Positions 1-64,000 of a stretch of 64,000 nt of DNA are shown here, one piece after another. The notes under the pieces are model-generated. The model was not told the DNA's origin. It did not search any database and saw only the letters and a list, made by a program, of their open reading frames with translations. A program made the translations under genes and the position numbers. Each line of letters starts with the position of its first letter. Position 1 is the first letter of the stretch. Location of the stretch: assembly GCA_001692895.1 (NCBI GenBank), contig KV748200.1, forward strand, positions 2,058,914-2,122,913, given 5' to 3'. Origin of the DNA: Cenococcum geophilum 1.58 (taxonomy: Eukaryota; Ascomycota; Dothideomycetes; Gloniales; Gloniaceae).

Positions 1-1200
1 TAGACGTAATAGTTATTAAATAACTAAAGAAGCAGTATTAGCAGTATTAACCTTAATATTACCAGCGATATTAGTATCTATAAATTAGATAGACGCTGTC
101 TTATATAAATAATAAGTAGGTATTTTACTAATCTTATAAGATACCTAAAACGTAATGCTATATACTATAATATGCTTTTTAATAATTTGTATAATAAACT
201 AAACTATAAAGTAGTTATTATTTAAAAGCTAGAGTATATCTAAAGGTTCAGCTATTATAGAATCGCTATCCTCTATATTGGTGTCTAGATTATCTACTAG
301 GCTATCCGCTACTAGATAGAAGCCGGCTATATTAAGAGGTTTAGGCAATAGAGAGGTAATAACTGTACTTAAAGTAGTAGTACCTAGTGTATTTACCTTA
401 CCTAAAGCGGTTGCGGCGTCTATTATCTAAATTAAAGTAGGTCTACTTATATAATTATTAATATTATGCCCTATAACTTTATAGTTCTTATATACCTAAT
501 TATAAAAGACAGTTTAATAGTCTAGGGAGCTATAGTTTAGGTAAGTCTACTTCTTTTTACCTAATAGCTAGGGACAGTCTTACTTTCTATAGCCTATAGC
601 ACTATATTAGTTACATATTATACTAAAATAGTTACTTTTAAGATAACTAGCTTCCCTATAATTATTATATATAGGGTTAAGGTAGTTAGCTTTAAGATAA
701 CTAGCTTTACTATAGCCGCAATAAAGTTAAGAAGCTTTCTTAAGAGGATAATTGGCGCGTATATAGCCGGTAAACAGATAAAAATAGTATTTTAAAGTAT
801 TATTAGCTAAGAGGTATAAACTATTAAGCTTTAGAAAAAGAGGCTTATTAAATATAGGGCCCTTACTATTACCTTATAAGATACTAGAGCCCATAGCCGC
901 TATAGTTAAGGCAATCTTAAAAACTATAACGCCCTTAGTAAATTTTTTATGGTTACGGATATAGTTAATATCGCAAGTTATAAAATAATTAGTAGGTAGG
1001 TCCATTTTAGTAATAGGCTATATTAAGCAGTAGTTTATATAAACGTATTAATAAATATAGATTCTCTATTATATAGCTAAGGCTAAAAATAAGGTAGCTA
1101 ATTTACTATATTATAAGGCTTTATAGCTTAAATAGATCTATAAAAGCACTGGTTATAAAGGTAGATACTAGTAGAATAGGAGTAAGGGTAGGTAGTTAGT
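1..1200 (-). pseudogene. Retroelement Gag-like fragment with CCHC zinc knuckle, cut by window edge
   Basis: Read on the minus strand through RIP-type stops, this stretch gives a protein-like sequence. A zinc knuckle sits at about complement(571-625): C-N-x-Y-S-A-I-G-Y-R-K-x-D-C. It fits C-X2-C-X4-H-X4-C with the second Cys and the His both turned to Tyr, which are C-to-T/G-to-A type changes. A CCHC knuckle is typical of Gag nucleocapsids of LTR retroelements and of LINE ORF1 proteins. Downstream is a Thr/Ser/Asp-rich segment running off the window start. No reverse transcriptase is visible here, so copia, gypsy or LINE origin is open. Frame and start are uncertain; the 1200-1850 stretch upstream has no recognisable domain. 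Confidence 0.45.
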
Positions 1201-2057
1201 AGAATTAGGTTAACTAGTAAAGATAAGGAAATAAGGCGCGCCCTAATAAAATTATATAAGTAAGGCCTTAGCGGTAAAGTATATGGTTATATACTTTATA
1301 GGTTAAATGTATATAAGGGTAAATTTATAGTAATAAGACTAACTTATAAAGGAAGACGCGGTATAATATAAGTTACAGGGACTACTCTATCTAGCCTATC
1401 TCTTAATATAGGCTAGGCGATAGTCTAGCACTATTAAGCTCTTATAGTTTATAATGCGAGTATATAAATATATAGAAGGGTAAGGAAAAAGAGAAGTAAG
1501 TAGTAAAGTAAAAGCACCTTACTATAGGTAGGCTAATTATATTATAGGTAAACGGAAACTTAAATACTATAATCCTTTAAAAATATTACTAATAAGTATA
1601 GCCTACTATTATTAGAAAGTATAAGTTTTTTCCTCCCTTAATTAGTAAGAGAAAAGGTATTATTAACTAAATAATCTCTTACTAGAGTACTAGGTGGGGA
1701 GTGGGATATTATAAAATTATATATAGTTTTAAATAGATCTAAAATAAAGATATTAAATTTAAGAGACTTTAACGCAATAAATACTATAGTAGAATACTAA
1801 CCTTTTATATAATACCAAATAGATAAATAGTAAGATAAGTTAATATTACTAAGCGGCTAGATACTAGTATATACAATATATCTACTATCCTAAAATACCT
1901 TAAAATGCCGCAAAATGCTATAAAATGCTATTAATTATATAAACTTATAATATAAGATATAAAACCTCTTACTACCTTTTATAGTAGATATGCGTTTAAA
2001 TAAGCACTAGATATTTATATATAGACGTAAATCCCATATACTAAATAATTATTATTC
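1201..2057. other. RIP-degraded stretch without recognisable gene
   Basis: AT-rich sequence between the Gag-like fragment and the solo LTR. Short AAAATGC-type repeats occur at about 1900-1935 and resemble those near 7860-7905. No domain was recognised on either strand. Confidence 0.4.
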
Positions 2058-2062
2058 CGGAT

Positions 2063-2249
2063 TGTCACGGCACTGACCTGACACGTTGTTATGATTTAGT
2101 GTTGTCATGACACGAGCACGGACCTAACCCCTGAGCGACGTGTATATATACCACCTCACCTCCTACATAGATCCTCACACGACATCGTTTGTCAATCATA
2201 TACAGTCACCTCGTACATCGTACCTTGACAGTCCGCACGTACTGTAACA
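2063..2249. mobile_element. Solo LTR, 187 bp, with 5-bp target duplication CGGAT
   Basis: The segment begins TGTCACGG and ends CTGTAACA, so it has TG...CA termini with short inverted TGT/ACA ends. It is flanked on both sides by CGGAT (2058-2062 and 2250-2254), a 5-bp target duplication typical of LTR retrotransposons. No internal region or second LTR is attached, as expected for a solo LTR left by LTR-LTR recombination. A TATA-like GTATATATACC lies near the middle. CpA and TpG are common, in sharp contrast to both flanks, so it is nearly free of RIP. The parent family is unknown; it does not match the copia or gypsy-2 LTRs in this window. Confidence 0.85.
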
Positions 2250-2314
2250 CGGATAGACTTATCTAGTAGGCCCTTAAGTGCTATATAGTATAATAATAAC
2301 ACTAGCAATTATAA

Positions 2315-2641
2315 AGTAAGTATAATATATTACTGTCTACTAGAAGTACTACCTATTATATACTAAGCACTTTATAGTAATAAAGTCCGTATATATAGAC
2401 GTAGGCCAGCCTTTTAATTTTAGTAGCGCGTATATCTACTAACTTTATATAATAATAAGAAATATAGTAACGCCTATAATAAGTGTAATACATTACCGCC
2501 TACTAGAAATACTACTTATTATATAGTAAACACTTTATAGTAATAGAGCCCGTATATATAGATATAGGCTAGCCCTTTAACTCTAGCGGCGCGTATATAT
2601 ACTAACTTTATATAATAATAAGAAATATAGTAACGCCTATA
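2315..2641. repeat. Tandem duplication, two copies of about 163 bp
   Basis: Unit 1 (about 2315-2477) and unit 2 (about 2478-2641) align along their length. Shared blocks are TAGTAATA-AGTCCGT-like, GGCGCGTATAT-like and a common end TAGTAACGCCTAT. The differences I compared are mostly transitions, as RIP would leave after the duplication. Confidence 0.75.
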
Positions 2642-3114
2642 ACCTCCTATATTTTACTATACTATAATAACTAGTTACCCCTTTATAGGCACTTAATAAA
2701 TTACTTATATTAAAAACTGTAAGAGTTTAGCGGTACTAAACCGCTACCTAGCCCTAAATAGGCTAGATAGGGTAGTCCTTATAAATTATATAATTATACC
2801 CTTATTTAACTATATAGTACTAAGTCTAGCTATATTTACCCTAACTAGTAGTAATAAACTATAGCTAATTTTACCTCTACATAGGTACGTGCGGGCAATT
2901 ATAAGATCTACCTCTTTACCTCTTTTTAATTAACTTTACTTACTCTACCTTCTATCTCTCCTATAACTAACCTCTAACTATATCTAATACTAGAGTTATA
3001 CTAGTATAGCGCTAGCTAGCTACTATATAAAGCCCTCTTACTTTAATAGTTACCTTCTACTTAATATATGCTGTAATATTATATATACCTAACTAAATAA
3101 GCGACTTAATAATA
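2642..3114. other. Intergenic stretch, nothing recognised
   Basis: AT-rich sequence between the tandem duplication and the helicase pseudogene. I see no domain, RNA or element end. Confidence 0.4.
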
Positions 3115-6100
3115 ATGTAACTATAGGTAAAGCTGGACGTGTAGTATAAGGCGAACCTAAAGCTAATTAAAGATATAGATATTGCTTAAGGCTTTAGAAT
3201 AAGCATTAAAAACTATAATAGACTAAAAGAGAGGGTTAAAGATATTATGATTAAAGTTAAGCCTAAGTATATAACATATCGCGGTAACTTTATAATAATA
3301 AAAAAGGGTATATTAAGGAGTTTTATAAGCAACTCCTATAATTTACTAATACTCCACCGGATTAAAAACTATAGGTAATCCCAAAAATTATAAAAAGTAC
3401 TTATTTTAATCGCGTAAGGAGAGTGCTAAGTACCTCTAAAAGTAGGCACGCTCTATATAAATATATTACCCCTAAAGACTAAAGTATAAGATAAAATAAC
3501 GCTACCTTAGCTACTGTATGCGATATAGCCTATAGATATTACCACAACCCCACTATATAGTATCCCTTCGCCTTAGCTAGTAACCCTAGTGGTAAGTAAC
3601 GTAATTAATATAGAAGATATTAAGATTAAAATTTAATCCATAGGCTTATAGGTAAGTTAATAGTTAGGGTAGTTTAAGTCTTATATCTAATAAGCGGAAA
3701 CCTATATATAGCTCTAGGTAAGCTATAGAAGGAACTATAAGCCTATATAGAGCTTAATATTAATAGTCCGCCTAAAAAGAATATTTATATATCGCTATAG
3801 AGATATAAAAACCTTATAATATACTTAGAGGGCACACTTATTATAGCTCTTAGCGAAATAATAAGAAATAGCATAAAGGAGGCTATACTTATAGTATTAC
3901 TTTTACCTTCTAGCTTAAACTCCTAAGTCGCTGCTGTTAATAATATACCGCTAGCTATTAAATCTAAGGCGCCTAAACGCGATAGATATAGTATAAAAGA
4001 TAGCTAGTAAATCCTAACGCTGCGTAAGGCTAGCGGCAAGAGTAAAATTAGGAGAAGGTAAGAAGCAGAGTTATTTAGGATTAGCAGCATATAGCTCTAA
4101 GGAAGATAGTAAGGGTAAGCCTATTAAATACAAGAAATCGGATAATAGTAAGACTAAATTAGGTAGATATAATAAGTGGCCTTAACTAAGATTAGTAATA
4201 AGTGCCCTAGTAAAAGATAATAAAAGCGAGCTAGCCGCGCCTAGGAAGTTAAATAGTCGTAAGGCTAACCCAAATAGAAGTAGTAAACGCCTTTAAGTAG
4301 AATTAGCTGTAGGCACCTTACGGAAAATAGTAATAATAAGCCAGTTAAGCGTAGAAGGCGATTAATAAAGGGAAGACGTAACCTATCTACCTATAAGCCT
4401 ATATTAGTGAGTAATAGCAGTACTAAAGAAATTGCCGCAGATAATAGTAAATTGTCGCAATTTATTACTAAACCTAAAGGTATATACTAGCCTAACGATA
4501 TAATAGATAACCCTACTACTATATTACTAACTATTAATATCCCTTAAGATGTTACCGTAGAGGATAGTAAATTGCCGTAACGTGCTAGTAGATACGATAA
4601 TTAGTTCCTATATTATACTAACTCTAAGAATACGGAGAGTAGAAATAAAGATAAGGATTTAGTTAATAATAATAACTAAGATAAGAATTCGGTTGGTGAT
4701 GGTAACTGAGATATAGACGTAGAGGAAGAACTTAACTAGTAAACTTTCTTAGCCTAGCTTTGTAAGGCCAAAAAGGATAACCTAAATAGCGCACTAGTAT
4801 ATATAATAGAGGCGGATCTTCTACTTACTCTAAAGTATTTCCCACTTATCTTATTAAAAGCACTCTCTAAAACTGCCCTAATTGAACTCCCTAATTAGGG
4901 CCTTATATTAGGCTTTAAATTTAGCCTATACTAAGTGGTATATATAGCTTAGGCATTTAAGTAAAAGAGGATAATTAAAGAAGGCGGTATTTATATAGAT
5001 AAACCTAGCGTAGGCAAGACTGTATAAATAATCACTTAATAGCTAATAAACTATTTTTATTATTAGAATATAATAAATGTTTAAAAGGCCTAAGCTACTA
5101 GGGACGTAACCCGCTACTTACTTAAGATATATTTACCGGATATAAAATACCTATAGGTAGTAAAGCAGCTAATTATATGCTACTATAAAGACAACTTTAA
5201 GAAGCTGTACCCTATAGACCCATAGTAAGGCTGCTTAGTTATTTTTACGCCGACCCTAGGCCTACTAGAATTCCTAAAAGACGTAAGTATAATATTATAA
5301 GACGGCGCGATTATAAAGCGCCTTAACCTGCCCTAGATTATAATTCTTACCCCTAGCTATAATAAAGTTAAAATATTTAGTAAACTAAAAAAGGATAAAT
5401 AGCCGTAAATTTATAAGACTTTTAAGTGGACTAATAAGGAATAATAGGAGAATAATAATAACATATATCTAGTTAGTAAGGCTCTCCTATTATACCTATA
5501 GGGTAAAGCCAGGTTTAAAAATAATTATTACCCTACCCCTAATATAATAGAACTATTAGTGCTAAAATACTTAACCTAATTCCTTCTAATTACTACGCGA
5601 AATTATATTACCATATAACTAGTACGCGGGTTTATTACTATATAAACTAGTATATAAAAATATCTAAATAGCTAATCCCCTAAAACGTATTAGAAATTAA
5701 AAAGTGTAATATAGGTTAGGCGTATCCTTTAGGATAAATGCCACCTAAACGCGACTAGTAAAGTCTTAATATTGTTTATTAAGGATATAGTTAAGAAGTA
5801 CCGCATTATATATAATCGCAGCCCTACTATATAGGGTGCGTCTGGTACGCCTAATAACGGAAACCTAATATAACTAATATAGTTTATTATAGCAGGATTA
5901 AAGAGGCTAGAGTAAAAAAAACTAATAAGCTAAAGGGAATAGAGTTTAAAGTACTGCTTAAGCTTAAAGAAGGGAACATCTAGCTAAAGAAGAAGAAATT
6001 TAACTATCTCTATAAGGATGCGAAGACTAACCTAGTTAGAGTAATAATAGATAGGAAATTTGGCGAACTAGCTATATTTTTCTGCATAGTTATTTTAACG

Positions 6101-7400
6101 TTTTAGATATATAGAGGGAAGTTAATACTCTAGTTTAACTAGTAAAAGCTTATCCTAAAAAATAGCTATCTTAAATTAATTACGTTATAGGCCGACCCTA
6201 ATAATACTAAGGTGGCTATAATTATAGCTATAAAGGACTAAGTAAGGATAAAGTAGAGGCGCTAATATAAGGAACTTCTAGCTATATAGGAGGAAGATAG
6301 TAGTAATCTAAATACTAAACCTAAGATACTAAAACTTACCTAAGCTAAGTTATATACTAACGCGAAAACGGTAGTAAGTATAGCCTAGGTTGTCTAATAC
6401 TAGGACTAGCAAGCCCCTATTATAATTAAGTCTAATAAGTCTAATAAGTCTAATAATAAACACCTAAAGGCTTAGAGTTGTATACTTAAGGACCCAATTA
6501 TTACTAAATAGACTACTAACCCGCTTAGTAAGGAGTTCACTAATATACTTAACTGCTATTTTTAACAGAATGTAAAGTTCTTTTAAGCTAAAAAAATCTA
6601 TAATTGCGTTTATATTAAAAAATAAACAGATAGTTTAGTATATAAAATTATTATTACTATTTACTTACCTCTTATACTAGCTTATTAGATTAATAGGCTA
6701 TATAAAGAATATGGTAAAGATAAGGTGCTCCGCTATATAGTTAGTATATCTAATATTAAAAAGGCCGAGGCTAGGCAAACCTTTAACACTAATAACTCTA
6801 AGTAAATCCTACTTTGTACCTTTATATTAATTAGGCTATCTATTAACCTATAGCGCGTAAATTATACTATTATAGTTAAGCTAAGCTATAAGCTCTTAGA
6901 GGTAAAGCAACTATTTACTTAGATAGATTAATAAGGACAGACTAAGCCTATTTACTATAGTACTATTATAGCTAATTAGAAGTCAAGTATTAAGCAGAGA
7001 ATATTAAAGTTAACTAAATTTACATTGTTACTATATAAGTCGGTATATAAGAAAAAGGCCGATTTAAGCTTAAAAGCAGGCTAAGGTAAAAAGGAAAATA
7101 CTAAGACTATTTATTACCGGTAATAATTATAAGAGTATAATGCAACTATAGATAGTTCTAAATACTATATATAGCCGCTATATAGCGAAACCCATTATAA
7201 TTATATAGTGGCGTATATAAAGGCTAAGGGATATATCTTCTAGTAACTTATAGGTAGTAGCGTAGCGTATATAGTAAACTTAGTAAACTAAAATATTTCT
7301 AGTATTATTATCTCTAAGAGAGTATTAAGCTATAGCTTATAGCACTTTTATTATTAAGGCAGCGTTTAGCCGCAAATTGCAGTATTATTATTAGCGATGT
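3115..7400 (+). pseudogene. SNF2-type DNA helicase/ATPase, RIP-degraded
   Basis: Helicase superfamily 2 (SNF2-like) motifs appear in the right order when stops are read through. Motif I is D-K-P-S-V-G-K-T at about 5000-5023. Motif Ia is F-T-P-T-L-G at about 5235. Motif II is a degraded DExH (D-K-C-H-L-N-A-T-S) at about 5735. Motif III is G-A-S-G-T-P-N-N-G at about 5835-5860. A motif V-like L-S-I-N-L-x-R follows near 6840, and a motif VI-like segment with G-Q-T-K-P near 6930. Such proteins couple ATP hydrolysis to chromatin or DNA translocation. The N-terminal part (3115-4900) is charged and not recognised, and its start at the ATG near 3115 is a guess. Dozens of TAA/TAG codons make it non-functional. 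It could be a duplicated host gene or cargo of an older element. Confidence 0.65.
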
Positions 7401-7509
7401 AGTATATGGCCGTAAAATGCAACTAAATATAGCTAAATACTAAAATTACGTAATTAGCATAAACCTAATTTAAGATACTAGTAAAAAAATTTTTAATGCC
7501 ACTTCGCCC

Positions 7510-7740
7510 CCTATGCTTACTAATATTAATAAAATATATATAAAATATAAAATATATTATTTTTATTAATAATATTATATTTATAAAAATTATACTTTTT
7601 TATATACTTAGTAATATTAATAAAGCGTATATTAAATATTAAAATAATATAAATTATATATTTATATATGCTTAGTAATATTAATAAAGTATATATAAAA
7701 TATTAAAATTATAAAAATTATACTTTTATATATGCTTTAG
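7510..7740. repeat. AT-rich tandem repeat, three units
   Basis: A unit beginning GCTTAGTAATATTAATAAAG recurs at about 7516, 7609 and 7668, with a partial start at 7731; the last two spacings are about 62 bp. It is almost pure A/T and separates the helicase pseudogene from gypsy-1. Confidence 0.65.
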
Positions 7741-7744
7741 TAAT

Positions 7745-7905
7745 CTTATAGTTAGCACTTAGTAGCTAAATACTAATACTTAATTCTAAATGCCGTATTT
7801 GGCAGCTAAATGCTAACACTTAATTCTAAATGCCGCATTTAGCAGCTAAATGCTAGGAAATGCTAGAAATGCTAGAAAATGCTAAAATGGCAGAAAAGTA
7901 AAATT
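7745..7905. repeat. Short direct repeats around GCAGCTAAATGCTA
   Basis: A unit of about 52 bp containing CTTAATTCTAAATGCCG and AGCTAAATGCTA occurs about twice, followed by several shorter AAATGCTAG copies. It ends just before the first recognisable gypsy-1 codons. Confidence 0.6.
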
Positions 7906-9521
7906 AAATGCTGGTAAATTTTTTCCTAACGTATAGGAGCTAGTGGTATAGGATTTATTAATAAGATCTTTATATAAGATAATAGTTTTACCCTAACCCC
8001 CCTTAACTAGTATATTAACGTAATTGGATTTAATAGTAAACGCATAGTCTTAGGCCGAATTACCTATATAGTATACGTAAGACTCTAATACCTAAACCAT
8101 AAAGAACTAATTAGGCTTTTTGTTACCACCCTAGGTTACCTAGTAATTCTTAAATAACCCTAAATAAGGCTATATAAGGTAACTATTAATTAAAACAACT
8201 TTAAACTTCTATTTACCGCCTCCCGTTATAAGCAGAAGTGCCTTATAACTTACTACTTATACCCTAAACTAAAATCTAAAGAATTTACTTAATTTTACTA
8301 ATCTGGGAATTCTACCAAATTCCACTAGTATAAGACTTTTAACACCCGCCAAGAATCTAAAAATTCTACTAAATTCTATAAGTTATTACTAAGCACTATG
8401 CTGCCCTAAACTAAGTAGAAGCTTAAGCTTAGTATATAAAACTACCAGAAGAACTAGTATCCTATAATAATAAAAATATTTAAAGAACCTAAACCTAAAC
8501 CTAATACTAACTCTATACCTAATACCAAACCTAAAGCCGAATAGGAAACTATATAAGAAACTACGGACGACCTAAATAAACTTAATACTCTTAATATCTA
8601 TATAATTAGAGCTACCCCGCTAGCGCGACTCGCTAAGAAACCCAAATATATAATTTTTGCTATTACTATAGGTAATATTAAGAAAGCCTTAGCACTAAAG
8701 AAGTATACTAACCCTGCTATAAAAGTATTAATAGAGTACTATAAACGCCTAGATGTATTTTTATGAAAGAAAGCTAATAAGCTACTAGAACACTAACTAT
8801 ATAACTATAAAATTATACTTAAAGAAGGAAAACAGCCTAAATTTAGACCCCTTTACGGGATATCCTAAAAGAAACTTTAAGTACTATAGAAGTATTTAAA
8901 TAAGAACCTAAGTAAAGGATCTATTAGAGCAAGCTCCTTACCTATAGCCGCACTAGTAATCTTTGTTAAGAAACTTAGCGGTGGCCTATACTTCTATATA
9001 GACTACTAAGCTCTTAACGCCATTACTATTAAAAACTAATATCCAATCCTATTAATATACGAGACGCTAAACCGATTAATTAAGGCTCGTTACTATATAA
9101 AGCTTAATATTATCTCTATATTTAACCGCCTCCGTATTACAAAAGGAGATAAATAGCTTACTACATTCTGTACCCAATATAGATTATTTAAGTACTTAGT
9201 AATACCCTTTAGGCTTATAAACGCTTTAAGCTTATTCTAATATTATATAAATAATACTCTACGTCCCTACTTAGACATCTTTTATACTACTTATATTAAC
9301 AATATCCTAATATGCAGTAATAACCTAACTAAATATTAGAAATACGTTAACCTTATCTTATAAGCCCTACACGGAGCTAGTTTATAATTAAATATAGATA
9401 AATATAAGTTCTATAAAACGGAAGTCCTTTACCTTAAACGGTATATAAATAAACCTAAAGAAGGTTAGAGTAATTATAAACTAGTAAGAACCTAAGAACG
9501 TTAAGGGCGTAAGAGCCTTTA

Positions 9522-9799
9522 TCCCATACAAGGCTGAGAAAGGCGCAATAAAAAGTGGCCCGTGCGCGAACACCAAACGTCTCGCGATCGCAGGGAGTGG
9601 GCAAGACAACGACTTCTAAGGATTAGTATGGCCATCCTCTTTATAAAATACCGCTCTGCAAACATGGGCCTAGCTAGTAGGAGTATCTTAATCGAATTAA
9701 GCCACGATAGAGTTAATATTGGGCTTCAATTTATTAACACAAGGTCGGGTTTCAAGTCTGTGCATAGGCCTTCTTATTGCGCCTCAGCCGCGTATGGGA
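9522..9799. mobile_element. 278-bp MITE inserted in gypsy-1, TA target duplication
   Basis: The element begins TCCCATACAAGGCTGAG (9522-9538) and ends CTCAGCCGCGTATGGGA (9783-9799). These are 17-bp terminal inverted repeats differing at two positions. TA flanks both ends (9520-9521 and 9800-9801). Removing the element plus one TA restores the gypsy reading frame across the join (E-P-L-G-F-T-N-F-Y), which proves an insertion. TIRs with a TA duplication and no transposase fit a non-autonomous Tc1/mariner/pogo-type MITE. It is rich in CpA/TpG and free of obvious RIP, unlike the host element. An open frame that covers most of it is incidental. Confidence 0.9.
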
Positions 9800-10938
9800 T
9801 AGGATTTACCAACTTCTATTAACGGTTTATTAATAATTTCTCCGCCCTAGTTTTACCCCTTATAGCTCTAACCTAAAAGAATAAAGCCTTTATCTTTAAT
9901 GAGGAATATAAAAAGGCCTTTACCTATTTAAAGGTTATATTTACTACCGCGCCTATACTCTAATACTTTAACTTAAACTAAATAAGTGTTATAGAAGCTA
10001 ATTTATCCAACTACGTTACTAGAGGTATTCTGTCTTAATATAATAAGGATAGAGTATTATACCCTATAGTATACTTCTTAAAATAACTAAGCCTAGCTAA
10101 ATATAACTATAAGATCTACGGTAAGGAGCTACTAGCTATTATTAGATGTTTTAAATAATAGTAACCTAAACTAAAAGGTGCTAGCTTTTTAATTAGGGTT
10201 TTTAGCAACTATGCGAATCTATAGTACTTTATAACTATAAAATAGCTAAGCTACTGCTAAGCCCGCTAGTTAGAGTATCTATTATATTTCTAATTCTTAA
10301 TTATATACTATTTAGGTATCTAAGGCTAGAAGCCTAATACTCTAACCTAATGCTCGTAAGACGCGCTAGTACTAAAAGAAACGCGCTTTTACTAAAACTA
10401 AATTCTACTCCGCCTTAAACTATTTAACTCTCCTCCTAAAGACCTTATAGTACACGTCCTTAAAATAATTAATTAATTAATTAAATAGATTATAGTTAAT
10501 GAATACCTAAATAACAAGTTTATCTAAAAGACACTTAAGCTAATATAAGATAGCATTAAACGCTCTAAAAGGATCTCTTTAAATAAATATAAAGTCTATA
10601 GGAACCGCTTATACTACTAAAACTACCTAGTTATACCTAACTATAACGAACTTAAGCTTAAGCTCCTTAAACACATATATAACCTACTAGTAGCCGGCCA
10701 CCTAGGCTAAGGAAAAACCCTAAAGCTACTCTAACTGGAGTATTATTGGCTAAATATATACAACATGACATCAAGGTACGTCTTTAGCTGCTATATTTAT
10801 TAATAAGCTAAAGCTTAGCACAAAACGTATAACGGCCTATTAAAGCTACTACCTATTCTAGACTAAAGATAGAAGAACATCTTAATTAACTTTATTATTA
10901 ACCTCCCTCTAAGTAAAGGCTATATAAACATTATAGTA

Positions 10939-10943
10939 GTTAT
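10939..10943. repeat. Left direct repeat GTTAT of the 46-kb insertion
   Basis: Last five bases of the left gypsy-1 part. The same five bases open the right part at 57203-57207. Joining the halves with one copy keeps the integrase frame (I-I-V-V-I-D-x-P-S-K). Confidence 0.75.
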
Positions 10944-13040
10944 TTTATTACGTGGGAAACTGTATTAAGAAATAGAGGCTTCCTTTATAAGCAAGGCGAC
11001 CTTACTTATTAACCCCAGCCAAGCTAAGGCTGCCCCTCGACCTCAACCATAAAAGGCTATTTCTCTCGCTGCTTTTCCTCTTATCCTTTATCTTTCCTTT
11101 CTCCTAACACTACGCCTCCTCTACTTACTGCTAGTCCCTAACACGGTTGCATTAAGGCATTTCTGCCGTCCCCTTAGCGCTTATGCGTATATAAGTCCAG
11201 CCTACTTATTACTTTATTCCCCCGTGTTTTAGACTAATAATTAATATAGTTAACTACGGCCTTTCCAATAAGCGAGTCTCCATCCTATAATAATATATAG
11301 ACGGTCTTAACCTCTTCTCCTAATTCCTGCCTCTAGAGCTAATAGCTTTAATTTTTATTAAGCTCTTTTAGCGCCGCCTCTATCCGCTAAGCGCGTCCAT
11401 ATCCTTATAATTCTATTCTCTTTCTTATATACACCCTCTCTCCTTTCGCCTTCTAGATAATACTAGTCCGTAACCGTCCCATAGGAAGGTGGTTAGGGGA
11501 ATTCCGCAGTTACTAGCCGCGTCAGCACTATTGTCTTATTTAACTCTGCCGCATATCTCCTTCTAAGGTAGGGAGGGACAGGCTTACCACATCGCCCCCC
11601 TTAAGGGCTTAAGCGAGCTTACGTCGCACTTATTTTAGCTAACCTACGCGCTATTTTCTTACCTAGGATATGCTATTAGTTAGACAGCCCGCTTTAGCGT
11701 TTATTAATAGCTAAAGCCACCTATATTACGGCTAGTATACCTACTAGGCTAGCTAGCGGAAAAGTAGCTAGAAGTTACTAATTTAAGCAACCACCCCATA
11801 CAGGGCTGTATTAGGTATTATTTAAACGGATATTATACGGAGCGTCGCCTAGGCGGCTATATATACCTACCTAGTAGTATAGTTATATTACTACGGATAT
11901 TTCGGAGATGCCGTTTAATCTACTAGTTTAGGGCTAAGGGGCTATTAGCTCTACCTAACCGCTTAGCGGTAAAGTAGTAAAGGATTAACGATCTAGCCTT
12001 CTAAGCCATAGGGCTATAGTAAGAACCACCTAGATTAAAATTAAAAGGTTATAGCTTTTGGGCGCATAATAGATTAGCGGCACCGCGGTATAACTATAAA
12101 GGAATCTCTAACACTAGCTAGCTATGTTAAGAGGGCGAGCATTATGCAGCACCTGTGTAGCACCCTATATAGTCCTTTACCTAGCGCATTTATACATCTA
12201 TATATAATTACCGTGCGAGCGGCAGGCATATCTATTACTAGGCTGTTAGCATTAGAGAGCCCTACCCACTACTAATAAAGACACTACCTTCTTCTATTAT
12301 AGATAGCTCGTAACGCGTACGTATAAGCGGGGCTCTATATCCTATTAATATAAGCGGCGTAGAAGATTAGCTAGATTGGTATTATTGGGAAGTAAATAAA
12401 TATATTAGCACTGCCCTTTACTAAGAAATAAGGGTAAAGAATTTAAGCCACCAACCTCCTAATAAGGGGCTAGATGTGACGGCTATGTTAAAGCTAAATA
12501 TACTAGCTCGGATAGGCGGATACGGTTTAATTGCAATTTACTAAGGGTATTAATTAGGCGCTAGGAATTTAAGCCTTATAAACCTTTATACCCTATAAAT
12601 AGTAATTAACCCCGGTTTATGCTAGAGGCGTATATATTAAATACTTTAATTTAATAAGAAACCTAGGCGAGGGGTAAGGGGTAAGGGGTAATAGGCGAGA
12701 GCTAGCGGCGAAGGGAGGACTAATATGCACTTAAAAAGACCTTTAATTCCCCCTTAAGCTTTTAAAAGTTATAAAGTAATAGCAACTCTAATAATAACAA
12801 TATTAGCACCACATTAGTCTTTATTTTATATCCCTCCCAAAATTTTACTTAATAATAATAATTTCTACACTAGTCACCCTAGAAGATTAATAGCTTTATC
12901 TTAGTACTATATAATTACAGCCTTTAAGAAAAGCGCGAGTAGTAAACCTAAAAGGAGAAATAGGGGAGTACCTCTTTTCCCCCTAAAAAGTTAAGAAGTA
13001 TTAAAAGCTTAGGCACTTAATAGTATATTATTCCACCTAG
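10944..13040. other. Distal end of the Starship-like element, no gene recognised
   Basis: This stretch would be the 3' end of the element. It is somewhat richer in C and G than the rest. No domain, RNA gene or further element end was recognised on either strand. Confidence 0.4.
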
Positions 13041-13049
13041 AGCCTTAAT

Positions 13050-14770
13050 TTAGAGATTCCGTCTAATAAAGCGCCTATAGACCCTATATATAATTATAAG
13101 AAAGCTTATAATAAGTATTACAAAAATAATAAGGATAACGAGGATAATAAAGAAGATTTCTATAGGAATAGAAATAACAGTTAAGTCTCTAGGGGAAGTA
13201 GTTAAGGTAATTATCCCAATAATTATCCTACCACTCTTCCTCTTTCCCTAGTAGTTCCAAATATATAGTTTTAACAACTAGTAGCAAATCTAATAGTTAT
13301 TAAAGATAATACAGCCAATCTAGACTTAGAAGTTAAGGGCGATAAAGCTAGTAATACTAATAATAAAGCTAATGAAGCTAGTAAAGCCAATAATCGACCA
13401 ACACCTTATAGATTAGGTACGCGCTTCCCCTTTTAATTTATAATAGCCTTATTTAACAATTAGTAGATAACTAGAATAATAGCAGTAATATGGATAATAA
13501 AGACGATAAGAAGCTGCCTTTATTAGAAGCGCTAGAAAAGGAGATACGCGCATCTATACGCAATTATACTATACCCCTAACGCTGGATAGCAATTAAACG
13601 GATAATTTAGCTAAGGGGCGTCGCATTAGAACTGCTCCGCAGTTTAGGCAGAAGCTTAGGACATTAGTAGCTACTAGTTAAGAGTCTTTAAGAGCCAAAA
13701 AGTCAAAGAAGTAAAGGTCTAATTAGCTTAATTAGCTAAATAGCATTAATTATATCTCCAATACTTCTATTAGTAAGAGTAGCGAGAGTATACAACCTAG
13801 GAAGTAATAAAGGTTATCTACTTCCTAGAGGACCACGCCTTCTAGCTCTTTTACCCTTAGCCTTAATAACAGTGACGGGATTAAGGAGCGAGTAGCCTCT
13901 ACTACGCGGCCCACTAGCTCCTCCCCTCGGCACTGTATATCTCCTCGCGATACTAAATTACTAGAAAATAAGGCTAATAAAAGTTATAATTATATTCTAG
14001 ACGATCTTATTAACGGCTTAGCTGAAGAAAGCAATAATAAAGATGGTAAGAATGTTATAGATAAAGGTAAGGCCGAGAACTATAGCGATAGAAGTAATAA
14101 TAGTGATAATACGGATAGTAACGACTTTAGGGACGATAATAGTAGCGATAGTGATGAGGGTAATGAGGCCTACGGGTGTATAGGGCGATAAGGATTACTA
14201 ACCCCTATTACTAGTTAATTAAAGGTAAAGCGTGCTATAAAGTATTATCTCTAGCAGTCTTACTATTCCCCTTTAATTTTATCTACATATATATCTAAAT
14301 AAAGTACTATACTTACTAGCAATTATTATAAGTGGGTTATATCCCCTATATATAATCGCCTCTGTATCTAAAAACCGTTACTAAGCCCCGCCTCTGGCTT
14401 TAACTCTAATAAAGCGATACTAGGAGCCGCCTTAAATGCTAATTCGGAAGAAATTTTACTTTAAGTAGCTTTTAGGCGCTAGAAAGACGGGCTATATATA
14501 CTAGATATCCTTCCTTAACAATTACCTTTACCTTTTAACCTAGTTAAGCAGCTCTAGGAGCTAAAGTCCAGAATAAAATTTACTAAAGAGGAAGACGCGC
14601 TGCTTATTAAATTAAAAAAAGGATATAATCTTCTATATGAATAGATTAAAGACCACTTTCTAAAAAGAAGTCTTAGATTACTATGGGCATATTACTATTT
14701 AAAATTAAAGGCCTAGCCTGCTGCGTAGAAAAAAGGGGGCCAACCTACTAGGCAGAAGAGATAGTAGTAA
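13050..14770 (+). pseudogene. Myb/SANT-domain protein, RIP-degraded
   Basis: The N-terminal two thirds read as Asn/Ser/Asp-rich low-complexity sequence, ending in an acidic Ser-Asp-Asn tract near 14090-14170. Near the C-terminus (about 14575-14710) is a SANT/Myb-like unit: F-T-K-E-E-D-A-L-L-I-x-L-K, then I-K-D-H-F-x-x-R-S-L, where the Trp residues are replaced and the three-helix pattern remains. Fungal proteins with a disordered N-terminus and one C-terminal Myb-like domain occur as lineage-specific multicopy families and are presumed DNA-binding. A short basic tail follows. Many TAA/TAG codons interrupt it, and exact ends are uncertain. It lies near the distal end of the Starship-like element. 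Confidence 0.5.
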
Positions 14771-15985
14771 TTATAGTGCCCTTCTTTCTAGTTTGGAGAT
14801 CTCTTTTTAGCCTTAGGTTCTACTTCTAGCTTATTCTATTTATAGCGCATTTCCTATAACGTCTTATAATTTCTAATTTAAGAAAGTTAAGCCTTTATAA
14901 ACTATATAGAGCGCTAATAAGTAAAGGGATTTAGGTATACGTGCTAATAAAGTGTTATAAGTGTTTATAAGTAATTTAACTAGATATCTGCCGGCTATAC
15001 TATATATAATCGCCTAATCGCAATATCGCCTGAAGCCGTAAGCTTAAGGGCCGCATAAAAAAGTCCGTAAGAGCATTACTTTTTTAAGGGTGGTAAGTAA
15101 GAGCCACTTATTACCACTTATAACGCTATAAATAATAAAAAATATAAGGCTAAAACTACGTTTATAACCTAGCCAGCTAATTTAAATTACGTAATATAGC
15201 AGAAATTAAGCGGCAATCCGAATAATATAAAGTCAGGCGTTAATAATTAATTAACTTATACACACAACGTAAAGGCGCATAAACTGCTGCAGAAACTTAG
15301 TTTTTAGTTAATTTGCCTTATTAATAAGAACGAGCCACGAGAATCCAATCCTTGGAGATATTTTAGTTGGTAGAGGGCTATATATATCTAGTAACTCCAA
15401 TATATAGCTAAAATACGCGTCATAGCGGACGCCTTACCCGTTTTACTATTTAGCTAGTGGCCTAATTATATACGTAATATTCTGCGCTAGAAAGCTTTAA
15501 TAGTAGGGTAAAGTAAATCTAGCAGCTTAGCCTAAGAGGTAGCTACTTAGCAATTCTCTTATATAAGCCTTCCCGTTAGGCACTAATAAGTAAGCAGCCA
15601 TAAACCTATTAGCTGCAGCAACACCTCTATTTTCCCTTATAAATTTCCTTTAACCCTACTTCGCTAATTGTTTATAATATAGTTCCGTAAAGCCGCTCTC
15701 CGTTTTAGCCTACAATCTACCTCTTTTTATATTTCTTATATTTGACCTCTTATAGTTATCTAGCAATTCTATTCTTACTATTAAGGTAAATATTAGCTTA
15801 GCCATTCTACCCATATAGCATGTGCCTAATTATTTACATCTTTTATAATAGTTATACTTTAATGCGCATGTGCTTTATAGCCTTTTATTCTAAAACAAAT
15901 TCCTAAATTAGCCGCTATTCCTTCTTAGACGGCTATCTATAATTAAGAACTCTTTATAAAAGATAATATTTACTTAATATTTTAC
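14771..15985. other. Stretch without recognisable gene
   Basis: RIP-degraded sequence. A run resembling a tRNA A-box (TTTTAGTTGGTAGAGG) occurs near 15360, but no tRNA fold follows. Confidence 0.35.
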
Positions 15986-15989
15986 GTTT

Positions 15990-17700
15990 ATAGAACACCT
16001 CTCCTTTATAGCCACTAGTCCCGCTAACTTTCGCGGTTACACTTCTAGCTACACGGATTATATCCGCTAAGGCTAGGGATAAGGCGCTTAGTAGGAAATA
16101 AGAGGCAATTAGAGCTTATAAATTTAAGATAATAGAGGACATAACTCTAACATTTAAAGGCATATTATATAATATTAAAGATAGTAAAGGGAAGCTAGTT
16201 AAAGCTTTAGGTATAAAAAATAGATAAGTAATAAGAGAGGTTCTTACTAGGTATAAATATTATATAATAAGGGTACGGATTAAGTTAGAGAAGAGGTAGT
16301 AATAAGTAGTAATCTAAAGCAATATATACCATTTATTTATAGATAAAAGTTAATCTCTAGCTTCTTTTATAGCATTTTTTTTAAAACTCTAAAGTATCTA
16401 GGTCTCCTAAACCGAATAAATTAGAGATATTTTACCTATCCTTATAGCCGATCCTAAGTACTAAGAGAGCATCCTTATTATCCTCTTTTAGCATATACAC
16501 AGATAGGCAATTTATAACCGCTAGTCCTCCACTCTTCTTTTCCTTTCTCTATAAATTACTAATCCTTATCCCGGTGCGAAATGGCTTAGGGAGGTTTTTA
16601 ATTATATAGCGCCTTGTAAATAAAAAAGAATAGTACTAGCTTTACCCTAGCAATATTAAATGTCCTATTAATATTAACTATAAGCGATACTTTATTAAGG
16701 GTTATTTATAAACCTAGAATCTGCTATAATTCTAACTAGGGACGCTTTAATAATGGTTTATCTATAACTTAATAATACGCTAGTATAGTGGCGCTAGAAG
16801 GACTCTTAGGAGAGGTATTTATCTTAGATAAGCATTAAACGCACTAAATTTTAGAGAAAGGTGTTTAACCCTTTTTTTTAATTGTTAAATAAGAGGGTGC
16901 TTTCTTTATGTAATAAATCTCCTTCTAAGATAAATAAGCAGTTAGTTAATAAGCGTTTAAAACTAGCATACCGAGCGTTTAATTCGCGTTTTAGGAAAGT
17001 AAAGCTTTAGAAAGCCTCTCCGGTAACTAAGCATCTTTAATTAATATTAAGTGTTCCTCTAATAAGAATTATTAACAATTCGTTTAAAATAAAAGGCCTT
17101 TTATACCTGTGAAAAGATTAATATCTAAAAGAGGATGTTTTTAAGATAAAGTACTCCTTGTGTCTAGATCCGTTTTATAAGGTTATAAACTAATAGCTAG
17201 TAAATACGTCTTAGATAAAGGAGGATACGTACTTTATAATTGGCCTTACTCTATTAAGAATTAGTAATAAAGTTATTTAGGATAACAGAGTTTCTCTACT
17301 AGTAGTAATAGTTACTTATAAAAACCGACTTTTCTAAGACGACGAAATTAAAGTGCTAATTAAATTGGCCTTATAAAGTTCCTTTACAACTACAGCTAGT
17401 CCTAGTAGGTGCGGGGCAGTCTCCTACTAACTTTAAATTTTAGGTAAGCGTATCTAAGGCGCTATTTCACTTAGCTTTAAGATAGATACTACTAAGGTAA
17501 ATAAGAGGAATACTTTAGGACCTAAGGATTAGAAAACATCTGTTAAAAGTTTACGTACTTACAGCCTCACACTATAATATAATAATAATCGCTTTACTAA
17601 CCTTTCCGTATCCTCTCCTAGTAAATCGCAATATAGAATTCTAGTTTAAGAGTAATAAACTTATATCGTTATTAAATATCGCTAATTCTTTTCTAAGTTT
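15990..17700 (+). pseudogene. Unidentified RIP-degraded coding region
   Basis: Plus-strand translation through TAA/TAG gives protein-like sequence for much of this span. It starts with a basic segment rich in Lys, Arg and Ile (about 16080-16310, including K-G-K-L-V-K-A-L-G-I-K-N-R). Long Leu/Ser/Lys segments follow up to about 17560. I do not recognise the family. No membrane segment or known catalytic motif stands out. It sits between the Myb/SANT and AAA+ pseudogenes on the same strand, so it is probably cargo of the Starship-like element. Confidence 0.35.
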
Positions 17701-17744
17701 TTTAATTAGCTAGTTATTTTATTCTATAAATTTTAAGGATATGG

Positions 17745-17880
17745 TAAAACTAAAGATGGGTAGATAGGACGGAGATAAGAAGAATAAGAGGGAATAGGAA
17801 AAACGGGAAGAACAGGAAGGAGATTTAAAGGATAGGGTAGGGCGGGATAGGCGAGATAGGACGAAATATAGCGGAGCCTA
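17745..17880 (+). repeat. Purine-rich low-complexity tract
   Basis: A G/A-rich tract made of GGA, GATAGG and GAAGA-like words (for example GATAGGGTAGGGCGGGATAG). It would encode Lys/Glu/Arg/Asp-rich sequence if translated and may be a disordered linker or a degraded simple repeat. Confidence 0.5.
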
Positions 17881-18659
17881 GCAAGTTTAGACTAATTGCG
17901 GCGGCACACCTACAGTTATTCCTATTCTGTATATACTCTTTACTTTAATTAAGACATCTACCTAGCTTCTATGCATTAGGTCTATAGAATTTATATAGCC
18001 TAAATAGGTAATAGGGCCCCAATTATATTCCTTTCTATATTATTTCTAGTTTAAATAATATTAGATAGCTATAAGCCTCTACTATATATATAACTGCGTG
18101 TCTATTATATATCCTTTCATATTACTCTAGTGCTGGAACTAAGATACCGAATATAAGCCATAGTTCTGTTTCTGTAGTTACGGTAAGACTATATACCTTT
18201 ACTTAGTTAAGTTCTATACTACGTTAGATATAATATTAATATAGCGTCTCCTAGAATAAATAAGGGGAAGTATTTATATAGTATAAGGCGGGTTCTAGTA
18301 AATATTCGCGGTATAGTAGTAGCTTAGGTCCTATTAAAGGGTATAAAAAAAGGCGGATCTTTTAAAGAAATGATACCATCTATACTTAGCTCCTTACTCT
18401 AACTTTATACTTTAGATTAGTATTACATTACTAAAGCTTTATAGAGTAATAATGCCAGTTACATCTAAGCTAGTTACGCTAGCGCCTTCGCTACCTTATA
18501 ATAGTATAAATATACCCCCCAATAGCCTAAGCTAAACGTATCCGTATTATAGGCAGTTAGCGCAGCATCTTATAGTTAAAATACTCGCAGTTATATTAAA
18601 GATAGTTTAAGCGGCCTAATCCCCTTACCTTCTCTACCTTCTCTACCTCCCCTAAGTTT

Positions 18660-20900
18660 AGGGGTTAAAGAAATACCCTAAGTAAGAGGCTCCAAGGTTG
18701 AAGTTAAGGTATTAAATAAGATGTATACTCGCGAAATCCCCAAAATATACTTAGAAATACGCTAATATAGCGTCTACTATAGCTAGGATAAATAAAGCTG
18801 CCAGTATAAGACTATAGAGACTTTACCGGATATATTAAGTAAATATAACATATATAGTTAGTATATTTGTATCCTTTAGACGAAATTTAGTCTATCTCTT
18901 AGGTGCCTTTAAACATATTAACTTAGATACTAACTTTTAAGCTAGAAAAGGATAAGAAAGACTATAGCACGTACTTAGGTATAAATTTAGGAGAAGTAAA
19001 AGACGCCTTATAGGTGGTGCTAAGCGGCATATAAGCTATCTCCCTTTGGGAAGACAAGCCTATAGTAAGTAGACCTTTTTATAGATATAGCTTATTCTAA
19101 TTTAACTTCTAGATCCCTATATACCTTATATTTAATTTCCTACCCTAGTTAAAAATATACTAGGAGAGTTTTTCTCCTAACTTAATTAGCGCTAGGCACC
19201 TTTAGGGGTTACTAAAATTCCTTAAAGACTATTTCGCGCCTATAACCAATAGTCTCCTACCACTTCTAGACTATAGCGAAATTAATTTTAATCTTCTTTA
19301 GGCCTTATTTAAACCAAATACATATGTCCTTATAATTTACGAAGGCTTAGATTAACCAAGATACCTTATATATAATTTAGGCAACTTTAAAACCTTACTT
19401 TTTAGCGAAAAGAGCTTTAAACTTAACTGTTACCATTTTAGCTATAATAGGAAGGCGTTTAGCGAGGTAAAAACCACCCTCTCTATTTCGGAATTCCGTT
19501 TAACTATAAAAATTATATCTCTTAAGGTATTTCCGCTAGAGCGTTATAAGAGATAAGCCGAGATAAAGCAGGTTCTTATTAGTAATAGCCAGAAGTTCAT
19601 ATCTTTAAGAGGCATTAACCACCATAAATATAAAGGGATCGCGTTTTTCTGGACTAAAGATAGCCCGTTAAGATTTTCTATAAGCGGCCGCATTATGGTA
19701 GACGTAATAGCATTTTATTATTAGAATCCTAACTATGGCAAGCAGCTAATTACTATAGATGCGTACGGAATAAACGTAATCGATTAAGGGACTAATTAGC
19801 AAGGGGATATAAAGAATTAGGGTTTAGTTCCTAAGGAGATAGGAGATAATAAGTACCTAATCTATCCACTAACAGCCCTGGCCTTTAGTTTAGTAGATAA
19901 AAAATAGGGTTAGGCTTTTTATATACTTTTTCTAGAGCTAGCGAATTATATATACTAATATAAGCACTAATAGGTGAATTTGCCGTCGCCAATATTAAGG
20001 ACATTAAATGGAATGCCTTAGTATTTAAGTCACTCGCAATTAAGGAGGATAAGAAAATAGTACTTTAAGGACGTATAAAGAGCTACTAGTCTAGGTCCGG
20101 GAAATCAAAGTTTAATAATATAATTAAAGGGAAGGGGAAAGGCCTAGTTTTCTTACTACAGTAAGTTTTCTGGTAAGGCATTAGCTATTTTAAAGGCTAA
20201 CCGTTTTAGTGGGTAGGAAAGACATTAACAGCTAAAGTACTTGCTAAATCTTAGAGGAGATTCCTCTATATAGTTTATTTCCCTTTATAAGTGTATTTAT
20301 ATACTAGTTTAACTATAATAAGACTTATATGGGAGACCTTAATATAGATCTAGCCTATTTAGAACAAAACCTAGCTCTAATAGTTAAAAACGTTTACTAC
20401 TAGAGCGCTGTCCTTCTTCTAAACGAGGCCGATATCTTTCTTATAAAAAGGACTTTAAATAATATCTAATGTAATAGCCTAGTATCTGTCTTTTTATAAT
20501 AAATGGAGTATTTCTAAGGTATTATGTTTTTTACAATAAATAGAATTACCGTATTTAATGTAGCTATATAGAGTAGAATATATCTTATACTTAAATATAA
20601 CGAGCTAAAGAGACTAGTAAAAGAGTAGGTGTAAAAGACCTTCCTAAAGTAAGCTAATACTACTGCTAATATCTCTAAAAAAGATATAGAGCGGCTTTTG
20701 GACTATTAATTAAACAGAAGACAGGTAAGGCAATATTTAAGTAAGAGTTTTAAGGCTAGTGCTAACATACTATGTTAGATTAAGAATACTATATAGATTG
20801 GTTACATCTTAGCTAAAAGTAAAGGGGAGAAACTTATATATAAGCATTTAAGAATAGCTCTTACATTAAACTAAAATTTTAAGAGTAACTTTAAAGGCGC
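18660..20900 (+). pseudogene. AAA+ ATPase with N-terminal DUF7025-type domain, RIP-degraded
   Basis: The N-terminal half (to about 19990) matches the fungal DUF7025 pattern, including G-I-A-F-F-W-T near 19650 and I-S-G-R-I-M-V-D near 19690. The AAA+ module follows. A Walker A remnant W-V-G-K-T-L-T-A ends near 20235. Walker B is L-L-L-N-E-A-D-I-F-L at about 20412-20441, where the canonical Asp has become Asn, a G-to-A change. The sensor/arginine-finger region F-F-T-I-N-R...S-R-I spans 20530-20580. A possible intron remnant (GTAAGT ... TTTTAG, about 20161-20208) lies at the P-loop. Such ATPases form expanded families in Pezizomycotina; their partners are unknown. TAA/TAG stops inactivate it. 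Confidence 0.75.
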
Positions 20901-21059
20901 TAGATTAGTTAAGAATTTAAACTTATATACGTAGATTTGCTTATATATATATAGCATTAAATACATCTTATAGATCTTATAGCTAGTAGCATTATTACTT
21001 ATTACTTTTTTTAAAATTACTTACTTACTTTTGTAATAATAAGGCTATACGGTAGGCTA
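20901..21059. other. Spacer between ATPase pseudogene and minisatellite
   Basis: Short AT-rich spacer that may include the degraded C-terminus of the ATPase. Nothing else was seen. Confidence 0.35.
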
Positions 21060-21800
21060 TAGCGTAGGTAAATTGCTTATAGATTTAGGAATAGGAGAAT
21101 AGAAGCCATAGGGCATTAGTTCCTATAGGGGAGTAAAAGATATAGGCGTTAGTTCCCGTAAGGAACTAAAAGCTATAAGGCGATAGGGAAAGCGGGTATT
21201 AATCCCTATAGAAAACCACAAGCTATAGGAGATTAGTTTTTATAGGGGAGTGGAAGAAATTGCTATTAGTTTCTATAGGGGAGTAAAAGCCGTATAGAAG
21301 TAGGAGCTATAAGATATAGTTCTTATAAAGCAGTAGAAGATACGGTTACTATATATAGAAACGGAATTTATAGGGGATTTATTCCGTAGGGGAGTAGAAG
21401 ATATAGTTAATAGTATTTATAGATCTAAAAATAGGAGAACGGAAGCCATAGGGTATTAGTTCCCGTATAGGAGAGGAAAACGTAGCTATAGGATCCCGTA
21501 GGGGAATAAAAGCCGTACGGGAATATAAGCTATAGGGGATTAGTTCCTATAGGGCGGTAAAATATATAGACATTAGCACCTATAGGGGATTTATTAGCGG
21601 AGGGGATTTGTTACTATAGGGGATTTATTAGAGTAGGGGATCAGATTCTATAGGGGATTATTAGGAGTAGGGGATTGGTTTTATAGGGCGGCGAAATATA
21701 TAGGCATTGGCTCCTATAGGGGATTTATTTAAGTAGGGGACTTATTTAAGTAGGGGATTGGCTAGAGTAGGGGATTAATTCTCCTATAGCCTTTATTTAG
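21060..21800. repeat. Degenerate GGGG-core minisatellite
   Basis: Irregular tandem units around TATAGGGGATTAGTTCCTAT and GTAGGGGATTTATT recur dozens of times, with unit lengths of about 14-45 bp. The sequence is strand-asymmetric, with runs of four G on the plus strand. It lies directly downstream of the AAA+ pseudogene. Confidence 0.8.
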
Positions 21801-21914
21801 ACGGCATAAGGCGGCTTCTAATAGGCTAGAGAGTAGGTTGCGTGTTTTATAGAAATTTAAAGCCTATATAGAATAGTAGGGTATAGGGGCCTAACGGAAG
21901 ATTGGGTTATCCGC

Positions 21915-22018
21915 TTTCCTAGGTTTATTTAGCCTAGGTAACTCGCCCTACACTATTTTATATACGTTTTAACTAAGGCTACTACTTAACCTTAGTCGCC
22001 TAAATCCTCGTAAAACTT
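21915..22018. repeat. 104-bp direct repeat, copy 1
   Basis: Begins TTTCCTAGGTTTATTTAGCC and ends GTAAAACTT. The second copy is at 22062-22165, after a 43-bp spacer. Where the copies differ, this copy mostly carries T or A (TAGGTAAC versus CAGGCAAC). Confidence 0.85.
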
Positions 22019-22061
22019 AAACCCGTGTAGTAAAAGAATATAGGAAAATAAAATAAATTTT

Positions 22062-22165
22062 TTTCCTAGGTTTATTTAGCCCAGGCAACTCGCCCTATAC
22101 TATTTTACATGCGTTTTAACTAAGGCTGCTACTTAGCCTTAGCCGCCTAAATCTTCGCAAAACTT
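22062..22165. repeat. 104-bp direct repeat, copy 2
   Basis: Same length and ends as the copy at 21915-22018. It keeps more C and G, including CAGG, CATGCG and GCTGC, so the two copies were mutated to different degrees. Confidence 0.85.
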
Positions 22166-22209
22166 TACTTATACGGTGGAAGAGTAATAAAATATTATTT
22201 TATCTACTC

Positions 22210-24080
22210 TGCTAGTACCTTTAAATCCTTCCTTACTTCCTAAAGCACCTCCTTTATTTAAGAAGGAAGTTTTTTATTATTTCCCTTTCGCCTCCTACTA
22301 CCTAGAAATACTACCTTCTGCAATCTATTAACCTAAGGGATTAGTAGCTAATAGTATAGTGAAAAGTTATTACCTACACCCTTAAGAAAATCCCCTTCGT
22401 TATTTACTTCTCCTTTTTTTATCTTAGCTAGCTCTCCGTATCTATAAAATTCCACTTATTAAATTTATTAACAACGTTGCCTTTTTTATTAGGTCTATTA
22501 TTGTAAATATATATCTAAAATAGCACCTAAAAAAAGACTTAAAATTATATTAAGCTAAGTATATCTTACCTAGGAGCACTCTAATTACTATAAACGTTTT
22601 TATGCTAGTCTTACCCCGTGCTCCTAAAGGCCCTTTCTATTACTCCTTAATTATAAGGTTAAGGTCGATTAAGAATGCTAGCTAAGAAGGATTATTGTCT
22701 TCCTCGTTTATTATAAGGTTTCCTATTAAAATGTTATATTAGATAATGCCGGCCCGCGTATATAAAGACTTATATCCTTTAATGCCACCCTTTAGTGTAG
22801 TAAGCATTATAGCCCAAGAGCTTATCTTATAAAGAGGCTTTCTATAGTCCCTAGTAATAACGCGTTAATATACTTAATTTAGGGTTATAGGGCGCCTTCC
22901 GCCTTTAGGCAGAGAGCCTAAATATATACGCTTACTAGGTAGTAATAGGGCGTTAGTATAGCTAGACGACCTCTTTCTACTAGAACTTCGGCTTTTCCTT
23001 ATACTGATTTTTACTCTAGCTAATCTTAGAGGCATTATTAAGTCTTCTAGCTTACAGTTTATTGCTCTTATAATACCTAGCCCCTTACGGACGTTATTGT
23101 AAATATTATCTTCTTTACCGCCTATATAAACTATCTTATGGTAATAGTACCTGGCTATATTAACCACTTCTTTCTCCGTTACTTTACGTAGTAATTTACC
23201 TTCTTCCTTACGCTATAGATACTGCTACGAGTCTTTAATAACAAGGGGTATCTTAAAGGTATCCTCCTTATAGTATACTTTCTAATAAGTAGTCGCTTAA
23301 CCGGTAATATAGCGTGGCCACTTTATAGGTTTGTTAAGGATAAGACGCTTAGTCCAGCGTTATATATAATTTCAATATACCGTTTACTATCTAACGTCGG
23401 GATGGTGGGGTTGGACCTAAGCTGCTTTTTATTTATCTAGAGAAATCCTAATATCGCTAAGGTAAATTATAGTCCGTCTTTATTAATATTAAATAGTAAT
23501 AATGCAATGCCCCTACCCGGTTATACTCCTATAGCCGTATAATAGATCTATAGAGGGTAAAGCTTAGGATAAAGCGATGAGTGTCCTAAGTAGCAAAAAC
23601 CTCTCTTATATATTTTCCCAAATCAAACCATGCCTATCAGGCTATATTAGTATTTAGATTACTCTTTAGCTCTCTTAGTATAATTATATATAACTAATAA
23701 TATTAAGAGCTTTTGCTAGCTATTAGATTATCCACAAAACTAATATTTAGCTTTTGCTTTACTGTAGACCCTTATAAGGGCTGCTTAGTATATATAATAA
23801 GCGTTTATTATATCTTTAGGGCGGACCCGTACTTCTCTATAAAGCCTAAAAATAATTTAATTAGGTTATTAAACCACTCTAGGACATTAATTTACTCTGC
23901 GCTTTTAGGCCAGTTATGCCAGTCACCCTTAGCGTATAGTAGATCGTCCCCTTCCTTACATTTCTTGAAAACGGCGGCGCTTACCTCTTTAAGACCTTCT
24001 ACTTCTCTAAAGAATGCTTTATATAAGCTAGAAATCCCTACGTAAAGAGGGCCTAGCTCCTCCTTTAGAATATAATCCAC
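22210..24080 (-). pseudogene. FunK1-type fungal protein kinase, RIP-degraded
   Basis: The minus strand starts M-D-Y-I-L-K-E-E-L-G at 24080 and reads as the N-terminal region typical of FunK1 (Pkinase_fungal) proteins. Further on are a Ser/Arg-rich linker and K-G-G-R-R-P-I-T-L-N (ending near 22874). The kinase C-lobe follows. E-E-D-N-N-P-S, then F-L-I-D-L-N-L at about complement(22645-22672), stands for the family's D-L-D-L-A magnesium loop, with Asp changed to Asn. Then comes F-F-x-V-L-F-x-I-Y-I-Y (complement 22508-22545), matching F-F-W-V-L-F-W-I-C-I-H-Y with RIP-type losses of Trp, Cys and His. A F-N-K-W-N segment follows. Length, about 620 codons, fits the family. Open stretches of 97 and 62 codons inside it are remnants, not separate genes. 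Role in living relatives is a presumed Ser/Thr kinase. Confidence 0.8.
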
Positions 24081-25730
24081 GTATTTCCTATATTTAGACG
24101 AATTGGTAAAGCTGCTTATATTGCGTAGATATGGGGTTTATTAAATATAGAGTGGCAGCGGTTAGGGGGGAGGCGTAGACTCTATAATAGTAGCGTATAC
24201 CTTTTCCCAGATAACCTTATTAGGTTTAATTTAAAGGATCGCATTTAGGAGGAACTATTCGATATTAAAGCCGTCAGAGTTAACTACTAAATTAAGTCTT
24301 AATAGATCACCAAGGAGGTTTTTATTGCCGCTATTAGACGGCAATGAATAAGAAGTAGGAAGGCTCTATAGAGCAAGTATTAGATTAAGTAAAATATTCT
24401 TTAGTTTTACGAGCGTTAGATAAAGCTTATACTAGGTAAATTAATAGTTACCTTTATTACTTATCTAATGTAACGTATTTAAAGAGTTAGAGACACCTAG
24501 ATCTTTATAAATTAAGTTAAATAAATTATATAAACCATTTAATCCCTCTCTAATAGGTTTTATTTTAATTATTTTTAATTTAGAGAGATTCGCCATTACG
24601 GAAGAACGCGCTGAGAGCTATATTATAAGGGCCGACGTAGTAGGTAGGTAGGTAGGCAATAAGGGGAGATTAAAGAGGTAGATAGTATAATAGTAGAGAT
24701 ATAAGCAAGTATAGTGAGGTTAAGGGCATATCAGGCGCGTCTTATAATGAGGAAATAGCTAAGGAGAAAAGTGTAAGGAAGGAAGTAAGGTGCGAGCGAA
24801 TATAGGGAGGATTAAAAATTAGGCGCGGAAAAGTTAAGCTAATTTAATATAGCTTAGACTAAGGCTTTACAGAGCTTAGTTAAATACTAAGCTATAATAA
24901 CCTAAAAGTATAAGGAGGCAGCGTTTTCTAATCATGCCTATTAATTTTAGTTTAACTAGGGTTAGTTATATAAGCGCTAATAAATAATTACGTAGCTAGT
25001 CCTAAAATAAGCTAAACCTAATATGCCAAATATAGATACAGTTGACCTCTTTTTATAGCGGTTAATTAACCTATTTCTAAAAATAGGATCTAGTTTAGAA
25101 CTAGATCCGGTTTTTAAAATTGCGCCCTTTTTATAGTGGCTAATTAACCTATATCCTAAACCGGAATTAGTAACTGGCCTCTAAGAGTCGCAATTTAAGC
25201 TAGAACTAAAAATATTATAGATATCGAGACTATTAAGCCGTTTAGCTTAACACTGCAGCCGCTTATAAAATCGGCTTCCCCTCTAACCACGCTGTTGAGA
25301 TTTTACTGCCCTAAAAGCAGGTCTCTTAGCAATTGTCTTACTAAATTAAGTTAAGCGTTAAACAACAGTGCGGTATTAAAGTATTTTTATTACCGTAATA
25401 TATTAGGTACACGAATTTAATAGCCTAAGCGCTAATATTATAAAATAAAGAGAAGGCAGATATAAGCGAGACTAAGGTTAAAGACTAAAGCAGTAATAAA
25501 TAGTAAGACAACGTATCCTTGCACTATTAGTTATATATCTAAATATTACTATAAGTAATATAGAACAAATATAGGATCCAGTTTAAACTAAACTATATAA
25601 ACTTTAGGCCTAACTATAATCCCCTAAACTCTAACCCTACTTCCTTACCTAGCTAGCCTCTAGCTCGAACTCTATTTCTTTATATACGCCTAATATATAA
25701 CGGCAGAAGTATAAGTATAAATAAACGTAG
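24081..25730. other. Stretch without recognisable gene; short simple repeat and hairpin
   Basis: It holds upstream sequence of the FunK1 pseudogene, a (GTAG)4-like microsatellite near 24639-24655, and a perfect inverted repeat GGATCTAGTT-TAG-AACTAGATCC at 25086-25108. No coding domain was recognised. Confidence 0.5.
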
Positions 25731-25739
25731 ACAGCGTAA

Positions 25740-26515
25740 TATTCTATTAAGTAGTATAAGGACGCAAGACGACGGTCAGCGAGAATCACTTTAGTACGCT
25801 TAATAGCAAAAATAGGCTAGTATAGACGCTTTATAAGTAGCAGAAGAGATATTCTATTAGCGGTATACGAGATAACGATTGGTAAGGATTACTTTAGCAC
25901 GCTTAATAGCAAACGTAGGCTAGTATAGACGCTTTGCGAGTAGCAGAAGTATTAAGAAGTAGAAGAGATGTTCCGTTAAGCGGTTTAAAAACACAAGATA
26001 ACGGTTAGTAAGGATTACTTTTATATACTTAAGAGCAAAAATAGGCTAGTATAGATGCTTTATAAGCAGCAGAAGTATTAAAAAGTAGAAGAGATATTCC
26101 GTTAAGTAGTTTAAGAACGCAAGATAACGGTTAGTAAGGATTACTTTAGTACACTTAATAGCAAACGTGGGCTAGCATAAACGCTTTATAAGTAGTATAA
26201 GTATTAAAAAGTAGAAAAGATGTTCTATTAAGCAGTATAAGGATATAAAACAACGGTTAGCAAGGATTACATTAATACGCTTAATAGTAAACGTGGGCTA
26301 GTATAGACGCTTTATAAATAGCAGAAGTATTAAAAAGTAGAAGAGATATTCTGTTAAGCGGTATAAGGACATAAAATAACGGTCGGTAAGGATTACTTTA
26401 GTACGCTTAATAGCAAACATAGGTTAGTATAAACGCTTTATAAGCAGCATAAGTATTAAGAAGTAGAAGAGGTGTTTTGTTAAGTAGTATATAAATATAA
26501 GAAGCGAGTTATAGG
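25740..26515. repeat. Tandem repeat, about 124-bp unit, six to seven copies
   Basis: Units contain GGATTACTTTAGTACGCTTA, GGCTAGTATAGACGC and AGAAGTATTAAAAAGTAGAA in constant order. Unit starts fall near 25797, 25900 (after a shortened first copy), 26025, 26152, 26276 and 26402. Differences between units are mainly C/T and G/A, as RIP would produce in a tandem array. Confidence 0.85.
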
Positions 26516-26739
26516 ATAGCTAACTTATCGCTGCCAAGCATATAAAGGTAAAGGACTTATTAAGCTCACTATAAAGCGAGTTTTTAACTTTAATCTAACG
26601 TAAATATATATGCAAACGATAATAAGATACTCTTAACATAAAAGTAACTAAATAGAAAAACAATACCGAGTTAAGGAAATCTTAATTAACGCCTTAATTC
26701 TTAACGCCAGAAAATAAAATCGTAATTACGAAAATCGTT

Positions 26740-27320
26740 TTTTTATAAGAAATTTCTTAGTTCTTTAGCTTCTTGGAGGCTCTATTTATAGTATAATCTA
26801 CCTTTCTCTTACATGTCCCTCTTCTTAATAAATCCTCTAATTTATTGTCTAGCGCCTCTTCTAGTTAATCTCTTTGCTTACTACTCCAAGCTATCTCTAT
26901 TATAATATCCCTAAGCGGTTTATATATCCTAGCATAACGATAAAGGTAATGTGGATTTTTAGTATAGTATAATATAAGTCTCTTATACGGTATAGCCACC
27001 GCTAAAACCTAGGTAGGATACTAGCATATTACTATAATAGGACTGTATAAAAATATAATTTCTCTATAACTAGGGTTTTAGAGACGTATTATGTCCTTTA
27101 TTATATAATAAGTAGATAACTAGGATATAAGATACCTTACTTATCCGCTTAAGATCTTAGCGTTAGAAATTATTAATACTTTAGATAGATATATAGGGAC
27201 TAAACCATTCTCTACTTAATTATTAGTATTGCTAAATAGTATAGGTGTCTTGTAAATATACCTCTAGGTACTAGCAAAATATATTTAGAACCTACGACTG
27301 TATTTATCTATTAGGATAAG
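26740..27320 (-). pseudogene. Unidentified minus-strand coding region, part downstream of copia insertion
   Basis: Minus-strand translation through TAA/TAG gives protein-like sequence ending in a charged segment rich in Lys, Arg and Glu (about 26770-26900). The copia element at 27321 interrupts it; the upstream part continues at 33094-33490. No family was recognised and the frame is uncertain. Confidence 0.35.
27316..27320. repeat. Copia target duplication ATAAG, left
   Basis: ATAAG immediately precedes the left LTR and recurs at 33089-33093 after the right LTR. Confidence 0.9.
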
Positions 27321-27505
27321 TGTTAGATAATCTGTATTCTCTAAAGGCGTAGGTCACGTGCACAAGTCACGTGCACGGAGCCCGTGCACTGTAAAGTCTC
27401 TTCGTAGCTCAAAGCCCTAAAAAGACACGTCACAAAAGACGACTTAAGATCATTAATTAATAAACCCATTTCATCAATAAATAGCTCTATATAAGTTATC
27501 TGACA
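27321..27505 (+). repeat. Copia left LTR, with two CACGTG sites
   Basis: 185 bp. It carries GTCACGTGCAC twice (near 27353 and 27367) and a related CCCGTGCAC, a possible bHLH-type binding cluster in the promoter. It differs from the right LTR at nine positions by my alignment, all transitions. The segment at the right LTR's TATAAAAG position reads CACAAAAG here. Confidence 0.9.
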
Positions 27506-27959
27506 GTTATAAGCCCGGTCCGCCGACTTAAGAAGCTATTTAGCTATTACTTAATCATTTAAAGAAATTCTACCTTATTCTTAAAGGACGACCCTAACAT
27601 AAATATCGGTTAAAGGACAATCCTAACATAAGCATCCTTATTGTTAAAGGACAATCCTAACGATAGGACGATCCTAACAATAAAATTCTACCTTATCGTC
27701 AGACTCTAATACCTTATTATTGTAGGACGTAGACCCTAATAGAAATCCTACCTTAATTATCACAGGACGGGATTCCACGAGATTCCATAAGATTCCACCT
27801 CAATCGTTATAGGATAATCTTGACGACTAGGACGATCCTAACGATTAGGACGATCCTAACAACTAAGACAATCCTAACAACTAGGACAATCCTAATAATA
27901 AGGATAATCCTAATAATAAAATACCATCTTAATTTCTCCTTTACCTATTAGTCAAATAA

Positions 27960-30900
27960 CTCTACCGTTAAGTTTGTTAACTATAATCATCCTTAATAAG
28001 CCAAAAGACTGGGAATAATAGCTATAGTAACTCCGAGCCCTTATAGACTAGCGAATTTGGGCCTATATTAACCCAAATAATATAGCACTTTAACAAGGTC
28101 TACTATAAGAACTAGCCTATTTAGAAGTTATAGATTTTAATAAGAATGCAACCTTATATATATAGCTCTTAACGAATTAACAGAGAGCGTATAAGAACAG
28201 CAGATAATACTATAACTAGGATATAAAGTATTTCCTAAAATAAGAAGAGCACCTTTAACAGATCTAAACCTAAATTATGTCCATAGTATTAATTTAGAAG
28301 AAGCTACTACTTAACCCTTCCTTAATAGTTAAAGAATGGCTATCTTAACTAAAGGAGAACACCAAACCTACCTTATTATTTATTAGGAAAAAGGTACAAC
28401 ACTAGTATATAGAAGCTCTTAAGGGGGTTAAATAGTTATTAAAATTAAACTAATAGCTAGATTAATAGGAACACGTAATAGTACTAGGAGAGAAGTATAA
28501 GATCCCTTAAATGTTAGATAGAATCTAGCTTTAAGATTTAGTAGAAGTTATTTAACCTTTTAGTGACGCCTACTATATAAAGTATACTACTAAGTTAAAT
28601 AACCTATAGAAGTTGAAATCTTTTAAATACTATAGAGTAGTAAAGGAGCTATAAAAAGGACTTATAAGACCCTTAAAGAAAGCTAATACTATTATAAGGG
28701 GGAGTACCTTTAATATAGACTTCGCAGAGTAAGCTATTAAGGATTACTTTAATACTACTAAAGGCTTATAAAGAAAGACCTTAGTATACATTAGTTGCTT
28801 AAAGAGAGCCGGGTTACTAGTTAAGGAGACGTCCTAAAAAAAACCTATACTTAAGTGCTTAGCGTGCGAAAGACAAGGACATTTACTTTAGGACTATTAG
28901 TGTTTATTTAAAGATAAGAGACCTATAGGAGTTATAATTAGAGATAACCGCATTAAGAGGGCACTAAAGAAAGTAGAAATAAATAAGGACCTTACTAACT
29001 AAGTTATAAAGATTAGACTTAAAGAATAAGAAGATAAGGCTTAATAATAACAGGATAAGAGCTAGAAAGTTAAGATTAAGGGAGAAGCTAATGCGATATT
29101 CCTAGAATCATATTATACCGGTTAAATCCATCTACTAAAGCTATTAACTATTCTTAACTTAGGAACTACTCTCTATATCTTTAATAACCTCTCTCGTTTT
29201 TATAATTTTAGGAAAGCTCTAAGACATAAATATATTATCGCTAGTAGCTTAGAAGTGCCTATACTAGGCTACAGCAATATTACTATCTAAGTTATAAAAC
29301 TAGATAAGAGTAAGGGAACCCTACGTCTTAAGGATATTACCTTTTATATAGACTTTAATACAAACCTTATGTCGTTCCGTCTACTTTAAAAACGAAAATA
29401 CTACTAGGATAATAAAGGAGATAATAATCTTCTAGTTTAGAAGGATAACACAATTCTATATTAAATAGAAGAACGTTACGGTTAATAGACTATTAAGTAC
29501 ATCCAATTAGGAAGTCTTAAATTAGCTTTTAACTTAAGCCGACTACCACACCACTAACAGAAGCGTAGGATATTATTAAGAGACGTTCGTCCAGATTTAA
29601 AAGGTAATGCATGACTATAGTATCTGCGTCTAGGTTATTTAGGACCTATAAGCCTTTATTATCTAGGTCTTAACGCTTTAGGAGTTAAGCTTTAAGGCCT
29701 AAAGACGACGGAATATTAATATTATAGTCTCGCCAAAATTAAGCGTTAGGTCTTAAGAAGGTTCTTAGAATAGAATATTAATAAATCTTATTTTAACCTC
29801 TATATTAACTAAACTAACCTTAAGGAAGCGCATACTAGATTTATATAAGTTATATTTATCTACAACACCTTCTTAGGAAAAACCTTCTCGTATTTTATAA
29901 CGACGTATAGCAAAGAGAAGGAGACACTATAAGTGCTTAAAGATTTCACCTAATAGATTTATCTAAGGTATAACCTTAAGGTTAATACCATTAGATTAGA
30001 TAATAAGCTAGGGAGAAAGAGAACCCTTAAATGGCTATAGACTTAAGGAATTATATTTAAGCCTTTAGCGCTATATACCTAAGCTCAGAACGGTACCGCC
30101 AAACGCTTAGGGGGTATAATTATTAAGAGATTATAAGTAATAAGAATTGCTGCTAATCTACCACACAACCTATGGAACAAGATAGTTAACTACACAGTAT
30201 ACCTTTAAGATTGAACGCCACTAAAAAGCAACAGTTGGAAATCGCTATATAAGAAGTTCTATACCTTCCTAGCCAATAGGTTAAGAAAGCCGCAACTAGC
30301 GTACCTAAAAGCCTACGGCTATAGGGCGTACGCGATAATATTAGACGCCTAGCTAAGAAAGATAAGGCTAAGTAAGCTAGATCCGCGAGCCTATATCGGC
30401 TATCTCGTTGGCTATAACTCTACCAATATCTATAGGATCTGGATCCTATATAAAGGTATCGTTATCTCTACTAGGGACGTTATCTTTAATAAGAAGATAT
30501 TCTTTGACGGTAAGCGAACGGACATCTTAAAGGACCTATACGCTAAGTTAGATACGCTAATTAAGAAGATTTAACTACCTAATACCTAGACTAAAAACAA
30601 GGTCCTTCTAGAAGACAATAAAGAAGTATTTAAACCGTTAATTTAAGAGGAAGACGATAACGTTAATAAGCCAGTTTAAGCCTTTAATAAGTTAGCAGAT
30701 CTTAAGCTTATAAGAGCTCTTAAAGATATATACTATATACCACCTCTAATAAAAGAAGATAAAGAATCTCTATGTGCCTTTTACGTCAAGTATTCTATAA
30801 AGTTAGATATATAAGGTACTAATTAAGATATTGCTTATTAAGCAGGAGATATATTTAACACTTAGGGGGTATCTAACAACTTAGTCAAAGACTCGTTTAA

Positions 30901-32850
30901 GGAAGCTAGTAATAATAAGTTTAAAGACTTTATTACTAAAAGGATTACGTTAGCCTATTACGGCGCCTTCTTAGCAGGAAGAAAGTTTAACCTTAATAGT
31001 TAACTTAACGATAATAAGCTGAAATTAGGTAGAATACGCGATATTAAATTAAATAGGAAGAACCTACCTTTGCCACCCTAGTTAATCTAGGACCTTAATA
31101 CATATTCTCTTTAAGATTAGTTCTAAGAGGCTTAACGAGCCTATCTCCAATCTTATTATTAAATGAGGTCGTTTTAAGAAATAGATAAGAAGCACGTAAA
31201 GGGATAGTAAGTCCTCAGCTTAATATAGGTGTTTATTTATAAGACGGATAAGTATAGATTTCTCTAGAAATGTAAGGCACGCTTAATAGTCTGCGGAAAT
31301 CAACAGGCCCTAGAAGACCTACCTATAAGAGCTACTACATTAGCTAGTATAACCTTCTGAACCCTTATAGCGATTACTATAAAATTCAACCTAGAGACGA
31401 TATAGATAGATGCAGTTAATACGTTTATCTATTACGATCTTGACGAGGTCGTCTATATAAAGCTACCGCTAGGGTTTAATAAAGGAAAGACAGACAAAGT
31501 ACTGCGCTTAAGAAAAGCCCTATACGGACTATGACGATTACTACTATTATAGCAGAAGAATCTTACGAGCTTATTAAACGAATTAGGTTTTAAAGAAGTA
31601 CCCTAGGAGCCGTATATTATGCTAAAAGGTAGAATAGTTATCTTCTTCTACGTCAACAATATTATCTTCTGCTACTGAAAAATAGATAAGAAGAAAGCTT
31701 AAGAAGTAATTAAGGAGCTAAGCAAGGAATACTAGATAAGTACCCTTAGCGAGCTAAAATAGTTCCTAGGAATCTATATGCTACGCAATCGTAGCTAAAG
31801 GCTCCTATAGCTATCTCAGGAAGCCTATATTAAGAAGATAGCTAACTAGTATAAGATAGATCTTAGAGGGCGTCTTCTAGATACTCCTATGGTAGAATTA
31901 GAACTCCTCCCTACCGATCACCATATAATCCGTTTAACGCGTCCGTCCCCTAATACAGACCTATTAGTCTGTCCTATATCCCTACTAGCTTCTACAATAC
32001 TATATTAGAGAAAACTGGGTTTAGTACTCTATGCAGCCACTATAACGCGTCCGGATATTACCTTTATAGTATTATAGCTAGTAAGGTTTAATTAGAACCT
32101 AGGCCAAGAGCACTATTAAGCGGCAGACAGAGTCATCTAGTACCTATATAGCACGAGGAGTAGAGCAATCTGCTATAGAGGAGACAAGGAAGGAATAAAC
32201 GGTAGAGGGAGAGACAAAGGAATACGCGATAAAGGACAAGATAATGGAAGAGACGGTAGAGGTACAGCGCAATTATTTATCTGTGCTAGCGATGCATTAT
32301 TTACGGACAACTCCGTTAATAGAAAGAGCTTATAAGGATACATTATAAAGCTATTTAGGGGGCCGATCGCCTGGAGAGCAAACAAGCAGGGTACGGTTAC
32401 GACGTTAAGCATAGAAGCTAAGTTGTTAGCCCTATTACAGACAGTAAAGGAAGCTATCTTTATTAGTAGGCTGTTTAAAGCAATGACGTTACGCCTAAAC
32501 GAGCCCTTAATTATTAAATGTAATAACACGCAGACGCTCCGACTAATTACGGAAGACACGGCAAAGCTAATCACGAAGCTCCGACACGTTAATATCTATT
32601 AACACTGGCTACGTTAGGAATACGCAATAAGATAAGTATAATTTTAATAGACAGTAATAAAGGAGATGATCGCCGATGGACTTATAAAGGCCCTGCCTAA
32701 GCAGAGGTTTTAAAGCTTCGTTAATATGATCGGAATAGTGGATATTAAGGAGCGGCTAAATAAGGAGAAGTAACTGGAGGACCTTAGGGACAGTATTAGA
32801 GTAAGACGGAAGGTTTTAGATAAGATTACGGCTTAATTGACTTATTGACG
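27960..32850 (+). pseudogene. Copia Gag-Pol polyprotein, RIP-degraded
   Basis: Read through stops, Gag covers about 27960-28900. Its zinc knuckle at about 28856-28905 is C-L-A-C-E-R-Q-G-H-L-L-x-D-Y, with the last Cys changed to Tyr. The protease active site near 29150 reads I-L-N-L-G-T-T in place of D-S/T-G. The GAG-pre-integrase motif L-G-Y-L-G lies near 29628 (His to Tyr), and the integrase core spans about 29800-30200. Reverse transcriptase covers about 31030-31900, with active site F-Y-V-N-N-I-I at about 31645-31665 in place of Y-V-D-D. RNase H is at 32150-32650 and includes F-R-G-P-I-A-W-R-A-N. The last 450 bases are less mutated and stay open for over 130 codons. No start codon can be fixed. 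Confidence 0.9.
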
Positions 32851-32903
32851 GACACGAGAAGGTGGCTAGCTTTGACCTCAAAGAGCTCGAAGCTAAGGGG
32901 GTG

Positions 32904-33088
32904 TGTTAGATAATCTGTATTCTCTAAAGGCGTGGGTCACGTGCACGAGTCACGTGCACGGAGCCCGTGCACTGTAAAGTCTCTTCGTAGCTTAAAGCCC
33001 TAAAAAGACACGTTATAAAAGACGACTCAAGATCATTAATTAATAAACCCATTTCATTAATGAATAGCTCTATATGAGTTATCTGACA
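32904..33088 (+). repeat. Copia right LTR
   Basis: 185 bp with the same ends as the left LTR. It contains TATAAAAG (near 33016), a good TATA box that the left LTR lacks. ATAAG follows at 33089-33093. Confidence 0.9.
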
Positions 33089-33093
33089 ATAAG

Positions 33094-33490
33094 CCTTTAA
33101 TATAGTTCCCCCTAGGTTAAGGCGAGCCTATCTTAGCCTCACCATAGTCCTCTATTAGCTTAGGTAAGTCTATTTTAGTTTCGCCGTAGCCTTTTAAACC
33201 CCTAAGGTAATTAAGGTATATATTTTATACACTCGCCTAAACCGTATCCTCTTATATATTGTCCTTTATATTATCGTCCTTTTCGTAAAAACTAGCCTTA
33301 TTAAGTGTTTAGATAGGTATATAAGGTATCTACTCCTATATATAACCAGAAAGCTATAATTATTTCTCCTCCCTACTATTAGATGCCGCGTCTTTAGCAT
33401 TAATATAATTTTAGGGTTTAAGGTTTCTAGTAGGTTAATAATTAGGTATATTATCTCCGGGACAGTAGCATATAGTAATTTTTTCACTAA
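33094..33490 (-). pseudogene. Unidentified minus-strand coding region, part upstream of copia insertion
   Basis: A start codon at about 33487 opens a 73-codon frame (M-K-K-L-L-Y-A-T-V). A second frame then gives a charged segment with Y-G-E-T-K-I-D-L-P-K-L-I-E-D-Y-G-E, reaching the copia target site. Removing copia would join this to 26740-27320. I do not recognise the protein. Confidence 0.35.
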
Positions 33491-33494
33491 TTAA

Positions 33495-35080
33495 TAACCT
33501 ATAGGTTATATTAGCAACGTATCTAAGCTTAGTTAAGGTAATATATATAATATCTAGTATTCCTATAAAGATTATAAGGGGTGTATAGTTAAGAGGTCAG
33601 ATTTAAAGGTAAGTTGATTTAATGGCATATAAGAACTAGGAGTATAACACTTATATTTTATTTCTCTCCTAGGGCGGAGTTAGGATAGAAGGTAGAAGGA
33701 AAAGGCAAGGTATACTAGCCGCCCTTTTCCACCCTATATAGTGTCTATGGTATAATATTTAGTAGCTATAATTACTTTTAGCTTATATATTATCTACGCC
33801 TAAGACTATAGGCGCCTAGAGCAATCTATAAGTAAGGCATTATTAGGAGTAGCTATTGGCTAAGCTATTACTAAATTTAAATAGCTAACGATCCCCAACG
33901 GACGCCGTATACCTTAGTAGGGTTTAGAAGCGTTTGTATAAAGTTATAAACTAGAATTAGAAGTTAATAATAACCTCTAATAATACCTCTCTTAGTAGGA
34001 ATAGTATTATATAAGTAACTTCTAACGCCTATTCTTCCTAGGGTAAGACACTACCTAAGCAGTAGACTTATCCTAGCCAGTTAATCTTATATATTAACTC
34101 CCTATCTATAGTAAAGGAGCTATTAGTGCCTATAGGGTAGTTTACTTAGCATTTTAGCTAAGCCCTTTATAAGCGCTCCGCCTTATATAAGCGGTAATTA
34201 ACCCCTATTAATCTGCCTTATATTAGGGGAGATCTTTTACTTAAGGCGCTAAGCAGCCGGTACTTAGAGGTCTATAGGCTTATTCTATATCCTAATAACA
34301 TTAACTACAATTTCTCCTTAAGTAGTATCCCGTAACCCTAAGTACCTATAAGCGTAACGTCCCTAAATTATTAGCTAGTAAGTAGGCGTTTATAAATAGA
34401 GAAACTAACTTTAGAGATAGCGACGGTAATATAGAGGCGTTAGCTGGTTAGGAAAGTAACTTTAGTAATAAGGATTAAGGATACGACGTAGAGATATTAT
34501 ATAATGGAGAAAATGGTTTTAGTACTAAATATTAAGAAATAGGGGTAGATAGTAATAAAGAGATATTAAGCGATAAGGCTATATAGGCGACAGTTAGATA
34601 TGGTGGTTTTAACTTTATAGTCTTAAATCTATAAGTAAAGGATAAAAATATAAAGAAGAGTTCTAATAAAAGCTAGTAAAAGGGCTAAAACTCTAGCCTC
34701 TTTTTATTTAGCCTATTGCCGAATAAAATAATATTTCACTATTCCTACTAGAGTCTTTGCCCGCTTGACTTATAGCGAGCTATAAAGCATTTACAATAAT
34801 CTATACTTTTACTTAGATAATTTTATTTACTACCTTAAAAGCAATAATAGAAGGTAAATCTATGCGAACGACGTAGGATTTTTTGATTTTCTTATAGACC
34901 TAGGACGCATGCTACCTTGGTAACTATTAGTCGTATTTAAGACTATAGTACTTATAGATTTATATCTTAAGGATATAAATATATTCTTTTATAGTGTTTT
35001 CCTTCTATTTAAATCATTTCTCTACTTATAGTATATAGCGGTTATTTATCTATTCCGGTATAGTAGGGAGGGGTAGTTAG
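33495..35080. other. RIP-degraded stretch, no gene identified
   Basis: Plus-strand translation gives some acidic and hydrophobic runs (for example F-L-I-D-L-G-R near 34880), but no domain is recognisable. No element ends were seen. Confidence 0.35.
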
Positions 35081-35089
35081 GTTACGTAA

Positions 35090-35240
35090 GGGGGCTTGGA
35101 CTTATGGCTACGCTTATAAGGCTATTTATATGGGAACTTCTTTAAGTATATATAAGGGGGCTTTAAGTCGTTATAAAGTTTATAGGAGTCTTTATATGGG
35201 AAGTTCTTTAATATTTCTAGATCTAGGACTTATATATTTT
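35090..35240. repeat. Short duplicated segment around TATATGGGAA
   Basis: TTTATATGGGAACTTCTTTA and TTTATATGGGAAGTTCTTTA recur about 65 bp apart, with GGGGGCTT-type words beside them. Confidence 0.55.
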
Positions 35241-35311
35241 CCTAATATTTGCTTCCTATTTATAAGCTAGGCGTTAATAGAGGGTACTAGGTTAGATTAC
35301 CCTACTTACGC

Positions 35312-35510
35312 GATTATCCCGCTTATACAATCGCCTAGCTTATATAATTACCTAGCTTATAGGATCGCCTAGCTCGCACGATTACCTAGCTTATAGGATT
35401 ACCTAGCTTATAGGATTTTCTAGCTCGTAGGAGTACTATACTTGCACAACTACCTAGCTTGTAGGATTGCCTAGCTCCCATAGTCACCTAGCTCGCATAA
35501 TTAAAGCTAA
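35312..35510. repeat. Minisatellite, about 18-20-bp unit TACCTAGCTTATAGGATT
   Basis: About ten imperfect units alternate CCTAGCTTATAGGATT with CCTAGCTCGCA-type variants. Variation is largely C/T and G/A. Confidence 0.8.
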
Positions 35511-36440
35511 AGTTATTAAACCTATTAATACCCTATTTATATGCTAGGCGTTAATTAGAGTAATTAAGTATAAAGGTACTATTATAAGGTCCTAAACTAG
35601 ACTAGATAATATAAATAGGGCACTTAAAGAGTTAAGGGAGGGGTTAGAGTAAAGGGCCGATTTTTAACTTCCTTACGCTAAGGGGGCTAAAAGCGCAGCT
35701 ACTTTTCTAATTATATTTTAGCTAGTTTTAGCTAACCCTACTACCTTTAGTGCTGGCTTTTAAACGATACTAATAGGTACGTAATTAAAGTAACTCCGAT
35801 GGATCTTAGCTAGGTATTAGCTGCGCTACACGGTTAAGTCGCAAAGCGCTTTAGCTTTATCCTTCGCTTTACATTTTACGTCTAACTCTCCTCCTACCTT
35901 TTTCGCCTTTGGCCTCCTCTACTTTCCCTTTTTACCCCTTAGATTTCTGCGTTAAAAACTACTAGTAGGACTTATACGGTAACTTTCAGCCCCTTTCTTT
36001 ACCGGACTATACTCTATATAGAATCTTGCACCATTAATACGAAATTCTATCCGTTTAATTTAAAAGCCTACCTTAAACTGCACCTTTTATAGCAAACTAG
36101 TAGAATTTATTACTATTAATCCTTAAGGATCGCTTATTATGCATAAGGGCTAAAGCAATACTTATTAATTCCTATAATCTATCCCTTAGCGTTAATATAA
36201 AAGGTAAGCGCATATACACCTAACGCCCTCTTAATTTCCCTTCTATATACTAATAGGATATTTCTTAGAGCCGCCCTCTTTTCAGCATCCCTACAAAACC
36301 TTATTTATCCGTTTCTCTTGTATATATATATACTCTGACATCTATCCTCTAAGAGTCCTATTAAGCTCCGCCTTATAATTGGTCTAGATAGTATAGCTAT
36401 TATATATATTGGACAAAATTAACTACCTGATAGGATTTAG
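35511..36440. other. Stretch without recognisable gene
   Basis: RIP-degraded sequence upstream of the kinase pseudogene. Nothing beyond possible leader sequence was seen. Confidence 0.35.
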
Positions 36441-36449
36441 CCTAAAAGA

Positions 36450-37135
36450 TATTATTTCTTAGGGAAATTTGGACATAGTATACCTTAATAAATCCTCCCA
36501 AACTATTATTAAATCCCCTTATACTAAGGAAAACACGGACTTTATTATAATTAAAAAGAAGATTTATAAGCGATTTAGCAAATATAGGGGATACTAAGGA
36601 GTTCTACGTTATTATAGACCTTATAAATTAGGCATCTACCTTAAATATACCGCTAATAGTAATTTCTAATCCCTCCCCAAGAAGCGCATAAATAATATTA
36701 ATATTAGGTAACGACTCCGCTAGGCCACTTAACTTATAGAATCTCTAGGTTTCGCTTATTATATAGGCGTTATTTATAAAGACCTAACGTCCTAAAACGT
36801 ATTCTTAGATAAGAATTTAAACGCTAAATTAGCGGACTATGCTAGTTCTTCGTTAGATGGTTCTCCTCTTTTTATTACAGTAATAGCTAGTTATTAATAT
36901 CCCAGATCGGCCCTATCTATTAAAAGTAATCTCTTTACGTTTAGCTCTATATTATATAAAATTATAATTAAAGTCGCTCCTTACTACATATTATCTAAGG
37001 CTAATATTTACGCTTAGTATTTAAAAAGCGAATTTCCTAAAACCAAGTCTCTGCAAGCAATTAGAAGTATTAATAAAAAATACTAATAAGGCCAATATAA
37101 TGCCTTTAATGCCGTCATTTAAGATTTAAAAGGTA
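36450..37135 (+). pseudogene. Ser/Thr-type protein kinase domain, RIP-degraded
   Basis: A kinase fold is readable through the stops. A glycine-loop-like G-N-L-D-I-V lies near 36465, then I-I-K-S-P-Y-T-K for the VAIK region. The catalytic loop V-I-Y-K-D-L-T-S-x-N-V-F-L-D is near 36770. A D-Y-A-S-S-S segment follows in place of the DFG loop, with an activation segment ending Y-P-R-S-A-L-S. The αF-like I-K-S-N-L-F-T-F-S-S-I-L-Y-K-I comes near 36925. The pattern, with A-K-L-A-D before the loop, resembles small single-domain fungal kinases of the TKL/receptor-like type. About 230 codons is the length of a lone kinase domain. It is cargo of the Starship-like unit and inactive through stops. Confidence 0.7.
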
Positions 37136-38025
37136 TATTTACTTTAAATTTTATATTATATAACTAATGATTTAATAATATAAAGGTGTATAGCGGAACA
37201 AATTTTCCTTAACCTTTCCTACTACCGTTCTCCCCAATTTGGTTCTTATTATTACAATTATAACTATTATAGCTTTAGCACTTCTTACCCCAAGATTAGC
37301 GCACGGGCTTAATTAGTTATAAAGTGATATATACTAAAATAGGTTCTTTTTATTAATAAGAGCGCGGATAGCACTAATTTAGAAAAGGTATTTTGGACAA
37401 GATTTATTCCTCTTACTTATCCTAAGTTGGATCTCCTCGCCGTTCTACCCTCTTACTAGCTTAAAATCCTTATAAGGGTATCTAATAGCTTTCGCTGTAT
37501 TACACTTATTATATCTTCACTTCGAAATTATATACTTTAAGGGCGCTGTGCACTTGTTATATTTTTTAGTATAATTAATATAGTGGCATATTGCCTTAAG
37601 ATATAGTGTAGTTCCTTAGGCCAATATTATGTACGCTAGATTGGAATTCAGTATATAGGATTAAAAAAAATTTAGATTAGCGGATTTAAGTAATAGTATA
37701 AAGTTATTTAAAAACTAGGGGAATATACTTTACCTTTATATATATTAGTTTTTAAATTTTTTTATTTTTATATCCGATTATATTATACTATATACAATAC
37801 TGCGTATGTAGCCTCTAGGCTATAGCGCTATAGTTCTATATATATAAATCCTTTCTAGGCAGCTTAACATATACTAGTAGCTATATCTTAGTAGTTTATA
37901 AACTCCTAAACTAGGAGTTTATAGTTCCTTAGTAAACCTTAAGTTCCTATAACTACTAGGGAATAAAAAAACAGTAGGAAAAACTATAAGAAATCCTAAT
38001 ACCTGTCCCTGTCCTTTTGCAATTT
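37136..38025. other. Stretch with degraded LINE distal sequence; no gene identified
   Basis: Sequence between the kinase and LINE ORF1 pseudogenes. If the LINE continued on the minus strand, its ORF2 (endonuclease and reverse transcriptase) should be here, but no such motif is visible. Confidence 0.35.
37897..37923. other. Perfect inverted repeat (12-bp arms, 3-base loop)
   Basis: TATAAACTCCTA-AAC-TAGGAGTTTATA. It could fold as a hairpin and lies just beyond the degraded end of LINE ORF1. Confidence 0.7.
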
Positions 38026-38029
38026 ATTT

Positions 38030-39630
38030 TTATCCTTTTACTCTCTAATATCTTTTTAAGAGCCTAGTAGGAGTTACCTCCTTCTAGAATCCTATCTGTT
38101 TTATTCTTCCATAAAATCTTCTTTATATACTAGTTTAGCTGCTTTAAGAGTCTCGCAGTCTTTACTATTAGCAAAGTGTTTTTCTTTACAATTAATGCAA
38201 AGAGGGGTGGTATGCTAGTAAGGCTTACCTGTTATTATACAGGTAGAATAGGAATAGTCTTTAGATAAATATACAGCTGTATAGTATCTATAGGCTCTAG
38301 TAGAGCACCTATCTCCTATATGGCCAAATTTTTAGCAGCTCGTATACTGTGTAGGAAGAGAGAATTTAAGGTATTTTACTACCTTAATAGCTGTACCTGC
38401 AATTAATATCTCTTTTTACTTAAGGATTTCTTATCTTTTTTCTTCGTTCTCTATAGTAAAACCATAGAGCCAAATCTGGTCTATAAATTATGTCTTTTTT
38501 CACTAGATAAGATCCATCTAGGTAGTCCTTATATCCTTATAGGATTAAAGGTCTCGATTTCTTCCTTTAGGAGCTTAGAGCCTCCTTCTTTTAGGAAAGG
38601 TAGGGTAGGAACCCTGTGGGCTATAATTTAAACCTATAGTTCTAGTTTTTGTTCTTTTTAAAAGGTAAAGCAGTTATGCCAGATATCTTTATATTTAACT
38701 CAGAAATCTACATTATACTCTTCTGTGGTTATAAGGAGAATATTTTATTTTCCTTTTATTCTAGCTATAGATGCTAAAACTGGCTTTTTTACTTGCAATT
38801 TTGATATAAATAGTTAATTGACTTTATTTCGTATAGAGAAGGTATTTAGGGGTTGGTCCTTTTCGTCTATAATTAGGACTAGCTTCCTTTCTTATAGCTG
38901 CTTTTTCTTACTTCTAGTAGAAGTAGAAGGGGTAGGAGATAGTAGTAATGAGGAAGGTAGTAAGGGTAAAGAAGAAGGGAGGTCCTTCTTTAGCCTCTTT
39001 GCGTAGGTTTCTTTAGTAGGGGCTACCTCCTTATAGAGAGCTCTTACTTCTTCAACTAGTCCTTTTAGGACTTCTTTTATATTTTCTTTTCCTTTTATAA
39101 AAAGATTTTCTCCTACTAGGATACTGCGTATATAGTCCTCTAGCTGTTTAACTTGTTCTTTTTTTTTTCTTCTTCTAGCCCTTTATAGGCCTGGGTTAGG
39201 CTTTCTAAGTCCTTTTATAGGTGTTATTCTGGAGAAAGGGGAGGGAAGGATATACTAGGTATACTAGCCGTAAAAGCTATAAGTTTTATTGTCTTTTTGT
39301 AGGTTTTTGGTTTTCTTTTTTAGTAGAAGACTAAGGATATCCTCTTTTTTCTCCTGTCCCAAATAGTCTAGGAGAAGGAGAAGGGGCAGAAAAAGTGAAT
39401 ATAGACTTATTATTACTTATTTCTATAGGAGGTTGTTTTTTTATGCCTACTAGGCTTCAGCATCTTATAAAAGGGTTCTCTAGTTTTTACTATCTTTATA
39501 CCCTTTTTCCTTACTAATCTTACTAGAAGATTTCTAGGGAGGTTAGGCTAAAAGGTAGTAGAAAAACTAGCTCCTATTTTGCAGTTTTAGTATTAGTAGT
39601 AATAGTAGTAGTTTTGGTGTTCCTATCCAT
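38030..39630 (-). pseudogene. Tad-like LINE ORF1 (Gag-like, zinc knuckles), degraded
   Basis: A start codon at 39630 opens M-D-R-N-T-K-T-T-T on the minus strand. A Lys/Glu-rich middle follows, and a cluster of zinc knuckles lies at about complement(38160-38350). One reads S-C-x-K-F-G-H-I-G-D-R-C and another C-I-N-C-K-E-K-H-F-A-N-S. Several CCHC knuckles near the C-terminus are typical of ORF1 in Tad-clade fungal LINEs, an RNA-binding protein. RIP damage is milder than in the neighbours. ORF2 is not found downstream, so only the 5' part remains. That is unusual, because LINE copies usually lose their 5' end. The 5' untranslated part is split from ORF1 by gypsy-2 and resumes at 47549. Confidence 0.7.
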
Positions 39631-39744
39631 GCCTCGCTTATAAGCTAGGGCCACCTTTTAAGAAAGTTTTCTATTGGGAAAAGAGGGTAAAACGATAAAT
39701 AAATCCACCTCTAGCTCGCTAGGTAGTAGGAATTAGGTCTTAAG

Positions 39745-39749
39745 AGTTG
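39745..39749. repeat. Gypsy-2 target duplication AGTTG, left
   Basis: AGTTG precedes the left LTR and recurs at 47544-47548 after the right LTR. Confidence 0.9.
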
Positions 39750-40170
39750 TGTTACAGACGCTTTAAGTACGATGTTATGACTACTTAGAGAGGAGTTAGA
39801 AGAAGCTAGTTAGTTAATATAGGCACGGTTTAGGATAGAACCGGTAGAACTATATAACGAGGAATAGTAGCTAAGGTCATATAACGTGCTACGTATTAAA
39901 TGTAAGGAACGAGAGGAACTTACGTACCTTATATATAACACGTACATTACGTACAAGGAGGATTTTATAGAAGTACGGTTGTGTATTTAAGGACCCTTAG
40001 TCCCTACCTAGATAGTTCCTTCCTTATAGTAATTCTTAGAATACAATTAGAGTTAATCTGTTGGGCAATCACTCTACTAGTTGTTATTACGTTGTTAACT
40101 TCCTATAATACCTATATACCTAGCCCATTAATAGGACCCACCGTAGTTCCTACTATAAGGTTCCGTTATA
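39750..40170 (+). repeat. Gypsy-2 left LTR (421 bp)
   Basis: Same length as the right LTR. The differences I compared are transitions (for example GATGTTATGA versus AATATTATAA), and its last CA is mutated to TA. Confidence 0.9.
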
Positions 40171-40209
40171 TAATTACTACCTAGTTACGGTTTTAAGAAG
40201 TCAAATAAT

Positions 40210-43060
40210 ATGCCACTAAAAGCAGCCACCACGACGCTATTAACGGCGGCAACTACGTCAGGATTAGGTAATGATACCAGTATAGCAGATACTAATTCAC
40301 AATAACCTATAACAGTAGGACAGTTATAAGCGATAGTTGACCAGTTAATGGGAGATAATACAGCACTTGAAAATAGGATTAATAGAATAGGAGCAGTAAA
40401 GGTTAAGTTACTATCGATTAAAAGATTCTTAGGAAAGAGATTAAAGCTTAAAGGATTCCTTACGTAAATACACTTTAAGGTTACGTAAGAGGGAGTAAAG
40501 CTGGTAATAACTATGGATTAAGTAGTATACGTAGGATTGTTCTTGTTAGGAAGAGCACTTAAATAGTTTAAGCCTTACCTTACAGAGATATAAGTAAACG
40601 GAATAACAATAACGAACTAAAAGGTACGGTTTATGTTCTTAAGTTAGGGAGGATTTGTAGAGCGACTTATATAGATATTCGGAGATCTAAAGGCAACAAC
40701 TATAGTAGAAAGGAAACTCTAAGATATTATGTAATAAACCTTAGCAATTAAGTATATAACGCAGTTCCAAACACTAGCTATATAAGTTAAGTGGAATAAT
40801 AAGGCGCTTATGGCATAGTATAAATAGGGACTTAAGGCTAAAGTCTAGGACGTAATTATTCTAATAGAAGATGTGGATACCCTAAGGGAATTAATAGATT
40901 AAGCGATTAAGATTGATAATAGGATCTTCTAAAGGGAATAGACTAAGAGAGGTTAGGATAGAGTTCTATAGTTATATAAGGCGTAGAGTACGTAACGACT
41001 AAAGCTAAGTTAGAAACTATAGTATGGCGCGGAGCTAATGGACCTAAGTAGTACTAAAGAAACCTATAAAAGATAGAGTAAGAAACTATAGAAATCTAGA
41101 GGTTAAGGATTAAGTAATTATAGAACTAAGGAGCAAAGGCTAAATCAGGGATTTTAGTAGTAGAAGACATTTAGGCGGACTCTATAATAAAGTTAATAGT
41201 TTAGAGATGGAGCTTATATAAATTACGGGAAACAAGGTTATTTTACTAGAGATTATAAGGATAATTAGAGTTACTATATAATAAAGGGAACTAGACTAGC
41301 AGATAATATATATATATATAGAGGGATGATAATATACTACGAGGAATAAAAGAGTATTCAATTAGAAGTTTTGCGTTTTATTATAATAACGCATACCAAA
41401 TTTATAAAGACGCTAAGTATGGCGCAAGCTATTGGCTATAAGAGCTAGAATTAATAAAGTGTAGAGGTACTAACAAACCATCTTATAGATTGGATATTAA
41501 GGACAATAAATTTGATATAGGCGAAATATTTAGTAATAATAAGGTAATAAAGGCAGTTTACTAGAAACGTGTAAACCTTGGAGAAGTTACATTAGAAGTA
41601 GAGACTAGGACCACCATAAAGCAAGGTTTAGTAACGGGTATTATAACACCATTAGATATGGCATCCATCGCTTTATAAAATGGAAAAAAGAGTATCTTAT
41701 AGAGACTAAGCAAGTAGATAAGTGCTAGTGCTAATTTATTACTCGATAAAGGCAAAAGGCTAAAGGCTTAAGATTCTTAAGATAAGATAAGGCATGCTTA
41801 GAGACCTATAGCGGACGATAACTAATGGAGCAGAGCAGCGGCTTAGTTTAGTAATATACGAATAAGCTCGGGATAAGAGTTCCTAATGGTATAAGACTCT
41901 TAAGATAAGATAAGTGAGATTTAAAACTCTTAAAACGAGATAAGAATACCTAAGCCTAGTTGGACTAAGGTAGGAGCTAAGCTTAAGTTAGAAGCAAGCT
42001 TAGGATTAAGGATTTTATAGGACTAAGACTTTAATATACGGATAAGGACCATTAATGAGGGAATTAAGAAGTAAGAAGACTTTAAGGATCTACTCGTAAA
42101 ACGTAAAAAGAAAGAAACCATAAAGGAATTTAGAGCAAGAATTACCTTATAGCAAGAACAGAAACTAGATAAGAGATTTAGCACATTGGGATATATAAGG
42201 GACAGAGCACCTATATAAAGAATTACTAATAAACCTAAGACAGGCACACTAAGAGCTAAGTGGCTTACTAAACTGGAATAAGAAGAGGATCTAGGGATTC
42301 TAACTAGGTTTAAAGAACGATATATAAAAGGCTATTACGATGCAGCAATAAGGAGATACTTTCTTACGGACAGATTGTATACACTTAAGGAGTTGTACTA
42401 AAGGTGGTATAGACAACGACATAACGATAAGTGGGAAGATTTCTATATATAGTTAGATGAACGAGTTATCTAAAACCACCCGATTACGGAAAAGGCTATA
42501 ACTTATATTAAAGGTGCCTTAATTATAATATTAAAGGATTTAGAGGAGTAATTAGAGGACTAGAGAAGCGAGAGGCGAATCTTAGTACCTGCGAATAAAG
42601 TCGCAACGCTTAGATTAACACGAGAAAGGTTTAAACTTAAGGATAAAAACAAGCCAAGAGTTAACCTAAGACACTAGGCGTATTATACGTTAGTATAAAT
42701 TGTATATATAGATGACGCGTATAATATATATAGAGCACCAAAAGATAAGAACTAGAAGTATCTAGTAAGGATATATTGGGTACCGGATAAGGTAAAGTAT
42801 AAAAACGCTAAGTATATATATAGTTGGCACCCTATAGAAGTTTAAGAATAAGGGGACTTAATACTTTAGCCAGGAAGATTCCTTATGGAAGAATACCTAG
42901 ATGGATAATAATGGTGGGAATATCTAGAGAACACCTATCTATAGTATATTAAGGAAAAGAAACAAACTAAGTATTAGCCTAAGTTAGACTAAGTATAAAC
43001 AGGATCTAGTAGCTATTAGTTAGGAAAAGTAGAGGCCTACGGGACTAAAGGGAGCTAGTA
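40210..43060 (+). pseudogene. Gypsy-2 Gag, RIP-degraded
   Basis: The ATG at 40210 begins M-P-L-K-A-A-T-T-T, 40 bases after the LTR, and is the best start. Gag-like helical sequence follows. At about 41214-41258 the zinc knuckle reads Y-I-N-Y-G-K-Q-G-Y-F-T-R-D-Y. All Cys and the His of C-X2-C-X4-H-X4-C have become Tyr, each explainable by one RIP-type transition. The part after 41300 is charged spacer. Stops are TAA/TAG only where Gln or Trp would be expected. Confidence 0.8.
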
Positions 43061-43329
43061 GTAGAGCCTTAGACCCTTAAAGGAATTTAAGGACGACACC
43101 TAAATCTAAAATTTAAATGGTAAGATTAGCAGTTTAAAGCATTGGTAGATAGTAGAGTAACGAGGAACTATATATTACTAGTAGTAGTTAAAAGGATAGG
43201 ACTACTATATAGAGAGAAGGAGCACCTATATCTACTAGTTACAATTTTAGGAGATCTAATAGCCTATAGAGGAGGTATTATTAATCTTAAAATAGGACCT
43301 ATTTAGTTAACTATTAAAGGGAAATAAAT

Positions 43330-46300
43330 TGAGATGTCTTTTAATATATTACTATTAGGGAATAATAAGGCGATATTAGGAATGCCTTAATTATAGAAAT
43401 ATAATCCAAAGATTGATTGGGTTATAGGTTAGGTTAATATTAGAGATACTTAATAACGTAAAATGCGACAATAAACTAAGTTAGTATAGTACTAAGTTGG
43501 AGCGATATATGAGGAGACCAATTAAGGATTAAGTTATATACTAAAGAGATACCACAAATATGGCAAAAAGTTATAGTTACTAAAAAGTGAAAAGCTGTTA
43601 GAGTATATAGTATAGGATTATAAGATAGAGTTAGAACTAGGAACAAGTCTACAGTTCTTTTTAACCTACAAGCTTACTAAAGAAGAAGGTAGAGTATTAA
43701 AAGAGTTTATCTAGGAGAACTTATAAAAGGGATATATCAGACTATCGCAATTATTAGCGGATTATCTAGTATTATTCGTACTAAAGAAGAATGGAAAACT
43801 TAGGTTATGCATTAACTATAGATAGTTAAACAGTATTACGAGAAAGGATAGGTATCCTTTACCCTTAATTAGCGAAATCTAAGATAGGATAGGTAATGCG
43901 CAAATCTTTATAAAGATAGATCTGAGATAGGCGTACCATTAGATTAGAATTAAGGAAGGCGACGAATGGAAGGCAGCCTTTAGATTAAAGGAAGGACTGT
44001 ATAAGCCATTAGTTATGCAATTCGGGCTTATAAATATACTAGCAACGTTCTAGAAGCAAATTAATAATATATTAGGAGAACACCTTAATAAGTTTATTAT
44101 AGTATACCTTAATAATAATATTATCTACTTAATAAGCGAGGAAGAGTACGGGGAACACGTTAAATAGGTCTTAAAGAGACTATAAAAAGAATAGATGCTA
44201 GTAGCAATTAAGAAATGCGAGTTCTTTATAAGGAAGACCGATTTTATTAGATTTATTATTAAACTAGGCAAACTAAGTATGGACCTAAAGAAAGTCGAAG
44301 CTATAGTAAATTGGCAAGAACTAGAGAATGTTACGTAGTTAAAATCATTTTTAGGGTTTTGCAACTACTATAGGAGGTTTATAGTATAGTGGTTAAAGAA
44401 TATTAAGCCGTTTACTTAATTAATAAAGAAAGAAGAACTATAGGTATAGAAAAAGGAATAGAAAGAATTGTTTAAAGAACTTAAGGAGTTATTCACCTAA
44501 GAACTAATCCTTAAAATCTACCAACTGAAGTTAGAGATAGTGGTTAAGACGGATGCATTAGACTTTATACTAGGAGCGTACTTTCTATGGAAATATAAAG
44601 ATAGATAGCACCCAGTGGCATACTATAGTCGAAAGATAACACCACTAGAACTGAACTATAACATCTATAATAAGGAGTTATTAGGTATAGTTACAGTACT
44701 AAAGAAATGGAGAGCATTCTTGCAAGGAATAGAAAAACTATTTATAGTTAAGACGGACTATAAGAACCTAATAGGATTCCTAATAATAAAGGAATTTAAC
44801 TAAAGACAGGTTAGATGGGCAGAAACACTTATAGACTACTATTTCAAAATTTAGTATACCAAGGGTATAGATAATGCACGAGTAGACGCTCTAAGTAGAA
44901 AGGCTGAACTACAAAATAACAAGAAGCTATTAGGGGCTTTATTGCGAAAAGATATAGATAGGTTGATTAGATTTAATTATCTAAAGATTGTAGTAATATA
45001 AGAAGAAAAGATCTACGAATTACTAGAGAGTAATTAGATATAAAAAAATCCTAGACGTATAAACAGAGGATCTAGACTTAAAGTAGTATGAAAATTAAGA
45101 AGCGATATATGTACTAAGAGCTATTATAAAAGAGTTTATTAAGTCATTTTATAAAGGATTAACTTAAGGACACAATAGAGCCACGGGCTTAGTGTTAAGA
45201 CTTTAAGGGGAGTACATTATTAATGGAATCTGGGGTTTAGTACGGAAAATTACTAAGGAATATTTAGATTACTAAAGAAATAAACTAATGAGGTATAAGC
45301 CGTATAGAGGGCTACAACCTATTAAAATACCAGAAAGACTATAGGAGGTTATATTATAGGACTTTATTATTAAGTTACTAAAGTTAAGAGATCCTATTAC
45401 TGGACAAGATTATAATACGATCTTAGTAATAGTAGACAAGCTTATAAAGTGGGGGTACTTTATAGCATATACAGAAGAAATCTTAGTAGAAGATATCGCT
45501 AGAATCTATATTAAAGAAGTATTTATAAGGTATAGAGCACTAAGTAAAATCATATTAGATAGAGATTTAAGATTTGTAGCAGTATTCTAGGAAGTATTCT
45601 TAGCGGAATAAGGGGTTTAAGCAGTAACTTCTACTGTATATTATCTACAGACAGACGGTTAAACGGAAAGATTAAATTAGATACTAGAGCAGTATTTAAG
45701 GCATTATATTAATTATGAATAGAATAATTAGGTATTGTTATTACTAGTTACACAGTTTATATATAATACTACACTATAGAAAGGAATGGGCGTATTACTA
45801 TTTAAGGCGAATTACGGATATAAACTAAGAACATTATTATTGCCACACTAAGTAAAGAAGATAAGTAGTATAGCTAAAGAAAGAATAGAGACTTTAATAA
45901 TTCTTTATAAAAACCTTATAAAAACAGCTAAGGTAGTACAGTAAAGAATAAAAAGGTACTATAATGCTAAGAGATCTAAGGGACCAGATTTTAAGGAGGG
46001 AGATAAAGTATAGCTACTATATAAAAATTTTAAGAGTTAACAACTAAGCAAGAAGTTAGACTATGTTAGACTAGGACCTTTCGAAATTATATAAAGAATT
46101 TTATTAGTCACGTTTAAGTTAAACCTACTAGCCAGAATGAAAATCTACCCTATATAGTATATCGCGATACTAGAGCCAGTATATAGAGATATTAAGCCAC
46201 TAGTTTACAAAGTAGACATATATAGAGGATAAGAGGAAGATAAATAGTAAGTTTTAAAGATCGTTAGTTATAAGGATATAGATAATAAAACATAGTACGA

Positions 46301-46390
46301 AGTAAGGTGGATAGGCTATAATAAGACTACCTAGGAGCCACTAGAATATTTAAAAAACGCTATAGGAAAGGTACAAGAGTATTGGAAGAA
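43330..46390 (+). pseudogene. Gypsy-2 Pol (protease end, RT, RNase H, integrase, chromodomain-like end)
   Basis: The protease end A-I-L-G-M-P is near 43375. RT spans about 43700-44330, with F-V-L-K-K-N-G-K-L-R near 43780 and active site V-Y-L-N-N-N-I-I-Y at 44101-44128, where Asp pairs have become Asn. The connection G-F-C-N-Y-Y-R-R-F-I is near 44357. RNase H (about 44520-44850) includes K-T-D-A-L-D and Y-N-I-Y-N-K-E-L-L. A linker follows. The integrase core starts near 45340 (x-D-F-I-I-K-L) and holds T-D-G-Q-like sequence near 45650. A chromodomain-like E-V-R-W-I-G-Y-N lies near 46300-46390. The 62-codon open frame at 44615 is an RNase H remnant. Confidence 0.9.
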
Positions 46391-46399
46391 AATAGGTCA

Positions 46400-47122
46400 G
46401 GTAATATAGATAGGGAAGGATTGCTAAAAAACAAGTTACCTAAGGGGGACCTAGGAAGAGCGACTGCCAAACTACTTAGAGTTGTTTCCTTTGCTAGTAG
46501 AGGAGAGTTAGTTCTCTTATTACTAAGTTCCTGCAGACCTTATTCTATAAGTTTCTACTCCTTAAAACGGACCTTCTTATAAACTTTCTTAAGACGAAGT
46601 AGATAGGTAGACGCCGTAATATAAGTATCTAGGGCCTTCTGTTCTATATCCTAAGAACGCTTAAGCTCTATAAGGGCCTATACTAGGTCACCATTAAGCT
46701 TTATAGCAGTAGATTAAATATAAGACCCTATAACAAATTACTTAGGGAACTTAGAGACTATTAAGGATTATAGAATGTATATACTTAGCGTTAGAAGAAG
46801 AGCGAACATCGCAGGACGATTAAATATTTGCTTTAGTGCACTCTAAATAAAAGGAGGGTTATTAAGACAAAGGATTTGCTAGCGCGATATAAACTAACCC
46901 CTCTTTTATACAATAAGAATACGGAGATAGTATTATTTTACTAAGTAATAATATTACAGCAATAATACGGGCACGACGTTGCGTGTATAAAAAAGAAGAA
47001 GGTGCTTTAGGTATTATAAGCAACGATATTAACTAAGTTAATTAGACGGATATTATACCTCTAGTAAACAACTTAGAGATACTAGGTATCTTTAAGGACA
47101 AAGATAAAGAGAAGGGAGATAG
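46400..47122 (+). other. Gypsy-2 3' untranslated region and polypurine tract
   Basis: Sequence between the end of Pol and the right LTR. It ends in GAGAAGGGAGATAG, the likely plus-strand primer. A 66-codon open frame near 46382 has no recognisable content. Confidence 0.6.
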
Positions 47123-47543
47123 TGTTACGGACGCTTTAAGTACAATATTATAACTACTTAGAGAGGAGTTAGAAGAAGCTAGTTAGTTAATATAGGTATG
47201 GTCTAGGATGGAACCGGTAGAACTATATAACGAGGAATAGTAGCTAAGGTTACATAACGTGCTATATATTAAACGTAAGGAATAAGAGGAACTTACGTAC
47301 CTTACGTATAATACGTACATTATATATAAGGAGGATTTCATAGGAGTACAGTTGTGTATTTAAGGACCCTTAGTCCCTACCTAGATAGTTCCTTCCTTAT
47401 AGTAATTCTTAGAATATAATTGGAGTTAATCTATTAGGCAACCACTCTACTAGTTATTATTACGTTGTTGACTTCCTGCAATACCTATATACCTAGCCCA
47501 TTAACAGGACCTACTGTAGTTCCTGGTACAAGGTTCCGTTACA
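47123..47543 (+). repeat. Gypsy-2 right LTR (421 bp)
   Basis: Starts TGTTACGGACG and ends GGTTCCGTTACA, followed by AGTTG. It is less mutated at its 3' end than the left copy. Confidence 0.9.
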
Positions 47544-47548
47544 AGTTG

Positions 47549-47660
47549 GAAAAAAATTTTTTTTTTTAATGGTAAGATGGGTATGTATGAGTTTTGGAGT
47601 GTGGCGCTACCTTTTAGTAAGGTTGCATGTGCGGTAAAGCTTTTTTATTAGTTTTTATAT
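47549..47660 (-). mobile_element. 5' remainder of the Tad-like LINE, displaced by gypsy-2
   Basis: An A-run/T-run block and TpG-rich sequence follow the right target duplication. Excising gypsy-2 places this directly upstream of the leader of LINE ORF1 on the minus strand. It is poor in RIP changes. Its outer end is not defined. Confidence 0.45.
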
Positions 47661-48590
47661 AAGGGTGCTAAATTAACATAGGCCTTAAGTCTGCTTTTAA
47701 TACGCACGTAATTCTGCCGCCTTAATTAAGCCGTGTATATACTATACCTAAGTATCCTTTATATGCATTGTATACAACCTATAGGCAGCAGCGTAGTGCG
47801 ACTAAGGTGATAATATTTTAGAAGTAAGGCGGTTTATCTAAGTTTTAGAAAATGATTAGATAACTTAAGAACCTATAGCTATCCTATAAAATAGTAGGTA
47901 GGATAGATAGGTTACTTTAAGTAAGTACATTATATATATTAAAGGCTTTAAAATATATTAGAAGAACCTTCTACTGCCATTTCTATAATCTAAGCTAGCT
48001 TCCCTAGTTACCTCTATAAGCTTCTCTATTACAAGAGCCCTTTTTAAAACAGTAAGGTCGCCTCTAACTACTTAAGCTAGATCCTTTACGGTAGCTTTCC
48101 TAGAGCCGAACTTCCCATTAAAACCCTATAGCTCCTTTATATTTATACCTAGCCGACTTAATAACTATAAGATAGGTTTTATAGCCCACTTTAACCATTC
48201 CGCTAACTATTTTAACGTTTATAGCTCACCCCAACCAACTATAACGTAAGGAGCGCCTTTAGTCTCTTTTATTTTAACCGCAATCTTATATATTTTGCCA
48301 TTACCCTATTTATAACTAATAATTTGGACCTATTGCATTATTTAGAGAGCTTACTTAATCTTATTACGGTTAAACTAATAATAGGCGAATATCCAATCCA
48401 TTTTAAGATAAGTTTGTCTCTAGCTGCACCAAATATAAATTACGTTGGCCGATTATATTTAGTCTAAACCCAACCGTTATAGTCCGGTGCCGTCTACTTT
48501 AGCAAAAAGTTAAAGATTAACTCTATAATCCGTTTAGTAAGCGAATTAGATAAAATATACCTTTAAAAGTATAAAAAGGTTAAGAAGGTT
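47661..48590 (-). pseudogene. Unidentified RIP-degraded coding region
   Basis: Minus-strand reading through stops gives protein-like sequence in about 47940-48330, with G-W-G-E-L, F-N-G-K-F-G-S-R-K-A-T-V-K-D-L and L-K-R-A-L-V-I-E-K-L-I-E. It looks like a conserved helical protein, but I cannot name the family. Confidence 0.35.
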
Positions 48591-51400
48591 AAATATAAGA
48601 AGGTTAACTTATTAGAAATTTGGCTTTAGGTAGTGGCCTATTTATATATTAATTGCTAAAGCCCTAGCATTTTATTTAGTCTTATATCCTCGCACCTATT
48701 AGCCGGAATAAGGAAGGATATATATATCTATATAGGGAAATACAGGTTAATTATTGGATAATAAGAGCCGCTAAAATGTTTAGGTATAGTATTCTAGACT
48801 ACCTAGTTAAATTATGCTATAAAAATAATATAGCAAATAAGTTAGCTTCTAATGTGCGCGATATCTATCTTTATATATTAAGGCTTATATATATACTAAG
48901 CATTTTCCTACTACCCCTCTATTTAGATAAAGCTAGTTATATAACTAAAAAAAACCCCACTTATCCTAGTTTACTAAAAAGTATTATCTATACTTATTAT
49001 CAATTACTTAACGGTAACTAGGCTGTATAAAGCGGTAAGTAAGACCTCTGCTAGGATCTTAGCAATACTAATACTAAAAAATGCCCTTCCTTAAATATAG
49101 TTTCTGCACGGTCGATCTAATACGGCAAAATTCCTTATCTTTTTCATTAGAACCCTTTTACTCTTATAGACGCCACTTATGCCTAAATATTTACATTAGA
49201 TCGAACTAGATACTAGCAATATAATTAAGAATATCTATAAGGTGCTAAAGAAGTAGGAAACTACTTTTATACCATTCTTAGAGCCAGGTATAGAGAAATA
49301 TACGTTAAAGGAAGTAGATTAGGAAGTTTTGCACTTTTATAAAGTAGCTTAGCTAAAGTTATTCGCAAAGGTAAGTAGTAAGCCATTAAATTATACGTAA
49401 TCTGCTAATAATTTAGCAGCCTCTATAACGCTAGGTCATTTTTCAATCTATAAAAGAGGATGTATATATAGGAACTTAAAGAGATTAGTTTATCATTCCT
49501 ATCTAGGTCTTAAAGGCGCCTATATATATTACTAATAAAAGCACTAAATAGTAAGTAGAACTGACTTGTGGGTATACTATCCTTTATACTACCAGTAAAC
49601 TAGCCACTATTGGCAATAGGGTGGTATTTCTTATCCTATCGCTATAGCCGGTCTAAAAGAAAAGCCTAGTAGGTAGCTTATGGCTATAGTTTTATATTAA
49701 GATTTATAAAGTCCAATGTTTTAAAGAAGTTGTATTATAGCTTAAAGGATGTAGGGAATTTATTAAAGTAGTTATATTGTAGTTTAAAAAGTCTATAAGG
49801 ATCCCTAGCGTAGAAGGGACTTCGTTCTACGTTAGAGTTAATAATTCTCTACTTATTCTATTATCTGGTATAGCTAAACAGCTCTTAGCGTCTGTTAGCG
49901 GAGTAGATAGGTTTAATAAGAAACTTTTAGGTCCATTCTTGGTGTTAGACAAGACTATTATACCTTTATAATATGCCTTTTGCTATATAGGGTTTATTAG
50001 AACCCCTAAGTTACCATAAGTTACTCCTATCTAAATTTATAGCTAGTTTTTACTAAATAGTCCGTTTAGCCTAGGTGTCTACGCCTGCTTATATACGTCT
50101 TCCTTAAAGTTAGGTACTGGTTATAAAAGGCATTTACAATAGTACTTACCATATGGTATACCTCTTCCCTTATCCGTTAAATTTAATACGTTAAATGGCT
50201 AAGCCCTATTATCTTTATGGCCTAGTAATAGATTATATAAATTATTTTTGGGATTTCCTAATAAGAAGTTAGAATTTCCTTAGATATATAGTTTTACTTA
50301 CCCTTACTAGCGCTGTTTCTAGTAGCATATCTATATACCTCCTATATATACGGTATTAGAGCGGCCTATTAAAACGTAGTAATAAGATTTACTACGTTAT
50401 ATTAGTCTTACCTTATAGTGCTGGCACTCTACTCTACTAAAAGTGAGTTTCCCTTATCTCTTTAGATTTTAGGTCGCCTAGGTTACCTGCCGTTTAGTTA
50501 CTTAATGGGTTCTGATCTTCGCTTTAGAGCTTCCGGAATCTAATTAATCGCTTTATACGTAATAGCCGTAGTAGCATCTAGTAAAGTTAGTATCTATACT
50601 AAATTATAGGGATTTTAACTATATTAATGCCTTCTTTAATTAAGCTCTCGGTAAGTATATAATATTCTTTTAATATATCTAAAATGCCCGCAGCTTTAAG
50701 GGCTTAAATTAATTCGTTATAGTTAGAACCCGCCTTTAAGAACTTCTTTTCCTATCTAAGGTTACGGTTAGTATATAAATAACTACTATTTACTACTAAA
50801 CTTACACTCTATCCCCTATCTTTAAAGGAAGGAAGAATAAGACACTAAGCCCTCCTAGCGCCTCCCTAATTAAGCAGTATTTACTTCCACCAGTAATAAA
50901 ATCTTCTATCTTTTTAGTAAAGTCTTTAAGTAGGGTTTTAGTATTTAAGCCAATTCTATAGAAGTCTTTAGCTATTAAGCTCGCCGTATATTTATCTTTT
51001 AAGAGCTTTTATAAAACTGCTTAACTAAATCTACGGAGGAGCTAGTGGTATACTTTCTCTGTTTTAAGAACTAAGTAAATAAAAACGGTATAATTAAGCG
51101 GATTCCTAAGGAAGCGCTTCTAATTATCTATATAGGTTTTCTCAACTTAAGGGTTCTAGAAAGCCGTCTTTCCGGCTTAAACTTTAGTAAGAAATATTAT
51201 AACTTTAGGGTTAGGCTTAGAACAGTATATCTTTAACAAACTTAATTACAAAACACCAGTTTCTTTAGAATTAACCCTAAAAGTTATTTTTTTTTAATAA
51301 AAGATTTTAACTTTAACTTAGCTTTATAAACTAACTTAAGAACTTTATTTACGTTTTAGAGTAACTGCAAAAAAGCTTAGTAAAGAGGTAATATTTATAG
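48591..51400 (+). pseudogene. Unidentified large RIP-degraded coding region
   Basis: Plus-strand translation through TAA/TAG gives convincing protein-like sequence. Examples are F-L-E-P-G-I-E-K-Y-T-L-K-E near 49270 and the Val/Leu-rich run with G-V-D-R-F-N-K-K-L-L-G-P-F near 49900. The main frame changes at least once, so there may be indels or introns. No catalytic motif or membrane region was recognised. An 81-codon open stretch starts at 48776. It faces the captain gene's strand and may be cargo. Confidence 0.4.
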
Positions 51401-51449
51401 AATAGGTAAACTTACGCTTAGCTCTAAAAGCGCTAGCTCTTTTTATGCT

Positions 51450-54000
51450 AGAGCAGCTCTAAGTTTCATAGTAATATTAATTATTTTATAGGTGTTATAA
51501 GAAGTCCTAATAATAAATAGTAGGCAAAACCTTTTACTTTAAGCAATAGTAAGCTAACATAAATTTGGGGCACCAAAAAACCTATAGGTTTTTTAATGCC
51601 CTAAATCTATACTAGTGTAAAGTAACTCCTCCTATATACTAGCCTCCTCGGCAACGCGTCCCTAAAGAGTTAAATTAATTACTTAAACTGGATAGACGGG
51701 AGATTTCTAGGATAAGTTAATATAAGCCTTAATTAAGGTTCTATACCCTAAAAGCCTTTCCTACTAGGAACTAATTAGATTCTTCCTATATTCCTATAAG
51801 AATTAACTTAATCCTAAATCTAAGTAGGTACTTTAATATTGCTTTACTAATGGCTTAACTATATTAAGCCCGGGTTCCGTTTACTATTACGAAACTTAGG
51901 GCTTACTAGTAAAGTTATAAGACCTATAGGCTAACTAGGCTAAGAATATAGTTACTTTCTTTTCTTTACTATAATACACACTCCTCTACCTACAGCTACT
52001 ACGTACGTTTGTATAGTGTTTATTTATTACCTTATAATTTTCTGTATTGTCGCCCTATGGTATTATAAGCTATAGCGTCTTTAATAGCATCTTGTCTTTA
52101 ATATAGTATTTCTTTTCCTTATCCCCGGACTCGTAGTTACTACCTTAATTAGGTATATAAAGCACTAGATTATTTATCTACCTTAGGATATACTATAACT
52201 AATAGCCATGCTGCTAAGATCTTTATTAGCGATTGTATTAGCTGCTAAGGTTTATAAGGCCGCTATACTAAAGGAACTTACTAATAGGAAGCTAGATCTA
52301 ATCTCTATAAGGTTTTGTCAGCATATTTATAAAGGGCCACTAGGTAGTCCGCATTACTATTCTTCTTACTTTTCTACTCTAGGGCTTAGATATTAGGCGA
52401 TTCTTCTCTATATCGCGCTAGCTACTACTATACCTTTTAATAGCAGTAGAAAGTTTTCTAGTGTATATCTTATTTGCTATAATTCCAGTCTTTAAAATAT
52501 AGTAAGTGGGCGCGGAATAATATGTATAGAATTAAAGATCATTATAAGTAACCTTAAGGGTCGGAATACCTAGCATTATTTTAGCTGTAGCAGGTATAAT
52601 CCTTCTTGCTATTTATTAGATAGATTACTTCCTCCTAGTAAGCAAATATATAGCCTTTAAAGACATCCACTAATAGAGGCTAGGGGGAGTGCATTATAGT
52701 ATATCTTATAATGTTTTCCTTAAACTGCGCAAGGGTTTTAAATTATATATCGTAGGGTATTCTAATAATTAAAGACAGTAAATCCGATATTTTATTTAGG
52801 AGGGACGGCTAAAAATAAAACTACATCCGTCCGTTATCTATTTAAGTATTTATTAAAAACTAAAGTGGACTATCTACGCCTTATTCTTTGGGACTTCTTT
52901 ATTAACTTTACTCTTAATTTTATATCTTTATCCTGAACACCCTTATTCTTATTAATTTTTAAATATTTTATCTCTGCCATTATATGTTGCAAATTATATT
53001 TTTATTTATTATTTATTACTGCGGTATCCGTAGCTGTAGTGCTGTCTATAGTATCTGGGGTATTTATGGCGGTATCTTAGGCGGACTTTATAATAGATTT
53101 TAAAAAGGTGTTCCTAGCCTTACTAGTAATATTTATGGCGGCGTTAGAGGTAGCTTTTATATCTGCGATAATAAGGTCGCTTATAATAGTTATAGTAGTC
53201 TTAAATCTCTTCTTTTAATATTTCTTAATCCCCCTAATCGTCCCCTTTAATCTTCGTTTATAAAGATATAAAGGAGAATAAAGTAAATCTGCTATAGCCT
53301 TTATATCTTTATAGCTAGAACCAAACTTATTAGCCTTCTTATTATAATAAAACGCTATTACCCTTACTATAAATATCTAAAGTAAAACTAGAACGTGAAA
53401 TAGTAGGACGCCTTACGCTTTAAATAGAGTATACTTCTTTCGTAATAAAGACAGAAAGTCTATATAGAATTAGTCTTTAAAACCTAATACTTAATTTTAT
53501 AAACTATATAAGCATAGCTTTTAAAGTATAAAACGCTATTTAATATTATATGCCTTTCCTTGCATACTAGATAGCTATAGGGAATTTTTATATTTAGTAT
53601 AAATAGATAGAGATGTTTATCTTTAATATAATCCATTATTTTAGCTGGCCAACTCCAATAGAAAATCCTCTGCTAGTAAGGTAAACGCTTATTACCCATA
53701 TAAAATAGACTGGCGAGGGTTATATTCTAAAGGGTATAAATAAGGCGTTGCCAAATCTTCCTACTTTATAGTTACCCCTTTTAACGAGTTAAGAGGCGTA
53801 TTTCGTTGTTAAGCCTCTTAACGTAAGTATAACTTTATAAAATTTTGGATAAAATTAATCCGCTAGTTAAGGTATACTAGCTCCGTAAGATCTTTATCTA
53901 TTCTATTAAATACTAAAATAGGATTAAATAATAACAGACTAAAATAAAATAAAAAGCGATAAAGAATAATAAGATAAGCGCGTAATAACTAGGAAAAGGT
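51450..54000 (-). pseudogene. Unidentified RIP-degraded coding region next to the captain
   Basis: Minus-strand reading through stops is protein-like over most of the span. It may be one or two proteins, or partly the C-terminus of the DUF3435 gene just upstream. Near 53040-53200 it is Thr/Ala/Ser-rich. No domain was recognised. In Starships the genes next to the captain often travel with it, so position alone suggests cargo. Confidence 0.35.
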
Positions 54001-54049
54001 CCTATATATAAGGAACGTATAGTTCTAAATTTACCAGTTATATGCCTTT

Positions 54050-56600
54050 TTATTAGTACTAGAGGGACAGCATAGGATTTTTATATAGGTAAGGCGACTT
54101 ACCTAGCGGTGCCTCTTAATTAGATGCTATACGCTATACGTAAGGGCTATATAGTTTTTAAAATACTTAAGTCCTTTAATCTACTCTAAATAATAAAGAT
54201 GCTTATAGTCGTACCCCTACCTAAACACTTCTTCTGCAACGTAATTATTAAGATACTTTTATAGTATATCCTTCTTTATAAATAGGCGGGTCTGCCTTAC
54301 CATTAAGAGTTAGTTATCGCCGATATAGATAAAGTAAATAAGATTAGTAAACGTTATAGGATATAGTAACTGTATTATCTTAACACCCTCTTTTTTAATT
54401 AGGACCGCGATCCGCGTCTTATTTAGGTTTTCTTAAAAAGGCGAATTTAAGCTAATCTATTCTTTTTACCGCTTTACCTATTAATAGGTGCCAGTATCAG
54501 TATTACTTACACCTTTTTTTACACCTATTATACTTTAGTTTACTTTAAACCTAAGTTAAAATCCGATAGCCTTACTTGGGATCCCATTTTACTAGCTCTC
54601 TTATTAATTATAATACTTAATAAAATTGCGGATAAACTTTATACGGAGTTTTATAGCGTGCCCTTCTTTAAGCTTATTTAGCGGCTAAGATAGCAATTTA
54701 GCAATAGCAGTACGTTCGCGAAATTTATACTATATAGCTAAATAGGTGGGAATATCCGTCCCAACGCTACTACTAAGCTATCTTTTAATATTATAATCGT
54801 TAATAGCGTTATAAAAATTAAGAATAACCTAGTCCTCTTTTCGTTTATATAGGACATTTATAATACTATAAAGTTTATATCTGGCTTCGTTGTAACGGTT
54901 ATATAGTTTTATTCCCTTTACGGCATTAATAGGGTAATATCCCCGGCTCCTAATTTTTTACTTATATCGCTCTTGTTTCTTATAAAGCTATAAAATATTA
55001 GAGTGTTAATTAAGTTTTAACTAAAATTTAAGCTTTTACTCGTTAGTTAGACCTATAGGGGCCTACTCGTCCCTTAATATCCCTATCTATGCGGTATATT
55101 AAATAAGGTTATCCTGTAATAAAGTCCTAAAGTAAATTAACTGGAAATTGCGCTTAATTAAATTAGGTATATAAAACCGTTAGTAGGTATTGCCGTAATA
55201 ACCTATTATCTAATTTTGCTCTTCTAAAGTAAGGGCGCCTAAAAGACTTAGTTAATAAATACACTTATATTAAATTAAATACTTACTGTTTAATTTCCTT
55301 TTAGACGCTCGTCGCAGCTAGTAAAGCTTAAGTAATTATTTAAACCCGGCCACTTAGCCTAACTATATATAGTAATCGCGGCATTTCTAGTAAGGGAATG
55401 CTTTAATATCTAACACTCCCCTATAACTAGCCATTATCTTAATATCTTAAAAGATAGGTCGTTTCTCTATCCCCTTCTTAAACTTTACTTTAAGACTCTC
55501 TTTATTTACTAGGATTTTAAGTCTAAAAATCTCTTCTGGTAAAGTATAATGGCGTTAAAATATATTATCCGCAATAGTAAGGCCTATAAGATAGGATAGG
55601 ATATAAAAAGCTAGGATGCTTTTAAGACGGAAAATAAACCTCTTACTACAGGTCTATTAGCCCCATTCGTGCCGTCTTTAGTTAGCGTTATTATATACTA
55701 TCTACCTATGCCTTTAGAATTCTTAATATGCATAAAACTTACGAGGGCGAAAATTATAGTTTAATTAAAGTTTTTTATATCGCGAACTTTTAGGATTGTA
55801 ATATGTTTATATAAAAGCGCTTTATTAGAGCCTCTTACGCTTAAACTTTTGATAAGAGCTTAGGCTCTTATTGCTATAGCACTAAAGAGGAGGAGGATTG
55901 CTCCCATTTGCACTTAAAAATAACTATAGTAAGGCTTTAGGTCTATTACTAATAGGCATTGATAATTGCATATAAGTCCTGCATATATATTATATCCTTT
56001 TCTTTTTTTAATATATCTAACTTATATATTAGCGTTAAATAGGGTAGAATCCACTATAACAAATTAGCTAAGTTTTTTTTTTTTAATTGAAGATCGCCCT
56101 ATATCTTGTATATTAAGTTCTACGCTATTATTTATACTATAGCCTGCCACATCTATAAATTTATATAGTATTCGTCTCTAATACGCCTAAATTATGCTTT
56201 CCTTCTTAATTTAAGAATTCTTTATATGCTATTTAAGGTATGTTTTAAACGTATCGGCCGCGCACTAACGAAGGGCTTTAGTTGGGTTAGACTTAACTTT
56301 TAAGTAGAACCTAAATATAAATTATTAGTACTATAAGGTGAATTTTAGTTTAAATATAAACGAACTTTTCTTAATTCCAAAACTTATATTTAATAAAAGA
56401 AGTAGAACAGGGCTTCCGTTTTAACTTTACTCTTTTTTAGCCCTTATAATACGCAATCCTCTACTATAAATATTCCCCTTTAGAATTGGTGTCTTCCCTA
56501 GCTCTAGAGTTAGAGCTTAAATCTAAGTCTAAAGCTGGCTTAGAATAAGATGGCTTACCTAGTTTAAAGTCTAAGCTAGAGGCTAAATCTATATTTCGCC
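54050..56600 (-). pseudogene. DUF3435 tyrosine recombinase (Starship captain-like), RIP-degraded
   Basis: On the minus strand an N-terminal helical region (about 56450-55950) leads to the recombinase core. It shows I-R-A-x-A-L-I-K-S and V-R-G-S-N-K-A-L-L-Y-K near 55880-55815, the box I arginine region of the family. An L-R-R-A-S-K-R-K-L-N motif lies near 55320-55286. The C-terminal catalytic block I-G-Y-Y-G-N-T-Y-x-R-F-Y-I-P is at about complement(55156-55207), where the first Tyr replaces the expected His and a Tyr in R-F-Y is the likely nucleophile. Downstream are the coiled region with R-E-R-T-A-I-A (near 54720) and the degraded C2H2 fingers (I-G-D-N-x-L, F-I-K-K-D-I-L, H-F-K-N-like; about 54330-54130). 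These enzymes cut and paste the whole Starship. TAA/TAG stops and the His-to-Tyr change make it inactive. Confidence 0.75.
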
Positions 56601-57202
56601 ATTTCTTACTTTAAGAGGGTATAGTGGTTAAACGCGTAGTATCTTAGTGCTCTAGTAGCTGCTAATTGCCTACACGTAGAAGCTAGCTTAAGAGTAACTG
56701 CTATTAATAGGAATATTAAGAAAGGCTTTACGGAAGATAGGCGTTTTTAAGAGCAGGACAGGGGGGAAAAACCCCGTAAGTAGAACCCTAGAAATTGAGT
56801 ATTAGAAGTAAACGATATAATAGTAAGGGAAAATGCATACGTAGCGACTGTGGGAAAAGGGTTAAAGGAGCGTAGTGTAGAAGGGAGGTTCGTTAGGTAA
56901 GAGTAGTACTTTTAGTAAAGGATAAGGACGATAGTGGAAATAGGATTAAGTAGGCGGCAAATGTTTATAGTTTCTTAAATAGCCGCTAAGGGACGTTTGG
57001 GGAGCTTCAAGAGGTGCGTTATAGGGCTACACGCGCGCTTCTAGGTTTAGTAAGTAAGGGAGACCCTACCGCCCTTAGCACGCTTAGTATATTGCAAAAG
57101 TGGCGATAGATATGGGTCTAAGCGAGGAGAAACTGCCTCCTGAAACGGGGGGTAGGAACCTCTAAATCCGGCTGCGTCTTCCCTAATAACAAGATTCTAA
57201 AA
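56601..57202. other. Right edge of the Starship-like element, upstream of the captain
   Basis: About 600 bp between the captain and the GTTAT repeat. This would hold the captain promoter and the recombinase-recognised end. It is richer in G+C and G-runs (for example AACGGGGGGTAGG near 57145) than the interior. No TATA box or terminal inverted repeat could be assigned. Confidence 0.5.
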
Positions 57203-57207
57203 GTTAT
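57203..57207. repeat. Right direct repeat GTTAT of the 46-kb insertion
   Basis: First five bases of the continued gypsy-1 integrase, identical to 10939-10943. Confidence 0.75.
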
Positions 57208-58254
57208 AGACCAACCATCTAAGGTAAGGTACTTAATTGCCTACTATAATATATTAACGCCTACTATCGCCTAACTATTTCTAGATTATATATAAAAACT
57301 TTACGGACTCCCTAAAATAGTTATCTCCGATAAAGGCAGCTAGTTTATCTTTATATTTTAGAAGGAACTAATTACCCAACTCTATATTAGAGCACTACTA
57401 TCTACTATATATTACCTAAAAACGGACTATTAAATAAAACGTATAAATGCTATAATGGAATAGTAGATCCGGATATATATATTATATCTATAGGACAACT
57501 AGATAAACTAGCTTATATTTACTAAGTTTACTATAAATAATTCTGTCTTAGAAACTATAAAGGTCTTTCCATTCCTAGCTAACTACAGCTAGTATTTATA
57601 AATATGTTTTAAACCCTTTAGTAATATTCCTTACCCTACTTATTACGTCTTATAAGGTATAAAAGCAAACAAATTTATAAAAAGGATAGAGGAACTGTAA
57701 CTATTTCTTATTAATAAAATAATATAGGCCTAATTTATCTATAAAGCCGCAGCGAATAAGAAAAGAACCCTAGCACTAGCTTACTAGATTAGTAACTTTA
57801 TTTAGCTAGATATAAGAAATCTAAATATAAAATAACCTACTAAAAAACTTAATTGGAAAAACGCTGGCCCTTATAAAGTTAAGAAGGTTGTTTTCTTTTA
57901 CACCTACTAACTAAAACTCCCTAATACAGTTAAAATCTACCCTATAGTCCATACGTTAGTCCTTTGCCCTACTACCCCTATATTAAACGCCCTATCTAGA
58001 TAAATATAGGACCCTCCCCTACTAGTTAAAGTAGATAGTAAGAACGAGTACTTTGTTAAAAGAATTAACGACATTAAATATAATAAAAGGAAACGCTAAT
58101 ATATATACCTTATAAAATAGAAAGGCTTTACTAAACCCTTATAGGAACCTATTAACTCTATAGGACTTATATAAGCTATAGAAGACTTTTATAAACTCCA
58201 CCTAGAACTACTACAGCCCTATCTCGCAAAAGCTCGAGTTTAAAGAAGGGGTAC
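57203..58254 (+). mobile_element. Gypsy-1, right part (integrase core end, C-terminal domain)
   Basis: Starting at the exact codon where the left half stops, the integrase continues V-I-D-x-P-S-K-V-R-Y-L-I. Next are K-I-V-I-S-D-K-G-S near 57315 (second catalytic Asp region) and a Gln/Trp-poor core. A basic C-terminal part ends with a chromodomain-like segment near 58060-58200. A purine run AAAGAAGGGGTAC (58242-58254) is the probable polypurine tract. The domain content and strand match the left half at 7925-10943. Confidence 0.8.
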
Positions 58255-58743
58255 TATTATGGGATACCCCTGTAACACCTTATATACGTCTACCTGTTTT
58301 TACTAACTTAGTAACTAAAGACTAACTATAAGACGGCACTTTGCGGCAATCTAATAGTAATCTACTATATTCTATTAACTTTTACTAAATTTTACTAAGT
58401 TCTGCTAGGACTACTGCCTAAATCCTATTCTGCTCTATATATGTATTGACTAAGCAACTAAGCTAACGATATATACCCTTTCTTCCCGTTTTCTTACCTT
58501 TTTTCCTTACGTAACGTCTTAATCTTATTATACAGTTTATGTATATAGCTTAATAATATCTACTTTGCTATATATTATCGTCGCTTATACTTACTCCGTG
58601 ATATAAAGTCTCCTTATATATAGTAACTAATATTAATAGATTTACTATTTTAGATAAATAATATTAGACCTTACTATTATTAAGACTAGGGGTAATTAAT
58701 TATATTCCTTTTATTAATTTTTGAGCTTAGTGCGAGTATTATA
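58255..58743 (+). repeat. Probable right LTR of gypsy-1
   Basis: It begins TATTATGGGATACCCC directly after the polypurine tract, readable as a RIP-altered TGTCATGGG start. The end is set tentatively at GAGTATTATA. No partner LTR is visible on the left, so the length is unproven. Confidence 0.45.
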
Positions 58744-58915
58744 AGACTAACCGCCTATTATTAAGTTATACCGTAGAGCTTCTAGATTCTTCTACTATTA
58801 TGTAAAAATATATATAAATATATCTAAATAGTTAAATCTAATTAAACTGTTTACTGGTTTAATTAACTAAATAAAGTAATTAAGCTTAAAGCTTTAAAAT
58901 ATCCAATTAACTAAA

Positions 58916-59125
58916 CTAAAGGTCTATGGTTTGAATTGTTTGTTTATTAGCAAGCCTGATCCGCTCCTTATTGAAGAAATGATACGCAACCGCTTTCGGC
59001 CCTGGAGGATGTCTTGGGCGACTACTGCTAATATGATCGCCTTGCCAGTACCTAGTTGTCCATAAGCCCATAAAAGTTGTAAGCTTTATAGTGTGTAGGA
59101 ATTGAACGAGCAATATACAGCTTAA
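58916..59125 (-). pseudogene. NACHT-type NTPase fragment, unmutated by RIP
   Basis: On the minus strand, L-L-W-A-Y-G-Q-L-G-T-G-K-A-I-I-L-A-V-V (about 59075-59015) is a P-loop with the Trp-x-x-Gly lead-in of fungal NACHT domains. The usual Ser/Thr after Lys is Ala. After D-I-L-Q-G the sense moves to another frame, A-V-A-Y-H-F-F-N-K-E-R, as in NACHT strand 2, so one frameshift is present. A 65-codon open frame spans the piece in that second frame. NACHT proteins are NLR-type receptors in fungal allorecognition. The segment keeps CpA and TpG and stands out from its RIP-damaged flanks. It is only about 70 codons, so the assignment is tentative. Confidence 0.5.
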
Positions 59126-59219
59126 CTATAGTACCCCGCATGCATTATAACGGGCTGCCTATTTTACTGTAGGTAAGCTTAATAAGATCCTAAGCAATCC
59201 AGTGGCTGCTAAAGAGCAC

Positions 59220-60620
59220 AATAATAAGGAAGTTTAATACTTTTATTTACCGCTAAAACAAAACGTAATAAGAGCTCCGCAGCGTATAGGCGTAGCTCCC
59301 TCTATATTATAAAGCCAGCTATACGCTAAGAGGCCTCAGTCGCCAAAGACTTTAATATATAAGCCCTTAGTAGAGGGTAAGGAGGAGTTAGCTTTAAGGC
59401 TCTAAATAGAACAGGAGAAATATATGGTAAGGCCTTTAGGCGGAGGCTTATTCTTTAAGTATCGCCTAGTGGTGTTAGTAAAGCTCTAAAAGTTAAGTCG
59501 CTTAACTATTATATTAGCTTATACATTTCCTAAGGCTTGCTTTAGCCTTTTAGTAATATATAATCGCGAAGTTCTTCTTAAAATTAGTAAGGCTTTATAG
59601 CAGAAGTTCGCTAGCCGTACCTTTTAAAGGAAGTTATATAATGCTACCGTAAAGCTTACCAGGTAATTAAACTCTACTAAATCTACGTTCTAACTTAACC
59701 TAAGCCATATAATTAATTGGATTAATTCTAAAGAAGAACTCTTAAGGCTGGCGAAAGGGTATTATAATCGCGATAATGGCTTGTTTGGGCGGCTTAAAGT
59801 TAAACTCGCTATAAATTATATTAAGACAACTAAGTAATAAGCAGCTTATACTCCTGCCTGTTCCTTTATAATAACATAATTAGCTTTATAATTAGCTCCA
59901 AAATCCTTATAGACCTCTTTACTAAATATATTACAGCCTATTATAGATAGTAATATTACTGCCTCCCTTACAATTCCTAAAATAAGCTTTATAAAAGTAT
60001 CTTAATAGTAGCAGTGTTATAAGAACTGTAGTAGTAACTAGTGCTAGGTATATTAGTAAGTCGACTATAAGCTAATATAGGAGGATATAAGAGAATAGGG
60101 TCGGGCGGTTAATTAAGGCCTTACTACTAAATATACTTCTCTAGTTAGCTTAATATAAAAGCTTCTTAAGAGGAAGACGGGCAATAAGAAGAAAGATTGG
60201 CTTACCTCTAAGGCCTCTATACTAAGTACTCTAGGCGTTATAAACTAGTTCTATATTAACCTAATTAGCAGTTAATATAGGCGCCTATCTATACCTCTAG
60301 CAACCTCGCTCTTAGGCTTAAAGTTATTACCAGTTACTCCTTTACCGCGTCCCTAAGGCGTTAATCGGCTTGCAGATTTATAAAAGTATTTTAAGTGGTA
60401 TAAGAAGGCGGTAAAAGACTTAGAGGCCTAGAAGGAAGATATTAAAGCTACTTACTAAGTTGCTTTTACTAAGCGGTAGAATTTAAAGACAATTAGAAAG
60501 CAGAAGCCAGATAAACAAAAAAAGACGCTAATTAAGGTAATAATTAAGGCAGGCGTTCTAAAGGCAATTGCTAAGAGATTATAAGTAATATTAAGGAGTG
60601 GAGAAGCTTAAGGAGCGTAC
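59220..60620 (+). pseudogene. Unidentified RIP-degraded coding region
   Basis: Plus-strand reading through stops gives protein-like sequence. The N-terminal part (59290-59830) is Lys/Leu-rich. A gap of poorer sequence follows, then a C-terminal basic region (about 60360-60590) with A-V-K-D-L-E-A, T-I-R-K-Q-K-P-D-K and K-A-I-A-K-R-L. It may be DNA-binding, but I recognise no family. It ends shortly before a perfect hairpin. Confidence 0.35.
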
Positions 60621-60675
60621 TGAGTAGTAATCTAGAAGGCCTTAGGTTCGGCTAATAGTGAATTTTTAACTCTAG

Positions 60676-60699
60676 TATGCGCCTACTTACAGGCGCATA
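60676..60699. terminator. Perfect hairpin after the unidentified pseudogene
   Basis: TATGCGCCT-ACTTAC-AGGCGCATA: 9-bp perfect arms and a 6-base loop. It survives intact in mutated surroundings. It may be a 3' end structure or part of a transposon end; fungal genes do not use this as a standard terminator. Confidence 0.4.
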
Positions 60700-60889
60700 T
60701 TATAATATACTATTTAGTAGTAATTCTTATATAAATTGGATATTATAAGCTTAGAAGTATAGCTATACCTTCCTTTATATAATAATAACACCCTATTATA
60801 TTATAGAATCTCACTCTTCCCTACTAATATACCCGCTATAGCGGAAATAAGCTCTCACGCTATTAGATTTGCTTCCTATAATCTCTACA

Positions 60890-61960
60890 TACTAACTTGG
60901 AAAGCTATTAAAGCTATTACCCTATTACTCTAACGCCTCCTTCTATATAATAAAGTATCGTTAAATAAACTCCTTTAGCTCGCTAAAGAACGCTTTAATA
61001 GGATTTAAATCGGGCGAGTATATAGGTAAGTATATAAGCTTTACACTAACTCGCTTAAAGAGAGAGCTAATATAGGCTAAGTAATGGAAGCTTGCGTTAT
61101 CTATAATAACTACTAATCTTAGTGCTGGATAAGGGTTATAATAAGGTAGGAGGACGTACTTAATCTAGTAGTTATAGCCCTCTAAATTTGTTAAGCTAGT
61201 ATATACTAACGATGTTAGCACGCCGTTAACGGTGTAGGTAGGTAGTATATTAACTCGCCACTTACTATAATTGTACGGTATATATAAAACTAGTATAACC
61301 CCTACTGGTAACTAAAACGCCTTTTATATACCCAATTTTAAGTTAGCTTCAGATTCGTCTATAAACACTAACTAATTAATAGTAAACTGTGAGATTGTGG
61401 CCTAGAATAAGGTGTGACCCTCCTAGCTTTACTTACGGGTAACTTAACAAGCCTTATATAATTAGCAACTTCTTTATACGCGCCTATAAAAGTTTTCTTA
61501 CTAGCTTCTAACTCTAGCTAGTAACTCTTAGTTTTATACTAAGCGTCCTTCTAGTTATAACTACCTAAAACCGATTATAGATAAACTATATTATCTTATT
61601 AAGATATAAGTTCGGAGCCTTATCTAGTCGGTAAAGTAATATGATAATTATCTTATTGCTTAGTATACGTCTCGACTTATATTCGCGACCAAGCCTCGTC
61701 TTTTTATGTAGCCTTATCTTCTTCTAAATATGTTAAATCGCCTTAGGAGAGCAATCGGCTTAGTGGGCGTATATACGCTTACTACAAGAAGGATTTTAAT
61801 AAAGGTGTACTGGTAGTCGCCTATATATAGAGCTATATTAAGAAAGGTAATAGGGTAAAACAACAAGATCTAGAGGTAATATCACGACTTTTAGTAAGAG
61901 ATGAGTTTAGAACAGCTTTAAATCTAAGGTCTTAATTCGAGGTGGGCCGTGGCTCAAGCC
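60890..61960 (-). pseudogene. IS630/Tc1-type DDE transposase, RIP-degraded
   Basis: Minus-strand translation shows a DDE_3-like core. V-F-I-D-E-S is at complement(61346-61371), giving the first Asp. V-V-I-I-D-N-A-S-F-H is at complement(61090-61115), giving the second Asp. Y-L-P-I-Y-S-P-D-L-N-P-I-K is at complement(60990-61035). In this last block the catalytic acidic residue after N-P-I is Lys instead of Glu/Asp, a G-to-A change. The N-terminal helix-turn-helix region is at 61450-61950, with K-A-P-N-L-Y-L-N-K-I and R-R-T-L-S-I-K-L. Such enzymes move elements into TA sites. TAA/TAG stops also inactivate it. Confidence 0.8.
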
Positions 61961-62029
61961 CTGGCTACGTACTACACCCCTTCCTACTAGCTCTATATAC
62001 TAATTTAGCTACAGATATAGCAAAATTAG

Positions 62030-62100
62030 GCAGTGATCTCATTGGACTAAACTGGACTGGATTTTAATTTAAATCCACTCCACTCTATAGAAGATAGGGT
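62030..62100. repeat. TIR-like palindrome upstream of the IS630/Tc1 transposase
   Basis: ACTGGACTGGATTTTAATTT and AAATCCACTCCACT form an imperfect palindrome in a low-RIP patch. Fungal Tc1/mariner ends often look like this. No matching end was found on the other side of the transposase. Confidence 0.35.
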
Positions 62101-62259
62101 TTAGCTCCTAAAGCTCTAGGATAAATTCAATGCAGTTATATAAGCAGTATATACTATAAATAGTAAGTCTTAGTACGCTTCTAGGTCGTTAATAGGGTAG
62201 CCAAACTTACTAAAAATTACCTATATTACATTATATTAGCAGTAGAAAGGCCCTCCTTA

Positions 62260-64000
62260 TCGTCGGCCTTATTGTCGCCCTCTAAAGCAGCCTCCTTAGT
62301 GAGTTATTTGGCCAAAGCTTTTTTATCCTTATTATCAACCTAAGCAGCAGCCTCTGTAGCAACCGCGGCAGCAAGCCGAGCCTTAGCCTCCTCTTTAGGT
62401 GAGAGCTTTAGTGGCCGCGGCTCTCCCTCTACTTCGCTAATATCCTTATTATTAAATATATCCTTTAGTGGAGGTCCATATCTATGCCAAAGACCCTTAT
62501 TTATTTTAATTATATCCATCTATAGCTAAGAGCGTTAAGCCTTAAGAAGGATCTTACAGCTACTAAAGAGTTATTTATATTTGTCGCTTATAGGAGGCAC
62601 CGTAAGGATATTAAGGGCGAAGTAAGTAAAATTAGGCTGGCTTATATAGCGGTCCTGCTAGTACTATATAAGGTTAAAGTGTTTATACTCTTTAAGCTTA
62701 AGCTTGTTTATATGTAGATACTTATTAAAGTAATTAATTAGAGGAGGCGTAGCAGCCTTATTGTTTTAATAAACCGTTTTTAGGCGCTTATAATTTTAAG
62801 CAGAGGTATAGATTTTTACTTATTAAGGTTACTAAACCAGTGCTAAATCTAGTAAGGATAATTAGATAGATAAATACTGGCCTTTATAATTATGCCAGAG
62901 CTCCTTAATCTTCTACTTAACGCTATTAATTTAATCCTTCTTAATAGGATAAGGCCTCTAATAGTCCTTAAACTACTATATCTTAAGTATTGGATTAAGA
63001 AAAATTACTGCGTAGTACGCTGCTGTATTATTAGCCTTATTATAGTACTTATTTCCCTTCTCCTATACTACTTCTAAATAGTCTACCAAGTATTAATAAG
63101 CTTAAGCGTCGGCCTTCTTCCGTTTTTAAAGTAATTAAATAGAAAGCTTAAGAAACTTATACTTAGTTAATAAAAGCTCCTTAAGAAGCCAATCTAGTAT
63201 TTAAAAGTGGTTAGCAAGACTTGTTTAATTACCCTCTACTATAATTATAGCCTTGTAGAATATCTTAAGGTAGTTATAAAGGTGTTTGAGCTGGAGCTAG
63301 TGCTTTAGCTAGAGGAGGTCATCTCTAGTAAGCGCTCTAGCTTTATTGCTAGGTTTATAAGTCTTATAGAATATAGTAATTTATTCTCTACAGTTTAAAA
63401 ATTATAAGATAGCTAAGAAAAGTAAGTTCTATCGCGTTTAGTTATTTTAGATAAGCTAGTAAATTATTAGTATCGCTTTTATAAGTGGTATTATAAGTTT
63501 AAATATTGTGACCGTAAGGCTTAGATTGCAACCGTTAAGGGCGGTAGATATAAAATCTAACGCTATAGCTAATTAGAGACTTACCCGACGTTCTACTAGG
63601 CAGTAAATCTCAACACTATAGCTCTATTACGTACCTTTAGGCTATTAAATTCTGATAAAGGACCTCCTATTTAAATCCTCCTAAGGAAACTACGACGCTA
63701 AGGGGTTATACAAATATACTAGACAAGATTTTAAAGTAAATTAACTAGTCCCTACTTCTTTTAGAGCTCTTAAACCTTACTATAATTCTAATTACGGTAT
63801 ATAGCTGCTATTTCTTTATAGATTTTATTAGCGTCTGTTCTAATAATAAAAGCCTACGCGTAAAGGTTTATTATATAGCTAAAGCAGTAAAGTCGATATG
63901 CTTTTTATTTCTTTACTAACATTTTTAAATACAGGGCTTAAAGAACTGCATTAATATAGGTGTTATTTAACTCAGCATTATTAGCTATAAAGAACCTAAT
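62260..64000 (-). pseudogene. hAT transposase, C-terminal part, cut by window end
   Basis: On the minus strand from the window edge come A-D/N-N-A-E-L-N-N-T (about 63980) and G-G-P-L-S-E-F-N near 63660, then L-Y-N-Y-L-K-I-F-Y near 63270. A-Y-Y-A-V-I-F-L-N-P is near 63010. The dimerisation domain (about 62465-62640) reads A-L-N-I-L-T-V-P-P-I-S-D-K-Y-K-x-L-F-S-S, matching the hAT pattern V-P-P-M-S-D-E-C-E-R-L-F-S. A Lys/Ala/Glu-rich tail to about 62260 is unusually intact. hAT enzymes cut and paste elements with 8-bp target duplications. The N-terminus lies beyond the window. Stops are TAA/TAG throughout. Confidence 0.85.

Follow-up and report, generated by a model that had tools for sequence, protein, structure and literature searches.

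A 64,000-nucleotide stretch of the Cenococcum geophilum 1.58 genome (contig KV748200.1), referred to here as the window, contains a segment that is very probably a RIP-inactivated Starship. We believe that it was inserted by its captain recombinase into the integrase gene of a Gypsy element, comes from a rapidly amplified family and was later hit by LTR elements. The observations on hand are the ends of the segment and their direct repeats, a paralogous empty site, the captain position, the copy number, the target motif, a transition-dominated divergence and nested elements with target duplications. The segment has the attributes of a Starship: a DUF3435 captain placed at the 5′ end and facing inward, flanking repeats, a clean empty site, and a size that includes cargo. 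Starships range from about 20 to 700 kb and carry cargo genes; terminal inverted repeats (TIRs) are common among them, not universal.

Insertion into a Gypsy element

The captain is encoded on the minus strand, hence the 5′ end of the Starship lies at position 57199. The element and its immediate surroundings are laid out as follows:

6502-10943, plus strand: left part of the host Gypsy, with reverse transcriptase, RNase H and integrase zinc-binding domain (limits of the stretch scanned, not a mapped left end)
10938-10943: left-hand (3′) direct repeat AGTTAT, reading ATAACT on the captain strand
10944-57199, minus strand (captain strand): Starship copy, measuring 46,256 bp from one conserved end to the other
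57202-57207: right-hand (5′) direct repeat AGTTAT
57208-58200, plus strand: right part of the host Gypsy, flank sequence (limits of the stretch searched, not a mapped right end)

Two variable bases (57200-57201) separate the conserved 5′ end from the right AGTTAT. In the left Gypsy half, matches to RVT_1, RNase H and the integrase zinc-binding domain were identified, the last one stopping some 130 bp short of the break. The sole domain match in the right half is a weak Tf2-1-like SH3, under its cut-off. Fourteen loci with both Gypsy flanks were fetched from the same genome, corresponding to 13 distinct copies (L003 and L012 are the same place). All 13 are uninterrupted at this site and carry AGTTAT once each. 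These findings confirmed the proposal, made in the first-pass annotation, that the Gypsy was split by a single clean insertion. The edges given there (10943 and 57208) stand as break positions, the repeat shared between them being one base longer than the GTTAT originally recognized. The concern that the two halves might derive from different Gypsy families is dispelled, both belonging to one family.

Reading the shared GTTAT as the target duplication of an LTR element was rejected because AGTTAT is fixed at the junction in 36 of 36 copies of the Starship (see below) and the ends lack TG...CA. No TIR beyond chance was found, the best score being reached by 696 of 2000 shuffles. A TTRTTR motif near both ends has a visible likeness to a TIR, yet fares no better than shuffled ends.

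Captain, cargo and nested elements

The interior of the window copy comprises, from the 3′ end:

10944-14909: conserved 3′ segment, 85% to the C89 copy, no Pfam match
19257-19544, plus strand (opposite to the captain): DUF7025 relic, within a variable cargo block (14910-21413)
22529-23708, minus strand (same as the captain): relic of a FunK1-type fungal protein kinase (PF17667)
27321-33088 (27316-33093 with duplications), plus strand: later, nested Copia LTR element, target duplication ATAAG
36625-36993, plus strand: weak likeness to protein kinases (E 0.0025, short of the Pfam cut-off)
39750-47543 (39745-47548 with duplications), plus strand: later, nested Gypsy LTR element, target duplication AGTTG
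50000-52000: post-captain block, recurring at other loci
54091-56640 (approximately 54.09-56.64 kb), minus strand: DUF3435 captain relic with many stops, containing the Pfam match

An inward-pointing DUF3435 gene had been anticipated about 600 bp inside the right edge, and a search of the minus strand around 54050-56600 with PF11917 was suggested. The search returned a match at 54766-55614 on that strand (E = 9.4e-19), in a relic that begins approximately 560 bp inside the right end of the element and points inward. Degraded cargo, also expected, is represented by the FunK1 relic, split over two frames (22529-23353 and 23502-23708), and by the DUF7025 relic. At the thresholds used, Pfam gave no match in window positions 10944-15900 and 49000-53950 or in those parts of the C89 cargo block that were scanned, nor in four frames of 37900-39749 or six frames of 47544-49100; outside the scans lay 25601-27599 and 32501-33090, the second nested element on its minus strand, and L081:9391-10000.

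Together, the two later LTR elements make up 13.6 kb of the 46 kb, leaving about 32.7 kb as the Starship's own length. A native size of 46 kb is ruled out by these nested elements with their target duplications; the Copia element is missing from the C89 copy. The fossil 46-kb giant transposon of the first-pass annotation is thus retained as a RIP-degraded Starship, with its native length revised to about 32.7 kb and its status to that of one member of a high-copy family. A segment assembled from several unrelated insertions, the other concern voiced there, is not what was found: the later LTR insertions account for both of the internal boundaries resolved.

Copies across the genome and their target site

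Degenerate 35-base patterns, with up to three mismatches allowed, matched the left end 50 times and the right end 50 times in the 177.2-Mb genome. The same patterns read backwards gave no matches. The ends form 36 same-strand pairs, as opposed to about 0.9 expected, with 14 left and 14 right ends unpaired. The pairs confirm both ends of the element; the comparison with other DUF3435-bordered insertions, recommended in the first-pass annotation, amounts to these 36 pairs, 35 of them with a captain.

The captain match is on the expected strand in 35 of the 36 paired copies, none being listed for the pair C3:747244-783576. The distance from the 5′ end to the start of the captain's C-terminal part is 1.88-2.03 kb for 31 of the 35 and 2.7-10.2 kb for the other four; all 35 are on the inward strand. 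The C33 copy, which is un-RIPed over about 4 kb, was considered as the source of an intact captain and discarded on account of several frame changes in the N-terminal half. Across the genome, 49 captain loci belong to the family, and a stop-free C-terminal frame (389 aa) exists in just one, its upstream part being frame-broken. Such scarcity could mean that most copies are non-autonomous and driven in trans by few active captains. We regard this as highly improbable, a captain match still being present in nearly every paired copy and the captain stops having the look of later RIP.

The 3′ junction reads ATAACT(N)6A in all 36 copies (A at +13). At the 5′ junction, ATWACT is found in 31 copies, the individual hexamers being ATAACT (21 copies), ATTACT (10), ATACCT (3), ATTCCT (1) and ATCCCT (1). 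The chance of one fixed position at 28 sites is about 4e-12 under the flank composition. The target site of Hephaestus is given as TTAC(N7)A in the cited part of PMC12153272. Our junctions conform to TWAC(N7)A, with only 10 copies showing the strict TTAC form, on their 5′ side; to judge from the junction sequences, the target site appears to be like the published one.

More improbable still is that the family is not a Starship proper but a large DNA element of Crypton-like or other tyrosine-recombinase kind, with neighbours picked up by chance. The enzyme class would be the same, a DUF3435 element was initially taken for a crypton (PMC9594970, in the portion consulted), and no TIRs were found. 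However, the paired copies span 27-111 kb as found, so that even the shortest measure 27-28 kb; the captain comes first at the 5′ end, and the site belongs to the TTAC(N7)A type known for Hephaestus (PMC12153272, same part). Moreover, the kinase relic recurs in one orientation: FunK1 is listed in at least 27 of the 36 copies, in every one of these 27 on the captain strand, in a search that scored 107 of 226 candidates and does not list it for nine pairs.

That the copies spread chiefly because chromosome regions were duplicated as segments, instead of by transposition, is the least probable alternative and already disfavoured: several groups of copies do have flanks in common (window/C16/C33, C97/C41, C5/C13/C33, C7/C22 and C13/C87/C26 under the loosest rule), but collapsing alike flanks leaves 28 to 31 independent insertion sites depending on the rule, empty Gypsy sites are present, and the window and C16 copies both lie in a high-copy Gypsy family, so that two hits on the same repeat site are enough.

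Amplification, apparent sharing of cargo and relation to known Starships

In a comparison of the 12 left-end and the 12 right-end stretches with the best scores, those of the window among them, transversions amount to 0.5% and transitions to 10-11%; the copies behind this low transversion figure are the ones most like the window. Comparison with the un-RIPed C33 captain yielded 404 C>T/G>A changes and 76 in the reverse direction, the highest rate being in CpA (71%). The initial diagnosis of RIP is borne out by this transition-dominated pattern. Transversions at 0.5% alongside transitions at about 10% suggest a burst followed by RIP.

The history of the RIP-inactivated Starship is most probably the following. 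The DUF3435 tyrosine recombinase at the 5′ end, as the likely catalyst, would have inserted the element through site-specific recombination into a site of the ATWACT(N)6A type, in this instance inside the Gypsy integrase gene, presumably by way of a circular intermediate. The family reached dozens of closely similar copies, probably in a short time and ahead of most of the RIP that then mutated them, and the Copia (27321-33088) and Gypsy (39750-47543) elements inserted into the window copy afterwards. Dozens of closely similar copies, then RIP, is unusual for such elements as they are portrayed in the cited portions of the literature.

Captains of other kinds are likewise followed by FunK1 and by a DUF7025 block; thus, the cargo seems to be common property. 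The 50000-52000 region recurs over its whole length in family copies C33 and C8 as well as at two loci with a more distant captain (C50 and C83) at 86-87%, and part of this post-captain block (51636-51996) recurs near class-B captains. At high copy, a kinase and a DUF7025 block accompany captains of at least two types and probably of three. A tentative view, which we put forward as possible rather than probable, is that Starships in this lineage became high-copy repeats on a common FunK1/DUF7025 chassis, taken over by successive captains, with several captain families amplified in bursts that outpaced RIP. The chassis would perhaps serve replication, defence or maintenance as a module.

Starships are best known for carrying adaptive genes. 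The present genome holds dozens of complete copies with precise ends, at about 30 independent sites and with a clear RIP record. It makes testable, within one genome, the multiplication of a cut-and-paste recombinase element, its target requirement and the movement of cargo between captains.

Hephaestus Starships (HhpA captain; Nebuchadnezzar, Aspergillus fumigatus) likewise have a tyrosine-recombinase captain at the 5′ end, a TTAC(N7)A-type site and short direct repeats, as described in the cited sections of PMC12153272. The cargo found here (FunK1/DUF7025) is unlike theirs, and the likeness to Hephaestus is one of site and layout. According to the same sections, RIP is thought to limit Starship copy number, and A. 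fumigatus strains, with rare exceptions, have no more than one copy each, whereas we count 36 copies with both ends and 49 captain loci; TIRs are reported there for 18 of 20 Starships, in contrast to none found here. Giant captain elements hit by RIP are known as "derelict" Starships from P. variotii and Spiromastigoides (PMC11623301, in part) and from Gaeumannomyces GtA (PMC12134995, in part). In the portions cited, these are described singly or for sets of strains; the present genome by itself has dozens of copies with ends and target motif in common. Finally, the apparent cargo-sharing has a parallel in Sanctuary and Horizon, two otherwise unrelated Starships with the same passenger, ToxTA (PMC12506042, in part). 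That passenger is, in this account, a small transposon, whereas here a kinase and a DUF7025 block recur at high copy beside more than one captain type.

Insertion site and the family of related copies

The window, at C25:2058914-2122913 of the genome, is AT-rich over its whole length, with a RIP-type dinucleotide bias (TpA/ApT 1.5-1.9, (CpA+TpG)/(ApC+GpT) 0.3-0.5). Both flanks of the element, 10400-10943 on the left and 57208-58200 on the right, have many copies in the 177.2 Mb, 162-contig genome (40 of 994 and 40 of 949 candidates scored, respectively), and at several loci the two sets of matches adjoin precisely at the position of the interruption. Fourteen Gypsy loci were fetched, which represent 13 distinct copies, L003 and L012 being the same place, and all 13 run uninterrupted through the site with a single AGTTAT. 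Abutting flanks and continuity of the 13 copies therefore show that one Gypsy element was cut in its integrase region, as the first-pass annotation had proposed. The left half carries reverse transcriptase, RNase H and integrase zinc-binding domains, the right half only a weak Tf2-1-like SH3 match.

The terminal 1200 bases at each side of the insert were used to search the genome; these ends recur elsewhere, frequently sharing contig and strand. Degenerate 35-base end patterns (up to 3 mismatches) identified 50 left and 50 right ends genome-wide; the same patterns read backward gave no matches. Pairing same-strand ends within 130 kb yielded 36 copies (the family), which range in size from 27.1 to 111 kb, about 0.9 pairs being expected by chance, and left 14 left and 14 right ends without partner. 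Terminal inverted repeats were looked for in the window element and not found.

Read on the captain strand, which is minus in the window, the 5′ edge of the 36 copies conforms to ATNNCT-NN/TAGAATC (slash, element boundary), the hexamer being ATAACT in 21, ATTACT in 10, ATACCT in 3 and ATTCCT and ATCCCT in 1 each. The 3′ edge reads /ATAACT(N)6A in 36/36. Numbered from the T of TWAC, the junction motif is TWAC(N7)A. When copies whose flanks look alike are counted once, the number of independent sites is 31 by a strict criterion and 28 by a looser one. Just outside the 5′ end of the element, two bases (window 57200-57201) separate it from the direct repeat; they vary among the copies and are AC in 23 of 36. 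A further family copy (C16:616334-653981) is inserted at the identical position in another member of the host Gypsy family; there these bases are AA, against TT in the window. Since these two copies differ within one Gypsy site, the bases are not dictated by the target. Such variable junction bases would resemble the coupling sequences that certain integrative elements of bacteria carry.

Captain genes and divergence of the copies

The window captain matches DUF3435 at 54766-55614 on the minus strand (E 9.4e-19). Of the 36 paired copies, C3:747244-783576 is the only one for which no captain match is listed; the 35 others have an inward-strand captain, whose C-terminal part lies 1.88-2.03 kb from the 5′ end in 31 copies and 2.7-10.2 kb in four. 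The assignment of the window element to the Starships is well supported.

One copy, C33:1227566-1304372, has an un-RIPed captain region (GC 0.46 in the first 4.5 kb), in which the last 389 codons are open, with several frame changes upstream. Used as a genome query, this 389-aa stretch gave 100 matches (106 of 106 candidates scored). By our count, 50 of these, at 45% identity or more, are family captains (49 loci, C104 being listed twice), excluding 8 second fragments of broken copies. Only C33 is stop-free across the stretch; other family captains carry 11 to 36 stops. Genome-wide, DUF3435 has at least 165 matches counted exon by exon (100 of 346 candidates scored), from several families; among the matches listed, the only stretches lacking an internal stop are C49:753315 and C33:1229663.

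Divergence was sampled at each end in the 12 stretches that scored best, a set that includes the window and gives 66 pairs per end. The mean is 0.5% (0-1.3%) for transversions, and 11.2% (left) and 9.6% (right) for transitions; because the sampled copies are those most like the window, transversion divergence across the whole family may exceed 0.5%. Over 2145 bases, the window captain differs from that of C33 by 404 C>T/G>A changes, against 76 transitions in the reverse direction, and by 142 transversions; among cytosines in CpA, 71% are changed. The simplest reading is that the family copies began near-identical and were mutated afterwards by RIP, C33 being a more distant relative.

Cargo and its distribution among captain kinds

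The window copy is block-wise colinear with the 27.1 kb copy on C89 (L081-L083), which lacks both nested LTR elements. Features of the window copy are:

22529-23708, minus strand, FunK1 protein kinase relic (E 4.5e-39, main part)
27321-33088, nested Copia LTR element, 5-bp target duplication ATAAG (RVT_2 E 8.7e-22)
39750-47543, nested Gypsy LTR element, 5-bp target duplication AGTTG (RVT_1 E 8.1e-18)

Without these two elements the window copy measures about 32.7 kb, near the C67, C104 and C45 copies (31.8-32.8 kb). The cargo block adjoining the 3′ segment is unlike between copies: 6.5 kb with a DUF7025 relic in the window (14910-21413), whereas in C89 it measures about 10.3 kb and its scanned parts gave no Pfam match. 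A 126-bp tandem array (25739-26502) is mostly missing from the C89 copy. Repeats of minisatellite type, abundant in TATAGGGGATT, occupy 21092-22165, and GC skew is strong at these repeats (21-22 kb).

FunK1 has at least 107 matches genome-wide (226 candidates, 107 scored), the window's own relic being absent from those listed. It is listed in 27 of 36 family copies, once each and always on the captain strand (27/27). Among the 80 remaining matches, 41 follow a class-B DUF3435 locus at no more than 60 kb on its downstream side (1.8 expected), 40 of them on the strand of that locus, compared with 4 on the upstream side. Class B is our grouping of listed DUF3435 matches (100 of 346 candidates scored) by profile span matched, and comprises 66 loci. 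At E 1e-3 the family captain stretch detects 12 of 12 family loci and none of the 20 DUF3435 loci fetched from outside the family, just 4 of which are class B by our grouping; in the whole-genome search the sole class-B locus listed is on C49, weakly (E 1.5e-5). The class-B captain is therefore very different. A DUF3435 locus on C49 (752543-753905; L061) is un-RIPed, with an open 389-aa frame; downstream of it, at 45-65 kb and in the same orientation, are two FunK1 matches (C49:799048-818552; L065), in open frames of 580 aa (one stop within the match) and 799 aa (none). Possibly, they form a younger captain-kinase element.

Third-tier captains (32 matches of the 389-aa search, E up to 4e-16, 28-41% identity) are followed by FunK1 at up to 40 kb in 6 of 32 cases (0.6 expected), all on the captain strand and three at 17.90-17.92 kb; upstream of the 32 loci there is none. 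The DUF7025 block (18000-20000; 40 of 96 candidates scored) occurs in at least 21 of 36 copies, window counted, and in at least 19 places beyond them. Ten of the 19 show the same arrangement relative to a class-B captain, lying downstream of it (at 55-60 kb in three cases), and three of the 19 are near unpaired left ends of the family. Window 50000-52000 is present full length within the family only in the window, C33:81545 and C8:1323121, and is matched at 86-87% by third-tier loci on C50 and C83; 17 further places are listed for its 360-base piece 51636-51996 (shorter, more distant matches excluded), all near class-B captains and 15 in the same arrangement. As FunK1, DUF7025 and 50000-52000 recur beside several captain kinds, cargo appears common to different captain families; either captains or cargo may be what moved.

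Relation to known Starships

Starships affected by RIP are already known, according to passages of PMC11623301 and PMC12134995. FunK1 does not occur in the papers listed by one of our searches of an open-access library. Among the papers listed by another, PMC13041039 alone contains both Starship and Cenococcum, and its retrieved passages name the two separately. In the retrieved portion of PMC12153272, A. fumigatus Starships are single-copy at most, with few exceptions; copy accumulation is ascribed to other species, and RIP is thought to limit it. The surprise is the copy number, together with cargo common to several captains. The same portion gives TTAC(N7)A as the canonical Hephaestus site. 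The family motif TWAC(N7)A has this form, with strict TTAC in 10 copies, at their 5′ junction, and this target-site likeness suggests that the captain may be of Hephaestus type.
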